Assembly (NCBI GenBank): GCA_015501595.1
Contig: JADNRX010000113.1
Span: forward strand, 62,001 to 126,000
Reading direction: 5' to 3'
Source of the DNA: Hymenopellis radicata
Lineage: Eukaryota > Basidiomycota > Agaricomycetes > Agaricales > Physalacriaceae
Length of the DNA: 64,000 nucleotides
A program made the position numbers and the translations under genes. Shown piece after piece: positions 1-64,000 of the stretch (positions within the stretch are counted from its first letter, which is position 1; every line of letters starts with the position of its first letter). The notes beneath the pieces are model-generated. The model was not told where the DNA came from and did no database searches. It saw only the letters and a list, made by a program, of their open reading frames with translations.

Positions 1-825
1 TAAGAGTTTCCGCACCGTTCTTGCCAAGTCTCAAGACACCGCGACCTGTGTCTTCGAGCTCTCTCTATCTCGCCGTTGCATCCTTCCGCCATGACGAGCC
101 AAGTCTTGCCAACGACTCTGAAAACGAATTGGGGACCGTTGATCGCGCCGGCATCATCTGTTATGGCGTTCGTAGGACGATTCGCCTAACGACAGCGAAG
201 GGACGTGTTTTAGCAGCTCAGAGGGCTGGGATTACTCCAACGTTGGCGCAGATGGTGAGTGGCTTCCTTGTTGGCCGTACAATCGCCGAACCTTTCGAAC
301 ATAGGAGGGCGGAGGGCGGAGCAGAACTCAAAGCGGTGAACAAATTCGCGGCAAACCTGCCGCGAATTTCTGGCGAACGTGGGTTAGGGGGATGTGCCGA
401 AGGTCAAGCCGGTCAAGCAGACCTTCCGACTTAGGCAAGGACTCGGAGAAGAAGACGAGGAACAAGTATTGCCAGGTAGATGGCGTTGATTCGATGGGTA
501 TCCTAGTACAAGATTTTAGCTTAAATACAGAAATAAGAGTGTACAGGTGAGATGATATAAGTAGAAAAAGGTGTCGAGTGTGTGATGCGAGTGGTGTAGG
601 GGCGTAGTCCCCATAACGATCTGAGAAGCCCGAGGAGGTTATGCCCAAAATCGGTCTAGTGACAACATATTACGGAGTCCTGCTCATCGTTGACGGCGCC
701 GTGGACAGCAAACACTCGATCACGACCACTCGGAGGACGGAGATAAGGATAAGGACGAGGGGGATGACGGAGATGACGTAGTTAGCGCGCTTCCATTTTG
801 GCGGGATCAGTTTGGCGGTTCCCAG
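1..825. other. No supported gene
   Basis: Open frames exist on both strands (for example 328-648 minus), but none starts at a convincing ATG with coding character, and I recognise no family. Nothing else is visible here. Confidence 0.5.
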
Positions 826-905
826 TTAGGTAAGGGCTCGGGGGCGGGGTTAGGTTCGGGGGTCGGTTAGGGTTCGGTAAGGGTTAGGAGGGTTAGCGGG
901 CGGTC
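826..905 (+). repeat. Degenerate telomere-like (TTAGGG)n tract
   Basis: The stretch holds repeated variants of the fungal telomere unit TTAGGG (for example GGTTAGGGTTCGG and GTAAGGGTTAGGAGGG) mixed with GGTTCGGG-type units. It is G-rich on the plus strand. It is not a clean array, so it is either an old interstitial telomeric sequence or simple G-rich sequence that resembles one. Confidence 0.4.
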
Positions 906-2005
906 AGCGGTCACGGAATAGTATATAAAAAAGTGGCGGCAGGTGGCGGTTGGTTGTTTTTGGGGTGGTTGGCGGGTTTCGATCACTTCGCTGTCAGTGT
1001 CGGCACATGCTTAGTAAAGCTCTTCCTTATCGCCGTCGTCCGAGTGGTAGTGATCGAGTCTGCGCTCGGCCGTGGAAGGTTGGCGATACATGAATCCGTC
1101 TCAATGATGGTGGTGAGGAGGAAGAAGCACCGTGTTTATGACGCTGTTTGGCTGGTAATCGAGAACGTCGCACAGCCACAATCGCCATTGTCTTGCCCTC
1201 ATGATTCATCAATGTGTTGGATGATTTTCTGCTCTGTGGCAGAATGTGGCCTGTCTCTTGTCCTTCCGCTGCACTCCGACTACTATGTGGGCCTTGCATC
1301 ATGGAATAGATTGACCTCGGTGGGTGGGTGGGCCCCGGCCCCGGTGACGTTATCAGACGCCAGTCAGACGCGGCGGCGCGGGATATATTGTTCGAGGCCG
1401 ACGTCTGCCGACGTGAGCTTTCTTCTTTGCATCGTTGCTAGATTCTAATTTCTTGTACTCTTACAGTAACCTCATCCTCAGGTGTATTTATGTACGTCGC
1501 AATACTTGCGCGGACTGTTCCAAGCTAGAATGCTAGCTCATCGGGAAGGCGGCCCTCACCGACGGCGACCACAGCAATCACGAGGACAACGGTGAGGGTA
1601 GCACACGTGTAGTCTCTCACGTTCACATCCTATTTGATTCGAATTTCGCACCAGACCATTAAATTTACACTTGCCACGAGTAAACGGCGCAGTTGATTGA
1701 AGTGCGTTACATCTAAACGAACGTATTCAAAAAAACTTGCCCAATGTTGAAACAAGACCACAAGCGTCCCAACCAACGCCCCCATAATAAACCTCTGATA
1801 GCCTCCATCGCACCGTGGCCTATGACGCAATCGGCCTTTACAGCTTCAAAGGCGTGTAGCACAAAGAAAGCCGACAATTTATAGATTGCTCGGTATGGAC
1901 CCGGTTCGCAGTTTCTTCCCAGCCTTCACAGAGCTCAAGGAGGCATTTCTCCAGGACACCGCCCTTGCCTAGTGAGTAGCCTGTCTGTCCCGTGATGTAA
2001 GCCTC
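906..2005. other. No supported gene; possible upstream exon at about 1893-1969
   Basis: An ATG at 1893 opens 25 hydrophilic codons (MDPVRSFFPAFTELKEAF...) just before the coiled-coil gene. To join that gene it would need a 30-nt intron (about 1970-1999), shorter than any other intron here, so I left it out. The rest of the stretch has no coding signal I trust. Confidence 0.4.
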
Positions 2006-5000
2006 ATGATGTTCGCTCAGGCGATGGAGGGCGACCATCCCCCTGATGGTAGATCTTTAAAACGTGCCCACAGTGGCACTATGTGCCTTCCTAAAGTGCG
2101 GATTGTCCATCAGAATCAAGACCAAATAGACGAGCTCGCTAATCTTCGAAACTACATCCGGGAGCTGGAGGATAAGCTTAGCGTGGCAGCAGAGGCCGAG
2201 GAACGTGCTAAGAATCGGAGTGACGAGATCCAAGAACAGACCGACGTGCTTTCAGCGGAGCTTTCGGACAAAGAGGCCGAGCTCCAACGGGTCAATAAAT
2301 GGGCACTGGACAGCCAGGTTCAAGTTGACGAACACATCGATCGCCTGGAGGCACTACAAGTCCAGTATCAAGCGGACCTAGGGCGTATTCAAGAAGAAGT
2401 GACTGAAAAGACCCAAGAGATCGAAAAGCTAGGCCATCAGTTGGAGGCCGCGAATAGGGACTACAATGACTCTTGTGAGGAACTGCAGGTACGATTTTCT
2501 ATGGGTCACTTGGGCGCCGCTAATTCCACTCACCACAGCTCAAAACCAACGAGTTCCATTTGGAAGTCCACCGCTTGGAGGTCGAGATCGACCGATTGCA
2601 TTCCGCCAAAAGAAATCTGGACCAGGTTTGTGATTCACCTCGCGAGCCATAAATCTGTCTTACAAGTGGCAAGAACCGCGCGAAGGAACTAGAAGAGCTG
2701 CTTGAGCTCAAGCGCCAAGTGATAAATGAGAAAGCAGTTAACGCAAAGGCGGCGGTGAGCTTCATGGAGTTCGTTCTGGAACAATGACTGAATCAGACGG
2801 TAGAACGACCTGCTCAACCTAGAAGCCCGTCATGCGGATGCGTTACATTTAGAACGGGCGGAAAAGGCGGACATTGAACAACGATACAAGGAGACCTTGG
2901 AAGACGCAACGAGCTTTGACGAGAGCATGGAACAGCTCAATCGACAGGTGGCGGATTTACAGGCAGAACTGGAAGAGTATCGCGAGAATGTCCCGGTAAC
3001 CTTCTAAGTACCAGTATACTCTTCGTTTTGTAAGGCTGACGAAATCGGCAGGACACAAGCATGCAAGGAAAAGAAGGGCTCGATGCGGAGCTTGCTAGGG
3101 GGCACGATTCTACAATGATAGAGCAATTGATAGAGGAGTTGGAACAGTGCCGCGGTCAAATTTCAGTGCGTTTTTTAGATCAGCTAACTTAGCCTTCCTA
3201 ACTATTAACGACGAGTGCAGATAGTACAAGACGAGCTACGTCATGAGGCTCAAGAGGCAGCAACAAAAGTGCAGGTGGGTACCTTTGTGCAGAGAACGGC
3301 GCTATCTCAATCAGTTTTTCTGGAAAGAGTCTCGAAAGTGAAGTCGCGACGCTTTCTCGGAACCGCGATGATCTCGTCGTAAGTGATGCTTCTGACTTGC
3401 TTGAGCAACGACTGAACCGTCCTTGCTACACAGAAGGCCCGAGACGAGCTACAAGAAGCCGGTAGCGCACTAAAGCAAGAGCGGACCCGCCTGCAGAAAG
3501 AAGTCGATACATTTCGCACGACCTTAGAAGCACGAAACGAGGTTCTCCGAAATCTGCAGGTTTAATCCTCCACTCTAGCACCATGAAGCGTTTCACTGAG
3601 TTACGATTTCAGGACTCTTGGGACCAGCTCCACAAGGAGCGTAACAGTCTGACAGTCGAACGGGATCAGCAAAAGGAACAGATATCATCTTTGGAGGGTC
3701 AGTTGGAAATCGCTAGAGACGATGCGTCTCGCATGAAGGTTCGTAATATCTTATGGACGTGTTGTTGTCTCTGAGGAAACTCCAGACTGCCGAGCAAGCT
3801 TCTGCCGCCCAGAAAGATTACCTCAAGGCGGAACATACTGATCTTCAAACGACCTACAACAGCGTGTTGGAATCCCATAGGACGGAGAGCGTTGATCTCA
3901 ATAAGCGGATCCAGGCCGGGGAGGAAGAACTCTCGCGGTTGAAGGTCCGTGATCAAGCGCTTCTTATAACTGAATTCTCCTGACATTGTCCAGAGCGTTG
4001 AGCAGCAACTGCATGAACAGCGTGCCCTTGCGAAGCAGGAATCGGACAAGGAAAACGCAAGGCTTCAGAAGCAGCTGGATGAGAGTGCCGCAGAATTGAC
4101 GTCCTTGAAGGTAAGCGTCACTCTACGACTTCTGTACAGTTCACTGACTCCTATTTATAATCCAGACGTCCACCTCTAATGCAACAAATAGCCTGAAGAC
4201 CGAACTTGTAGCGCGTCAAGAGGAGGTCAAGAAACTGAAGGTATGTCCACCTTACTTTTTCCTCACTGTTCGAACTTTCCTAAGCTATGGTACTAGAGTT
4301 CCATGACGACCCTGAACGATAAGCATTCTGCGCTTGAAAAGGATTACCGCGATCAAGGTCGTGGAGTAGCTGCTATCCAGGAAGAGCTGAAAGTCGCTCA
4401 GGAAGAGCTCGCTACTTCAAAGGTCAACTCCATTTTTTTTTACAACCTCCGTCCTGATCGCCTGGTAATGAAGACTTCGTTGGAAGACCTCCGCGCCGAG
4501 AACACTAAAGTTCGAGAATCCTCAACAGCTCAGGCAGAAAGCATTTCATCCCTCAAAAACGATCTCAAGGAGCGAGAAGCCAATCTCTCGGCGGCAGAGG
4601 TCAGTCGATACTTTCTCTTTGTAAGAACAAGGGGCCTGAGGTTCGGTCTAGGTCAACGCCAAGGCTCTCTCCGAGCAGTGCGCTGTCCTGATAGTGGAAC
4701 GGGACCAAGAGAAGAAGGATTTGCTTTCTCTCCAGGCTGAAGTCGGAGAGAATATGTCTCATCTGAAGGTCTGTTACATTGTACCCGCGTGTTATTTTCA
4801 CTCAGAGTTCTCCAACCGCCCGCCAGACGTCTATCGAGCAGAAAGATCACCTTATAGCCGAAAATGCAGAGCTGAAAACGACACACCAGAACCTGCTAGA
4901 CACTTATAAGAGGGAATCAGCGAAACTGAAGCAGGCCATTACTGAGCTCACAGAGAAGTTGCAGGTTGGAGGGAAACAACTCTCGCACTTGGAGGTTTGA

Positions 5001-7873
5001 ACTCGCGCTCCTCTGTTCAAATTCCAACTGAGTTATTGTGACATCCTTCAGAGCGCTGAGCGGCAACTGCATGAGCGATGCGCGCTCTTAGAGCAAGAAC
5101 GTGTCGAGACAGATGCTAGGGCTACATCTCTACGGGAACAGGTGGAAGTTCGTCAATCCTTTATATCCTCACTGTCAATGATTCCCTTACGGCTCTTCTA
5201 GAAGTTGCAGGCGAAGTTGGACACGGACAGAGGCTTACTCGATGATGAACGTGCTGCTTTCAAATCCTTCCAAGAATCACACCCTGTGTCCGGGCAAGCG
5301 GAGCTTATCGAATGCATCAATTCTCTGCAGAATGAGATATTGAAGGGAAACAAATCTCTTGACGACTTAGAGGTGCGCTCTTAACCCATAACAGACCATG
5401 AAATGCTCACTTCAAGTTCGCCAACCTTAGGCATCGAGATCGACGTTGTGCAACGAAAGAGATGAGCTACGAGTCTTACTCACAGGCGAGACCGGTTATT
5501 GCTGGCATGAACATCTTTGCTTAATTCATAAACAGAAAGTGACAAAGTCGTTGATGCACTCAAGCAGGAGCTCTCAAATGCTTCTCAATGGCGCGAACAA
5601 CTTAAAGAGGCGCAAGGGGATCTGAGGGCACAGGAGGTCAGCAGTCTTTTCCCTACCATTGTGGCGTTCTGACAGGCCTTATAGGATAAGTACCGTCAAT
5701 GCAAGCAGAAGCTTCGTGAGGCTCGAAGTGAAATGCGTCACACAGAACATGCCATTGCGGTACGCGATCACTGTTACGCTGTTTTTTTGGTCTCACGTCC
5801 TATCAGGGCCACCAGCAGAAGGTGGCAGATCTGGATAGAGCACTGGCCTCTTTGCAGAATCAAGGCACACGCCTAGCTGCTCTGGAACAGGACGTGCAGC
5901 GCAAGGATCAAGAAATTACAATTCTTCAGTCATTTCGCGATAAAGTAATCTCTCAGGGAATGTTCTTAGGCGGACAGTCTTCTTCAAGCACATCTCACCC
6001 TGCATCTACGCCGTTTTCTCTAGGTATGACGGTAAACCGAACGCTTCGACACGCCGACGTCGCTGCAGAGTTACGTTATGCTCGAACTCAACACCCCACT
6101 TATAAATTAGGCAATCCTTTGGTTGGTTGTCTCGTCGCTTTCCGGTTTCAGACTAATGAACCCACAGCCTTCACCGACCTCGTCACCTACCTCAAAACCT
6201 GCCTGGCGTGATATCAAGTCCTCGCCGTTTGTAAGAAGCCTTGGCCTCTGGCGCCACTGGATCTTATTGTTTTACAGGTCAAGCCAAAGGTGTCGAGGCC
6301 TACCTCCGACGATTCTGACTCCGAAGCCGATGGAGGGTCAGATGCTCGCCGGGTACCGTCAGTCTCTCTTTCCAAACCCCCAATTAATATCAGGCGTAAC
6401 AGAATCCGGGAAATCGTCGCAGAGGAGCACCCTCCACGAAAGGCAAAGAACGAGCAAGACATTCGTCCACTGAAGAAAGCAGTCACTCCAGTCATAGCGC
6501 TGTAAGCCAATCTACCCATATTCTTAGACTATCTTTTAATATCAGGCGGAACAGAATCCGGGAAATCGTCGCAGAGGAGCACCCTCCAAGAAAGGCAAAG
6601 AACGAGCAAGACAATCGTCGAGCGAAGAAAGCAGTGACTCCGCTGTAAGCCAATCTACCCATGTTCTTAGACTATCTTTTACATCATTTGCCAGATACGA
6701 CCTACAAGGAGGAGGGCTGGCAGCGTCGGCAGTGACAGTGATCGTGTAGAAACCGATACATCTCATACGGTCGCGCGCTATCGTAGAGAGGGCAAAATGC
6801 GACCCGGTTCACCGACGGACGTTCAGAAAGCCATCAACGTAAGCGTCGGTTTCTTCCTGCGAGGGCTTTACTTATCCGGATTCCCACCATCAGGAGCTTG
6901 GACGTTCCATTTTGCGGGAGGCTCTTGGGATTCGGCGTGTGTATCAGGCAGGACTTCTAGAGTCTGTCCCTCCCTCTCGACTTTTGGTGTTTGGCCTGCC
7001 TCCTCATTTGCAAGGCCCCAAGCGCCGAAATACGTTTCTTGATGGCACAGGAGACTCGCCTAGTGAGGTGCTGAAAAGCCCGTGGAATGGCGCGTTGATA
7101 CACAGGATGAAGGAAACCGCAGAGGAAATTGTCGAGGAACGACTACAGCGCAGGGACCACCGATTCGGGGACGGCAAGATAGAATGGCGTGCACTGTTCA
7201 AAGAGCGGCTGCGGAAAGTGGTGCTTGCTAACTTCCAGGGGAGGCAGCAGCTAGGCGAGAGCTCAGAGGATCGAATTAATCGGCTTTCTGCAGCCTGGAA
7301 TGAAGTCATCCAGAGAAACAAGATAACCAACATCCCTCACATTGTAAGTTTAAGGGAGACACAGGCATACGATACTGACCACACCTCTAGAAATATACGG
7401 TACGGACCAACGTTGCAGCCATTATGATCGCGGTATCTCGTGAACGGGGAGAACAAGAAGCGGTAACCTTTTGGCAATATGTTCTCGCTTGTCTGGATAA
7501 GCTTGGCTATGAGGGAATGTCCGACGAGGAAGGGGGGGAAGAGATACTCTACCGAAGGGACGGAACTGCCAAAAGCAACCCTGTCAAACACGTGTTGCTC
7601 CTCTATTGGCGTCACCCTTCCTTCAGGTCACTATTCCAGCGCGTCGATGAAACTCATGGTATCGAGGATGAAATTTTCAAACATCAAAACAGGCCGAAGG
7701 TCCCTAGAATCCGGGTAGACGTCCAGTCAAAGAGGGGGCCCCCGAAGCATCTTCAGGTCGCTTTTTTCCGACAGGAGTATCTTGATTCGTTATATTCACA
7801 CGAGAGGGAGGAACTGTTCCTTAGCGAGAAACATTTCCAGCTGTTTGACTACGAACTTCCAGCTGCAGCTTAA
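2006..7873 (+). CDS. Large coiled-coil protein of unknown function, 28 exons
   Basis: Splicing 28 exons with canonical GT-AG introns of about 41-58 nt gives one uninterrupted frame of 1,445 residues. The start is the ATG at 2006; a second ATG lies at 2024. Exon 1 (2006-2488) and exons up to about 5759 are Glu/Lys/Gln/Leu-rich with heptad spacing, so roughly residues 30-900 form coiled coil. Almost all introns are phase 0, making the exons exchangeable cassettes. Exons 22-26 (5807-6838) are Ser/Arg-rich and probably disordered. Exons 27-28 (6894-7343, 7391-7873) form a charged globular C-terminal region with conserved-looking Trp and Leu residues (for example EWRALFKERLRKVVLANFQG) that I cannot assign to a family. 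It could be a structural or nuclear-scaffold protein, but that is a guess from the coiled coil alone. The intact frame over so many exons is strong evidence that the gene is maintained. Confidence 0.8.
6386..6694 (+). repeat. Tandem duplication of one exon plus flanking intron
   Basis: About 150 bp occur twice in a row. Both copies start with an acceptor AATATCAG and end in an intron sharing TGTAAGCCAATCTACCCAT. The exon copies are 6394-6501 (108 nt) and 6546-6644 (99 nt), both phase 0 and multiples of three. In the frame set by the upstream exon, copy 1 reads GCG TAA where copy 2 reads GCG GAA, so copy 1 carries a stop in its second codon. The working mRNA must therefore skip copy 1 (intron 6353-6545). 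Confidence 0.8.
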
Positions 7874-8678
7874 ATACAGATGTCGGTACCAGATCAATTT
7901 GCATGCCATGTATAGAGTTTCGTGTCCGATGATAAAATAAAGCGTTACTGGTTTCCGTGGGACATGAATCACAGAACTGAGTTGAAGAAGAGTACTATGC
8001 TAATCAAACCCACTCACGAACCTCTGACCGCCAGAATTCCTGCATCTGGAAGGTGCAAGGCAATACCTGACACCCGAGCGTGAGCCCTTCTACACTCTCA
8101 ACAATGCTCACGCCCAATTTGCACCCTCTACTCGCTTTTCTCACCTCCCAAAGAAGGCGGCTTCGGTTTCAGAAAAGCTGCTACGTGTACTGGACTGTCT
8201 GTGTACCGGAGACTAAAAAGCTGCAGCGGATGACGTACTTCGACCTTCAAGGACCTGTGGCGTATCTGTTAATAATCACAGCAGGTCCTGACTTGGGAGG
8301 GGCGGACTGCCGTCGGCGGAACCCTGGCCAGACCGAGCGGAAACTGTTGTATTGTACATGGTAGGTAGTTATTACAGCATTCAGTGTGAGGTTTTAGTTT
8401 TTTTGGACGAGGACGCGTCTGGATGGACGCTTGCGATCTTTCTTCTCTTCGATGAGTGCAATACTCCAGATGAGGGCGCTTGCAAGAGCATCACGATCTC
8501 GTCAATGGTAGCGGAGTATTGATCCAGTTTCTTTTTATTCTCTCATTGCCTCTTCGACGTCGTCTCATCAATTTTCCAATGCGTCATCGAAAACGACATG
8601 AAGACAGTCACACCTCGTTTCTCTCGATAGTGGTGAGGATCGAGGAGTTTGCCGTTAACGTCGTACGCGGGGAGGGGA
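7874..8678. other. No supported gene
   Basis: This holds the 3' flank of the coiled-coil gene, followed by sequence with only short open frames. The part from about 8480 could be an eroded upstream section of the helicase relic that follows, but I could not align it to known helicase motifs. Confidence 0.4.
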
Positions 8679-9197
8679 ACGATTGCCAATGGCACACGGG
8701 GCGAAATAGTGAAAATCATATTGGACGAGCGAGAAGGTACAATGGAGGACGACGAGAGGTTGTCGATTTGAAGTATCGTCGCCGCAATATTGGCGAAGCT
8801 GAAGAAACGCGACTGAACAATGTCAGGTCTCGAGGAGCGCGTCTTACCGATACGTCCAGCTATTCAAAAGATGAGGATCAATGTGTGCGCGCGGGGAAAG
8901 AAACTGAAAATATGCACGGTTACACGCACATAATATCCCATTACGCCCGCATACGCATTCACTGACTATCGCTCACAAGGTCAAACGATCAGCAGTGTCA
9001 TTGTGGATTTAGCGAGGCCACCAAGCGGCAAGTTGAGTCTGTTCAACATGTACGTCGCGCCATCACGGAGCTCGGGTCGTGACACGATTCGTGTTGATGA
9101 GGAGACATTAAAAGGAGGCCATGAACCGGAATTGATGGAGGAAGATGAGAGACTGGAGGCATTGAACGAAGACAGAAAAAAGATGGTGGGTTATTAA
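8679..9197 (+). pseudogene. Pif1-like (Helitron-type) helicase, C-terminal relic
   Basis: Translated pieces match the C-terminal part of the Pif1-like helicases common in basidiomycete genomes. First comes IANGTRGEIVKIILDERE (from 8679). After a decayed middle section come ITPAYAFTDYRSQGQTIS (about 8935-8990) and VIVDLARPPSGKLSLFNMYV, followed by SRSSGRDTIR and an acidic tail ending at TAA 9195-9197. The TDYRSQGQT stretch corresponds to the conserved superfamily 1 helicase motif near the C-terminus. In-frame stops separate the pieces (for example after DDERLSI), and the N-terminal Walker motifs are absent. It is thus a dead fragment, possibly left by a Helitron-like or Pif1-family expansion. 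Confidence 0.7.
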
Positions 9198-9456
9198 GCG
9201 GGGAATGGTGTGATGTAGGGTTCTTGAGGCTTACAAGAGGCTGCACACTAATATTTACATGAATGTACCAGGGTAGACGGAAAAGTGGGACAATTTAGGA
9301 CGGGGAGAACCCTTGTCTAGCAAGGGTACTTCAAAGCAGAGTGCACACGTAACATTGGAGAATTTCCATTGTGCACCCCCGCTAGCATTCCGAGGGCACT
9401 ATGAGGGGTTACCGTATTGTGACATGCACTGACTCCTTCCCGGCGTTGTGAGGATC

Positions 9457-9695
9457 TGACCGGGCGATGATCGTCGGTGCAACAGCTGGGTAAGTCGACG
9501 CCTCCCTGAGACCGCCAGGTAAGTCCACTGGTGCGCGGGAGATGTTTGGCTGCGGGTGTGGGTGAGGAGAGTCTAGTTGTAGGCTGTGTAGAATTAGGAG
9601 AAATAGGTTCATCGATCTGTTGTTCCCTATTTGTACTCGATGGGATCGGCCCGATTAAGAGCGGGCGATGAGCGGGCGATGAGCGGGCGATGAAT
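9457..9695 (+). repeat. Dispersed repeat family A, copy 1
   Basis: A roughly 240-bp repeat shared with 32859-33094 (minus), 56210-56457 (plus) and, in part, 23296-23361 (plus). Diagnostic stretches are GAGGAGAGTCTAGTTGTAGG, GTAGAATTAGGAGAAATA and GATCGGCCCGATTAAGAG. The 3' end carries three units of GAGCGGGCGAT; the other copies carry one or two. No open frame is shared. Confidence 0.8.
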
Positions 9696-9746
9696 TCCCG
9701 TCAAGTCATGTGACTGAGCGTACACGACTGCTTCAACATTCTCTCC

Positions 9747-9754
9747 TATATAAA
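9747..9754 (+). promoter_or_regulatory. TATA-box-like sequence
   Basis: TATATAAA lies 34 bp upstream of an ATG at 9788, which opens about 22 codons (MRSELDFHAEGLSLIGSPDY...) before a GTAAG donor. The spacing is tight for a start codon. I could not follow the gene with confidence into the next exons. Confidence 0.3.
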
Positions 9755-9787
9755 CCTGCTCCCTTCCCCGGCTTTCCTTGGACTCCG

Positions 9788-10461
9788 ATGCGGTCTGAGT
9801 TGGACTTCCACGCGGAAGGCTTGAGCCTCATCGGCTCTCCCGACTACGACGACCGTAAGCTGTTCCAGACTGTGCTCTAGAGCATAGTCTCACCACCGTC
9901 ATCGGTGTGTATCCGACTTTGACTGCGCGGCCGTCCCGATCAACGTGATACGCCCTTCACCTCTTACCATCATTGCTGCCTCAGAGCACGACTAAATGCC
10001 GCTTATTGGGCCAGTGGGAGCCCTCTCCTGGGATTCTGGCTGACGAGGACGCGCCGTTGTCGTTACAGGTGCGAACTTTGCCTCGTTTTTGAACTCCCAA
10101 CTCACCATTTCTAGCCCTCATCACTGACTAGCGCTGTTAACCCGTGCCAACGCCGGCGGTGCTCATCTCCACTCGCCGCCCATACCAACCTCCCGGTAAA
10201 ATCCCCACCCGCGGAGCTGTAAGCCCTGCCAACGCAGGCGACGCCCATCTCCACCGCCCATCCCTAAAGATGACTGCGCGCCGCGCGGTTCCACCACGAC
10301 GACCCAGAGATTCTAATGGCAAACATGGTCTCAGCACCTCTCATGCCCCACTTGCAGACAAGAACCGTTTTCGTCAACCTGATACTCCCCCCGGGGTGGC
10401 GAGCCTTTCCTTCGGAGATTCAGATGCCCAATCTTTTCAGCGAGGTCAAGGCAACCAATAA
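9788..10461 (+). CDS. Possible small gene, unrecognised
   Basis: A TATA-like box at 9747 precedes an ATG at 9788 and a short exon ending at a GTAAG donor near 9854. An open stretch at 10144-10461 has Pro/Arg-rich composition (for example PRRPRDSNGKHGLSTSHAP) and ends with TAA. It begins with two imperfect copies of a roughly 60-bp GC-rich unit (CCAACGCCGGCGG... and CCAACGCAGGCGA...). I cannot show that the two exons join, and no family is recognisable, so this is a low-confidence call. Confidence 0.2.
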
Positions 10462-10679
10462 GACTTCGTCCAGAGTCATAGTACGCCACAGTGCATGCAT
10501 CTACCGCCTAGTGCACCCCCAACACACCAGTTGCCCACACCTTCATCTATCCATATTCCACTCATCGTCCGGGTGGTTCACCATCACATGCATCGTCAGT
10601 CCTCGCCTTAAGCTACCTCAATCCACACGATCGACCTTGATACTGCAAACGGCAAATCATCCTTCTATCCTGCAGAGCA

Positions 10680-11295
10680 GAGTTCACTCTTCGGGCTGGT
10701 GAGAGGATCGTACTGTTGCGTCGCACCAGATCCGGAAAGGGTACCTTGGCGATGAGCATCTTACGCTTTGTGGATCCAACGGAAGGAAGGATTCTCATTG
10801 ATGGAATCGATATTTCCAAAATCGGTGTCCATGATCTCCGCGAAAGACTGGCACGTCCGTTTGCCAACTCGGCGGTACTGAAGCTCATTATTGCTTTAGA
10901 CTCTCATTTCGCAAGACGTTTGTTTGGTATGCACCGGGAGGACTTGGACACCTTCAGTAAGTCTGCGGTTATTTCGGTGGTGGTGGTCTGATCGGTGTCT
11001 TGTTTACAGATGAACTCGACGACAACGAATGCTGGGAAGCTCTGTACTGAGTGCAGATTTTTACTACGAGTCAAATACCCTCTGAAGCCACCGCAGCTGC
11101 CACTTCGCGCCCGGCTTCTATAGATGTGTAGAGTGGGAGCCTACGGAAGGTTCAATCGCAGATTCTGTCGCTACAGATATGGACGGGAAGACGACTGCCT
11201 CGCTGAAAACGAAGGTGTCTCCTAACTTCTGCCAAGGTCAACGGCAGTTGATTGCGAACTATTCTCCTCCAGCCGGGGAACCCGGATTGGTAAGT
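10680..11295 (+). pseudogene. ABC transporter (ABCC/MRP type), second nucleotide-binding domain relic
   Basis: The first part reads FTLRAGERIVLLRR then TRSGKGTLAMSILRFVDPTEG and GRILIDGIDISKIGVHDLRE. This is the start of an ABCC nucleotide-binding domain, where the Walker A should read GRTGSGKST. Here the loop is RRTRSGKGT, with the essential Ser/Thr replaced by Gly. Pieces of the next conserved segments follow: ELDDNECWEALY then a TGA stop (normally YRVQ), and finally TASLKTKVS with a broken signature region, NFCQGQRQLIA. Walker B and the transmembrane domains are missing. It is a decayed fragment of a membrane exporter that lacks both ends. Confidence 0.75.
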
Positions 11296-11559
11296 CTCTC
11301 TTCCGTCTTCATCCGCCATCTGCCCTCCTCAAAGCTATAAACAGCGTTGCCCTAGTTGGACTACTGCGATCTCGCCGCATTCTGTGCATACCCACACTAC
11401 GCTTTCGTCGCCGTCGTCTACTGAACCACTCTATAGTCGACACAGCCGTAGAGTGGATAGCACGCGACGCCCGAGTATGCCGAGTCAGTCGATTTGGGAG
11501 TGGGACTCATCCAATCCTTGAGAGCGCGCTCTCCAAGCCGGAGTCCGACGATGATGACA

Positions 11560-12100
11560 GAGATACGCTGGAAGGAAGACTCAGAACGGATTGGGGAGGA
11601 CAACAGCCCGCCGCGTTGAATCAGAGGAAAAGGACGTGGATTACGAGTCGTACTATATCAACCAGTAAGTTTGTTGACTATTTCTTGTTCTATTCTAACA
11701 AGCTTGTAGATTTGCGGATAACGACATGTTTATGCGGTACACGGGATGGGGCATAGGCCATCAAAAGACTTACTCGATTACCAAAAAGTTTCGGGATAAC
11801 ATCAAGGAGACGTACGGGAATTGGTACGATGCCGCAGAGCCCACTAAAGACGATCGCAATGTTGAGCGAGTCTTGGAGCAGCTGGCGCGGGATGCAGAGA
11901 GAGCGGACGAAGAAGGACCAGAAGGCGTGGAGGAAGACGACGATGCTACTGAAGATTGGGATCGCGCTCGTCTGGCGGGTGATGAGGAATGGGAGTACAT
12001 TGATGAGGATGACGAACAGTCTGAGGGCGAGGAGAGCGATGTGGAGGATGAATGGTATGTGAATTCTTACAATCAAACTTGTTTACTGATCAGAGTTTAG
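11560..12100 (+). pseudogene. Fragment of a conserved fungal hypothetical protein (FADNDMFMRY motif)
   Basis: One exon reads RRVESEEKDVDYESYYINQ up to a GTAAG donor at about 11666. After an intron ending TTGTAG near 11709 the next exon reads FADNDMFMRYTGWGIGHQ and continues into a strongly acidic tail (EEDDDATEDWDRARL...). A donor follows near 12056 (GTATGTG). I recall the motif F-A-D-N-D-M-F-M-R-Y-x-G-x-G-x-G-H from many agaricomycete hypothetical proteins of unknown function. No start codon or downstream exons can be supported. It may be a fragment or the core of a small gene. Confidence 0.4.
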
Positions 12101-12302
12101 ATTTTGCTACAAGATTACACTGTGAATATATATACATTTTTTGTGGATACGTGGTGCGACGTCAAGATGTAGGTAATTCAAATCTTCAATCAAAGGTAAG
12201 CACTTTCGAAAACAAGAGAAGATGGAATACTGACGATTTCAAACAGGGTTTTACTTGGTCTAGGTTAACGACTTGAAGAATGTTGATGTGGCCACCAATC
12301 CT

Positions 12303-12970
12303 CTACATAAAGAGTGAGTAAGCGCGTGAGTACAGGTCGAATAGGTACCTTGAACCCTTTCTTGTCGGGGCGTTCTTGGGTGCTGAAGCGGGCGGCGCGG
12401 CGACGTTGGCAGGCGTGTGTTTGCTGGGGGAGATATCGTAGGCAGGCTGTGGGTCTTGACACTCTGCGATGTCTCTGGTGACGACGGGCAGCTTTTCGGT
12501 GTTGTCGAGTGGTTGGAGTCGCAGGGCGGCGGTGTTGGAGGGCGGACCCACACTTGGGGAGACCTTGGTGCGCGTCTGCAGAGACGTTAGGTTAGCTGTG
12601 GTGACAGAGACGGTTACGCACCGTCATTTCGCCAATCAACCTCGCTTTCTCACTCTTGACTAGACGATCCAACAATATGCGCCTCATGGGCTGTTCGTTC
12701 CGCTGCTCCCTGCCGCAAATCGTCTAGGATTGAGAGGATGGATCAAAGGTAAGCAATTGCACCAAAAAAAAACGAATGATCACTCACGGTAGTATGCCAG
12801 GCAGCGCAGGTCCGGATGGCGTCGTTGTTGTTGATGTCGCGGTGCAGGAGAGCGCGAAGCCAGGGCGGCGCGGCGGCGGCATGGCGTTGGTGAGAGAGAG
12901 AGAGCGTCGTGATCGCGGACGTAATGTGTTCCCGCGATCACGACGCCGACCACGATTGCGGCCTTGAGCA
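12303..12970 (-). CDS. Possible three-exon gene, unrecognised
   Basis: On the minus strand three stretches splice in phase: a first exon ending ...INNNDAIRTCAAWHTT at 12788, a middle exon 12622-12723 (TICGREQRNEQPMRRILLDR...), and a last exon 12303-12575 (TRTKVSPSVGPPSNTAALRL... to the stop after SLFM). Introns have GTGAGT/GTGCGT donors and CTAG/GCAG acceptors. The last exon is Pro/Ser/Ala-rich and probably disordered. The start is not resolved because the first exon frame runs back to a stop within about 60 codons without a clear ATG. Function is unknown. Confidence 0.35.
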
Positions 12971-13397
12971 GTCGACCACAATTGACGTCAAATAAGTGGT
13001 GAGCCTTCTTTCGCGCGTTCATGACATACCAATACTGAAAATGGTGAATATTCTTCTTAGAAATGCGCAAGGACAGCATCAAAGCGACCAAGACTGGCGG
13101 ACGTAACGCGCTTGGACGTTGACCGCGATGTCCGTCTGCACGACCTCAAAATCTCATCGTCAACGAAGCTTGCCTGTGTGGGCCAGTCGTCCTGAGCGGT
13201 CTAGAGAATTTTTTTTTCTGCGGATTTGTCTTACAGAGGACCCAACTGTTCTGATTATACCCGAATGACCCCAGCGTGGGCTCGCCATACGGGACTGAAG
13301 ATGACGGCGTCAACTTCACCGCTGGGCACGGAGTTCGACTCCGCCCAGATCGTCTCAAAACACGCCTTCTGCCACAACAGGCAGCACCACACCAACC

Positions 13398-13661
13398 ATG
13401 TCAGAGACGTCGAGTTCAATATCCTCGACGTCTGACGCTCCGTCCAGCCCGTCAACCAGCTCCACGAACAGTTCAAGCTCTACGCAGTCACGGACCTCTG
13501 CATCCACAACGACATCGACAACCACCACTACGAGCACGACATCCACTTCCACCATGACGTCCACCTCTACAACATCCACCGAGACTAGCACATCGACGAC
13601 CACAACGAGCACAAGTCAGGCGACGTCGACAACCCCGACCGAGACCTTCGAAGACGGCTGA
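13398..13661 (+). other. Ser/Thr-rich low-complexity open frame
   Basis: From an ATG at 13398, 87 codons are almost entirely Ser, Thr and a little Pro or Glu (for example STTTSTTTTTSTTSTSTMTS), ending in TGA. Such tracts occur in mucin-like secreted proteins, but they also arise from simple ACN/TCN repeats. The other two frames are open over part of the same stretch, so coding status is undecided. Confidence 0.3.
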
Positions 13662-13962
13662 AAGATGATGACGATGCTGAAAAGCGCGATCTGAGGGATG
13701 ATGAGGACTATTCCCATCCTGTTCTGGGAGTACGGCATCTTCTCCACCCTTGAAGCACATGCTAACCTGGTTCCTTAGGTTCGAAATATTCCGGATGGTG
13801 TTAGCGTTCTTTCCCAGTCTGCTTTCCCAGCCTTCCATTCATCGTGCGTCAAGGGCGACTAGTTTTCCGAATATCACCCGTCTAACATCATTCAGGGCAT
13901 TCTACGATAGTCCATCCATTCAAAATGCGAGAGAACAACAGGCACCACGAGCTTGTGCCACG

Positions 13963-15982
13963 ATGATGTCTTTCTGGACAGTCGCCCTCCATGTTCTCGC
14001 CGTTGCTGCAGCGATACCCAAGCCTCCAGGTATCCCCATGGTTGATATAGGCGATGAGTCCAAGCTCGCGATGCGCGCCTTGCCACCATATGACACAGTC
14101 TACTACTTTGACCAGCTTATCGACCACGACGACCCATCCAAAGGGACCTTTCAGCAGCGATACTGGCACACCTCGGAATACTACCAGCCTGGTGCGTGGC
14201 CTGTGACGTCTTTGAGGGAGAAACTGAACCATAGCAGGCGGACCGATTATGAATACAATTCATGAACGCTGGAGAAGTAAACGCGGCGCGTGCGTATACT
14301 CCAGCGGTCCAATTTGCTTCAACTGACAATACAATTCAGCGTATTATGGATATGTCACCAACAGCACGATAAATGGAGTCCTTGCCCAGAGATACCACGG
14401 TTCAGCCATCGTCCTAGAACACCGCTTCTTTGGTGAAAGCAATCCGTATCCTAATCTCAACGTCGACAGCCTTAAGCTCCATACCATTGCTCAGGCCATC
14501 GAAGACGATGTTTACTTCGCCCAGAATGTTGTTCTTCCCCAGGACAATGGATCTGAGCTCGGTCCGGACAAAGCACCATGGGTCTTGATTGGAGGAAGCT
14601 ACCCAGGTGCTTTGGTATGGCTGCGTAAGACAAGGATTCTCTTCTTACACGGCGGCGTCCTAACACCTGTTAGTCACCCAGATGTGTTCTGGATTGGGTA
14701 TTCATCTTCTGGTGTCGTTCAAGCCCAAGTGTACATCAGCTCGGTTATTTTAAACCGCGTTCTGACTGTCATGAAAGCGACTTTTGGCAATACTATGAAC
14801 CCATTCGGGAAAACATGCCGCAGAATTGTTCTGAAGATGTCAAAGCGGTCATTTCCCATGTTGACGACGTGTTCTTTGGCTCTGACTCTGCTGCCCAAGC
14901 CGCAGTACGGAGCAATTTCGGACTCAACTTCACGTCCAACGAATATGTGGCTGGAGCGTGTTAGTCTCTCCGTCTTTCCATCTTTCTTCAACTAATCGTG
15001 ATTCGGCAGTACGTTGAGATTTGTGGACCTGGCAAGACATGCAACCCAACACGGGGCCTTTCGCGGCCTTCTATCAGTTTTGCGACTCGCTAGAAGTCAA
15101 GGATGGCGTGTCCGCTTCTGCATCCGGGTGGGGATTGGACAATGCATTCGCTGCGTGGGGAAATCATTTCAGGACGACTTATGTTGACTTGGGTGAGCAA
15201 ATATATCTCATATCTCCGTGCATTCTGTCAACATTGATAGCGGCGGATTGCGTTGAGTCGGACGACACGTAAGTCTGGCCCTACCTCTGATTTCGAGGAA
15301 TACCAGTCTTATTATGACGAATAGTGACTGCCTCAATGCGGCTCATCCTCCTAGTCCGGCAGCTGTAAGATCGATACCACTTCCTAATGACAATTCCGCA
15401 TCGGTAGAGAAAAGGGCTGATTATCCGGTTGACGATGCGAACCGCTCATGGTTCTGGTTGGTGTAAGCGCTCAGCATGTCTCCCGTTGCTCTCACTGAAG
15501 CATACATGCTGTAGATGTAATGAACTTGGATTCTCTCAGGTGAGTGTCTGACTTTACGCAAGTGCACGCGTAGAGCACGCTTTTGATTGATATTAGGATG
15601 GTACGCCTATTGGGCAAGGCGGGATTGTATCGCGCTTGAATACTGTGCAGCTGTACATGGTATTACTCTTCACATACTCTCGAGAAGAATGTCGCATTGA
15701 TCGTCTCTTACCAGGCCGATTGTGTGTCCACCTTCCCTGAGGCATTCAGCGTACCACCAACACCTTCCGCGGATGCTGTGAACAAAGCGTACGGCAAGGC
15801 GATCCTTGGCGTGAAGTGACCGTGTCTGCTGTGAATAGTACGGCCAAGAGTACCGACAGGCAACCGATTAGGTTATTAAATGGCTTCCATGCGTCTGATT
15901 TGGTTATGCGGTTGGCGCTATTGTGGATGTGCAGACTTCGTTCTTGGAGTATGCTGGAGAGTGGCTAGCTGAGTTTTCATAG
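13963..15982 (+). pseudogene. Serine peptidase family S28 (prolyl/tripeptidyl peptidase type), decayed gene
   Basis: The multi-exon layout of an intact S28 gene is still visible. A signal-peptide-like start (MMSFWTVALHVLAVAAAIP) is followed by the FDQLIDH region, the block HRFFGESNPYPNL, the catalytic-serine motif GGSYPGAL (about 14591), DVFWIGYSSSGVVQAQ, WTWQDMQPNTGPF, the C-terminal Asp motif GDPWREVTVSAV, and GFHASDL with the catalytic His. The frame is broken in at least four places: after GGPI near 14250; a TGA at 15015-15017 just before WTWQDM; a deletion plus shift near 15805 that removes the segment before GDPW; and a shift near 15920. The true C-terminus (QTSFLEYAGEWLAEFS, stop 15980-15982) is in another frame. 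The parent enzyme would be a secreted acidic exopeptidase. Confidence 0.85.
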
Positions 15983-16129
15983 ATGTGGGGACGGGATGAA
16001 GAAGAGTAGCGTTTTGCTTGAATAATCTGATTTTTTTTATTCTGTCAATTGTGAACCTGTCGTCTTGCGTTCTTAGGGGAAGTTTTGACGATGTGCAGTC
16101 ACGTTAGCGTGGCGTTTTCGATCGGAAAT

Positions 16130-17106
16130 ATGTCAGACGGTGTACGTCATGGCCGACTTAATCACCAACCATCACGACCTCTAGCTTGCTCGTCCTCCCT
16201 CCGAGTCTCCGAAAAGCTCTTCGCGACGCCATGTTGCCGCCAATCCATCTGCACCAAATGCGTATCCTCTAATCCGCGATTAACGAGATATAATCCATGC
16301 CTGGCCTGCCTCGGCGGCGTAGGCGTCATCGCTGCGGGGAAAGGCAAGGTAGGATACGTTTGTCGTTGGGGACGATGACGATGACAAGATCCCGCCGCCT
16401 TATCCGGCTACCACAGATGAAGATGAGGCTTCTGCTCAAACTTTGGCCTCGGGCACTGCTGAGCCTCCTGAGCAGCACCATAAGAGTCTCAGTATTATCT
16501 CAAACGCACAGACACCTTGCAAGGACTTGCGCTCCGGTTCGGCGTCGATGTGAGTCCTTTATCTCTTGTTGCCTACAGAACTAAGACGCTCACAGGGTAG
16601 AGAGCTCTGTAAACTGAACAATCTGCCCTTCAGCACTCTTTCAATCACTCCTCATCTTCTACACACGCGGGACTGTATCCTACTCCCGCTGTCTGCCAAA
16701 ACAGCATCGTACGTTCCCGTTATGCTGTACAGATGTCAGGACGCCAATGTCTGTCGCAGCACAGACTTAAACCACCCCACGCCTGACGAGCAACGTCGCC
16801 GCGAGGCCCGACGCGCTGAAAAACGCCTGCAGGTCGTGACGAAGGAAGCTGACTGGCGGGTGGCGCGTGCCTATGTCGCACTGGCTGATGATGATGCGGA
16901 GCATAGTACTTGTGGTGAGGACACGAAGAATGCGCTGAAGGCGCGCAACCAGAATGTGGAAGTTTTGTGCGTTGGATCGGTATCTTGATGATGCCGAGTG
17001 GGAAGCTCGCGCAGGGCAGCCACGGATCCGGGGCTTTCCTTATTTTGCGCAGAAGAAGGATCTGGTTGAAGCTGGACCGTCGAGGTGGAAGTTTAATTTA
17101 TGGTGA
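16130..17106 (+). pseudogene. LysM-domain protein with N-terminal cysteine-rich finger, decayed
   Basis: The N-terminal part has zinc-binding cysteine spacing (ATPCCRQSICTKCV and YNPCLACLGG). An acidic linker in a second frame (DDDDDKIPPPYPATTDEDE) is followed by a LysM domain in a third frame: YYLKRTDTLQGLALRFGVD, an intron with GTGAGT donor, then GRELCKLNNLPFSTL. The C-terminal part contains EADWRVARAYVALADDD, and in yet another frame RYLDDAEWEARAG through KFNLW and the TGA at 17104-17106. At least three frame changes cannot be explained by introns. LysM binds chitin-type glycans or membranes; intracellular fungal LysM proteins of this layout exist but are poorly known. The start at 16130 is the first ATG in frame with the finger. 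Confidence 0.7.
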
Positions 17107-17459
17107 TGCTATTAGGCCTGTGGATTATATTTACTTGTAATTTTATAGACTTCAGCGCCTTAGCGCCTTGCGTGATGTATCAAGTTGGGAAGCTCATCCC
17201 ATATCTAGATTTCATTACTTAGCAGCGGGTCGGTCTCGAGCGACTCTAGCACAGGGTACGAAGACGTGCAATTCATTAGTAGAGCTTTCCCTTCAGGGAA
17301 CGAAACCATCCAGACGTCATGTATGGTTCTTTTCGGTACAAATGATTGGTTCAATGGTCATACAGTACATTGAGGGCCGGATGAACCAAAACATAGGAAA
17401 GTCGTTTCTGTTCTGGCTATTGTCCCTGTCCTGCCTGCCGCCTGTGTCTCTTTCGTCGT

Positions 17460-17640
17460 CGGTGTGAAAGTCATCCGTTCCCCACTCCGTGGTGCAATGA
17501 GCCTCATCGATGACATATGAGATGACCGAGGCTGCGAAGGTATCATTCTTGAGTACAAACTTCTGGGAGTCGAGCGAGTCTGCTGTCTCGCAGGTCGCAA
17601 AGGGTATACCAGTACGTTGCAGCACCCTAACCTCCTCATC
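17460..17640 (-). pseudogene. RecQ-like helicase fragment (DEAH motif)
   Basis: The minus strand reads SQKFVLKNDTFAASVISYVI running into DEAHCTTEWG, the motif II region of RecQ-type helicases (typically VVDEAHCISxWG). Neither the Walker A side nor the rest of the helicase core is attached, so it is an isolated fragment. Confidence 0.6.
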
Positions 17641-17812
17641 TCCTCACAATCTCCTCATGCGGATCACGCGGTTTTGAAATTCCGGGGGAATCGGGCTGAT
17701 TACCCGCATTAGATCGTCTGAATGTACGGAGACGGCTCAAAGAGAACTCGCGATAAGGATGCTCGATAGAGTACAGAAAAGATAGCTATGTATGTAGTCC
17801 AAATGCAGCAAG

Positions 17813-19568
17813 TCAGATCAGAGTATGGACGTAGTAGAATCCGCCAGAATGCGTCCAAATAACACTGTCTGGCGGAAATATTTTTTCTTCAACATGCAGC
17901 AATCGGCCAGGAGAATTGGCCTATGGTTCTAGAGTTATTCCAATATTCACAAGAGGGGATGCACTCACGTATCGAAATTCATTGATCTCGTTAGTAGTTG
18001 TGCGCCCCGGTGTTAAACGAGAAAGTGTATATATCCGAGCGTCTTGCTTCATATTTTGAACGATGATTTCGGTTAGCCTTTCGCTTGCTGGAAGAGAGGT
18101 CAGCGTTGTCAAACAACAGTGCCGCAACACTCACTGTCGGGATTGAAAACCAAATTGTTGACTAAAATGACATCCGCCTTTGCTATTTGCAGCGGCACCT
18201 CGGGATGTGCTAGGAAATCACCTTGCACGGCGCGCATATGTCCTATCTGAAGGTTATGGGCCTCCGCCAATAGCTGTGCTTGCTCTATGAAGACAGAGGC
18301 GAGAGCGGCAGCCTCTTCCACCTTTTCAATACCAAAACTACTACACCCGGTTTTGAGGGACAGTTCGACGACGACGTTTCCGCAGCCACTACCGAGATCA
18401 GCAAAATGGGAGTGAAAATCCAACTTGGTCTCCTGGTACAAAGTTCGTTGAGTTCACCATACACCTCATCGGTGCCAGGTTCGTAGTTACGCGTCTTCTT
18501 TAAGGCGGGGACCACTGTCTTCTCGTAGACTGAAGAGAAAATTTGGCCTGCAAGGATAAGGCGTTCAGCTGGGCCTAGAAGCTGTGAGGGTTCCACAGAG
18601 TCGAATAGGTCATTGATTTGGCTCAATATATGTTGCGATTGCGAATAATCCTGGGCTTCTAAAGCGTTGTAGAAGCTATCCAAAAGGTGCTGGATGACGT
18701 CCTCAATCAAAATCCGTACAGGAATAGTACAACCCACCTGTCCAGCTGCCTTTCTCTTCCCTGAAAGGCCGAGGGCTGGTTGGCAGTCAGTAGACGCTGG
18801 AAGAAAAGAAAGAGGGCGCACAAGAGAATAGGGCTTTCACTAGATTCCATAGATCGTGTATTGGCGCATAATACACATCTTTCCTCTTGGGCTCTACTAA
18901 GAGAAACCTGAGAGGGATGAATTTCAGCTCGTGTCGCATTTGGGCAAAACATGATCAGCTGACTCTTCTTCTCTCCTAGTTCCTGGAAAATGTAATGTTA
19001 GAATAGGTAGGGTAACGCCAGGAAACCCTAGACATGGGCGTCAATGAAAGTAAATGAGGGAAACTAAGTGCCCACATGTACAGTAGTTCTTGAGGTTATT
19101 CTCCACTACCCTGCGAGAGTCAATCACGGCCGGAAATCGATCAGTATGGTAGCCCCAGAGCGCAAGCTGAGGAAGATGTCGTCTGAAGCCTCCCGGATTC
19201 TCCATTCGCGTGAATGTAATGGTCGTAGGTGTTAAAATCTCCGGTGCGTTGCCAAGAGGAGAGGTGGACGGATAGTGCCTCGTTATCCTATCTAATTGGG
19301 CAGAGCCCGAAGACGGTCCTCCGAGCTCTATGACCGAGTTCTTACTTGGTCTACCAACCGGACGAGGACCTCCTTTTGCCAATCTACTTATTTGAATACA
19401 TGAAACGGTGTGTCATGGAACTAAAGCCTACCTCCTTCGATTCAAAGCCTTTTCTTTGAGCTCTTCCTTCTTGCGCTCAGCTGCCGCCGCAGCTTCTTTC
19501 GTAGACCTATCTCTGTAGTAAGCACCGGTAGTTCGTGGTAGATCGCATACGGAGCGGTAGTAGCTCAT
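17813..19568 (-). pseudogene. DOT1-like histone H3-K79 methyltransferase, frame-disrupted copy
   Basis: Reading from an ATG at 19568 on the minus strand: a Lys/Ala-rich N-terminus (AAAERKKEELKEKAL); an AT-hook-like GRPSKNSVIELGG (19041-19382); FPGVTLPILTLHFPG; then RFLLVEPKRKDVYYAPIHDL. Next comes a helical segment ending NYEPGTDEVYGEL (the DOT1 YGEL motif). The SAM-binding motif FADLGSGCGN follows, then ADVILVNNLVF, and the C-terminal end VIWTHSGGFYYVHTLI with the stop at 17813-17815. These are the landmark blocks of DOT1 in order. At least two frame breaks lie between them: near 18930, and directly after YGEL near 18440, where one T appears lost from a T-run. The parent enzyme methylates nucleosomal H3 in the nucleus. 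Either this is a recent pseudogene, or small indel errors should be ruled out. Confidence 0.75.
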
Positions 19569-20826
19569 GTCTGTATCGTTGAAGAAGAGAAAAGGGCTGT
19601 TTGTTTGTCCATCAATCCCGGTCCGGTTTACGCAACCCGATGATCGGTTGTTCGAATCCTCCTACCTCAACTGGGACTCACACCTGGTGCTGTTTCTTCG
19701 CCTGCCAGCCCTCAAGACTTCGTCCAGTTTTCGCTATACATTGCTCGTACTCTAACTTTGACGGCGGCGGAGTCAGAGGAACTACAGCGCACTGCTCAGG
19801 TAAACTCTCGAAGATTTCTCGAGAGATAACAGTCTTCTAACCTGTTGTTCGCAGCTTCCGACACTCAATCACTTTCTCATTTGGCTTGCTGGTCGTATGA
19901 TTCGCATGGAGACTAAAATTGACGCAGTCCAGCCACCCGACATTCAGTTCATTATTCCTTCCGGACTTTCAGTAAGTTGTCTTATATGGCAGATACCTTT
20001 CTATTCAACTTTTGAACAGGCTAAGATCGAAGAGAAGTCTGTTCGTGTTTTCCTCGATACGACGATTGGCGGCTACAAGACGCGTCCCAAGGATAAACTC
20101 ATCGTATGTTTCCCGAAGCATGCCAGTCACAGACCATCACTCACGGTGTTACAGTCTCTCCTGAAAAGCAACCGCTCCTGGGGTCTGACACGTCAAGTCG
20201 AAGAGAGCACTAATGCTATGAAGACCATCGGCAAGAAGATCAATCAACGCTTCACGCATCACCGTAACGATGCCAAGGACAAGGTATGTTCACTGCTGCT
20301 ACTACGAGTTGTTCTGATGAACATACAGATTGCCGCATCATTCGGGAGCTGGGACGACGACTCTAAAACATTCACCGGCCCCTCGAAGAACATCTACGAC
20401 TTGACCAAGGACGTCATGACTGCTGTGGGAGGCAAATCCTTCTCCATGGAGATCACATTGCCTCTCGTCACCCGAGTTGCTCTCATGGTGAGTCACAGGT
20501 TCTTTTCACGCGTCGAAAGCTGAGATTATCTTCAGCGTTACGTGTACGACCGGCAGCTCAAGAAAACTTTGAATGGTAAAGTTGCATCCGACTTTTGGGA
20601 CCTCGTCGATACCAAATTGAAGAAGATTCGCGAGGAGAAAGGTAGTGACAAAGCGAAGATCAGCGAGTGAGTCGGAGGCTTCCTTATCAACAGTGTTTTG
20701 CTTACTGTATTCAGAGCCTTCGGAAAACTCCTCAAAGCCGACCGCAAGACCTGGGGAACCATTACGGCCGAAGAACTTCAACAGCTGCCATTGACCGCTA
20801 TCACTGTCGATGAGATGGAGGGGTGA
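19567..20826 (+). CDS. Conserved-looking eight-exon protein, function unknown
   Basis: Eight exons (19567-19686, 19728-19799, 19855-19971, 20020-20103, 20155-20283, 20329-20487, 20536-20666, 20715-20826) splice in frame to 307 residues ending EMEG. Introns are 41-55 nt with GT-AG ends. The product is mixed-charge and soluble, with no signal peptide or membrane segment; notable stretches are LPTLNHFLIWLAGRMIRMET, VRVFLDTTIGGYKTRPKD and FGKLLKADRKTWGTITAEE. I do not recognise a family. The ATG at 19567 overlaps the proposed start of the minus-strand DOT1 relic, so one of the two starts may be wrong; ATGs in exon 3 (19897, 19906) are later alternatives. The frame is undamaged although both neighbours are relics. 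Confidence 0.7.
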
Positions 20827-21513
20827 ATCACTGGAGGGGCACCGTGACGATAAGGACATCCAATGATGCAACTGGTGATTTTCATACCTTATACGCCGTG
20901 TTTAATTACTGCCACTCGTTTATAACTCTTACTGTATATATTGTAGCTTTATCTGGCCTAACAATCCGTTTTCTCGTATCTGCTGTGTGAGCCCGAATGT
21001 GGAGAAGAACGACAGTATATAGTGAAGCAGCTGAGGACCTCCGTTGTGAATATCCCGAAGACGTTGCGTGAGGGTGTCGCAAGACGCCCGGCAGGAGGGG
21101 TGTCAGACGACGCGAAAAATATTTATGAGATGATATCCTGAGGATATCGCCATGATCGGTCGACGAGGTCTACCTAACAAGATCGTTTGATCACCCGTGG
21201 GATCGTTTTATGACATTCTTCCTGACCTGCGGTGTAGCACCATCTTTCCCGAGAAGTCGGCGGATATCAACAAACTCGGCGCCACGTACCGCAAGTACAA
21301 CTTGCTCTCATACCTTATCGGTCGAGCAGAGTGCTACTTGGTACAAGATGAGTTTGCTGTAGGCTTGGAGATTCTCGAAGGTGGAAAACTCCGAGAGTTT
21401 ATTGATAGAACAATCGCATTATTTGCATAGATTAATATGACTAGTACTTACTCGAACGATTACATATTAGTAGTATGATGACGATATGTTCTCAGTCGGC
21501 CGCTTGAGAGTCT
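20827..21513. other. No supported gene
   Basis: This is the 3' flank of the preceding gene. A 78-codon open stretch at 21197-21430 (ILPDLRCSTIFPEKSADINK...) lacks an ATG and may be a gene fragment, but I do not recognise it. Confidence 0.4.
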
Positions 21514-21522
21514 GGGCATCCG

Positions 21523-22203
21523 CAGGCTCCTAAACCAGCCGTCGATGGCGTTTGAGCTAAATACGTGAGCGAAATAAAAAATCGAAAATATGAGTGAAGA
21601 ATATAAAAGGAAATTCACGGACCAATGAGAAGAGAGCAACAGTGGGAAGATCAAACGCCAGGACGGCTGGCATATTCGTCACGGCAGCGTGTCGGCATCG
21701 TTGATGGCGAGCTCGCCAAACAAGCAATTCACCGCCTGTTCTCTTACTCTCGTTCTTCGTTTTCTCGTCCAATTCCTCATTATTTTACGAGGTTCTTGAA
21801 TTTCTTGAACACTCCACTCCCGCAGTGCCGGTGCAGAAGAATTGTTGGCGGGAGGAACTGGTCCATCATGCCCCAATGCGAAATTGTGTACTAAAATAGG
21901 AATTAAGATATAGTCGTCAATGAGTGCAAGATTTCCAGAGAATAAATGAAGGAGACACGTCAGAAGCGCGTCGAAAACGAAGGATGACAGGCGGTGAATT
22001 GCTTGTTTGGCGAGCTCGCCATCAACGATGCCGACACGCTGCCGTGACGAATATGCCAGCCGTCCTGGCGTTTGATCTTCCCACTGTTGCTCTCTTCTCA
22101 TTGGTCCGTGAATTTCCTTTTATATTCTTCACTCATATTTTCGATTTTTCATTTCACTCACGTATTTAGCTCAAACGCCATCGACGGCTGGTTTAGGAGC
22201 CTG
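21523..22203. mobile_element. Non-autonomous DNA transposon with 216-bp terminal inverted repeats (Mutator-like layout)
   Basis: The arms 21523-21738 and 21988-22203 are near-perfect inverted copies of 216 bp each (I saw only about two mismatches, in the A/T-rich part), starting CAGGCTCCTAAACC and ending GGTTTAGGAGCCTG. They enclose a 249-bp core without a transposase. A 9-bp direct repeat GGGCATCCG flanks the element exactly at 21514-21522 and 22204-22212, as expected for a target-site duplication. Long inverted repeats plus a 9-bp duplication fit Mutator-like elements better than hAT (8 bp) or Tc1/mariner (TA). Arm identity suggests recent insertion. Confidence 0.85.
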
Positions 22204-22925
22204 GGGCATCCGACTATTCTGAGATAGGCAGTTTGGCTTTGTTTGGCTAGGGTATTACGCCTAGTCCTCCGTACGCCTACTTCCTATAATTTAACGACAC
22301 CTTCCACAGCTCATTATGGCCTCTCGGAAGTGACGGAAATTTATTTTTGAGGTCACTTATGAAGAATGTCAAAGGGATATTGAAATTGAGAACATGAGAG
22401 CACCTATTTTCATTAAGATTTTGCGAAGCTAGACCAGCAGTGACTATTCCCTTTGACATATTGCTCGAAAGTGCCTCAAGATCAATGCCTCAACTTTTTG
22501 TGGTTCTACGATAATGTGTCGCCGCGTCGTTGACGCTGCGCTGTATTAGCCCCTAACTGTGCGGATGTCAGTGCGCTGCCTGCTTTAGGCAATTCGCGTA
22601 TCGCGCTCAGGAGTAAACGTCCCGGGTATCGTGGACAGCACTCTGCCAGACGTCACGGTAGCGGTGGGGCTGCAGAATTATTGCAGTTTCAAGTCCAAGG
22701 CTCATTCCTAGTGGTATTTTACTATAATTTTAGAGCCTGTCAGTGACTGTCACCCCAGCTTACCGTAAAACAGCGATGAAAAATGATGAAAGGGATGAGA
22801 GCGCGGGATAAATTTATTGTGAGATGTTTTCTAATACATTGACAACCCTTCCACGCTGCAGAGTCATTGACATGCATGACGGAAGTGTTGAAAACAGCGA
22901 TGTTGAAAGTAGGAGCACCGATGAG
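22204..22925. other. No supported gene
   Basis: After the target-site duplication the stretch is mixed sequence with only short chance open frames on both strands. Confidence 0.4.
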
Positions 22926-22947
22926 CCGGTTACTTTTAAGTAACCGG
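22926..22947. repeat. 22-bp near-perfect palindrome
   Basis: CCGGTTACTT and AAGTAACCGG are 10-bp inverted arms around TT. It sits 9 bp left of the next inverted-repeat element and shares its GGTTACTTTT wording. Confidence 0.6.
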
Positions 22948-22956
22948 CTATCGGCC

Positions 22957-23276
22957 TGACACCGGCGGCAAAACCCAGCGTGGTTGAAACGCAACCACGT
23001 CCGTCGTGGTTGCACCGTGGTACGTACCGTGGTTGCAAACATGCTTATCGGTCGTGTCTCACCACTTGCCGCCTCGGCCAACAGCGGCTTTCCAGCAGAT
23101 GTGCTCCGTCTCCCAGTGTGTGCCGTCAGCGGCACCGCCGCGACAGTACCATCTATGATGATCTCAGCAGTGCGGCATGAAGCCGCGAGCATCATCACAA
23201 AACGTTTGCAACCACGGTAACAACCACGATGGACGTGGTTGAAAAGTAACCACGGTGGGTTTTGCCGGCGGTGTGA
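22957..23276. mobile_element. Short inverted-repeat element built on GTGGTTG motifs
   Basis: The left arm (22957-23040) starts TGACACCGGCGGCAAAACCC and the right arm (23214-23276) ends GGGTTTTGCCGGCGGTGTGA. The two are inverted copies of each other, the left one carrying about 20 extra bases. Both arms are full of short palindromic words such as CAACCACG and CGTGGTTG. The 173-bp core has no transposase. No clear target duplication is visible. This looks like a miniature inverted-repeat element. Confidence 0.6.
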
Positions 23277-23295
23277 CCATCACGGAGGTCTCCAC

Positions 23296-23361
23296 GTTCC
23301 CTATTTGTACTCGGTGGGATCGGCCCGATTAAGAGGGTGATGAGCGGGCGATGAGTTCACC
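23296..23361 (+). repeat. Dispersed repeat family A, copy 2 (3' end only)
   Basis: Only the last roughly 65 bp of the family are present: GTTCCCTATTTGTACTCGG, GATCGGCCCGATTAAGAG and two variants of the tail unit GAGCGGGCGAT, ending GAGTTCACC as in copy 3. Confidence 0.75.
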
Positions 23362-23621
23362 ACATCTCAGTCCTAGTGCTCAGCTGCGAAAGCTTGGGAT
23401 TCAGATGGTTACTCACCAGGGCAACCAATTCTCGGACTAGGCTTGGACGGTTACTGTAAGGGCCATGAGAGCATTGCGCAGACGGTAACGTAATAGCCCG
23501 CCTGGGCCGCCCCGACGTCGCCTAGCTTCGAAATTAGTTCATACTTGGCTATAAGTCATCCTTTGATATCCATCCACCTCCTCCTACCCTTAGCATTGAC
23601 AAATTTAGGGTATTCGACTGT

Positions 23622-25712
23622 CTAGTAACCTGATTCAGCGCCCATTCTAGCACGCTTTGGGTTCCCATCAAAAGTTCTCTCCTTCGAATGCTGACCCGGG
23701 GTGGGGCTTCCTTGTGCGCGCAGTCCCGAGTCTGAATCCCGCCGCCACGCAGAGCCTCCGAGTGGACTATGACTCCTCTTTCTACTGCTATTATGCCTTG
23801 CACCCCCCCAACCACCATCCCTTTCAAGCGCACGATTTCGGGCCCAGGTAGAATCATCCACAGGCTCTCGCTTCACTGACCTATAAGAGCTTAGAGAGCT
23901 GGACAGAGAGCCGTGGTGTCCAAAGGGCCCTGATTCAGACAGATGATTGATCGGTCGCTTACTATTAGCTTTTCGCATCGGCGACTGCACAGGAAGAGGC
24001 GAAAGGACAGGCTTCCCTGGGACGACATGTATCGACATAGGGGTGCTGGCAGACTGGGCTGTCTTGCCTGGTCGAACGTTGTGGAGCCTGGGGTCTCGCG
24101 AATAGTGGCGCGGTTGCGCGCGCGTCGGCAAACGCGGCGGAATCAACCCAAGCCCTAAATCTGCATCAGACTCGGAGCCTCCTGCATGCACTTGGTGCGT
24201 GAAGTGAGGCGATGTGACGTGAACGGAACTAGGCGGTATTTTTGACCGCAACCTCGGATCTCCGGACTTCAGCGGAGGTGGTACGGGTACAGACGAAGGA
24301 AGTGCAATGGGTGCGGAGGACGCGGGGAAATGGTTTCTGTGTGATACGGAAATCTTGCAAAGTTCAGGATGCGGTTTTGGTGCGAGAATGGGGGAGAAAG
24401 TTTTCCCGGCGTCTCCTCTATCGGTCGCCTTTGCAATGTAGACTGTGGACGAGGCACCCGCAATCCGTTCCTGGAAGCCCATTCGTTAGAAAGTTATACC
24501 AAAAGAGCGGACCATTGACGGACATTGTGCTTGGTATGCTGATTCCGGTCGGCCATGGCCAGCTCCTTCTCGAGACAAATTATAGTTTCCTTCGATTTCG
24601 CCTGCTGATCCTGATGGCTAGCTCTTAGAGCGTCCTTTGAGGATTGACAGTCCTCGTGCAATACCTCAAGTCTTTCGTGGCTCCTTTGGAGTTCGTTACG
24701 GGCTGCTAGGAGCTCTCTGTAAGCAAGCTCGAGTGCGTCCCTATCTCTGTTATCGTCTCTTGTAGAGGCCTAGAGCACAGAAACATGTTTAAGCGACATT
24801 TATACCAGAGAATGACGCAAATTCATAGACCTTTAAGGACAATAACAAAGCCGGAGTCGTCTTGACCTCTTCTTGCAGAATAGCGTGCTCCCTAGTAACG
24901 CTGTCGTTCGCCTTACTACGATTTTCTGGCGAGCTTTGGATTACTAGGTGCTGTAGAATTCGAAGAGTTGATATTAATGATTTGTTAGACATAGAAAAGG
25001 CATTAACCAACCCGGAGCCTCGCGAGTTCTGCCTCTCGCTCAATCAACTGCTCCCGAAGAGCGGATACCTCGGGGCTCGAGCACGTTTTCCATTTCTTTG
25101 GAAGCCAGTCAGCCTGAGTAAAGATATGAAGGACGTTGAGCAAGGCGCACCGTTGTTTCGGCTTTAGCTAACCGCTCATTGGCCACTGCCTGGCGCAGTC
25201 TGGCGAGCTCTTGCTCTCGGTTCTAAAATTGTATGACATGAACGATCGTCGCATGCAGGACGGACTGACACACCCGAGTGACCGCTTTAAGAGCGGTACT
25301 ACAGTCCAAGAGCTCCCACTGCAAGCGGTCCATCTCTAGCTCACATTCAAGAGCCCTGAGCTAATCATGAGAGAGTGTCAGACTCGTCCGTCATACATCT
25401 GGTGATCCATACCTCTTGCTCTTCCAAAGCTTCTTTACTGTCCTCATGCGCCAGCTCCAACCTCTGTTGAAGGCCTTCTATAGTCGCTACCTCGTCGGCT
25501 ACTCTTTCCTCCACGCTGCCTAAGTACCGTGCGACCTGGAGAGCGTCCGTTGCATCTTCAAGTTTACCCTCAAGATCCTTTTTAACGCGTCGGAGAAGGA
25601 TAAGCTCTCCCTGTGCTTCCTGACTTTGCCCAAGCATTCGTAGCTTTGACGGGCACTCTTCGCCATGAGAGGACTTGCTGAGCCCATCGCTGTGCGGATA
25701 TTCAGCCTGCAT
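23622..25712 (-). CDS. Coiled-coil protein with disordered, basic C-terminal region
   Basis: From an ATG at 25712 on the minus strand, several exons encode coiled coil: EEQ-, KDLEGKLEDATDAL- and ERVADEVATIEGLQQRLE-type heptads; then LRALECELEMDRLQWELLD; then DALELAYRELLAARNELQRS. The last long exon (from about 24480 down to 23622) is Pro/Ser/Arg-rich: GDPRLRSKIPPSSVHVTSP, SVKREPVDDSTWARNRALE, ending NPKRARMGAESGY. The KRAR stretch could serve in nuclear targeting. Middle exon borders (24480-25365) were not all resolved. An extra upstream exon is possible, because the frame stays open to about 25870. It resembles the 2006-7873 protein in style, not in recognisable sequence. Function is unknown. 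Confidence 0.55.
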
Positions 25713-26719
25713 CTAGTGAATGCCATAAGACGAGTGGCTTCAAAGGTGCCGACAAACTACGCACCATCGCCGTCAAAGGACGAGGCAACTGAACGGCAGT
25801 GGCAAGTAGTCGCTCTGAAGATAACCGTAAAGACTTGTCTTTGTCAAGACGACCCTTTGATCGCCTCTTTCATTGAACGTGAAGTGTGTCGCCATTGTTA
25901 ATATAAAGGAAGGCGTGATCGGATAAAGTTCAAAGAACTGACAGGTTTCTCGTGTAGGCAGGGTGAATAAAGAATGCACCACCAATCACACAAGTTCCGA
26001 GTAGAGCGGTTATCTGATGGATGAGATGTGGTGACCAAACAGGCTCCGTGGAAGTCCTCAAGAGTCGAAATTCGCAAATTGGCGGCAGAATAACCAGGGT
26101 TTGAGGTTTGAGGTCTGAATAGGCTTCAGGGGGTAAGTCCATGACTGAGGCACATATGAGCAGCGATGTAGTTGAAGCAGCAAGCTTGCCTAAGATTCAG
26201 AGAAAAGACAGCTTGATATGGTGTCGATGTCGAGCGGGCCGTGGAACACTTGCAGCAGCTGCACAGCTGCATGCAGGAAGTTGAACGGGCCCATATATAT
26301 GCAGGGTCTGCTCCAGCAAGGCTCGGCCTTTGCAGCTACAGCTCCGTGCCCGTTTGTTCGACAATCTACTGAAAGAGCCTCCGGGTTCATCATCGGATTT
26401 CGCTCGCCGCTGGCCGCTGCCTCGTCCCGAATCCCACGCTGGATATTGTCAAGGATGCTGGTGGAAGGTGAAGTGAAGGCTGAGTGAAGTGCAAAGCAAA
26501 GCGATGGAGACCTCGGCGCGTACCATTCAACGTTCCGTGTCCGCCTAAGCTGTTGGGAGCTCTCATCATAAGGGAAGATAGTGTCATGAAAACACACCGC
26601 CAGTCATACTCCGCTTTGCGCAGACAGGCGGGGCTTGGGTCGCCAAAATTTGTTGACCATGCGCGAATCTGCGCTTCAATCCCTCGGGCCAGTTTGTCTC
26701 TCTGTCAACCGCGGGCTGG
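25713..26719. other. No supported gene
   Basis: There are short open frames on both strands (for example 26190-26597 minus), none with convincing coding character. The right end leads into the DUF6589 relic. Confidence 0.4.
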
Positions 26720-27477
26720 TTCAGCGCCCGACTCGTCCGACAATGGCAGCGATGACGTTACGCCTATGGAACGACTGGAGTACGGATTCCCGCTAAGCAC
26801 TCTCTGGCATTATGCATTACAAGCGACTCACATGGTTATGCGTACCCACTATGGACATAGTCCGGTGCAAGATCCTACATGTCTCCAAGCCCACAAGGAC
26901 TGGCTTAACCGAACCTGGGATGCCAGCAAGCCGAACTACGCAGCCTCAAAGTCACCCATCCGACATTCGCAGATTGCTCGAATACTATATATTATTAGTC
27001 AGTTACGATGCTCAAAGTAAAAGATTGTTCTCACTTCGTTGTAGGATTCGAAAAAAGAAGCGAACATGGAATACTTTGCGACAGTGGGAACCAACGCTTG
27101 ATGAATTAAAATCTCTCGTCACGGATATTGCTGGATACGATGCTGCAGATCAGGCCAAGAAAAGGAAAGATGACTGGGCTGCTCACGACGCATTCTTCAT
27201 TCGTGATGCATTGCTATTCTGCGATTTTGAAGATGCAGTAGCTCACGCTGACGCCGGATGCGTCCTGAGGGTGATGAAGTTCTGATGCCTTGGATTCCGT
27301 GGCGCAGGGCGACATAATTACGCCAGAGAGTGCGCAGAAGTCTTGCTACAGTGGAAGTACGAGACCACAGCGGAGCTTCGCAAGATTTTAGAACGAAGCT
27401 GGTTTAAATTTTTCAACCGATGATTGGCGGGGGCGATGGATAGCATGTGATCTCTACATGGAACAGCTGAACTTTTA

Positions 27478-28015
27478 GCCTGGGTACCTGCTCTAGTAGG
27501 AGGGAAGACAATCGTTCCGTCATACAGATAGGAAAGACAGCCACCATAAGAGTATTCTTTGGGAATTGTTGGAGGTCGAAAGGGCAAGGCTCTGAGTCAG
27601 GGAGCTTGGATAGCAGCTCCAGGACCTTCATAAATCCATACATGTAGCTCGTCTTGCCGCCGCCAGTGCGCAATGCGGAGAGAACATGTGTTCCGGCCAA
27701 TCCTTTGCATAATCCTTCGATGATATAGTCGTGGAATGGGTGGGGTATGGCGGACCGGAGAAGATTCGAAACATATTCTGCACTTCCGGGCTGACGATGC
27801 TCATTTTTGAGGCGGCGACCATCACTGGTGACGTTGACGAGGCTGCGTCAACGAAGTTGATCAACAAGACGCGACCGCGCGGCGCTCAGGTGTTCAGGCA
27901 CTTTTCGGCCCACACTCGGCTCACACGTCGGACTTCCAATAATCTGATGAAGGATCCAGTCTATGAACTTTTGGATAAAGGTCAGTATGAGTAGCGCTGC
28001 AGTGCTGGTTACTTA
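27478..28015. mobile_element. Insertion splitting the DUF6589 relic
   Basis: DUF6589 coding stops at ...YMEQLNF and resumes with VLIAHGNRVTIEYI, losing only about five residues, so about 540 bp were inserted at one point. The insert holds a reversed helicase piece (27500-27720) and an open stretch 27731-27994 on the plus strand (STKLINKTRPRGAQVFRHF, TRLTRRTSNNLMKDPVYEL). I saw no terminal repeats or clear target duplication. It may be a template-patched repair event rather than a transposon. Confidence 0.5.
27500..27720 (-). pseudogene. RecQ/DEAD-type helicase fragment (Walker A region)
   Basis: The minus strand reads HDYIIEGLCKGLAGTHVLSA, then LRTGGGKTSYMYGFMKVLEL with a GGGKT Walker A loop, followed by FPKNTLMVAVFPI. 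It is cut off at the DUF6589 junction. The helicase core beyond motif Ia is missing. Confidence 0.55.
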
Positions 28016-28463
28016 TCGCTTCGTAGCACGTCCTCATTGCCCATGGAAACAGAGTTACAATTGAGTATATTCAAAAGCGTGGCTCCGCTTGCGTGGAAGC
28101 CTTTCGAGAGGTCACCCATCTTGTCTTCGGTGATTCTGACCGCGCGCGACGGTCCAAAGAGGTTGGCTGCCAGACTGATATCGAGGCACTGGTCAATCAG
28201 CTCTTGAACAAGAAGGTCCGTGTCCCCACCAAAGGAGCCACGCACTGTAGGTCCTGCCCCAAAAAGTCAAGAAGGACGCCGCGGGCAATTCCGTTATTCC
28301 CAAGAAAGCTGCTGAGAAGAAATCCGCTATGGGCGATGTCCAGGAATTGGGGGCCGGGGTCTGGCAGGCTGGAAAGTTCACCGAGTTTCTTGCCCAGACA
28401 ACATACGATCTCGCTTGGAAGTCCTCCACCAAAAGAATCAAGATCCGGTCAGAAGGCACATGA

Positions 28464-30524
28464 GACTTTTGGTGTCCTTGTTGGACAAAAATGAATCCAG
28501 AATATCATATGGAAGACTCACATTCGAGGGCAATGTCGTCCAACTTTCACTTTCGTATCAGCAGACGAAGGTTGAGTTTCGTTTGCGGAGTGATCGGCCC
28601 GAGCACCAGCCGATCACGTTACTTAGGGGCTAGCGCGCCGACGCTTGCCTAATTCAGACGCCACCGCCAAGACTCCATTCAGTCAGCGGGTTGCACTGTT
28701 CAAGTCTTTGTTTTTCAAGTATGTATGTCTACTCAAGCAGTTTGAACTTACTGCTTACTCTAGCGCCCATCGGAGACAGGCCCGGGAAGTGGCGCACCCA
28801 AGATGTTCCAGCCTCCGAACAGAACTGCATCTGCATTACCACCTCTGGATTGATATGCCATCCAGTGTGTGAAGGGCATTGTTCTATGCTCTGACGTGCT
28901 CAGAAGTCAGACTGCACTGCTCATGAAGGCCCAACAGAGACCGAACTTGTTCAATTCGGGTGTGTCCGAGTCCTCCTGTTACACTGATTTCTCTACCGTC
29001 TAATGACGTACTCTCCCTGAATAGTGGCGTGTACTGGGCTGTAAGAAGGACCGACACATGACCTGCCTCAGGATAACTACAGTCATAGACGTTCTCAGTA
29101 GCGGCGGCGGCGATTAAGTAGAGCAATGATTGGGTGCAGTGATCAACTGAGGTGTCAAGGTGCAGGCAGGGTCCACGGAGTTTGGGTACCAACCTGGCTG
29201 ACGGAACATTTCTTGTCCTGCTCAACCAAACTATGATTATAAGGTAGAGTGTACACTGTGTGCGAGCGTTTAGTCGGCGAAGATCAAGTCGCGATGATGT
29301 GACAGATGGCGCGTCACAAAGGCGCACACGTCACGGGTCCCGCCACCCGTCCAACGAAAGTGCGTACTCAATATGAATCACAGCGAGCCATAGGGTATAC
29401 GAAAGAATGAAAACAAGAGATTGTAGCATTGAGAACAAGATTACGGTGTGATCGCTGCCGAGATCAACTCTAAAAGCTCCGAAACTCTGAATCGAAAACG
29501 AAAATCCGGTTCTGAAAGCGGGATTTAATTTTGTCCTATATGGACACCCATATGAGACAACCAATCTCAACCAATCATCAAATTAAATGTAAGATACTTA
29601 CCTTTCGGTTTGAGATTGATGAAGTGTTCCAATGGTTTTCGAGAGATTCTCGCGTTTCTTCATATCCGCTTTGGTCTCTCCATTATCATCTTTCTTCTTC
29701 CCTCTCTTGGCGGCAGCAACCGTGGGCACGGTAAGTGGCTCCTTGGGACGAAAGCCCAAGATGGGACAAGGAAGATGCATGTACCAAGAGACAACGCCGC
29801 GGGTTCCAAAGAGGCATCTGCACGGTGCCGGACCGATGTATTCGTCCCTGTCTCAGGTATAAGTAAGAAGGATCGCGAACTGAGTTAATATCACCAATTT
29901 GGCGACCATCTCTGATCAAACAGGGCAACCGTGTCTTGTCGACATACCTTCACTGGTACCTGAGCACGTAGCTTTCCCCAATGGTGCCCATAGTAAGACC
30001 GTCAAGCCCAACACCGCCGAACGTTGATTATTTTACATCTCGAGAGATAGAATCAGTTAACTCGTAGAAATACGTGTGTGGTACGCCTACGCGACACTGT
30101 GAGAATGCTCAGCGACACCGAAGGCAAGAAACAAACCTCACACAATGTATCCCACAATCTCTTCTTTCAAACTCGTCAGACATCGTCCCATCTGCTGCGT
30201 CTCCCATACACCTCTGAGGAGGAGGTCGACATGCGCCAAATGTTGTACAGGTCGTCCTCAGATGACGAGACTTGAAGAAAAAAAAATTGTCCTCATTCAT
30301 GCTCGCTGGTGCTCGGTTCGTTGCACTTGAATTTGTCGAGCTTGAAGAGACGTCGTCGTTGTGCGCAGGTTATCGTGATAAAAAGGTCATCCGCGGTTTG
30401 TTTATCATCGTCCTTGATCCGTCGCGCTTGAAGAGAGGTTATTTGTCGTGCATAAGTTATCCTCGTGGTCGTCACAGGTAATCGTGTTTGAGGGAGGTCA
30501 TGGTCCTGTTGCTTCTAGAGGGTC
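28464..30524. other. No supported gene
   Basis: Several medium open frames (28884-29327 minus, 29610-29888 plus) lack family resemblance and clear splice structure. I cannot support any of them. Confidence 0.4.
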
Positions 30525-30785
30525 GGGGGTTGTCGTCGTGCTCAGTGCATCGTCGTTCTCGAAGGGATTCGTAGTCGCGCTCAGTTCATCGAACTGAGGG
30601 TTGTCGTGTCCACGCTCGGTGTTCCTGCGCTTGGATCAGCATCCTCGGGGTCTTAAACTTTGCAAGTCGGGGAGGTTGTCGTCGTGCTCGGATGGGAGAT
30701 TGTTATCGTGCTCAGGTCATCGTCGTTCTTGAGCGACGTTGTAGTCGCGCTCGGTTCATCACACTCGAGGGTCCTTTTGAGTAGG
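30525..30785 (+). repeat. Two diverged copies of a TCGTCGTGCTC-rich unit
   Basis: GGTTGTCGTCGTGCTC occurs at about 30530 and 30675. Each is followed by CATCGTCGTTCT, then GTAGTCGCGCTC and GGTTCATC/AGTTCATC. Unit spacing is about 145 bp. Shorter related words (ATCGTCCTTGATCCGTCGCG) extend left to about 30400. This is an old tandem duplication. Confidence 0.5.
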
Positions 30786-31430
30786 ACAGAGCAGGACTTG
30801 GTGTGTTGCGGTGATGGGCAGAGACAAGTGCGAACTTGCCTGTTTGGGACATGGATGGTTCAACTTCTCATGAAACAACCGACCTGTCGGGCTTACCATC
30901 AAAGAATGACATTTTCGGAGACAAGATTGGGTCGGGCAGAATGCAAGACCAAGCTGAGCTTGGGATTTATTTCTAACAGGTGGTGATCACTACTTGGGCG
31001 GAGTAACCCTACTATACTTGGGCGGCGCTCGTGTCGAACCCAAGCTGAGCTTGATCGGCTCATCGAGCGCACCACAATCGAGTGAGAGCTAGGCGGCGCT
31101 CATTTGAACGTCTGGCTGTGGAGGCGTGGAAAAACGCTGGACGATCAGATTATGTCAGCTCCTCCCGCCATGAAGTCGGATTCAAGTCGTCGTCCTTCGA
31201 GGGGACGATAACTACTTTCCTATTATGAAGACTGTTCTTATGTCTTGCACCTCCCCTCCCCGCCCTCACCCACAACCACTATCCCTTTCAAAGTCTGGCT
31301 AAATATGGTGAAAGCGGGAATGGGCTGTTGATCCCTTACTTGGTCGAGGAAGCGGACCTCCCTTGTGTTAGACGTTGGAACGAACTCTTTGTCTCCTTCA
31401 GGACACAATGGGGTCACAACTATAAAATGC
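30786..31430. other. No supported gene
   Basis: The stretch includes short repeats of ACTTGGGCGG and CCAAGCTGAGCTTG near 30950-31060 and a C-rich tract near 31250. It is otherwise featureless up to the promoter of the HNH gene. Confidence 0.4.
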
Positions 31431-31438
31431 TCTAATCT
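31431..31438 (+). promoter_or_regulatory. TATA box of the HNH-like gene
   Basis: TATAAAAT lies 68 bp upstream of the ATG at 31506, a good distance for a core promoter with a short leader. Confidence 0.5.
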
Positions 31439-31505
31439 CTAGCGGTTTCTCTTGTTTGCTTGTTCTCCAGTCGTCTCTCTCGCCTCTTTCTCTTCATCGT
31501 CGCTA

Positions 31506-32733
31506 ATGTCGGACTTCGACGAATACACCAATTCCTCCAAACGCTCTAGGTATATCACGTGGACTGCAGGGCCTCCTGCAACTCCGTCACCCCCGCCCAG
31601 CCCGAGGGAGCTCATACCTGCGTACACCAGGGCATCCACTGGCCGACCACAAAAGCTCCAAAGGCAACCTACGGTTGAGAAAAACATCCAACCGATGAAA
31701 AAGATTTCATCAGCAGCCCGCCAAAGAGCCGAAGCGGCATCTCCAATCGGGCGACGATGCCTAATAACACGCGTTCCCGCGGCCAGTGGTGCCAAAATAC
31801 AGCTAATGCACGTTGTAAAACGTGCATCGGATCTAGCTTCAGTACGTTCCACTCTTGTTTACCCTATTCACTGTCTAATCAAATATGCGGTAGATTCGGG
31901 CACTCGAACATCTGACAGGGCGTCCTAGAGACTCTCTAACTGTCGATTCCCAATATAATCTCTTCTTCGGTATGCATGTGTCTTCCGAAAGGACCTCAAT
32001 TAAACTTCGTAATAGGCCTCTTGAAACTCCATAAGGCTTTTGATGCTAAGGCCGACAGTTGGGCGCTTTGTCCCGAGAACAAAATCCTGTGTCGGATCCT
32101 CAATCGGTATACTGAACTCCGAGACAAGGAGTATGACGCTGCTGCTTTAACCAAGCTCTGGGATGAGGAGGTGTGTACACACGATAATAGCTGAGGCGCC
32201 AGTATGCTGACCATTTGTAGGATTTGCGCGATGGCGTTCTCCATACCTACACTATCATGCCGTTTGGCGCATTCCATCAGACAATCACACGGCAGCCTGT
32301 TGACCCCAACAACCCCACTATCGGCCCGAAAACGTTCAAGGCGCCATACGACGATCTCGTTGTTGAGTGCCATTTGTCCGTTGCGTTTGTCGTCTGGAAC
32401 CTGATCCAGAAGGCCAGCAATCAGACCCTCTCACCGTTATGCACCGTAGCACAGCGGCAAAGGTTCAAGACGGTTAAATCCATATCCGTCATATGGATCA
32501 AAGCAATGGTACCGTTTACCTTACAGGATCCTGTGCCTCTTCTTGAGCAGCCTGCGCTCATAACTGGGACCGACAACGACGTACGCACCCTCAGGCCTCG
32601 CAAAACGGACGAGCCTATTGGGTGCACCAAGGCGAACGGCCGGTCTGCTAAGAAGCGGAAGTCTACAAGGGCCAGTGCATCTTCTGTGCCGAAGAAGCAA
32701 AGAACTCTTGACTCAGGCAAGGATCATGTTTGA
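31506..32733 (+). CDS. HNH-nuclease-like domain protein
   Basis: Four exons (31506-31841, 31894-31969, 32016-32170, 32221-32733) splice in frame to 359 residues. An Arg/Pro-rich N-terminus is followed by RRCLITRVPAASGAKIQLMH and VVKRASDLA, then across the intron ALEHLTGRPRDSLTVDSQYN and LFFGLLKLHKAFDAKADSW. The order Cys-Ile-Thr ... His-Val-Val ... Asn-Leu ... Leu-His-Lys-x-Phe-Asp is that of the HNH_2-type domains common in basidiomycetes. The first His sits in the ββα-metal position, and the LHKAFD helix carries the second metal-site His. The C-terminus has a basic nuclear-type tract (SAKKRKSTRASASSVPKKQR). No signal peptide is present. The protein could be a nuclease or a domesticated DNA-binding fold; activity is inferred only from the motif. 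The gene is undamaged and lies 126 bp from a family A repeat. Confidence 0.7.
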
Positions 32734-32858
32734 TACGGAGACTAGTCACATTCCATTTCTTCATAATTTGTATCATATCCGCCCCCTTTATTCCTTGATA
32801 TTTAGCTTGTACTTAGTAGGAGACTGCAATATTAACTAACTCGTAGACTGAGATGTGG

Positions 32859-33094
32859 TGAACTCATCGCCCTCTTAATCGGGCCGATCCCACTGAGTAC
32901 AAACAGGGAACAACAGATCGACGAACGTATTTCTCCTAATTCTACACTGCCTACAACTAGACTCTCCTCACTCGCACTCGCAGCCAAAAGTCTCTCAAAG
33001 CTGGCAGTGCGCCGGTTGACTTACCTGCCGGTCTCAGGGAGGCATCCTACCCAGTTGTCGCAGTAACACCGAGGACCCGCTCGTCGCCCGCTCA
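32859..33094 (-). repeat. Dispersed repeat family A, copy 3
   Basis: Full-length copy in reverse. On the minus strand it runs TGAGCGGGCGACGAGCGGG ... GATCGGCCCGATTAAGAG, then a single tail unit and GATGAGTTCA. The ends TGAGC...GTTCA have a TG...CA form as in long terminal repeats, but no 5-bp target duplication is visible at the flanks. Confidence 0.8.
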
Positions 33095-33799
33095 CCGGCT
33101 TTTCGCCCTTGCCTCCATCCCCCATCTCGTTTCAATCTGGACGTCATTCCTGTGGGAATCCCTCCTCGACGTTAAAGGACTTTTCAGCTACCATACTCTG
33201 GATGCTGCACTCGGGGCGAAATCTTCGGAAAGACAATTCAAACCTCGCTGCAAAGCATTCGAACTGGAAATTGAATTTCCATTCAACAGCAGTATGTGCC
33301 CTTATTTCGCGTATGTCTGATGGCTTATTATATCAATAGACTTTCGTCTAGATGCAGTGAGATCCGCAGACCTCGCGGACTTGCAATTGTAACGCCATTT
33401 TGAAGTTCGCGTCGTGGAACCCTCGTTCGCTTGATTACGATCTCTTCGTTTACGTGGCAGCGTTGCCATGACCCAGAACTCGGATACGACCACCATATGG
33501 ATCCGCGAACGTTCGACTTTGGAAACCTTTTCGCGTTGACAAGATCTCGGTTGGGAAATCCAACTTGGTGCGTTCGAGATTGAAGTTGTGATTATTGCTT
33601 TGGATTGATTAGCTGACACTTCTTCCAGACGTTCTACTACATTACTCGAATAGCCTCTACATCGGTCGGCTCCGGGTGCTTTCAATTGAACAACATTCCA
33701 AAAACCAACTTACGTGTGGCGCAAATTCCGACATTTCCTCGAATTCGGTTGACAAAACTAAAGTGATGGAACGTCCTCGAGACCATCTCCGACCACCCT
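33095..33799. other. Unrecognised, possibly decayed coding sequence
   Basis: Open stretches such as DAALGAKSSERQFKPRC (33200-33290) look protein-like but break after 30-60 codons. No family is recognised. Confidence 0.3.
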
Positions 33800-34735
33800 C
33801 ATCAACCTTTTCGGACCCCAGAAACACCTTTTCACCCTTCCCGAGAGCATTTCCTCGCATCAGCACCGTCTCCGACGCCGATCTCGGCCCAGTCGCAGTC
33901 AGCGCTCTTCGACCAGTGGCGGGGTACTCTCTCGAAGCAGCGCTTACGAGTAGAACTGCGGCGGACATTTGATGGCGACGTGACTGGGCTGACAGGCATG
34001 CGATGTCTGGTGCTGTTAGGACAGGATGATGAAGCGCTCGACATGTGGTGTTCGGCGATGGCGGTAGCGGATTGGAGTGGCGGGATGACGACGAACGGGG
34101 TAGTCTTAGCTAGACAGCTGAGTCTGCTACTACTCTGAACGGTCGCCACAAAGTAAGTCAATCTGGTTTGTTGTTATCGACTGACTTCTGCTGTACAGAC
34201 CTGAAAATGCAGTGTCATCCCTTCAAACATTAGAGAAGCTGCTCCGGCATCCCCAGAGTAGTGTCCTTGTGCTGCAATATCTCTTACCAGGCGCTTCTAC
34301 TCCCTTCTCTCGACTTGTATCTTGGTTTATCCCAAGACATCTCCAAAATCCCGTCCTCATCTCATTTGCGACTGTTGCATTATGATCTATTCCACCACAT
34401 TGTCACCATTTCCATCCTTCCTCTCACCCAATTAGGCGCGCGCTTCCCTTTCGCGTACCTACAGTAACCTATCAGATTTCCATCTCACCCGACCACTGTC
34501 CCTCAAAGCGTGCGTGAATTTAGCCAACCTCTTGGCCCTCGTTCCTACGACGTCCGTGTTACCGGCTTATATTGGAATACTTTCCAACATCATGGCGCAC
34601 CAGGCTGCTGAGGAAAAAGGAGCGAAGGAAGCTACCAATTCTGATGACGAAGAAATAACTGTCACCGTCGTCCCGCACTTCAGCTCAGCTAAAACTCAAC
34701 CCTTGCCTCTGTTCGATTCAAGGACGCTTAAGTGA
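33800..34735 (+). pseudogene. Unidentified conserved-looking protein, frame-disrupted
   Basis: Coding-like segments follow one another with plausible splice sites. They read QSALFDQWRGTLSKQRLRVE, RTFDGDVTGLTGMRCLVLLG, then LSLLLL and a stop; after an intron LEKLLRHPQSSVLVLQYLLP, SRLVSWFIPRHLQNPVLISF and a TGA; then, in another frame, SLKACVNLANLLALVPTTSV and AYIGILSNIMAHQAAEEKG, ending at 34735. The helical, Leu-rich character suggests an armadillo/TPR-like protein, but I cannot name it. Two internal stops argue for a relic. Confidence 0.4.
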
Positions 34736-34929
34736 CTGAAGACCTTACCCTCCGTGCCTCACCTCACTTCTTTGATCATCCATGCAAAGTCATCGAAGGC
34801 GCTCATCCGCATTTTCCTTGCGTTAAGTAACTGGAGTTTGGTCATTGGAGAGAAATAATGTCTTGTTGATGGTATCTTCGGGCTGGATCCGCGATATTAG
34901 TTGATTTGTCTTACGCCCGAGTCCTTTGA

Positions 34930-36089
34930 GCAAGGATCAAAAACTCGATTTTGGATCAGAGATGCGGAGGAATGGCCATCGATGTTATGACTGCTAGCGG
35001 ATGCGTATACAGACTTGTTGTCCACGATGGGAGATGGCGAGTTCTTTGGCACGGGGAACAGCAAGACGAGGAATCCGCTGAACCTGAATGAGCTGACGCA
35101 ATGGACAAAGCAGCTCTTGAATACCGCATACGTCCTATATTGGCGGCCCAAGGATGGTGGCAGAACGGCGGCATCGGATGTATCATGTATGTTGTACTGC
35201 AGGGTTTGGGCGCGATGGGCGTCGGCGCGGCGGGAAGACAACGTGAGGGTTCTCGATCGACTCTGTCATTTGAGGGTATGTATGCCATACATGTACCCTA
35301 CAAAGTATGCCTCGGCGCCCTCCTTCGTCCACGGTATGTATTTCAAGATTTGTTAGGACGTGTTTACACTAACAAATTCCTTATTAGACTCGACGACCTC
35401 AAACTTTGTCGGGCATCAAGAGAAAAGGCCTTCTGGTTTCCTCTTTCAGGTATTACAATCTCCGTCGCTATATACGCTCGCCCGCTTCGCCCAACGTCAC
35501 TCCGGCGCGAAACGTGATGTCGGGTTCGACTGCGACTTCGAAGGCTCCCCGATGTCTTGCAGGATATTGCTAGAGGTGTCGTCTATGGAATGAAGGCCGT
35601 CTCACTGGTATGCTGCTTCTTGTCTGGTGAGATTAACAATTTGGTCCATTTCTGCTTGAACTAAAATATTTCTGTTAGACGACGCTCGGGTCCCACTAGG
35701 CAACGTACGAGGAGTCACGGCGATGCTCAAGAATGATCCTTATGCCGTCGTCAGGCTCCTGGGGGTAACGGCGGGCCCACCGGACGTTGTGTTGTGTGGA
35801 TTTCGGCGTATCCCCAGGAAATATCCGTCATTCCCGTTCCGCAGGAAGTCGCCAAGTGCGCCCCCACAGTATTATTTATTATATCTTTAGTGCACGGTGG
35901 ATTACCGACTCTCGAAGAGCCCAGCTCAACATGTAGAACACTGCACACGGACTTTGAAGCAGGAGCCTGCTGGTTATTTAGAAATGATACATTTTTTCGT
36001 TTATCGCAGTGTCCATACAGTATTTAGATCTCAAGATTTAAGTATACTGGATCTGATATCGATGACATCTGCATCAGCCGTTGACAGTG
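34930..36089 (+). other. Unidentified coding remnants
   Basis: A run near 35010-35170 (NSKTRNPLNLNELTQWTKQL, LNTAYVLYW) looks like a conserved helical protein segment. It is weakly reminiscent of the region just before a HECT ubiquitin-ligase domain, but I am not sure. LPDVLQDIARGVVYGMKAVS (about 35550-35610) is another open stretch. Frames change repeatedly, and no complete exon set is supportable. Confidence 0.25.
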
Positions 36090-36790
36090 TGGTTCGGAAA
36101 AGAGCATACTCGAATCTTTAGGACGATGTGTCAAATGGAATGCGAACGGCGGAAAGTCGGGTTCTGCGCACGCGGTGAGACTTTGTCTCTCATGTTCTGT
36201 TCTACACAATTCTAACATATCCAAAGACGACCGTTTCATCGCAAAGGAAATGTCCCGACCCGAGGTGAGACCGTGGAGACATTTGCTCCTGCCTAATTCG
36301 ACCTCGGCTGTTTCAGCTGATGTACGTCGAAATCCTTTACAGACCCTGCGAAGAAGCTGACGATACTTCCAGCGACCCACCCTTCTCGCGAAAGTGTTCG
36401 GCATCTACAAGCTCACTTTCCGAAAGACCGATCATGGATCAGGCCATGGGAAAGCGAAGTCGACTCAAATGAACTTGCTGGTCATGGAAAACAATGAACT
36501 CGTTGTGGGCATAGTCGACTACATTCGCACATATACGTGGGATAAGAAGTTGGAGAGCTGGGCGAAAGAATCCGCGTTCCTCGGAGGCGCTGGCAGAGGC
36601 GAGCCCACCATCGTCACACCCAGGCAGTATCGAAGGTTTATCAGCGCCATGGAGCGTTACTTCCCTCTCGTATTGTCTCACGTCCTCGTCCTCTTCCTAC
36701 GCATGATTTCTAATTACTCACATCTAGATACCTGACCGTTGGATGAATCAAAAAGACACACCGGAAGAAGAATCAAATACTCTAATAGAA
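36090..36790 (+). pseudogene. FAB1/PIKfyve-type phosphatidylinositol-3-phosphate 5-kinase, kinase-domain relic
   Basis: Segments match the C-terminal lipid-kinase domain of FAB1: SLGRCVKWNANGGKSGSAHA, intron, DDRFIAKEMSRPEV, then in a shifted frame ETVETFAPA, and [18 protein letters not shown]. The next segment, MNLLVMEN, is joined directly to [20 protein letters not shown], followed by [22 protein letters not shown], an intron and PDRWM. In intact FAB1 about 100 residues separate LLVMEN from [10 protein letters not shown]. They include the DLKGS catalytic motif and the activation loop. Here they are deleted in frame, so the product could not be an active kinase. The parent makes PI(3,5)P2 on endosomes and vacuoles. 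Confidence 0.8.
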
Positions 36791-36962
36791 CTGTGGCCCG
36801 ACAGGTAGGAGGCGGGGCTTTTTTTAACATATCTCACATCATTTTTTCTCTTCTGCGCATTACTGATTGACACTACACTGTTTTTACCCACTGCATCCTC
36901 ATCCTCATCATACTTATACCCTTCGCCAATCACTCATGTAATAATTGTATCAAAGTTCCATA

Positions 36963-37560
36963 TCAGACATACTTCGCCTTCTTGTTCGGTTGTGGGGTAC
37001 CCTTATCAACGTCCTTCCTCGTCTTGTCCTGGCTAGACCTCCACTGCTGCATGCGACGCAACGCCACAGCAACCAGCGCCCACGTCCGACTGGAGGCCGT
37101 TGAACGTTATGGCATTGTCGACCATGAGCGCCATATCCTCCTCGAGCGCCTCTATCGTCTCGTACTTGTCAGAATCCAGCTTGCCTCTGATCAGCCGCAG
37201 ATCTCGAGCGCGCTTTTTCGGAATGACATCGAAATACGTGGGAACGCCTAGAAGGACGGGGTCCACGGCCTGCCCGGAATACGAAGGAGCTAAAACATCA
37301 GGTTAAGCAAGACGGTTTTTACGATGAAACAAACGGACGACTTACACTGGGTCGTCCCTCAGTTTCGTCAGGATAGCCTGCATGCCACGCTTCTCCGCCC
37401 GCTTTCTCACTACGAGACGGGATCTCGTACATCCTGTACTCCACCTCGTTCCATGTCAGTCCGAGTCGCGAAATATAATCCCGCGTTAAACCCAGCTTCT
37501 CCTCCAGGGAAAGCCGTGCCGTGTAATTGATGATGATGATGATGATGATGGCAGTGGAAG
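36963..37560 (-). pseudogene. Bromodomain protein C-terminal fragment (possibly TAF2-like)
   Basis: On the minus strand, LEEKLGLTRDYISRLGLTWN and EVEYRMYEIPSR are followed, after a frame change, by KRAEKRGMQAILTKLRDDPV. After an intron the next exon reads AVDPVLLGVPTYFDVIPKKR, DLRLIRGKLDSDKYETIEAL and MALMVDNAITFNG, which is the bromodomain core (PxYFDVI ... LxxIRxKL ... NAxxFN). After a further frame change it ends ALRRMQQWRSSQDKTRKD ... NKKAKYV, with the stop at 36963-36965. Bromodomains read acetyl-lysine on histones. TAF2 is only a suggestion from the C-terminal position. Two frame breaks mark it as a relic. Confidence 0.55.
37530..37551 (+). repeat. (ATG/GAT)n microsatellite
   Basis: Seven to eight tandem GAT units just upstream, on the minus strand, of the bromodomain fragment. 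Confidence 0.8.
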
Positions 37561-37601
37561 GAGATCTTTAATAGTCAATCGCAACTCCGCAAGAAGTCGC
37601 A

Positions 37602-38380
37602 TCACCTATCCTCGTTTGTCCTCCACCGTCGCGGGGAGCTTGGACCGCGTACGTTTGGACTGAGGTTGGAGTGAAGACCACGAGGCAGAAGCAAAGACAA
37701 CATGACCGGTATCCAGCTGTTTCCGTTTGTGTGAAGCCCTGGGCTGGGAAGCGAGAGGAGAAGGGACATCCGGGGTTGTGGGATAGGACGGCCCTGAGGA
37801 CGTGCAAGGACTGAAAAGCGAACAGGGTCGTCCTTGCGATGATTGAACAGCTGGCGAGCGGCAGCGTCTCTCGTGGGTCCGCTACGAGAGCTGGTGGCAT
37901 CCTCGGCCATCCTGCGAAGGGTTGGAATGGGATCCCGCTCTAGATCGAACAGTTTGTGGGCCTGTTTGCCGACTGCTGCGCTAGTCGGGGAGACGGGGAC
38001 GATAATATTTTGAGGCGGCGAGAGAAATCATCTGGATCCGCTTCCTGTAGTGGACGTGAGACGATGACCTGGACCGACATGTTTGACCGTCTGGGAGATT
38101 GCGACGGCTTGGAAGATGGCTGGGGCGCGAGTTTTGGAGAACGTTCCGACTGAGCTGGGCGCTCTGGCCTGTCGCGAGGTTTGATGGCGCTGGGAAAACA
38201 ATGAGCAGAAAGTCTGAGAGCGGGAAAGGGCGCGCACGCTGCGTTCCGACCACGCAAGGCGATGAGTGTCTCGTCGAGGTCGGTGGGCTGTGGGTCTCTG
38301 GAGGAGTCCCGATGAAGGAGATCGCGTTCTTTACCTTTGCGCGAGGGTTTCTGAAAATCATTGATATATCGAAACCGGCG
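37602..38380 (-). CDS. Possible hydrophilic protein or its remnant, unrecognised
   Basis: The minus strand has two long open stretches. One is 37940-38380 (FRYINDFQKPSRKGKERDLL, LDETLIALRGRN, RRSNMSVQVIVSRPLQEADP). In another frame is LFDLERDPIPTLRRMAEDA, SRSGPTRDAAARQLFNHRKD (about 37950-37790). Composition is coding-like, Arg/Ser/Pro-rich and probably disordered. The 5' end runs into the minisatellite at 38381, where no unique start can be chosen. Function is unknown; a decayed gene is as likely as a live one. Confidence 0.3.
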
Positions 38381-38819
38381 GTCCCGCCTGTTTGAGGCAG
38401 CGAGTTCGTTCATTTGAAACGAAAACCATCGGAAATATAGAGGCAACGTCCAGATGGTCCCGCCTGTTTGAGGCAGCGAGTTCGTTCATTTGAAACGAAA
38501 ACCATCGGAAAGAGAGAGGCAACGTCCAGATGGTCCCGCCTGTTTGAGGCAGCGAGTTCGTTCATTTGAAACGAAAACCATCGGAAAGAGAGAGGCAACG
38601 TCCAGATGGTCCCGCCTGTTTGAGGCAGCGAGTTCGTTCATTTGAAACGAAAACCATCGGAAATATAGAGGCAACGTCCAGATGGTCCCGCCTGTTTGAG
38701 GCAGCGAGTTCGTTCATTTGAAACGAAAACCATCGGAAATATAGAGGCAACGTCCAGATGGTCCCGCCTGTTTGAGGCAGCGAGTTCGTTCATTTGAAAC
38801 GAAAACCATCGGAAATATT
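38381..38819. repeat. 76-bp minisatellite, about 5.8 copies
   Basis: Units start GTCCCGCCTGTTTGAGGCAG at 38381, 38457, 38533, 38609, 38685 and 38761, all exactly 76 bp apart. Units are nearly identical. The main variation is GGAAATATAG (units 1, 4, 5) versus GGAAAGAGAG (units 2, 3); the last unit reads GGAAATATTT. As 76 is not a multiple of three, the open frames through the array cycle and are not evidence of coding. Confidence 0.95.
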
Positions 38820-39429
38820 TGAGACAGAGACTCGATGCGGTGGTGATGGGATGAAAGTTCGTCGACCGAGGTCGGAGCTAGGTCAAGGGGTATCCGATCA
38901 CAGAATTTCTCAAAACGTCTGGTCTGTTTGATTGTGTTTACTTTGGAGGCTCAAACTTGTAGACAGGCAAAGCGTCCGCGTCAATCCTCGTGTAACTTTT
39001 GGTGTAGACCTCGGATAAATATTCGTAGTACATACATTTTATGTAACATATTTAAACAATTATTGGACAAGTAATGAGACTTGTCCGTACAGCGGTGAAC
39101 CATGTAGAAACAAAATGCGATATTTTCAACTTTTCACGTGATCAACGGAAATGACCGAGGAGCGCGTCGCGTCGCTACCGTCTACTATATCAAGAATAAC
39201 AATGATTTCACTCTAGGGCATTGCTGGTGAGTAGTCGTCGCCTTTAAGAGGCAGAACGAAGCCAAAACCAAGCGTGGAAAACGGAAAGACCGTGGCACAA
39301 GCGGCGAAAAGGGGTGATTGCCATTTTCGGATGATGATCATCGTTGCCATAATGATAATCTTTTGGAGACGGCGTGGCAGATTCTGTGATCCGATCCCCC
39401 CTTGACTCCTTGAGCTAGGTTCCGAACAA
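38820..39429. other. No supported gene
   Basis: This is A/T-richer sequence between the minisatellite and the hairpin, with one unconvincing minus-strand open frame (39213-39485). Confidence 0.4.
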
Positions 39430-39502
39430 GCCCCTTCTGCCGTTCCATGCCGCGATCCAAATAAACCAAATTTGGATCGCGGCATGGAACGGCAGAAGGG
39501 GC
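39430..39502. repeat. 32-bp perfect inverted repeat (hairpin) with 9-nt loop
   Basis: The arm at 39430-39461 (starting GCCCCTTCTGCCGTTCC) is exactly complementary to 39471-39502, with loop TAAACCAAA. No mismatch was seen, and no T-run follows it, so it is not a simple Pol III terminator. Confidence 0.9.
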
Positions 39503-39817
39503 CTGCATTTCCTCTCTACTCGACGCCGACGACCACTTGGCGACTCCGTCAAGTGGAGTAATTTATTCCTGGGACCTTTATCTATAATATCCTCCGTGCT
39601 TTTCTACTCTAATATATTGTCTTTCAACGTATACTCCGTGATTTAGCTGGGTGATCGTGCTGGTAGAGCACCAAGTAAGGAACTGCTTTTACATCCCAAT
39701 CACGTCGGTACGCGCCCAGATTTTAATGTAAGGCGTGTCTAACAGACATTGAACCATGAACAGGTCCATTCCAGCATTCTTAGTCCCTCAGTCCAGCTTA
39801 ATTAGTGTGTCGCCGTC
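39503..39817. other. No supported gene; 5' flank of the helicase fragment
   Basis: I see no gene here. A short stem GTGCTGGTAGAGCAC near 39658 resembles a tRNA D-arm, but nothing else of a tRNA is present. Confidence 0.4.
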
Positions 39818-40307
39818 ATGGCGCCTACTACTCCTCCTCGTCCATCAACCTCTTCCACTGCCCCGCCACCCCAGACTCCCGCCCGGCGTCGAAAAGACCC
39901 AGTGTCGAGTCGACTTCAGGGCATAAAACTTTCGCTCCTTGGTCACCTCTCTGTCGACTCTATCCGCTATGAGTTGATCAAAGCGCTTAACCTCGCCCGA
40001 GGACTGGCAAACGCACGCCATCCACCAAGTCCTGGAAGGATACGACTCCATGGTTCTAGCAGGTACCGGTTACGGCAAAAGTCTGCTATTCGAAGGGCTG
40101 TCCATCATGGCCAATCTCAAGCTGAAGAAGCTCCGAAAGTTAGTTATTGTCATCTGTCCGCTCAAGGCACTCGAACGCGACCAGGTACGTATTCACATTG
40201 ATTTTTTTAGCTATAGCTGACACTGAAGCAGGCCGAGCAAGCGAAAGCTAAGGGAATCGATACTCTCGTCATGCCGAGGAAGGGAACCAAAGTTCCTCGA
40301 TGGTCTT
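39818..40307 (+). pseudogene. RecQ-like helicase, N-terminal fragment
   Basis: An ATG at 39818 opens a Pro/Thr/Ser-rich N-terminus. It is followed by SIRYELIKALNL and, after a frame change, SPEDWQTHAIHQVLEGYDSM, VLAGTGYGKSLLFEGLSIM (Walker A TGYGKS) and KLVIVICPLKALERDQ (motif Ia). A normal intron follows (GTACGT ... AAGCAG), then [15 protein letters not shown]. Just beyond this the homology ends, where a reversed SCC2 fragment begins. Helicase motifs II-VI are absent. The frame break near 40000 and the truncation make it non-functional as a helicase. Confidence 0.7.
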
Positions 40308-41085
40308 GCTAGCTAGATCCTTGACGGATTCGTTCTCATCCAACATGCGCAAGACTAGATGAGTGCCGATCTCGACCTGCTGGGCAGCGTCTCGAGTCAC
40401 AGCGTAGTACGCTTTGAGAAGTTTGATGACCCTCTTTCTAACAGGATCCTAGCAAATGTGAATGTTAGTGCAGAACGGACGGATATTTAAGGACTCACAG
40501 CTATACGGTCGGCGATCTTTGGGAAATATCCGCTGGCAACCTCGAAACTGTTGAGCATGTACTTCCGTATCAACACATTGAGGATGGGGTTAAACTTCGA
40601 GTGCCGCAGATTCTGAATGGTTCCAATTTCCTCTGCATGTCGGTCGATCTTGGCCATTTCTTCCTGCGATCTAAGAGGGTCACAGTAAGCGAAATATACT
40701 CGAAAAGCGGACGACTTGCCTAACATCGAAGACATCGGACTGCGGATCCTTGCCGATACTTCGCAAAGCGCGCTTCAGTTTGTGACCGAACGGTCCAGTG
40801 CTCTGCTTGTCGGTGAGTCTTCATCGGAGGACATAGTCGTTGTAATGGTCTTGATGCCTAACTTGCGCGAGTTCATTCCCAAATGTCGCAGCGGTGAGTT
40901 GTTGTGCACTCTGGACAGGGAAATAAGTGACGGTCCATGGGCGAGGTATCTAGAACAGGACTTACATGGTACGGCGGATCTTCTGTTGACCGTTTCGCGT
41001 TGAAGTGGGAGGACACAGTCAAAAGTTTATCAAACTCATTCGCGTCGACACGACCGACGATCTTCTAACAGATTAGAGACAAAAG
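40283..41085 (-). pseudogene. Cohesin loader SCC2/NIPBL, HEAT-repeat fragment
   Basis: Minus-strand exons read KIVGRVDANEFDKLLTVSSH, then LKRALRSIGKDPQSDVFDV, MAKIDRHAEEIGTIQNLRHS, LIRKYMLNSFEVASGYFPKI followed by ADRIA, and finally [20 protein letters not shown] and [20 protein letters not shown] followed by EELWF. The run YFPKIADRIA ... [10 protein letters not shown] ... DEN(E)[15 protein letters not shown] is the hallmark HEAT segment of SCC2/Mis4/NIPBL. An internal stop follows NDYVLR near 40830, and the piece is cut at about 40283. The parent loads cohesin on chromatin and is essential, so an intact copy must exist elsewhere. Confidence 0.75.
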
Positions 41086-42449
41086 AGTTACTTTACAAAC
41101 AATGTAATCACCTCATCTGAAGGTTTCAGAAGCTTAAGGTTAGCATGGGTCACCGTCTTCGCTTCAGGTAGTAACCGCAATGGCAATAGGCATCGGGGAA
41201 CATGTCACCGTTGGTGCGGGTGCTGTGGATGGCGAGTCGGACGAAGAAGAAGAGGCGGAGGAGGAGCAGGAGGCTGTCCAAGATAGAGAGCGAAACTTGA
41301 AAGGCGTGGTCGTGTGGTCGTCATCTCCGGAACCCGATCTCACGAGAATTTTGCTGCTCCTTGCCAACTCGTTTAGCCGCCGAGATTCGATATGATTTTC
41401 CTATCATAATCCAGCCGTGTATCGGTGATTGAAGGATTGACGCGACTCGGACCAGAACTGAGAAAAGCCGACTGGAAGAACGGATCCCTATAAAAATTAT
41501 AGCGAACGCTTGCAAGGACCTCAGCAGGGGGCGAACCCCGTCTGTCTGGGTATACCACCAGACAGAAGACATAACCACTCTGTCATTGAGGACGTATGTC
41601 ATTGTGTTTGAGTCACATTGCAACATTTGACTATCCTCTCTCAGATTACATGGTAGGCTATTTTAACGCCGTACCTATCTTTTGCTCTTGTTCATGGTTT
41701 GCTTCGATATCAACTTGGGACAGTTCCCGCTGTTCAAGCGAATCCCTCCGAAGCGCGACAGACAAGCTGGAGATCATTAACGACCTGTATTCGGAAATTA
41801 TATGGACACTTCAGTACAAATTCCGTCTTCCTCCAGGTAAGTAACGTTTCTAGCAAGCATCTCTCTAAAAAAAGTGGGTATGCATAAACGCGTCGGGTCT
41901 ATAAATACACCTTAGCGTAATACATGCAAGTGGTGAGACAAGGTACACTGTTGTTCAAGAAGTTCTCGGATGCAGGCCTGAAATTCGTTCGTCAGGAGAC
42001 GCGTGCACATGGAACGGAGGACACCCACCGAGCCCCACAACTCCTTTGTGCACACGAGAGCATCACCTCAGGCTTGACGACACCACTCGTACACAACTAG
42101 GTGAACCAACAAGAATCAGATGGGAGGAAGGCGACCAAGCCGATTTTGAACCATACAGGACAAACAGCCCTGTGCTCCCAATTCTTTTCTTGTTTGAGAG
42201 CTGATTTGTACCGGCTGAAGAGCTCGCCAACTCTGAGGACACCGATGACGGTCTTGCAGCAAGTGAGCATAATTTCAGGTGCGGAGCGAGGAGCTCACCT
42301 TAAATCTTTTCGAGCGATCCCAGTCTGGGGGAGGAGGCTCGAACAGAGCGAAACGCGTAGATAGAGGCATAGTATCAACTGGAACCGGTCAATGTGGCAT
42401 CGCCTCTTGATCGGACCGCAATCTTTACTGCATCTTTCGCTCTTCCGCC
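41086..42449. other. No supported gene
   Basis: An acidic open stretch at 41180-41395 (VDGESDEEEEAEEEQEAVQD) and a few short frames are present. None has support as a gene. Confidence 0.4.
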
Positions 42450-43486
42450 ATGGATTCTGAACCCCAGCCCGACAACATCACCGACAGTCCTGACATTCAA
42501 AGACTGCGCTCCATCCCCTTGGATAAGGATCCTGGTCTGACGTGGCCGCACCAAATGCGTTACCAAGTACGCGTCTTGTTCTTTTTTCCCGCCGGAAGGG
42601 AATGACCCACTCCGACTTCAGGAAATAAAAATACGCCTTGGAGAGCGCAAGGCCCGTCTCCTCTTTTCCAAGCTGAAAGCCACGGACAAAGCGGACAAAG
42701 GGTGGAGGACTAAAGCGATCTGCACGGTTCGTACATCTATCGTCTGAGAGACATTTACCAAGTTAGCACAGAAATGTAGAGATCCTGAATTTAAGCCCAA
42801 TTTTACCTTCGTCTGTCCGTGTCAGTTTGTTCTCCACTCTGTATGTACACCGGTCGTCTTCTTCGGTATCCTGTTACTCAACGGCCTTCAGTCTTGTCTC
42901 AATGGATGTCGTCGTCAGTCGCATTGTAAGGCTAAGTTAAAGTACAAGAGACGAGTCTTACCTTTTATGTAGGTCCCGTTTGCCCTCAAGCCGATCAAAT
43001 GGGAGGCTTTCAGATGGTTCACATCAACTGGGTGTCCGCGGACTTCATCAAACAAGCTGTCGTCAAAAAAAACCGCAATGAGCGGTTTTTGAAGAAAACT
43101 GTCAGTCCTGAAAAGCAACGGGCTTACATCGAGCTTGCTACCGCTAAGCACGAACACCTTGTCGATAAACGGCCAGAGGTTCCGCAGCGTAAGCGGCCTC
43201 AGGGGCCGGACCCTGCCTGGTTTGCGGCAAGGCAAGTTGGAAGGATGACCGCTTCTCGTCCGTCTTGCAGCTTACCGCGTCGACGTCCACCAACTGGAAC
43301 TATTCATCGCCGGAGGAGGACCCCAGCAACTCAGAAGTCATGTCTGTTGATGAAGCGAGCGAAGGTGATAGCAATGATGCGGACGAGCGAAAGAAGTGGC
43401 AGGAGCTATTAGCATCAAAGCGGATGGACGTGTCGAAATATGTGGAACGGTACGGCCGTAATGCGCTGGTTTATGGCCACTGGTGA
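42450..43486 (+). CDS. RING-like zinc-finger protein, function unknown
   Basis: Six exons (42450-42566, 42622-42726, 42772-42840, 42892-42925, 42973-43235, 43271-43486) splice in frame to 267 residues. The middle carries regularly spaced Cys/His: KCRDPEFKPNFTFVCPCQFV, LHS, SCLNGCRRQSHCPVCPQ, giving a C...C-C...H..C...C...H-C..C pattern like a degenerate RING or cross-brace finger. The ending CPVCP is typical of the last RING pair. The N-terminus is short and acidic. The C-terminus is Glu/Asp-rich (SSPEEDPSNSEVMSVDEASE) and ends ERYGRNALVYGHW. The last intron (43236-43270) is only 35 nt, which is unusually short. An E3 ubiquitin-ligase role is possible but inferred only from the finger. The frame is undamaged. 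Confidence 0.65.
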
Positions 43487-43902
43487 ATGGTTTTTGGGAG
43501 GGTGGATAAAGGAGACTTTGAGGTTTACGGGAGATTACTGTTGTCATTGATGATTCAGAGTTTGAGAGGTGATGGCGCCCTGTTTCCTTGTCATATGTCG
43601 TAGATTCTACATCTTGTACTTTCAAGTCCGAGAAATCTCAGATCCATCCGTGGTGCTTGTCTCGTTGTGTCTCCCTTTTAGTGCCGTCTTCATGTCCTCC
43701 CCCCCTCCTGCGTCGGGTACCGGTTCATCTTCCGCCTCTTGCCTCTTTATCTCTATAGAGGTCCCCTCCGACACGATTCTAGAACCGACAAATTCGGAGA
43801 GATCCATACGGGTTATGCCGCTTATGCGAGAAGATGATGGTGAACACTGATCATTACAGTAACAGCCAAAGTAACACCTGCTGTCACCAAGACATTTTTA
43901 AT
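43487..43902. other. No supported gene
   Basis: This is the 3' flank of the zinc-finger gene and its intergenic region. Confidence 0.4.
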
Positions 43903-44457
43903 TCAAAAGGTATAGTCGACTAAGGCTACTTCACGAGATACAAAGAAGGTAGGTACACGAGAACATTTATTATTCAACTTTGCAACAACGGTCCGGCACT
44001 TCGAAGAACAGTCGTTGCATGGAAAGGGTAGTACCACAGATATATACACCGTCCCGTCAAAGATGGCATTGCGGAAAGCGCTTTCCGCGGGCCTGGATGG
44101 AACGGGAGGACTACATATATGTATCCCGTGTCGAGAGTTGGTAACCACCAGGTTTACAGTGCGACAGCTGGTGGTTGCAACATTAGGCAATGTTGCCACA
44201 CAAGAAAAGAGGCCGCCATGCACTTCCAATTCGCGGAGAAGCGGCATGCGAGGGAAGAAGATATCTGGCGAACTAGGAAACCCAAACGCTAGGTTATCAG
44301 TCAGCAAGGCAATGCGATGATATTGAAAACAGACATACTCCAACGAATTTTCAGGACTTGCAAGGAAAGGCGACATTCGCGTCCAATACCAGCCGTGCTG
44401 ACTGCTTGACGCAAAACCTATGGCGAAATTAGATGGTTTTAAACCGATTCTGACCAC
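43903..44457 (-). CDS. Weak candidate: LRR/F-box-like remnant
   Basis: A long minus-strand open frame includes DIFFPRMPLLRELEVHGGLF, which resembles one leucine-rich repeat of fungal F-box proteins, but the rest has no repeat structure. No start or F-box is visible. It could equally be chance. Confidence 0.2.
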   Translation of the reverse strand: MVRIGLKPSNFAIGFASSSQHGWYWTRMSPFLASPENSLEYVCFQYHRIALLTDNLAFGFPSSPDIFFPRMPLLRELEVHGGLFSCVATLPNVATTSCRTVNLVVTNSRHGIHICSPPVPSRPAESAFRNAIFDGTVYISVVLPFPCNDCSSKCRTVVAKLNNKCSRVPTFFVSREVALVDYTF

Positions 44458-44639
44458 CCACCATGGTTCCGTCGCTTCCGAGATCGGCAGCGACTACAAA
44501 GTTGCCGGAAGGCTCATTCGTGATGACTAGAGGGAGGAAGAATGGAGAATGGCGCGTTCTGCGTGAGGTAGTGACACGATCTGCCCAGAAGACAAGGTGT
44601 GTTTTCGATGGCCACACCTTTTCATTTCCTTGCAGCAAA

Positions 44640-44912
44640 TTGCAAAACGATAGGCGGGTCCAAAACTGCTGTCGTGTGGGCGGAGTTGGAATTTTAGCAC
44701 GGTTCAAGCCGACCTCTGTTGTATCTGGCCTCGCACCATCATATAAGTAGAGCCATACGAGAGCGGTAGTATTTGACGAGTATATACCTCATGTATAGTG
44801 TCTAGACGAGTAGGAAATAAAGCAGCGAAAGTGGGAGGTGATACTCGCCGCGACCCGGCCAGATCGACAATTTAAACTCACAGCAGTTTTGGACCCACCT
44901 ATCGTTTTGCAA
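44640..44912. repeat. 33-bp inverted repeat, 207-bp spacing
   Basis: TTGCAAAACGATAGGCGGG... at 44640-44672 recurs inverted at 44880-44912 with one mismatch. The right arm lies inside the decayed gypsy integrase region, so one arm may be a copied or inverted patch of the element. Confidence 0.7.
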
Positions 44913-46404
44913 GTTGTTGTTACATAGTATAGCTTCTTTAGCGCATCCCGAATAGGACGGTGACTTACTTCGACGATTCCGTTGGCTTGAGAGATAAATG
45001 CCGTACTTGCGACCGAGATAGTCGAGGGCGGCGACCATAGGTGGACCGTTGTCCGTGACGAGGAACTCCGCGACTCCGCCCCAACGACATAAGATCTCCT
45101 CAAAGATGAACTAACCAACTGTCTCGCCGGTCTTTAAACGGAGCATACAAAATTCTGGCCAGTGAATAAGGCTACAGCGGCCTTGGATGGTGTACTGATT
45201 TCCTCCGGCTTTAGGCATATGCCTTGTGTCGATGCGGCATTTTTGGAATAATCCGGCGGGCATGGATATCTTCGGCGGTAAACGTACGTGCTCTGTCGAC
45301 TCGAGCTGACATTCATGACACGTCTTCAGGTACCACGCAATGTCGATGTCCATACCCGGCCACCAGAAGCGGTCGGCAATCCGACGACGTATTGGATAGA
45401 ATCCACGGCGAGGTCCAAGTCCATCATGAGCACTTCGGAGGATAGCAAGACGACTGGGACTGTGGATGACTAGCTGGTGCCGGCCACTACGATCTCGACG
45501 AAATAGGCGACCGTTGGCCACGAAAAAAGGACGAGAGCGCTGCTGCAAGACTGGCAGCTTCAAAACTGGAACGGATGGAGGACATTTAAGATTTGCAAGG
45601 TAATACTGGATGTCCTCGAGCAACGCGTCGCGTTGCTCGAGGTCAGTCGTTCGTGGGATCGAGATAGAGTCTTCTGTGACTGTCGCCAATGCTAGAGCTT
45701 TTGGAGATTCTCCTGCCTGGTGAACACAATCTGAACCGCAGCACCAACAACCTCGCTCTGGAAGAATGCTGCTACCCACACGGTGCAGCCCAATACTTCA
45801 TTGGCATCGATCCATTCTTCGGCTTCTTCATCAGGTATGTCACCGTCATCGTCTGTGGGCTCGCGTCTTGACAATCCGTCAGGTCCTTTGAATTTCTCGG
45901 CAGGTACATGAACGAGTTCGAAATTGAACATCAAGATAGCCGTGATCCAACGATTGACGGACGCGTTTGGATGAACATCATGATGATTGAGCATACCACG
46001 TATTTTGCGTCCATTTCCACGATAAATTGCTGAAGTCCGACCAGGTAAATTCGCATAGCATGCAGAGCACGCCAAAGACCTCGTAACTCAAGCTTAGCCT
46101 GAGAGTAACGCGTCTCGACTTCCGACCACGCGACAGATCCGAAACGAACAATGCGACACCGAGCTTTGGCATCGAGTTGCTGGAGTAAATAACCGGCAGC
46201 CATATAGGACGTGTCGACCGATAGGATAACATCAAATCCAGACGTGTAATCGATGGGACGCGATGGTACAATCGCCGCGAAAGGCGTGGCAGAAAGGTCG
46301 AAAGGTCGATCTGACATTAGATGAAAAGGGTCAGAATTAAAGTGGAAGATCAACTTGAAATGTGCACCTTTTGCCCAAGAAATAAGCTGGTCCGACAAGG
46401 ACAA
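44790..46404 (-). mobile_element. Ty3/gypsy retrotransposon, decayed (RNase H and integrase)
   Basis: On the minus strand the RNase H domain reads DVILSVDTSYMAAGYLLQQL, SQAKLELRGLWRALHAMRIY and VEMDAKYV, supplying the acidic active-site residues Asp, Glu and Asp. Next are RGMLNHHDVHPNASVNRWIT and ELVHVPAEKFKGPDGLSRRE. The integrase follows: a zinc-binding region (AHDGLGPRRGFYPIRRR, FWWPGMDIDIAWYLKTCHEC) and part of the core (VAEFLVTDNGPPMVAALDYL, GRKYGIYL, QANGIVE). This order (RT-RNase H, then integrase) is that of Ty3/gypsy (Metaviridae) elements. The reverse-transcriptase fingers, gag and recognisable LTRs are missing, and frames change several times. Confidence 0.85.
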
Positions 46405-46938
46405 CAGACGCCGTCGTCTATCAGTATTCCAGTTACAGGGGCGGCCACGGATAATTCCCCGACGCGATTGTGGAGGTAGACATATCCAGGAGGCAGCACA
46501 ACCGTGTGAAGCTATTCAAAGATAATCATTCTTAATAACCGGCGAGAGGATCAATCACTTACCCTGGGACGTTGCAAGTGGCGATAATCTGCCTCAAACG
46601 TCGTCACAAGTAAGCTCCAAATCGAAGAAAATAAGGCACTTTTTCCCCAGGTTCAAGCTAACCCGGCAAGGGCGCCGGGCCGCCGCCGGCATCCACGCCG
46701 CCCAAGTTTCAAACAACTGTCTTCCGGGAATCCAGAAGTCCTAAGTCAGGTCATTTAACAGTTGGGAAATCGATAAACGCGTTACAGTTGCGAGTTGAAG
46801 GCTGGCGACGATGATGGTGCAAGGAGAAGGATGCACTGCCGCTTTGGGACTTGGATGTGATCGACGCTCTGAACTGGCTTCCTCCCATCACTTAATATAA
46901 CTGACCGAAATCGCTTTGAATATTTCTACATCTCCACC
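46405..46938. other. No supported gene
   Basis: This probably holds unrecognisable upstream retrotransposon sequence, then the 5' flank of the Argonaute fragment. Confidence 0.35.
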
Positions 46939-47372
46939 ATGGCCTCAGAGTTCCAAGTCAAGACAAATTGTTTCGAAATTGTCAAGTACGTCTACGCCTG
47001 CCAACTTGACGCCGTATCCTCATGTCTTGCTCATGTCGCTGATAGGCTGCCAACAACAGAATACTATCGATATAATGGTAAGCCCTTCCAGATAGTCTAC
47101 GTGCCTTTTCTGATTATCCCCTCAGTTGGTATGTACGCGTTGACCGTCTCTAGGCATCCTAATGCGTCACCGCTTAGAATTCTCTCCGAAGCCCAAGACC
47201 TTTTGCAAGCGACGAGAGGTCATACAACGTTTACAAACAGCGTTGCCCCCGCGACATTCCGCCCCAAAGCCTTGTATGATGGCGACGCCATTATCTACTC
47301 CTGCAATATGGCAACATCCCGTCTCAGTAATGGACGGTTTGTGTACCCTAAGGGCATCCGCACGAAACGATA
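46939..47372 (+). pseudogene. Argonaute N-terminal (ArgoN) fragment
   Basis: Exon 1 starts MASEFQVKTNCFEIVK with an ATG at 46939. After an intron (46986-47045), KLPTTEYYRYN follows, then a second intron and a possible 4-nt microexon before GILMRHRLEFSPKPK and KRREVIQRLQT. The frame then slips by one base to SVAPATFRPKALYDGDAIIY and SNGRFVYPKGI. The sequence (V)KTN-F-I-x-LPTxxYYxY ... KRREVIxxLQ ... F-PKALYDG is the start of fungal Argonautes of the QDE-2 type. PAZ, MID and PIWI domains are absent and unrelated sequence follows. The parent is the RNA-silencing slicer. Confidence 0.65.
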
Positions 47373-47939
47373 GAAGCTGCCGATATGCATCATCCACCTA
47401 ATAGTCAAGATGCAGGTTGTGGAGTTTTGGAGGGTGGCGGCCAGAGGTTCGAGTGGGCGCGGTCGTGCAAGCGTGGCCTACTCACTTTCTGAGGCCTCAC
47501 CAAGTAAGCGTCGCACATCGCCCTATCCAGCTTTGTTTTCCTGTACCTATGCTGACTCCTGCTATTACATTTATCTCCTACCCCCCACACCCTTAGCCTC
47601 GCATCCATAGAACGTCTGGAGTTGGATATGACCACGGATGTCGACGATACCGTGTTTCTCGCCACGGATGACTATTGGGGGTGCAACTGGTCCGGTATGC
47701 TACCCATGTTCTGCCCCTCCACCGTGGATCCTAATCTACTGGCGACTCTTATGTCACCTGGGAGGGCGTTTCCTGTTTCCCAATGTCGCTGGCAAATTAT
47801 CGGACGCGGATCTCCTGTACATGCGAGGAAGACCTTTAAGGTCACACAGTTCGTGGATCCGGCAGCTTTTGCTGGCATAGCCGACGATGGCGAGGTTGGT
47901 GAAGACGTGGCAGTCGATGGTGATGGAAGTCTGTATGGG
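47373..47939. other. No supported gene
   Basis: Overlapping open frames on both strands without family resemblance. Confidence 0.35.
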
Positions 47940-48520
47940 ATGTAGAGCACTGACGCGCCCGTGTCTGAGTTGGACATAGAACCAGCGTGGCCGAACTGCA
48001 CCTCGGTAGTGAGTGCATCTCGGCGCAAGTAGGTACCGATGGCCCAGGTGACGATGATAGGCTTCTTGAGGACACCAGAATTGACTGCCTCGATGACACG
48101 GTATTCCTCGACACCACCTTGACACCACCAACCTCACCAAGGAGGACGCATCTTGCATTCGGGATCAGCCTTGAAGTAGAGGGTAACGATCACACCGATG
48201 GCAATACCTCAGGAGTTCCGCGGGTAATCAGGTCAATGATGGTCTTGGCCTACTCGTATGTACATAGTTGACAAGCTCGTGAACGAATCCTAGGACGCGA
48301 CCAGTGAAATTTCGATAAAATGCGGCGTGCATACACGTACCACAAGCACTGTCAAGCAGCAATGACGTTGGAGTAGACGACAGATGCACCTCGTAGACGC
48401 TGAGGTTACGGGCGATAGTCCACATCATGCCACAGATGCTCTCCGCGGTCTGGTCGAGCTTAATAATAATAGCCATGTCGAGGAGTCGCCAGAATTTCAA
48501 TTTCAAACAAAACCGCACTA
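47940..48520 (-). pseudogene. ATP-citrate lyase, internally deleted relic
   Basis: Two blocks of the enzyme are recognisable on the minus strand. LDMAIIIKLDQTAESICG with MMWTIARNLSVYE (about 48490-48380) belongs to the N-terminal citrate/ATP-binding half. KADPECKMR, then GGVEEYRVIEAVNSGVLKKP, IIVTWAIGT, and TTEVQFGHAGSMSNSD (about 48190-47950) belong to the C-terminal CoA-synthetase-like half, where FGHAG carries the catalytic phospho-histidine. Several hundred residues between them are missing. Frame changes surround GEVGG, which is partly duplicated. The parent makes cytosolic acetyl-CoA and is normally single copy. Confidence 0.75.
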
Positions 48521-49146
48521 AAACCGCTGACCAAGCTTAATCGGGGCAACGTTTCACCGGCACCTCGCAGTCCTTAGAAGAAAGAAAGCACGCCGTCTCG
48601 TCTTCGCGCGAATGGAGCCGACGGCAGATGATGGCGATGTCTTCAACTGACGTCGGTGTTGTCAGTCCCGAGAATGTCAAGTTGGAAGACGAGGTACGTA
48701 CCGTTTCGCAAATTCCTGCTTGACGAATAGTCCTAACGATCTGCTTGATCCTCATAACGACATCAGCTGGCTGGGCGCGCACCCGTGAGCGACCAGACCC
48801 GCCCCATAATGTCGGGGTGGGTTCTAAGAAATTGTCATAAAGGAAGGAAACAGAACTGATGGCAAAGTCTCGCGTACTTCCCAAAGAAGGACCCCTCTGA
48901 ACGTAGCTCCACAACGCAGGCGGAATTGATATGCGCCTAACGCCTCTTCGAAGAAGCAAGCGCTTGACATGCCTTGAGGATACGCATTTCTGGGAATGGT
49001 GCGATCAATGATAGACGCCACAAGGTTTTCTCGCAGACTCGGAGGTATAAAAGTGATTAGATAGACCAACAAAGAATACGTATAGAGGCCAGCCTGTGCA
49101 CTATTCAACATGTCGTTATAAAGGGCAGTAAGTAACAGTACAGTAA
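48521..49146. other. No recognised gene
   Basis: Minus-strand open stretches (for example SLLVYLITFIPPSLRENLVA near 49060) look protein-like but are short and unassigned. Confidence 0.3.
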
Positions 49147-50987
49147 TTAGTCCTGAATGTCATCACTGACGGTCGTGGCTTGTGGCGGCTGCGAGGTAGT
49201 CGGACTTGAGGCAAACTGAGAGTTGAAAGGGAGAGTTGATGGTGGGCTTGCAGACGAATAGGGTGTGTGGCTCAGCGGTGTCATACCCACAGAGCTACCG
49301 TGGGGCCGGGCGCTGTTAACGCTCTGTCCTGGAAACTGATGAGGGTCAAGAATGAATTTTTGTTCATCGCCGACAGAACGAAAGGGTTGAAGTACCTTGA
49401 TTTCGTTGAAAGTGCGTACTGCAAATAACCAAGCGATTGTCACTGTGATGAAGATGGCAGTCGCATAGAAAACAAGTAGAAAAATGTTTCTAAGAACATG
49501 TTCCACGTCGGAAAAGGTAGATCTGGCGAACGAGACGTGGACAGAGCCTGTTTGTAGGGGATCGATTCCGCCTTGGGTGGAGGTAAGAGGTCTTGTAATC
49601 GGACTATGACGTTTGACCCAGATCAGAACGCTGGAAGGTTGTTGGAGAGTAGAACCCGCGATGGCGATGTAACTAAGTTCCTCTGTGCTGCACGTCTGCT
49701 TAGCACGTCAGTCAACACAAGTACACTCCAGGAAGACTGGCTTACAGCAACGGGCTGAACTAATCCACCAAGCGGATAGTCCAGCGTTCCGACGAGTTGC
49801 TTGGAAGCGGTGTCGTAGACATTTGCTTTACCACGATCAGTACCGCCTACCACCAGTTTTGAACCCTCCACAAACGCAACTTGCTTCGGATATCGAACCA
49901 AAGGCGGATCGCAGGGAAGAGTGCAAAGTAACGAGGTGTGACATAGACTATCCCTTCTATACAACTCGAAATCTTGCCCGTTCATCGAAACGAACGCGTC
50001 CGAGCTTTCATTCACAGCAACCGACGCCCTTGAAGTAATTAAGATGATAAAGATCAAGAAGATGGCGAGGAAGCTCACATAACAAGAGGGGCTTCTTTGT
50101 TCTCCTTGATCAAGGCGCCTGTCTTGCCATCAAGTAAAGCCCTGTTGATATATCATTAGTGATTTAGCATATAGAAATGAAGTAGACGAGCTTACAGGTG
50201 TCCTCCCGTCCTAGAGAATACGAGTACATGACGCGTTTTGTTTTCAAAGGCAACTGTTCTGGGGATGTACTTCGCCGGCAACTTGACAGAGAAGATTTTC
50301 ACGAAACCATCCTCTGGAGACAAGGCGTAGACCGAGACTTGAGGTTCCGTAGGATTTCCATGGCTGAAGGCGACGCGGGCTCGGTTACGTGATGGGTTGA
50401 CCACGTCAGAATACACGCCAAGAGAGATAATAGCGGCCTCGGAGCCACCAACGGACCCCATAGGTAGCTTATGAGAGTCGTAAAACTTCTGTACAGAACG
50501 CTCAAAACAAAGCAAATGGAGGTTGTGCGAAACACGCACTCCAGCTCTCGCGTTGAAATTCCAGGTTACTATTCTGCCGTCATCGGAACCCAAGACTAGG
50601 GTGTACAGGTGCACTTTGGTCAAGTAAATCCAGGTACAAACAGTACAGTGGAGGTCATCATCGGGAACAGGAATCGGTAGGAAAGACGTAACGTCCCAGA
50701 TGAATACTTTGCCACCTTGGCCCGCTGTAGGTAATGAAGTTTAGAGGCGTCGAAGCATGTAGGAGAGAGATTCACTGGTAGGATTAATTTCCGCTAAAGA
50801 TGAGGAGCGTCAGGTGGGGAAGTACTATAAAGCGAACAGGCTCACTGATAGCAGCCAAAAAATGACCATCATGGGAGAAAGCTAGACGACAGACGCCATC
50901 TTTTGGCCCCCTCAACTCTTGGTAAAAACGGTAATCGGGAGGAGGGCCGGAGGTGTGAACGGGATGAGAAGACATTTGGGCGGACAT
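49147..50987 (-). CDS. WD40-type protein with C-terminal membrane anchor
   Basis: Six exons on the minus strand (50846-50987, a microexon 50776-50793, 50196-50724, 50079-50141, 49746-50028, 49147-49695) splice in frame to 527 residues. WD40-like blades are visible: KDGVCRLAFSHDGHFLAAI, GQGGKVFIWDV, LVLGSDDGRIVTWNF, KQVAFVEGSKLVVGGTDRG then KANVYDTASKQLVG. Near the C-terminus a hydrophobic helix (IFLLVFYATAIFITVTIAWLF) is followed by a Ser/Pro-rich tail, so it is probably anchored in a membrane with the propeller on one side. The 18-nt microexon is phase 1 on both sides and joins ...LAAI to TEINPT-TGQGGK. An ATG at 50975 is an alternative start. Its function is unknown. The divergent neighbour starts 280 bp away. 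Confidence 0.7.
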
Positions 50988-51267
50988 ACGGTGGCGCTAT
51001 GGTTCTCAGCGTAGCCGTATAAATGTCGACCATAACAAAGGGATAGGTCTTTGATGTGATCAAAAGTGCAAGAAAGGAATTCGTCGGTCAGTCCGGGCCG
51101 ATTTAAACCTTCCTTCATGGTCGTCGGTCAAAGAGCTTTCATTTTGGAATAGCAAGCGTCTTCAAGTCGTCTGGACACAAACGCTTTTCTGTGTAATTGT
51201 TCTTAAACTGTTAAGCGTTTTCTCGTCGTTCCGCCACTCATACGATCTGCTTCCCGCCGTTCCCAAT
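50988..51267. promoter_or_regulatory. Divergent intergenic region
   Basis: These 280 bp separate the starts of the minus-strand WD40 gene and the plus-strand gene at 51268, so they should hold both promoters. I saw no clear TATA box. Confidence 0.3.
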
Positions 51268-52572
51268 ATGTCCTCTTGCTTTAACCCCAACCCCTTCCTC
51301 TCACTCGACCGCACCGAAATTCCAAGTCCGAGGGTTTCGACCAACCTTGATCAGACTACGTTACCCTCTGTTGGACCTAGTCGTACACGCCGCTCTGGTC
51401 GGCGTTCCTCCCCTTACCCGTCTCGGTCACCTTCGCCTCACCCCGACACCGAAGCCATCGCTACCGGGTCGTCTCCTTGGGTTCGACGTTCTTCGTCACC
51501 TTCGCTCTCGTCGTCCTCCTCATCTTCATCCACCGACTTTTCTTTGGATGATGAGGACGACGAGACGCCGTGGGCAACAGTTGCGCTTGATCCATCCGTT
51601 CGACGTGCTTCCCCTTCGGATCAACCTTCAGCTATGCAAGGCAAGATTTTATTAGCACAACAGGAACCTGCTTCCGAACAGACGGCGCCCACGCAGCCAC
51701 CACCGCCCCGTTCTGTACCACAATCACAGCCCGTTTTCCATCAACAACTCCACCCCAGTCGTCTACGTCCCAAACTTCATCGCAACCGTCGTCATCTTCA
51801 TCCCAACCGCCGCCGTCTTCATCCCAACCGTCGTCGTCTTCATCTCAGGCGTCGTCTGCATACCCCAGCGCGCCATCTACCTCCCAGTCCAAATCCCCCA
51901 TTCCTGAGCCGTCTAAGCCAGTTGTCACCTCTGTTCCTCATGAGCCGTGGAGTGGTAGCGGGGCTCGCAAGTTTCGGGAAAGATCCCGAAGCCGGTGGGC
52001 GAAGTCGGAAGACCAAAGCGTGGAGGATACAACCTTGAAAAGACTTTAGATTGGCCCGCATCTCTGTTTTCAGACGTCAAGGTAAGCATTTCTTACCTAG
52101 TGTTACATCGTCCGACTCATGAAGGAATAGCGCGAAATCAAAGTCTTAGTCTACGAGAAAATGGACTGCCGTACAGGCTTTGCTCATCAACCGCAAAGCA
52201 AGATAGAATACGTTCATGAAGAGGTGATTCTGCTGATGCTTATGATATTACATTGACTAACGTTCAACAGGCCCTCGTCCTTTATCCTTGGCTGGATAGG
52301 TATGAAAAGTTGTGGGTCGTAGATGACTTCATTCGTGGCCACTTAAAGTATCGAAATCCGCATTGCAGAGGGAGGATGACGCTCAAAGGCATATCCAAGC
52401 TCAGGAGCGCATTCAGGAGCTGGAAAGTAGACGCCAGCATGATCATGTCATCATTAGACATCCTAGTTCTTTTAGTTCTGTAACTTATCATTGTCCGTTG
52501 AACAATACCTTGTCTTTGCATCGCTGTCTTGAGATTAATCGCTCTAGGCAAACGGTCAGGCTGAGCTCTTAG
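51268..52572 (+). pseudogene. Conserved fungal hypothetical protein, Ser/Pro-rich N-terminus, frame-disrupted
   Basis: From the ATG at 51268 a Ser/Arg/Pro-rich disordered region runs in one frame. A second frame carries SSSSSQPPPSSSQPSSSSSQ-type sequence and HEPWSGSGARKFRERSRS. A third carries GEVGRPKRGGYNLEKTLDWP then ASLFSDVK. After introns come KMDCRTGFAHQPQSKIEYVH and LVLYPWLDRYEKLWVVDDFI RGHLKYR, then, shifted again, LQREDDAQRHIQAQERIQEL. GGYNLEKTL.WP and LWVVDDFIR.xLKYR recall a family of agaricomycete proteins of unknown function with a basic linker and coiled end. Three frame changes not explained by introns suggest recent loss, although indel errors are possible. Confidence 0.5.
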
Positions 52573-53894
52573 GGAGTGTAAATCAAAGAGTAGCCGCAGG
52601 TCACACTGTCCGCAAGCTTGATGTGGGATGACCAGCAAGGGTGTTGACGGTTGACATGATTATTTGACTCAACGGCTTCATCACCTCTCGACAACGGTGC
52701 TAGGCCGCGGCCTCATCGAGAGCATCGCAGAGGCCCCGTTCCAAGCAGACACGCTTCGCCATTCCGTCGCCCCGGAGTCCGGAAACCTGGCCGCGTTTCC
52801 AACGCTGAACGAACGCACAAAGTACCGCCGGAAACTGGCATGCGACGCTCCCATAAATATATACTGGTCATTCGAAGTGGTGATGAGTTGCTTAGGGAGC
52901 TCGCCTGTGTGACTAAACAGGAACATAGCTGAGAACCAGGAAGCAACGCGTTGAACATCAGTGAACAAGACAGACAACGACGCGGACAATTTCTGATACA
53001 CTTGATTTTGCCAATCTGCGCCCAAGTCGGCCGTTCGGTACCGTTAATAGTGCATCCGACGGCTGTACTGCGTACTAACCAACGATGTTCTGACCCTTCA
53101 CCCGCTCAGGAGCTAGTGTAGTGGGAAAACATGTTAACAATACATCTACAGTCTAAGATAAAATAAACTAAAATCCAGGTCAAGATTCTTCAAATCTATG
53201 CCATTTGTTCGCTAGAAATTCCATGACTGTAGTTAATGATTAAGAACGGTTGTGTCCCCGCCCTCGGTGTCGCATTAACATCAGGATGCCCAAAAACGAG
53301 GTGGCAGTAGGACAGCAGGTGAGTGCGCCACAGGTTAGGAACATACCCTGCTTCTCTAATCAGATCAACGGCCGAGTACAGAATAATGAAACCAAGCAAT
53401 TAAGGGTGAGAGAGAGAGCTTCGCCGTGCGCAAAGTCGTTCAGCATCCGTAAAATATGTGATTCCTTGCAAGGCCTTGTAACGACCTTGCAAGGCTCAAC
53501 TGGTGTCACTGTAAGGCCGCTGGAAGGTCTTGCAAGCTATCAGATATGAACACGTCGTAAATGATGAAAATTTGTGTTTTATTGACTTGTGGCGTGGAAT
53601 CATGATACGCGCCAAGACACGCGAGCAACGCATTAGGCATCGTACTAAGCGCGCAACCCCTACCGACACCCACATTGCCAAAGACCGGAACTCGCCAAAA
53701 GCTCACCATGTCCCTTAGAAATCGATGCGCCGTGATGAGGCTAGAACGGATCCACAAGCGCCGTCGCAGGATCCGACTTCCTCGCCGCCTGCAGATTCAC
53801 CACCCCGCCAGGGACTGAGCTCATCGCGTGCCCATAGAAGAACGCTGCGCCAGCCTGCTCCACGACCGACCGCACTTCCGACATCATCACTGGA
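52573..53894. other. No supported gene
   Basis: A minus-strand open frame at 52681-53025 is unassigned. CTTGCAAGG-type short repeats occur around 53465-53540 (CCTTGCAAGG three times). Confidence 0.35.
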
Positions 53895-54720
53895 TTGGCG
53901 TTCCGGACAAGAGAACACGATGCTGCGTACGGCTGCACTTGACGGCTTTGGTAAGCCTCGTTTTGGCGCTCTTGATGACGTGCCCATCGTCGAGTATGCA
54001 GTAGAGCCAGTTCTGAGTTGAGTTGATGCCTTCCAGGTCGGAAATGTCGTTACGCACAACTTCATAGGCTGTGATGGACGTCGCATGAAGAGACTTTGGA
54101 AAGAAGTCGTTGTCGCTCGTGAGCGTGGCCGGTGTAGAGCATGGGCTTCAGGTTATCGGCGTACTTGAAAATCTCGTAGTACCACGGGCCTGTCAGAGTG
54201 GGTGGACAGACGATCAACAAGGCTAACGGAACAGCATCCGGGGACTTGGCCGCCTTGCACGCTTCCTTGCAAGCATGCATTTGGACTGTAAAGTCTTTCC
54301 GAGACCCATATCTACGCGTCATTTAGGCACTGTTATCTGAAAGGTTGAGAGAAACATACCGTCGCAAAGTATTCCATGCTGATGATACTTAGCCAAGAAA
54401 GCCAACCAATTGATACCATCTTGCTGATACGGATGTAATTCGGCGTTGATCTTAGTCGGGATCGTGTACTGCTCGACTTTACTTCCGTCCAAGAGCTGAG
54501 TGAGGAAATTGTCTCTCTTCATCACGCTTCTTGAGCAGGTCTTCGGGGAAGTCTGGTGGATCAGGCAGGCCAGCCTAAAGAGGGCACGAACACTTGAGCG
54601 GTACATCAAGCTTACTTCAAGCAGAACCATCTTCACCAACGAAGCGAAGGTATTGGTGGCAGTTGAGCACATATCTATGCTGTTCCAAACGAAGCAAAAA
54701 TAAATACCATTGAAACAGCT
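53895..54720 (-). pseudogene. MOT1/BTAF1-type Snf2 ATPase fragment
   Basis: Minus-strand sequence reads TNTFASLVKMVLLE, FLTQLLDGSKVEQYTIPTKI, LHPYQQDGINWLAFLAKYHQ and HGILCD, then after an intron (54312-54359) MGLGKTLQ (Walker A). A frame change follows directly. The other frame continues SPDAVPLALLIVCPPTLTGP then WYYEIFKY, LYTGHAHERQRLLSKVSS, WLYCILDDGHVIKSAKTRLT and HRVLLSGTPIQ. The order and wording match MOT1, which strips TBP from DNA. The DEGH box of motif II reads DDGH. Everything after GTPIQ is lost at about 53895. Confidence 0.8.
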
Positions 54721-56209
54721 GTTTTTTGTAGTCGGAACACGAATTTGAGCACTCGCAACATTAAATGAACTCACCGCAAGTGGAACTCCAGCTTTCGAAA
54801 ATGAAGCCGGCATCAACGACACTTGAGGAGGATTTTCGCAACTTGAGGAGGATCTTCGAAAAAGCATACTGAGCCCGTCGCAACCACAGCACGCGTCGCA
54901 ACAGTGCAAGACGTTCGAAACTCTTGATGGTACTCGTTGCAAGTGAGTCAAGCTCCGCAAATGTGACGACTGTGACAACTGATATTTCGAAAGTCGGGCG
55001 CGACGATTTCGAGAATGATAAATATGGTGTTAGTGCTGCAAAGATTAAAGCTTGACACTGGTCAGTATCCGGCTCGTATCCAGCTTCCCAAGTGGCTACT
55101 CGCGACACGTCAAAAAGTCGGCCTGCGACTGATGAGTCTGGAGCAAACTCCTGGCAGCATTATTCATGCCCGTTGGCGGCCCCCGAGCAATTACGCAGGG
55201 GCTACACAACGTGCATGAGCCGTGGGCATGATGATAGACCGCCTGGATGACGAAGGAGGCTGCTGGCAAGGAGTGTGGTGCTGACCATGTGATCGAGGAC
55301 AGTGACCGCGAGGATGTGGCCAGGAGAACATACATTTGTGGCCGGGATACGTGCGCCACGCCTGTTCATCCTGGCCGTAGTCTAACCATTGACAAGGCCT
55401 CGTTGCAGGCAGTGAGACCAATCCGAATTATTGATGCCTGCACACTTGCTCCAGGTATGCAGCTGCCTCGTCCTGAAGGCTGAGGGCTTATACTGACAAA
55501 GGCGCATTGAGATGGCACCGGTCCGGCGTCCCGAAGACGAGCACCAGAATCCGTCCATGGCCAGAAACCCTCTCTGGCTCGACGGTAAGAGACGCTTGGG
55601 AAAATGTCTCAACGTCGCGCCAGGTGATGAACCTGAAAGAGGTTAGGGAACACACAGCCACGCAGTACGTCGAAGACGTACAGAAGACGCGCCGAGGACG
55701 CGATGGAGAAAGCGCGGAAGATACCATTAAAGAGAGGACGCGCCGCAGACGCTGGATGAGGAGATGAGCGCCGCAGACGCACGCGCCGAGGACGCAGGAA
55801 AAAGCACTCACAGAATCAAGACCACTCGATGATGAGAGATCTTAATACTACATCTCACTTACGACCTGAGTGAGGTGGAGATGTATGAGTGCTACGGTTA
55901 GTAAATAGAGATAGTGCACTCACTCGACGATTACCCTTGTATAAACCCTCGTTTAACCCCGAACGATTGTCAAGAGGCGGAGTACTAGTGATTCCCGCCA
56001 GGGCTCAAAGTGACCTACAAAAGAATACCGTCGTATGTAGGTGACATCATCAGGGCGAGTATTGTTGTACGGCGCCCACCTAATGGGTCCTCAGAGAGGA
56101 GATGTTTTTTAAAAGTGTGGGGTATGAATCTGCCACGGAGATGAGGTGTTCTTATCAGATACCGGATTGTGACTTCACTGAGCTTGAAGGGCCTCGCGTT
56201 TTGAGGGTG
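54721..56209. other. No supported gene; short GC repeats near 55685-55800
   Basis: The left part may hold older MOT1 sequence. From about 55685 the words ACGCGCCGAGGACGC and GCGCCGCAGACGC alternate twice each. The rest shows no genes that I can support. Confidence 0.35.
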
Positions 56210-56457
56210 TGAGCGGGCGATGAGCGGGTCCTCGGTGTTACGGCAATAGCTGGGTAGGATGCCTCCCTGAGGCCGGCAGGTAAGTCAACCGGTGCACTGC
56301 CAGCTTTGAGAGACTTTTGGCTGCGAGTGCAGGTGAGGAGAGTCTAGTTGTAGGCAGTGTAGAATTAGGAGAAATATGTTCGTCGATCTGTTGTTCCCTG
56401 TTTGTACTCGGTAGGATCGGCCCGATTAAGAGCGGCGATGAGCGGGCGATGAGTTTA
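56210..56457 (+). repeat. Dispersed repeat family A, copy 4
   Basis: Full-length copy starting TGAGCGGGCGATGAGCGGG and ending with two tail units and GATGAGTTT. It is about 90% like copy 3 by eye, and the central GAGTCTAGTTGTAGGCAGTG is identical. Confidence 0.85.
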
Positions 56458-56464
56458 TCAATCA

Positions 56465-56890
56465 TAATGTCGCGCGCGTACGACTTTAGTTCTGCTCATC
56501 ATGTGTCGAGCTCGTGCTTGGACAAACTCTCGCGTTTCAAATATTCGCACAAAGTCCTCGACGAGAGCAATGTGCATGGAGACATCAAATTCCAGGAATG
56601 TCGAAATATAATTGTCATGGTACGTTTTCTGAATCCTATTCAATCTTCATTGCTAGTTGGCGCTGGTCCGTCTTTCTGATTCAATGCTAGGCGTGAGTAC
56701 ATCTGCTTGCATACGCAACTTTCGCTTTCCTGAAACAGGCGAGTTTGTCGGACTGTAGCTGAGCGAACAGCGGCAAGGACTTTATGCATTGCGGACATCC
56801 GGGGTCGCATTTCGGCGCTCAACGACCTCGCCTGCGAAATCCAGGCCATAGCCATCATCCACACCGGCGACTTTGGCTTTGTGACCTGTT
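56465..56890 (+). pseudogene. Calcineurin-like metallophosphoesterase, N-terminal fragment
   Basis: An ATG near 56467 opens MSRAYDFSSAHHVSSSCLDK and HGDIKFQECRNIIVM up to a GTACG donor. Downstream, TLCIADIRGRISALNDLACE and IQAIAIIHTGDFGFV (about 56787-56880) match the opening of a fungal metallophosphoesterase family. It has the first metal-binding Asp (ADIRGR) and the GDFG motif. The rest of the domain, with its His residues, is absent. Confidence 0.5.
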
Positions 56891-58457
56891 TACGACCCTT
56901 CACTGACATTCTATCATAGGCCAAGCTCGCGCGACCGTCTTCGAGATTCTAAAAATCCCATCCCCATGTGAGGCGCTTATTATCCTCCATCATCAACGTG
57001 CCCCGCTGAACGTATTTACACTCTCGCAGCCTCATAAAGCCACTTCGTGCACTGTGGCTTGCTACTGCCAACTGCTCCTTAGTCTCTCGCCCTGTCTGCT
57101 TAGCGATAACGCATTCTGATAGTCGATAGTCGGCTTTCTCATCATTAACCTCAGGGTGCGCGTGGAAACTATTAGCACATTTAGAGCCGTCTAACCTCTC
57201 CATTATCGCCTTGCAGACGACGCTGAGCGCGACTTCTTCATGCGTCGCTGCTGCTAATATGAGCAGCACCACGTACTGCTGTGGTATCTGCGCTGACTAG
57301 TTTTCTCCACCCTAAGCCTCACGGATCGCCGTCTCATCGATCCTCCGCCAAGAATTGCATGTAAGTGTAGTGTCTAATCTTGTTTACTGCCCATGATTGA
57401 CTGCCGTTCAGGACGGCATCCAGCGCGGTCGTGTCGTCACTGCACATTCTAAAGGATCGGAGTCAACGTCGTGAGGCTTCTTTGTCTTCCCAGATCTTGG
57501 CGCGCGCGCAGAGAGGAAGTATCGCATGCCGCGGCTTGGCGTGGTTTGACAAGATCTGCAGTAGCGAATTGTTATACCGAAAGCATATCTTCTCCTCTGT
57601 CTTCGAGGCCTATCAGTCTCGTGAATTTCTAGGCATGCAAAGTGTGTATTTATCTTGTGTCTAATTATAGCCATTCACCTAATCGTCAGGAAAGAATACG
57701 CGCGTTTGTCTTGCTCTTTCTCAGAGCAAGGCATCAAGATATGGACTGTAAGAATGTGGGCGAGCACCGCGTGGTTCTTGATCGCTCCCCAGGATCGTGG
57801 AGGCGCAGGTCCCAAAAACGCGCTCGACGGACCAGCAGGAGGACGCGAAGAGGCATACTCTCATGCTCGGGGCCTCGCTTGTCTTGTACGTGGCGCCCGA
57901 CTCCGTCTATCAGCTAAAGAGGGCACACTATCTGCCAAACGGGGGCCGACGCGTGGGATTACACATGTAGTCGACGCGTTTCTTTCGGCTGGGTGCCATC
58001 CACGTCGTCAAATTCGTGATGACACCAAAGCGCGGTGTTCGCTTGCGCTCTGAAGAATTGCGAACCTGCGGCTGGGTGGCACGCCTGCCGGTACACCCGC
58101 GTGCCAAGGTCGGCTCGTCGGGGAGCAACTAGATGAAGTAGGTATTTAGCGAGGGCCGAGACGGGCTGCCGCATCAAGTCACGGTGGGGGCTCGGTGACA
58201 GTAGCCGTCGCGCGCCCCGGGCGTTCGAGAAAAAAATCAGTTCGAAACGAGCTTACTGCTCTACTCCACAATTGTTTGTAGTATTGAACAATACTCCTAA
58301 CCCTAAAGTCTGTGGGTAGTCTTTAGTACTAGTATTCGAATTCGGAGGTGAAATAGTTGTTGATTGAGGACAATACGTAACATACGTAAGTAATAAGTAA
58401 TGAAGAGCTACATCTCTGAAGACTGGACAGGAAGATCTATTCGGGCAGGAAAGAAAT
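56891..58457. other. No supported gene
   Basis: Open frames on both strands (for example 57655-58053 plus, 56949-57272 minus) show no family resemblance or splice structure I would defend. Confidence 0.35.
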
Positions 58458-59683
58458 CTAGGCGGACAACAAGATAGCCTCCTTTTCAATCAGCGGTGTA
58501 GACTCAACTTCTGCACTCTCCCGACCCTGATCTAGGCCCAACAACTTTTGACCGGCCATTCCTATGAAGTCAACTTCACCTTCCGTCCTGAAAAGACTTG
58601 CGAATCGTATGCTCATGATCTTCAACAAATGCTTCGTGGCGCGTACACTCGCGGAAACGCCTTCGCGTTCTGTGTCTCCCGTCATAAGGATGATCTCCGT
58701 GAGAAGCATATTCAAACCAAGCCTCGTTTTCCGGAGGTCGAAAAGAGCATCCGAAAAACGACGGCGAACGGCAATGAGGACATGAAGGTCATCCGTCGAA
58801 CGCGCATACCACCACTTCCAGGGTAGATAGCCACTATTCCTATGGGAAATTTCGACGCAAAGATTGGAATACGCGCTCCCGACGTCGGCGATAATGGCAT
58901 CTAGTTGATTTCGAGTTTTGTTTCCCAACGTAGTAGCCTTATCCATCGCAGCGCTTCCGTTGTGTAAGGTGGCGGGGTTTCGTGGTTTGGCGGTGAGACG
59001 CAATGTATTGGCATCGACGTCGTAATAAGAGATAATAAGGCTGTCCTACGGTTTAGAAAGTATCATAGGAAGAAGTGGGCTGCTAGAACTTACAAATCAA
59101 GCTCGTTCCGAATGGTTCGAACGAACTCTTCCAAGCTCACCAAGGTTGTGTAACTCTCGCTGTCTAGTGACCGCGCCTGATCCAACAATTCAGTCCCATT
59201 CTCGGTGGCAAAAGGAACAGACGTCAGGGAAGTCAAGTCATATTTGACGCGTGACATGTTTCCGTGGGCCATTCCCGCCAGTTCTGACAAGCGAGAAACT
59301 CCCCAGCCTTCGTGTCTTTCAAGAGGATCGATATCCTTCACCGATACTGGAGTGGCACGTGGAACACAGATGCCGAAGACATTGATTTTCTTGACCCAGG
59401 TCACTTTGCAGATGGGACGCTCGGATGGGGCATACATAGAGAATGCCAAAATGGCCAACATCGACAGGGAAAGTGTAATGCACGCGGCCCTTTTGAAAGA
59501 CATGCCGGAGGATGTGGGAGGCGGGGAATGTGAAGCTGGCGCACTGTTGGCATGAATATTTTCGGGTGTGTGTGAAGGGGGCATGGGAGTACAGAAATAG
59601 ATGAAGGAGATGAGGTGCTCCCAGAAATGGATGAAGGAGATGAGGTGCTCCCAGAATGATGGATTGGCGCTGTACGAGGCCAT
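58458..59683 (-). CDS. Single-pass membrane protein, unrecognised
   Basis: Two exons (59094-59683 and 58458-59040, minus) splice through a 53-nt intron (GTAAGT ... GGACAG) to 390 residues. A hydrophobic helix at about residues 66-85 (ACITLSLSMLAILAFSMYA), preceded by Lys-Arg, suggests a type II anchor or uncleaved signal. The part after it has NMS and NGT/NGS glycosylation-type sites, SESYTTLVSLEEFVRTIRNE, NKTRNQLDAIIADVGSAYSN and amphipathic helices such as RKTRLGLNMLLTEIILM. The N-terminus contains a doubled FWEHLISFIH/Y segment from a 30-bp tandem repeat. ATGs at 59584 (residue 34) and 59503 (residue 61) are alternative starts. No family is recognised. The frame is undamaged. Confidence 0.6.
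59592..59651. repeat. Two tandem 30-bp units
   Basis: CAGAAATAGATGAAGGAGAT... and CAGAAATGGATGAAGGAGAT... differ at one base. They duplicate ten residues in the membrane protein N-terminus. Confidence 0.9.
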
Positions 59684-60527
59684 TAGCCCCCAGATACAAT
59701 CCCATAAAACTAGAAAACGGATGAGATCACGTTTACAACGTGCACAAAGACATACAGCTCATTGTCATATGGAAACCCAATTTCAACGTCGAGTGGCTTA
59801 AGTGTGTTGTTGGTTCGTGAGTGCCGATAATGATCGACAACAGATACCTCACGCCATCACGTGCCGTGACAACGCGCTCCAGCAAGGCCCAAGGGACTTT
59901 GTTCACGTCGTCATGGAAGGATGGTCAACTCACGAACAACCGTTTTCATTTGACCAATTGTGAAAAGGCTTTGTCGTGAACACACATATATACGCAGGCA
60001 TTGAACTTGGAATTATCGGCTGGCATCATGGCATACCCGAATATTGGTGCCACAGTTGTAGACCAACTTACGGATCGAGAGTCTAAAGTAGGTCCTGCTG
60101 GACCGCATCACAAGATTCTGGTTACCTTGAAATGCAGGACCTATGTGAGGAGCCTTGGACGCTCCTTGACTGGAATGAACAATCCGACGAAGTTCAGCTT
60201 GCCCAGCAGTGCGCGGATGATCTCAAGAAGGTGAAGTATTTATCTTGCATATTCATACAAAGTTCTCCTGACACGTTCTTGTATAGGCCATGACATTATT
60301 GTCTGTGATATTGAATATGCGGAAGGTGAGCATTTGTACATATCATACCAATTTGCTGATGCAACGGAACATCGTAGCGATGGGGAGAGTCAGCGAGAAT
60401 TTGGAAATTAGACGATTTGAAAGCTGAAGCTAGATCCGGGGAAGAACTTGCACGGCTATTGAGGGAGTGCCGCATACAAATCACTCTGTTACAAAAGCAG
60501 CTCTGTAGTCTAAACGCTTGATTATAT
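59684..60527 (+). other. Possible small coiled-coil gene fragment
   Basis: EPWTLLDWNEQSDEVQLAQQ followed by CADDLKK (about 60148-60231), a donor, and later LKAEARSGEELARLLRECRI then QITLLQKQL (about 60420-60500) look like coiled-coil exons. They resemble the style of the coiled-coil genes at 2006 and 23622. No complete gene is supportable. Confidence 0.3.
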
Positions 60528-60579
60528 AACGCGGGTAAGGCCGTTTACACGGCAAGGCCCGCTACCTTTTACCCGCGTT
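60528..60579. repeat. GC-rich imperfect palindrome
   Basis: AACGCGGGTAAGGCC... pairs with ...CCTTTTACCCGCGTT around a centre that includes CCGTTTACACGG. Confidence 0.6.
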
Positions 60580-62519
60580 CAGCACCACAGTGTGAACTAA
60601 TATGCACTCGGGCTTCACGCACTCGGGCTTCAATATCAATGCTCCTGAATCAACACACACTTGGGCTTCAATGCTCCGGAATCTTTGTATGTCGATACAA
60701 ACCCTATGGGCACTCGATTGTGTTGCTGAGGCTGACCCCAATGAACCCACAAGATCTTGCCGAGGTTGATCCCGATGGGACGCTCGAGCTATCATACAAG
60801 GCTGACCTGTACTTGAGCACTTAGCTAGGTCTACTCTATTTACGGGCAGTATGTCACGGCTCAGTGTATGTCGGGAGCTATCCTCCTCACTCTTTATATC
60901 GTAATGTTCAAGATCCTGGCTACAAAAAGATGATGAATTAGCCTCCACTTCGGACTGTCACAAGCAAATGACAACGAACCTCGCTTTATACTCCTCTAGC
61001 CAAATCAGGTGCTTGAAGAACCGGCTGTAGACACCCTGGTCGGCGTTCTACGTCGAGGGTAGTAAGATTCTCATTCTCTTCTTGACCTCTGTCTCCGACC
61101 CGGCCTCCAAAGCGGTCTTCAGGTTTACGGGGATATCTGCCAAGGGAAGCTTTGTCACGTATGGCACAACCCCAACGATGGCGCCTTCACACCAGGTTCG
61201 ATGGCTGTCTCGGGATGGCGCGCAGATCGGCGTTTAGGCTTGAAAGGAATAGTCGGCTGGAGAGTCTGGTACTGCTCTGAGCTCTCGATTGCCGACGATG
61301 ATACGCAGAGGTTTGCTAATTAGAAATTGCGCCCGGCGTAGGATTATTGAGTGGTGGGGATCAAAGTACTATATAGGCATTCGGGAGGTCAGCCTGGCGG
61401 CAGATGTAGATACCTCAAATCCGAAAGAAATGTTTGGCGATTTGAAAGCCATATAACTGATAATTCGACGTACGGACTGAAGGCGGGGGCCGTGTTTTTC
61501 GAGGAAGCCAGTACAGAACTATGCAGAACTGACAAGCCGAATGTTGGCAGTACGCACGTCCGTCGAGAATCGAGATTGTCCCAGATTTTCGTATGCCGAT
61601 CGTGGCCTGTGCCACCTCTACAACACCAAATCAAACTCCCCCGACACGGAGACTCCATGCAGTTGTCCTTGTGCGCATGCTCAATATTCGTCTCTTCGCG
61701 TAGCTTTACGAGGTCCTCCTGTAGGGCGATAACTTGAGCAAGAGATCGGCCGGATGAATTGGGTAACGGTGTCGTTAGGAGTAGGAATATTATATTTGAC
61801 CCTTACCGAGGCCAAAACAACGGTCTTCCACCTGCAGTGCGAGAGCTGTAACACATGCTGATGAGATGCGAACAGGGCAAATTGTGGGCGCCACGAGTCG
61901 AACGTCCCTGTACAAACGGGAACAAGACAGTGCGATTATTTGAGGGAGTCGAGTTAGTCTACGGCAACGATATAAGTAAGGTCGAAAAGTAAATGGCAGC
62001 ATACTTTGGAGCGATAGTTGGCGTCGCGGGCGTTCCAAGTAACTAGTCGAGGTCAAGACTCCGAAGTAAGAATCCCGATGACCAAGGTAGGGGCGTGGAC
62101 AGTGTCAGACACGGCGCCTGCGTGAATGGTGAGACCAATCCCGAGAGAATACGAGCAGGCCGACGTACCGTAGGCGAACCAGGTCGACTAAGCTATCAAG
62201 AGGTAAGTTGAGGGTTCACGAAAAGGCTATGGACAACGCACCAAGGTAATCCATGTCGCCATCGGAAAGAGTCTCAACGAGGCGAGTGATGGCGTCAGAG
62301 AGCCCGTCAAACATCGAAGTCGACCGGCACAGGTCCATCGGAAAAGCAAAACCTGCAAAGAGTGTTAGAAAGCTCATCGCCGACAGTCAAACAACGGACC
62401 AGAGAATCAACAGGCGGGTAAAACGTCAGCGAAGTGAGATGATGGTAGGAGGAAGACCAACCTGTGACCATCAACGCGCTGAGCGGTCACGCTTTGGACG
62501 CCTTCGTACTAGTAGGGAT
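60580..62519. other. No supported gene
   Basis: Direct repeats of CACTCGGGCTTCA (60605-60680) and several unassigned open frames occur here. Some minus-strand stretches (for example SLGIGLTIHAGAVSDTVHAP near 62100) look protein-like but cannot be placed. Confidence 0.3.
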
Positions 62520-62690
62520 GCCCACCGTATCCGTAACACGGGTCTTACGCCCGTAAAATACGGGTAAGGGCCCGTAACCGTCAGCAGATTGTGCTGAAGA
62601 CTTTCGGGTACGGGCACGTCGAAGGAACCAAAGTCACGGCCGTGTTTCCACGGCCCGTGGCGTCCGTATCACGGCCGTAGATTGGTATAT
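62520..62690. repeat. Cluster of short GC palindromes
   Basis: There are repeated inverted words (GTAACACGGGTCTTACGCCC, TACGGGTAAGGGCCCGTAAC, CACGGCCGTG, CACGGCCGTA) in about 170 bp. They suggest a decayed miniature inverted-repeat element related in wording to 60528-60579. Confidence 0.5.
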
Positions 62691-63223
62691 CCATAAATAG
62701 ATCTATCATAAACTCGTACGAAGGTGGCGTGTATCATGCGTTAAAGCGCATAGCAATTTAAAGTTGAGAGACGAAGGTGCCGTATCGTTGGGTCACGATC
62801 ACCTAAATGTGATATCCGGATCAGATGCCGCGTGGCCTCATCTTGGCATGCGACATCCATCATCGCACTTGCTGCAAGTCGCTCTGGCCTTCTTGCTCTA
62901 TATATTTGTGACTATATGATAAGATCTCACCTTTTTCGGCGTATGGAGGCGTTTTACGCGTGAAATCCACGATCTTCTCCAAACAAATCGCGTACACGGC
63001 AGAGGATCGATCTTGGCCTGTGTCAGGAGCTCAATGAAGAGGCTACAGGCGGCTGAGCGGAGAAAACAAAAGTATTTCAACAGGATAACGTACAGAGTAT
63101 GCGGAACTACGTGGACCAGTACGCATTTGTCCTAATTATCCGCTCGGCCCCATTGAACACGCAGATAAAAGCTCGGATACTTCACCAATGCATTCCTTGA
63201 GATTTCCCCAACTTACTCTTGCC
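62691..63223. other. No supported gene
   Basis: Intergenic sequence upstream of the last gene. Only a short unassigned minus-strand frame is present. Confidence 0.35.
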
Positions 63224-64000
63224 ATGGACGACAATCCGCCCCCAAAACGACGACGTGAGTATCCCTTCTGCCTTGGCAATGCTCATTCTGATTTCTGTCA
63301 ATCATTCAGGACCGTCTCGGAGCGTCCTTCGCGCAATGAGCACGTTAGCTCTTTTGGCTGCCCCTCTGCGCTGGTTTCTTGTGTTGGCATTCGTCTTTCT
63401 GTCCCCGGTCCTCACGCTATTCACCATCCTCTGCTCTCCTGGATTGCAGAACGATGTCTTTGCAATCTTCGGGCGCACTGATGATTTCTCTGCCGCCGCC
63501 GGACTCTCCGGATTGATATTCTATCTTATTCTGGTGTTTTTACTTGCTGGTAAGCTCGCTCTTCATTGTCTCTATGCTCATTCGACTAAATTGTTTTGTT
63601 GCTAGTACATGTCATATGCCCTTCTATTCTTCGCTTGCACACGTTACTCCCTCATGCACCATTTCGCTATCATCGCTCCCATGTGTCGCATATGCGACTG
63701 GATCGCTTCGATCGCCTTCGAAGAGCCAGCACTAAAACTGTGTTTATCAAAGGAGCATCTAACCGATCTATTCCAATCCAATTCCAATCTGTAAGTGTTT
63801 CTTTCTTCGATACTTCAAGCTGTACATATTATTTCTAGTGGTTACTGGCGATACGACAGTTTCCGACATCGTTACCTTTCTTCGGAACGGCACTTACATC
63901 CCGTCTGGTGGAAATCTATTCCGACATGCTCTGTATGTTTCTGGGCGGACCGGCGCCGCGCTTGGTTCACAGACTATGGATGAGCTGGGTGTCGGTGCTC
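63224..64000 (+). CDS. Membrane protein with beta-grasp-like tail region, cut by window end
   Basis: The ATG at 63224 starts MDDNPPPKRR. After an intron (63255-63309) exon 2 encodes PSRSVLRAMS, then two hydrophobic segments (RWFLVLAFVFLSPVLTLFTI and LSGLIFYLILVFLLA) around an NDVFAIFGRTDDFS loop. Exon 3 (63606-63790) is basic and includes KTVFIKGASNRSIPIQFQ. Exon 4 in one frame reads VTGDTTVSDIVTFLRNGTYI, LFRHALYVSGRTGAAL and MDELGVGA. This resembles a ubiquitin-like-fold region in basidiomycete hypothetical proteins. That frame does not follow in phase from exon 3 with the visible GTAAGT/TTTCTAG pair. Either the border is non-obvious or there is a frame lesion. The gene continues past 64000. 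Confidence 0.5.

Follow-up and report, generated by a model that had tools for sequence, protein, structure and literature searches.

How does a single stretch of a mushroom genome come to hold truncated pieces of so many ordinary cellular genes? The stretch that we analyzed, referred to here as the window, is 64,000 nt long (C147:62001-126000) and belongs to a 75.5-Mb assembly of Hymenopellis radicata in 1,405 contigs; its features are collected in Table 1. Copies of ≥85% identity exist elsewhere for at least 64% of the window, with transposons counted in, and by the same count they exist outside C147, C840 and C1205 for at least 31%; both values are lower bounds because the searches score best candidates only. 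The count uses 99 of the 248 matches listed, and omits self matches, matches that fall within the window and, where a segment recurs, its shorter repeats. Two 6-kb control stretches, which were chosen arbitrarily within large contigs and are not a random sample, contain no copy of ≥85% identity longer than 37 bases. The control on C629 has paralogue pieces at 62-82% identity and one 37-base match at 95%. Scans of the window for tRNAs and Rfam families were empty, and the weak Pfam hits in it are to Herpes_Helicase, SOG2, CRISPR_Cse2, ResIII and Meg.

Table 1. Features of the window, with their closest copies or defining characteristics.
Feature	Position	Strand	Copies and remarks
Collinear block	1722..8065	+	98% to C840:201619-207985
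Stretch of 9.55 kb in C147 versus 395 bp in C840	8066..17615		Gain in C147 or loss in C840
Repeat block	9410..10607	+	Among matches listed, on C840 and C147 only
ABC transporter piece	10682..11485	+	ATPase (Pfam); chimeric junction at 11257
C463 piece	13339..13818	+	1.0-kb internal deletion, with about 4-bp overlap there
C930/C1240 piece	13818..17181	+	95-96%, then 87-88%; S28 peptidase (Pfam)
DOT1-like gene block	17667..19661	-	97% to C840; DOT1 by Pfam
First insertion	19662..21234		1.57-kb copy of C659:38937-40513, 99.4%
FAB1/bromodomain piece	36097..37400		C1029:17825-19618; 407-bp deletion
Piece of 617-codon open frame	37773..38359	-	C1385 and C851, 92%
SCC2 piece	40273..41136	-	C1296, 89-90%; 173-bp coding deletion
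Argonaute N-terminal piece	46873..47370	+	Copies on C840, C945 and C1073
ATP-citrate lyase piece	47675..48133	-	PDB match, E 9e-7
Repeated block	48985..53448		C147:49150-53570 (97%); C840:104104-108461 (92%)
Second insertion	53446..55961		Composite, 2,510-2,516 bp replacing 44-48 bp
Compartment repeat	55959..56462	+	20 of 22 listed matches (query excluded) on C147 and C840
Near-identical inverted copy	60894..62508		99.75% to C840:144613-146227

The window is a mosaic of juxtaposed pieces that come from unrelated loci and have high identity to their donors. For most pieces a donor copy is present on another contig of the same genome, and these donors are spread over many contigs at about 84% to 99% identity. 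The original prediction, that intact parents would exist elsewhere and that the region repeatedly receives duplicated gene pieces and lets them decay, agrees with these values and with the indels, which comprise 36 deletions and 13 insertions in 11 window/donor comparisons (three further comparisons, for 14 in all, were of the window with C840). In the same 11 comparisons, C-to-T/G-to-A substitutions number 148 versus 110 for the reverse, and CpG loss stands at 51 versus 33. RIP-like mutation was considered and rejected, as this is only a mild excess, with a polarity that assumes an unchanged donor, and there is no hypermutation.

Eleven relics of cellular genes had been named in the original prediction, of which nine stand (ABC transporter, S28 peptidase, DOT1, FAB1, bromodomain protein, SCC2, Argonaute, ATP-citrate lyase and MOT1) and two do not. 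Pfam gave no match for LysM in two window open frames, which lie downstream of the S28 peptidase in the C930/C1240 piece, or in two from C930, and none for a metallophosphoesterase in the six frames of 55-58 kb. The relics also represent fewer events than their number implied: FAB1 and the bromodomain protein form one piece, and the DOT1-like gene is a resident copy common to C147 and C840 instead of a fresh capture. That the pieces are truncated is solid, because donor sequence continues past their ends. Their broken frames are a weaker point. From 52.6 kb on, the window differs from C1205 by 13 one-base indels and no mismatches, which indicates residual consensus error in one or both, and one-base frameshifts are therefore unsafe as evidence; the frame of the DOT1-like gene, however, is broken by a 10-bp deletion at 18433 relative to the open frame of C840.

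Identification of the pieces varies in directness. At the chimeric junction of the ABC transporter piece, C1165 has the same junction, whereas C1307 runs on as a gene. FAB1 is recognized by its PIP5K domain (Pfam) and by PDB entry 7k2v (E 1.4e-20), and the bromodomain by Pfam. Their common piece contains the end of FAB1 (+) and then the neighbouring, convergent bromodomain gene (-), and C840 shares 36191-38742, which begins within it, at 99.4%. RNA-mediated copying is unlikely here because two convergent genes are spanned, and this piece, to which the check was confined, does not look like a retrocopy of a single transcript. SCC2 is assigned through C1296, which matches the piece in DNA and has a frame that aligns with Mis4 and NIPBL; the window frame itself has no PDB hit. 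The Argonaute frame in the window likewise has no significant PDB hit, and its name comes from C1073, where a weaker copy (protein level, 54%) carries ArgoL1 and Piwi domains. For the ATP-citrate lyase piece there is no near DNA copy among the matches listed, and neither Pfam nor PDB gives a match for the 617-codon donor frame of the piece at 37773-38359. The MOT1 piece matches PDB 7zb5 and others (E 4e-17), the chains of which are listed as "Helicase-like protein" and which we take to be Mot1.

Blocks that were already mosaic have been copied secondarily. Mosaic junctions of the window recur in C840, C1165 and C1205, which are independent contigs, and C1205 holds both the repeated block and the insertion that follows it. 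The first part of the repeat block at 9410..10607 is related to the compartment repeat. Taken together, the collinear block and the DOT1-like block show that one region exists in two versions, one on C147 and one on C840. Two scrambled versions of a region might be expected of a degenerating, non-recombining mating-type region, but the 23 STE3 pheromone-receptor matches listed all lie outside C147 and C840, and we find this explanation scarcely credible. Assembly chimeras or unresolved haplotypes could also produce an apparent mosaic, and some contigs do resemble allelic pairs (C930 and C1240 are 95% alike); the end of C1205 departs from the window by its 13 one-base indels alone. However, the same junctions recur in other contigs, four copies agree on the empty site of the second insertion, and the pieces differ from their donors by substitutions and multi-base deletions, all of which make an artifact very unlikely indeed.

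The sharing between C147 and C840 raises the question of chromosomal setting. The window might be a subtelomeric or pericentromeric patchwork on ordinary chromosomes, of the kind represented by human duplicons, and we regard this as a real possibility at somewhat less than even odds. It would accommodate the serial copying of mosaic blocks, as well as a DEAD helicase piece in the window (Pfam) that we read as RecQ-like, subtelomeric RecQ genes having been described in Agaricus bisporus (PMC7473861). A 0.9-kb repeat is located at the ends of both C840 and C147, and lies at most 2.1 kb from the end in five of the six other contigs listed. Contig ends also fall at any long repeat, however; in C528 a copy of this repeat is placed 21 kb from the end, and its listed matches include none of the four contigs that have telomere repeats. 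Perfect four-fold telomere repeats are absent from C147 and C840. The end region of C840 is without a match in the window and is full of repeats that recur across many contigs, a pattern typical of transposons and not of gene pieces.

The near confinement of the compartment repeat to C147 and C840, together with the scrambled blocks common to them, could instead reflect an accessory (B-like) chromosome put together out of core-genome pieces, and published accounts of animal and plant B chromosomes describe a mosaic origin from A chromosomes (PMC6406668, PMC13066641). In Tremella fuciformis, by contrast, the account cited gives most accessory-chromosome genes as lacking core homologues, unlike the window (PMC13066641), and an accessory chromosome is in our judgment unlikely. 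The bolder notion that C147 and C840 belong to a compartment of an agaric genome dedicated to accepting DNA is similarly doubtful; such a compartment, with its own repeat family, might be a B-like chromosome that grew by repeated end-joining capture of core-genome DNA.

How pieces enter the region is best seen in two insertions for which both filled and empty sites are present. For the first, the flanks are joined in C840, and the donor is kept on C659. Its right junction has a 3-bp overlap (TAG) and its left junction a 3-nt filler, with no target-site duplication. The right flank of C840 matches exactly for 22 bp and then diverges, so that the case for an empty site there depends on this brief match and on a reading frame that stays open where the flanks join. 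The second insertion is composite, containing the MOT1 piece, a truncated inverted-repeat transposon and other sequence, and it too lacks a target-site duplication; the 44-48 bp that it replaced are kept in four other copies. Its donor candidates are 88% matches on C1073 and C536 around the MOT1 part.

Helitrons or inverted-repeat elements might have captured the gene pieces and brought them here. The window has many transposon copies, among them an inverted-repeat element (21520-22206), another element flanked by a target-site duplication (28466-29552) and retroelement domains at 44.8-46.5 kb, and the second insertion both includes a truncated inverted-repeat element and starts with TC. Target-site duplications, however, flank two of the two transposons (one with 2 bases of slack) and none of nine pieces or blocks (flanking repeats of ≥4 bp), although at older pieces this absence is weak evidence because boundaries may have eroded. 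Helitron ends are described as 5'-TC and 3'-CTRR (PMC4289320), and neither resolved insertion has this pair (CT...GGTG and TC...CCCG, respectively). No Helitron replication gene is among the hits of our general Pfam scans, and in Pleurotus, as far as the cited account goes, no intact Helitron carries host gene fragments (PMC4289320). We consider transposon capture quite improbable. Of the routes first suggested, repair with ectopic DNA is the one that best fits the two filled and empty sites, and transposon-mediated capture lacks support for those two insertions.

The reading that we favor, with a probability of roughly 0.6, is a segmental-duplication mosaic. Ordinary genomic DNA, in lengths of about 0.5-3.4 kb and in one stretch spanning two neighbouring genes, would have been duplicated from loci that have no relation to one another, and end joining would have closed the copy into a break in the two cases open to dissection. 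Mosaic blocks would later have been copied, inverted and shuffled among C147, C840 and a few other contigs, and the pieces would be decaying mainly via small deletions. Capture at double-strand breaks fits because the two filled and empty sites lack target-site duplications; the end joining is read from the junctions, and we infer the break itself and the reason why pieces cluster locally. Empty sites are available for two insertions only, transposon sequence makes up much of the duplicated total, and junctions of this kind would also result from template switching during replication. A precedent is reported for Magnaporthe oryzae: of eight assembled Cas12a mutants, two had taken distant genomic DNA, including coding sequence, into the break, and three of the four junctions showed microhomology of 2-3 bp (PMC9684475).

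For natural gene-fragment capture in a mushroom, the window offers filled and empty sites at base level, and it illustrates a way in which a scrapyard of gene fragments can arise. Captured pieces, it suggests, gather locally, are duplicated again within chimeric blocks and erode through deletion. If such clustering is genome-wide, it would allow one to ask where stray DNA ends up in fungal genomes and whether chimeric genes are born there. For annotation there is a warning, since truncated single-copy genes here are duplicates and not losses.

Among the known systems close to the window is gap patching at double-strand breaks, as described for plant gene movement in wheat (PMC3445842) and for the Magnaporthe Cas12a mutants (PMC9684475), which has in common with the window copied genomic DNA, small overlaps, a retained donor and no target-site duplication; here, though, many pieces share one compartment and the break is deduced. 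Helitron gene capture is alike in leaving gene fragments without target-site duplications, and differs in the end pair that the two resolved insertions lack. B and accessory chromosomes share a mosaic derived from other chromosomes, gene fragments and a nearly private repeat (PMC6406668, PMC13066641), and are further marked by dispensability and transmission. Human pericentromeric and subtelomeric duplicons are segmental duplication mosaics as well (PMC3747353). The window differs from these in that its pieces are about 0.5-3.4 kb and its genome is a compact fungal one. A two-step model exists for primate duplicons, and the window resembles the human ones in the juxtaposition of many unrelated gene pieces and in the re-copying of mosaic blocks inside a restricted compartment.

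We consider nine of the 11 named host-gene relics of the original prediction to stand, while the LysM and metallophosphoesterase relics were sought in the window and gained no confirmation. Pfam matches in the window are ABC_tran, Peptidase_S28, DOT1, DUF6589, PIP5K, bromodomain, DEAD, SNF2, retroelement domains and a weak WD40 (a few further weak matches were set aside), and three pieces match solved structures (see the table). SCC2 and Argonaute are named through copies on other contigs: the SCC2 copy lies on C1296, in a frame with matches to Mis4 and NIPBL, and the Argonaute copy (54% protein identity) on C1073, which carries ArgoL1 and Piwi. The window ORFs of these two gave no significant match in a PDB search.

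The events behind these relics proved fewer than the relics themselves. FAB1 and the bromodomain relic are the two ends of a single piece of C1029, where the genes are convergent, with 407 bp absent inside; the S28 relic and the open frames called LysM form one 3.36-kb piece, present also on C930 and C1240 (95% alike). DOT1, judged from sequence comparison, is not a fresh capture, because its region is collinear with C840, the contig holding a second, scrambled version of the region (1722-8065 and 17667-19661 against C840:201619-210450, 97-98% identity), and its frame is open there; the window copy has a 10-bp deletion. A DOT1 copy on C690 spans the full Pfam model, split over two segments. 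Between the collinear blocks, window positions 8066-17615 comprise 9.55 kb as against 395 bp in C840, with matching flanks.

Two insertions were dissected. The first (19662..21234) is 1.57 kb long, 99.4% identical to C659, and splits two sequences that adjoin in C840; its flanks, when joined, give a single open frame. The right junction has a TAG overlap and the left a 3-nt filler, and junction comparison with C840 revealed no target sequence duplication. The weak point of the case is the right flank, whose similarity to C840 ends after 22 bp (E 9e-7 within this comparison); C840 sequence beyond those 22 bp found no match in window positions 19001-30000. As C840 turns to other sequence 22 bp past the site, both versions of the region are broken within 22 bp. 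In the second (53446..55961), the 44-48 bp found between the flanks at empty sites give way to 2,510-2,516 bp, depending on how a few ambiguous bases are aligned; a truncated inverted-repeat element and the MOT1 piece lie within this insertion. The empty sites hold 48 bp at C147:53301-54200 on the window's own contig, and 47, 47 and 44 bp at ~38.6, 162.9 and 108.5 kb of C840. C1205 has the identical left junction plus most of the insertion.

Direct repeats of at least 4 bp were sought by script around nine pieces or blocks, both insertions included, and flank none of them (0/9), with the same outcome for alternative boundaries of the second insertion; the same search gave the transposon a flanking repeat of 5-7 bp and, only once 2 bases of slack were allowed, gave the inverted-repeat element one of 7 bp. 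Internal deletions occur in the C463 piece (~1,000 bp), FAB1 (407 bp) and SCC2 (173 bp), with overlaps of 0-4 bp. Helitron capture found no support for the two dissected insertions. The C951 copy of the transposon directly adjoins a glyoxal-oxidase gene, which is apparently interrupted.

Features of the window (window positions; strand where given)
Feature	Position	Description
Inverted-repeat element	21520-22206	220-bp ends 98.6% alike; many copies at 78-95%
Piece read as RecQ-like helicase	27416-27847 (-)	one DEAD match listed for the window half of both such pieces
Transposon	28466-29552	1.09 kb; 5-bp target duplication; 99% identical to C951 copy
FAB1 piece	36361-36732	match to solved structure
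76-bp tandem repeat	38380-38818	5.8 copies, 98%; also in C840
Piece read as RecQ-like helicase	39978-40217 (+)	
Insertion in retroelement relic	44632-44928	297 bp; 40-bp inverted ends; C604 and C624 without insertion
ATP-citrate lyase piece	47675-48133	match to solved structure
MOT1 piece	54322-55029	match to solved structure

Copies at 85% identity or more, transposons included, exist elsewhere for at least 64.0% of the window, and outside C147, C840 and C1205 for at least 31.1% (figures from 99 of the 248 matches listed). Of two 6-kb control stretches, that from C629 returned paralogue pieces at 62-82% and a sole 95% match 37 bases long, and that from C1295 only itself. Assembled junctions are themselves shared: the chimeric junction at 11257 is common to the window and C1165 (C1307 instead runs on as gene), and the composite at 36191-38742 (C1029 and C1385 pieces) has a C840 version 99.4% identical. 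Blocks common to C147 and C840 differ in order and orientation. These two contigs make up 0.49% of the assembly and hold 20 of the 22 listed matches to the repeat at 55959-56462 (23 with the query), several being parts of one copy.

Against their donors (contigs elsewhere where the copied sequence continues), window copies have 36 deletions and 13 insertions in total over 11 piece/donor comparisons (14 comparisons were run in all), and no strong CpG or C-to-T bias appears in these 11. Window positions 52632-55721 differ from the last 3.1 kb of C1205 by 13 one-base indels and no mismatches (the preceding 4 kb has 32 mismatches), which points to probable residual consensus errors and makes one-base indels unfit as evidence. 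The assembly has 1,405 contigs and 75,490,766 bases, and the window is C147:62001-126000. A genome of strain IJFM A160 of Hymenopellis radicata, a decayed-wood mushroom, is published; PacBio reads and the Falcon assembler were among the methods of that project as a whole (PMC8480192).

Perfect telomere repeats occur on four contigs, neither C147 nor C840 among them. A 0.9-kb repeat with 96-100% identical copies lies at the end of C840 (within C840:211951-218594), and it is at or within 2.1 kb of contig ends in C840, C147, C659, C805, C669, C984 and C85, and 21 kb inside C528. RecQ-like genes are described as subtelomeric in Agaricus bisporus (PMC7473861). None of the listed pheromone-receptor matches is on C147 or C840.

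The simplest account is that genomic DNA was copied, captured at double-strand breaks and sealed by end joining, recurrently over time, and that segmental duplication inside one compartment would then have followed. Capture of genomic DNA at induced breaks has a reported fungal precedent (PMC9684475). Among the open-licence papers listed, none describes a compartment of this kind from a mushroom; compartments of mosaic duplication are already known, as is the patching of breaks.
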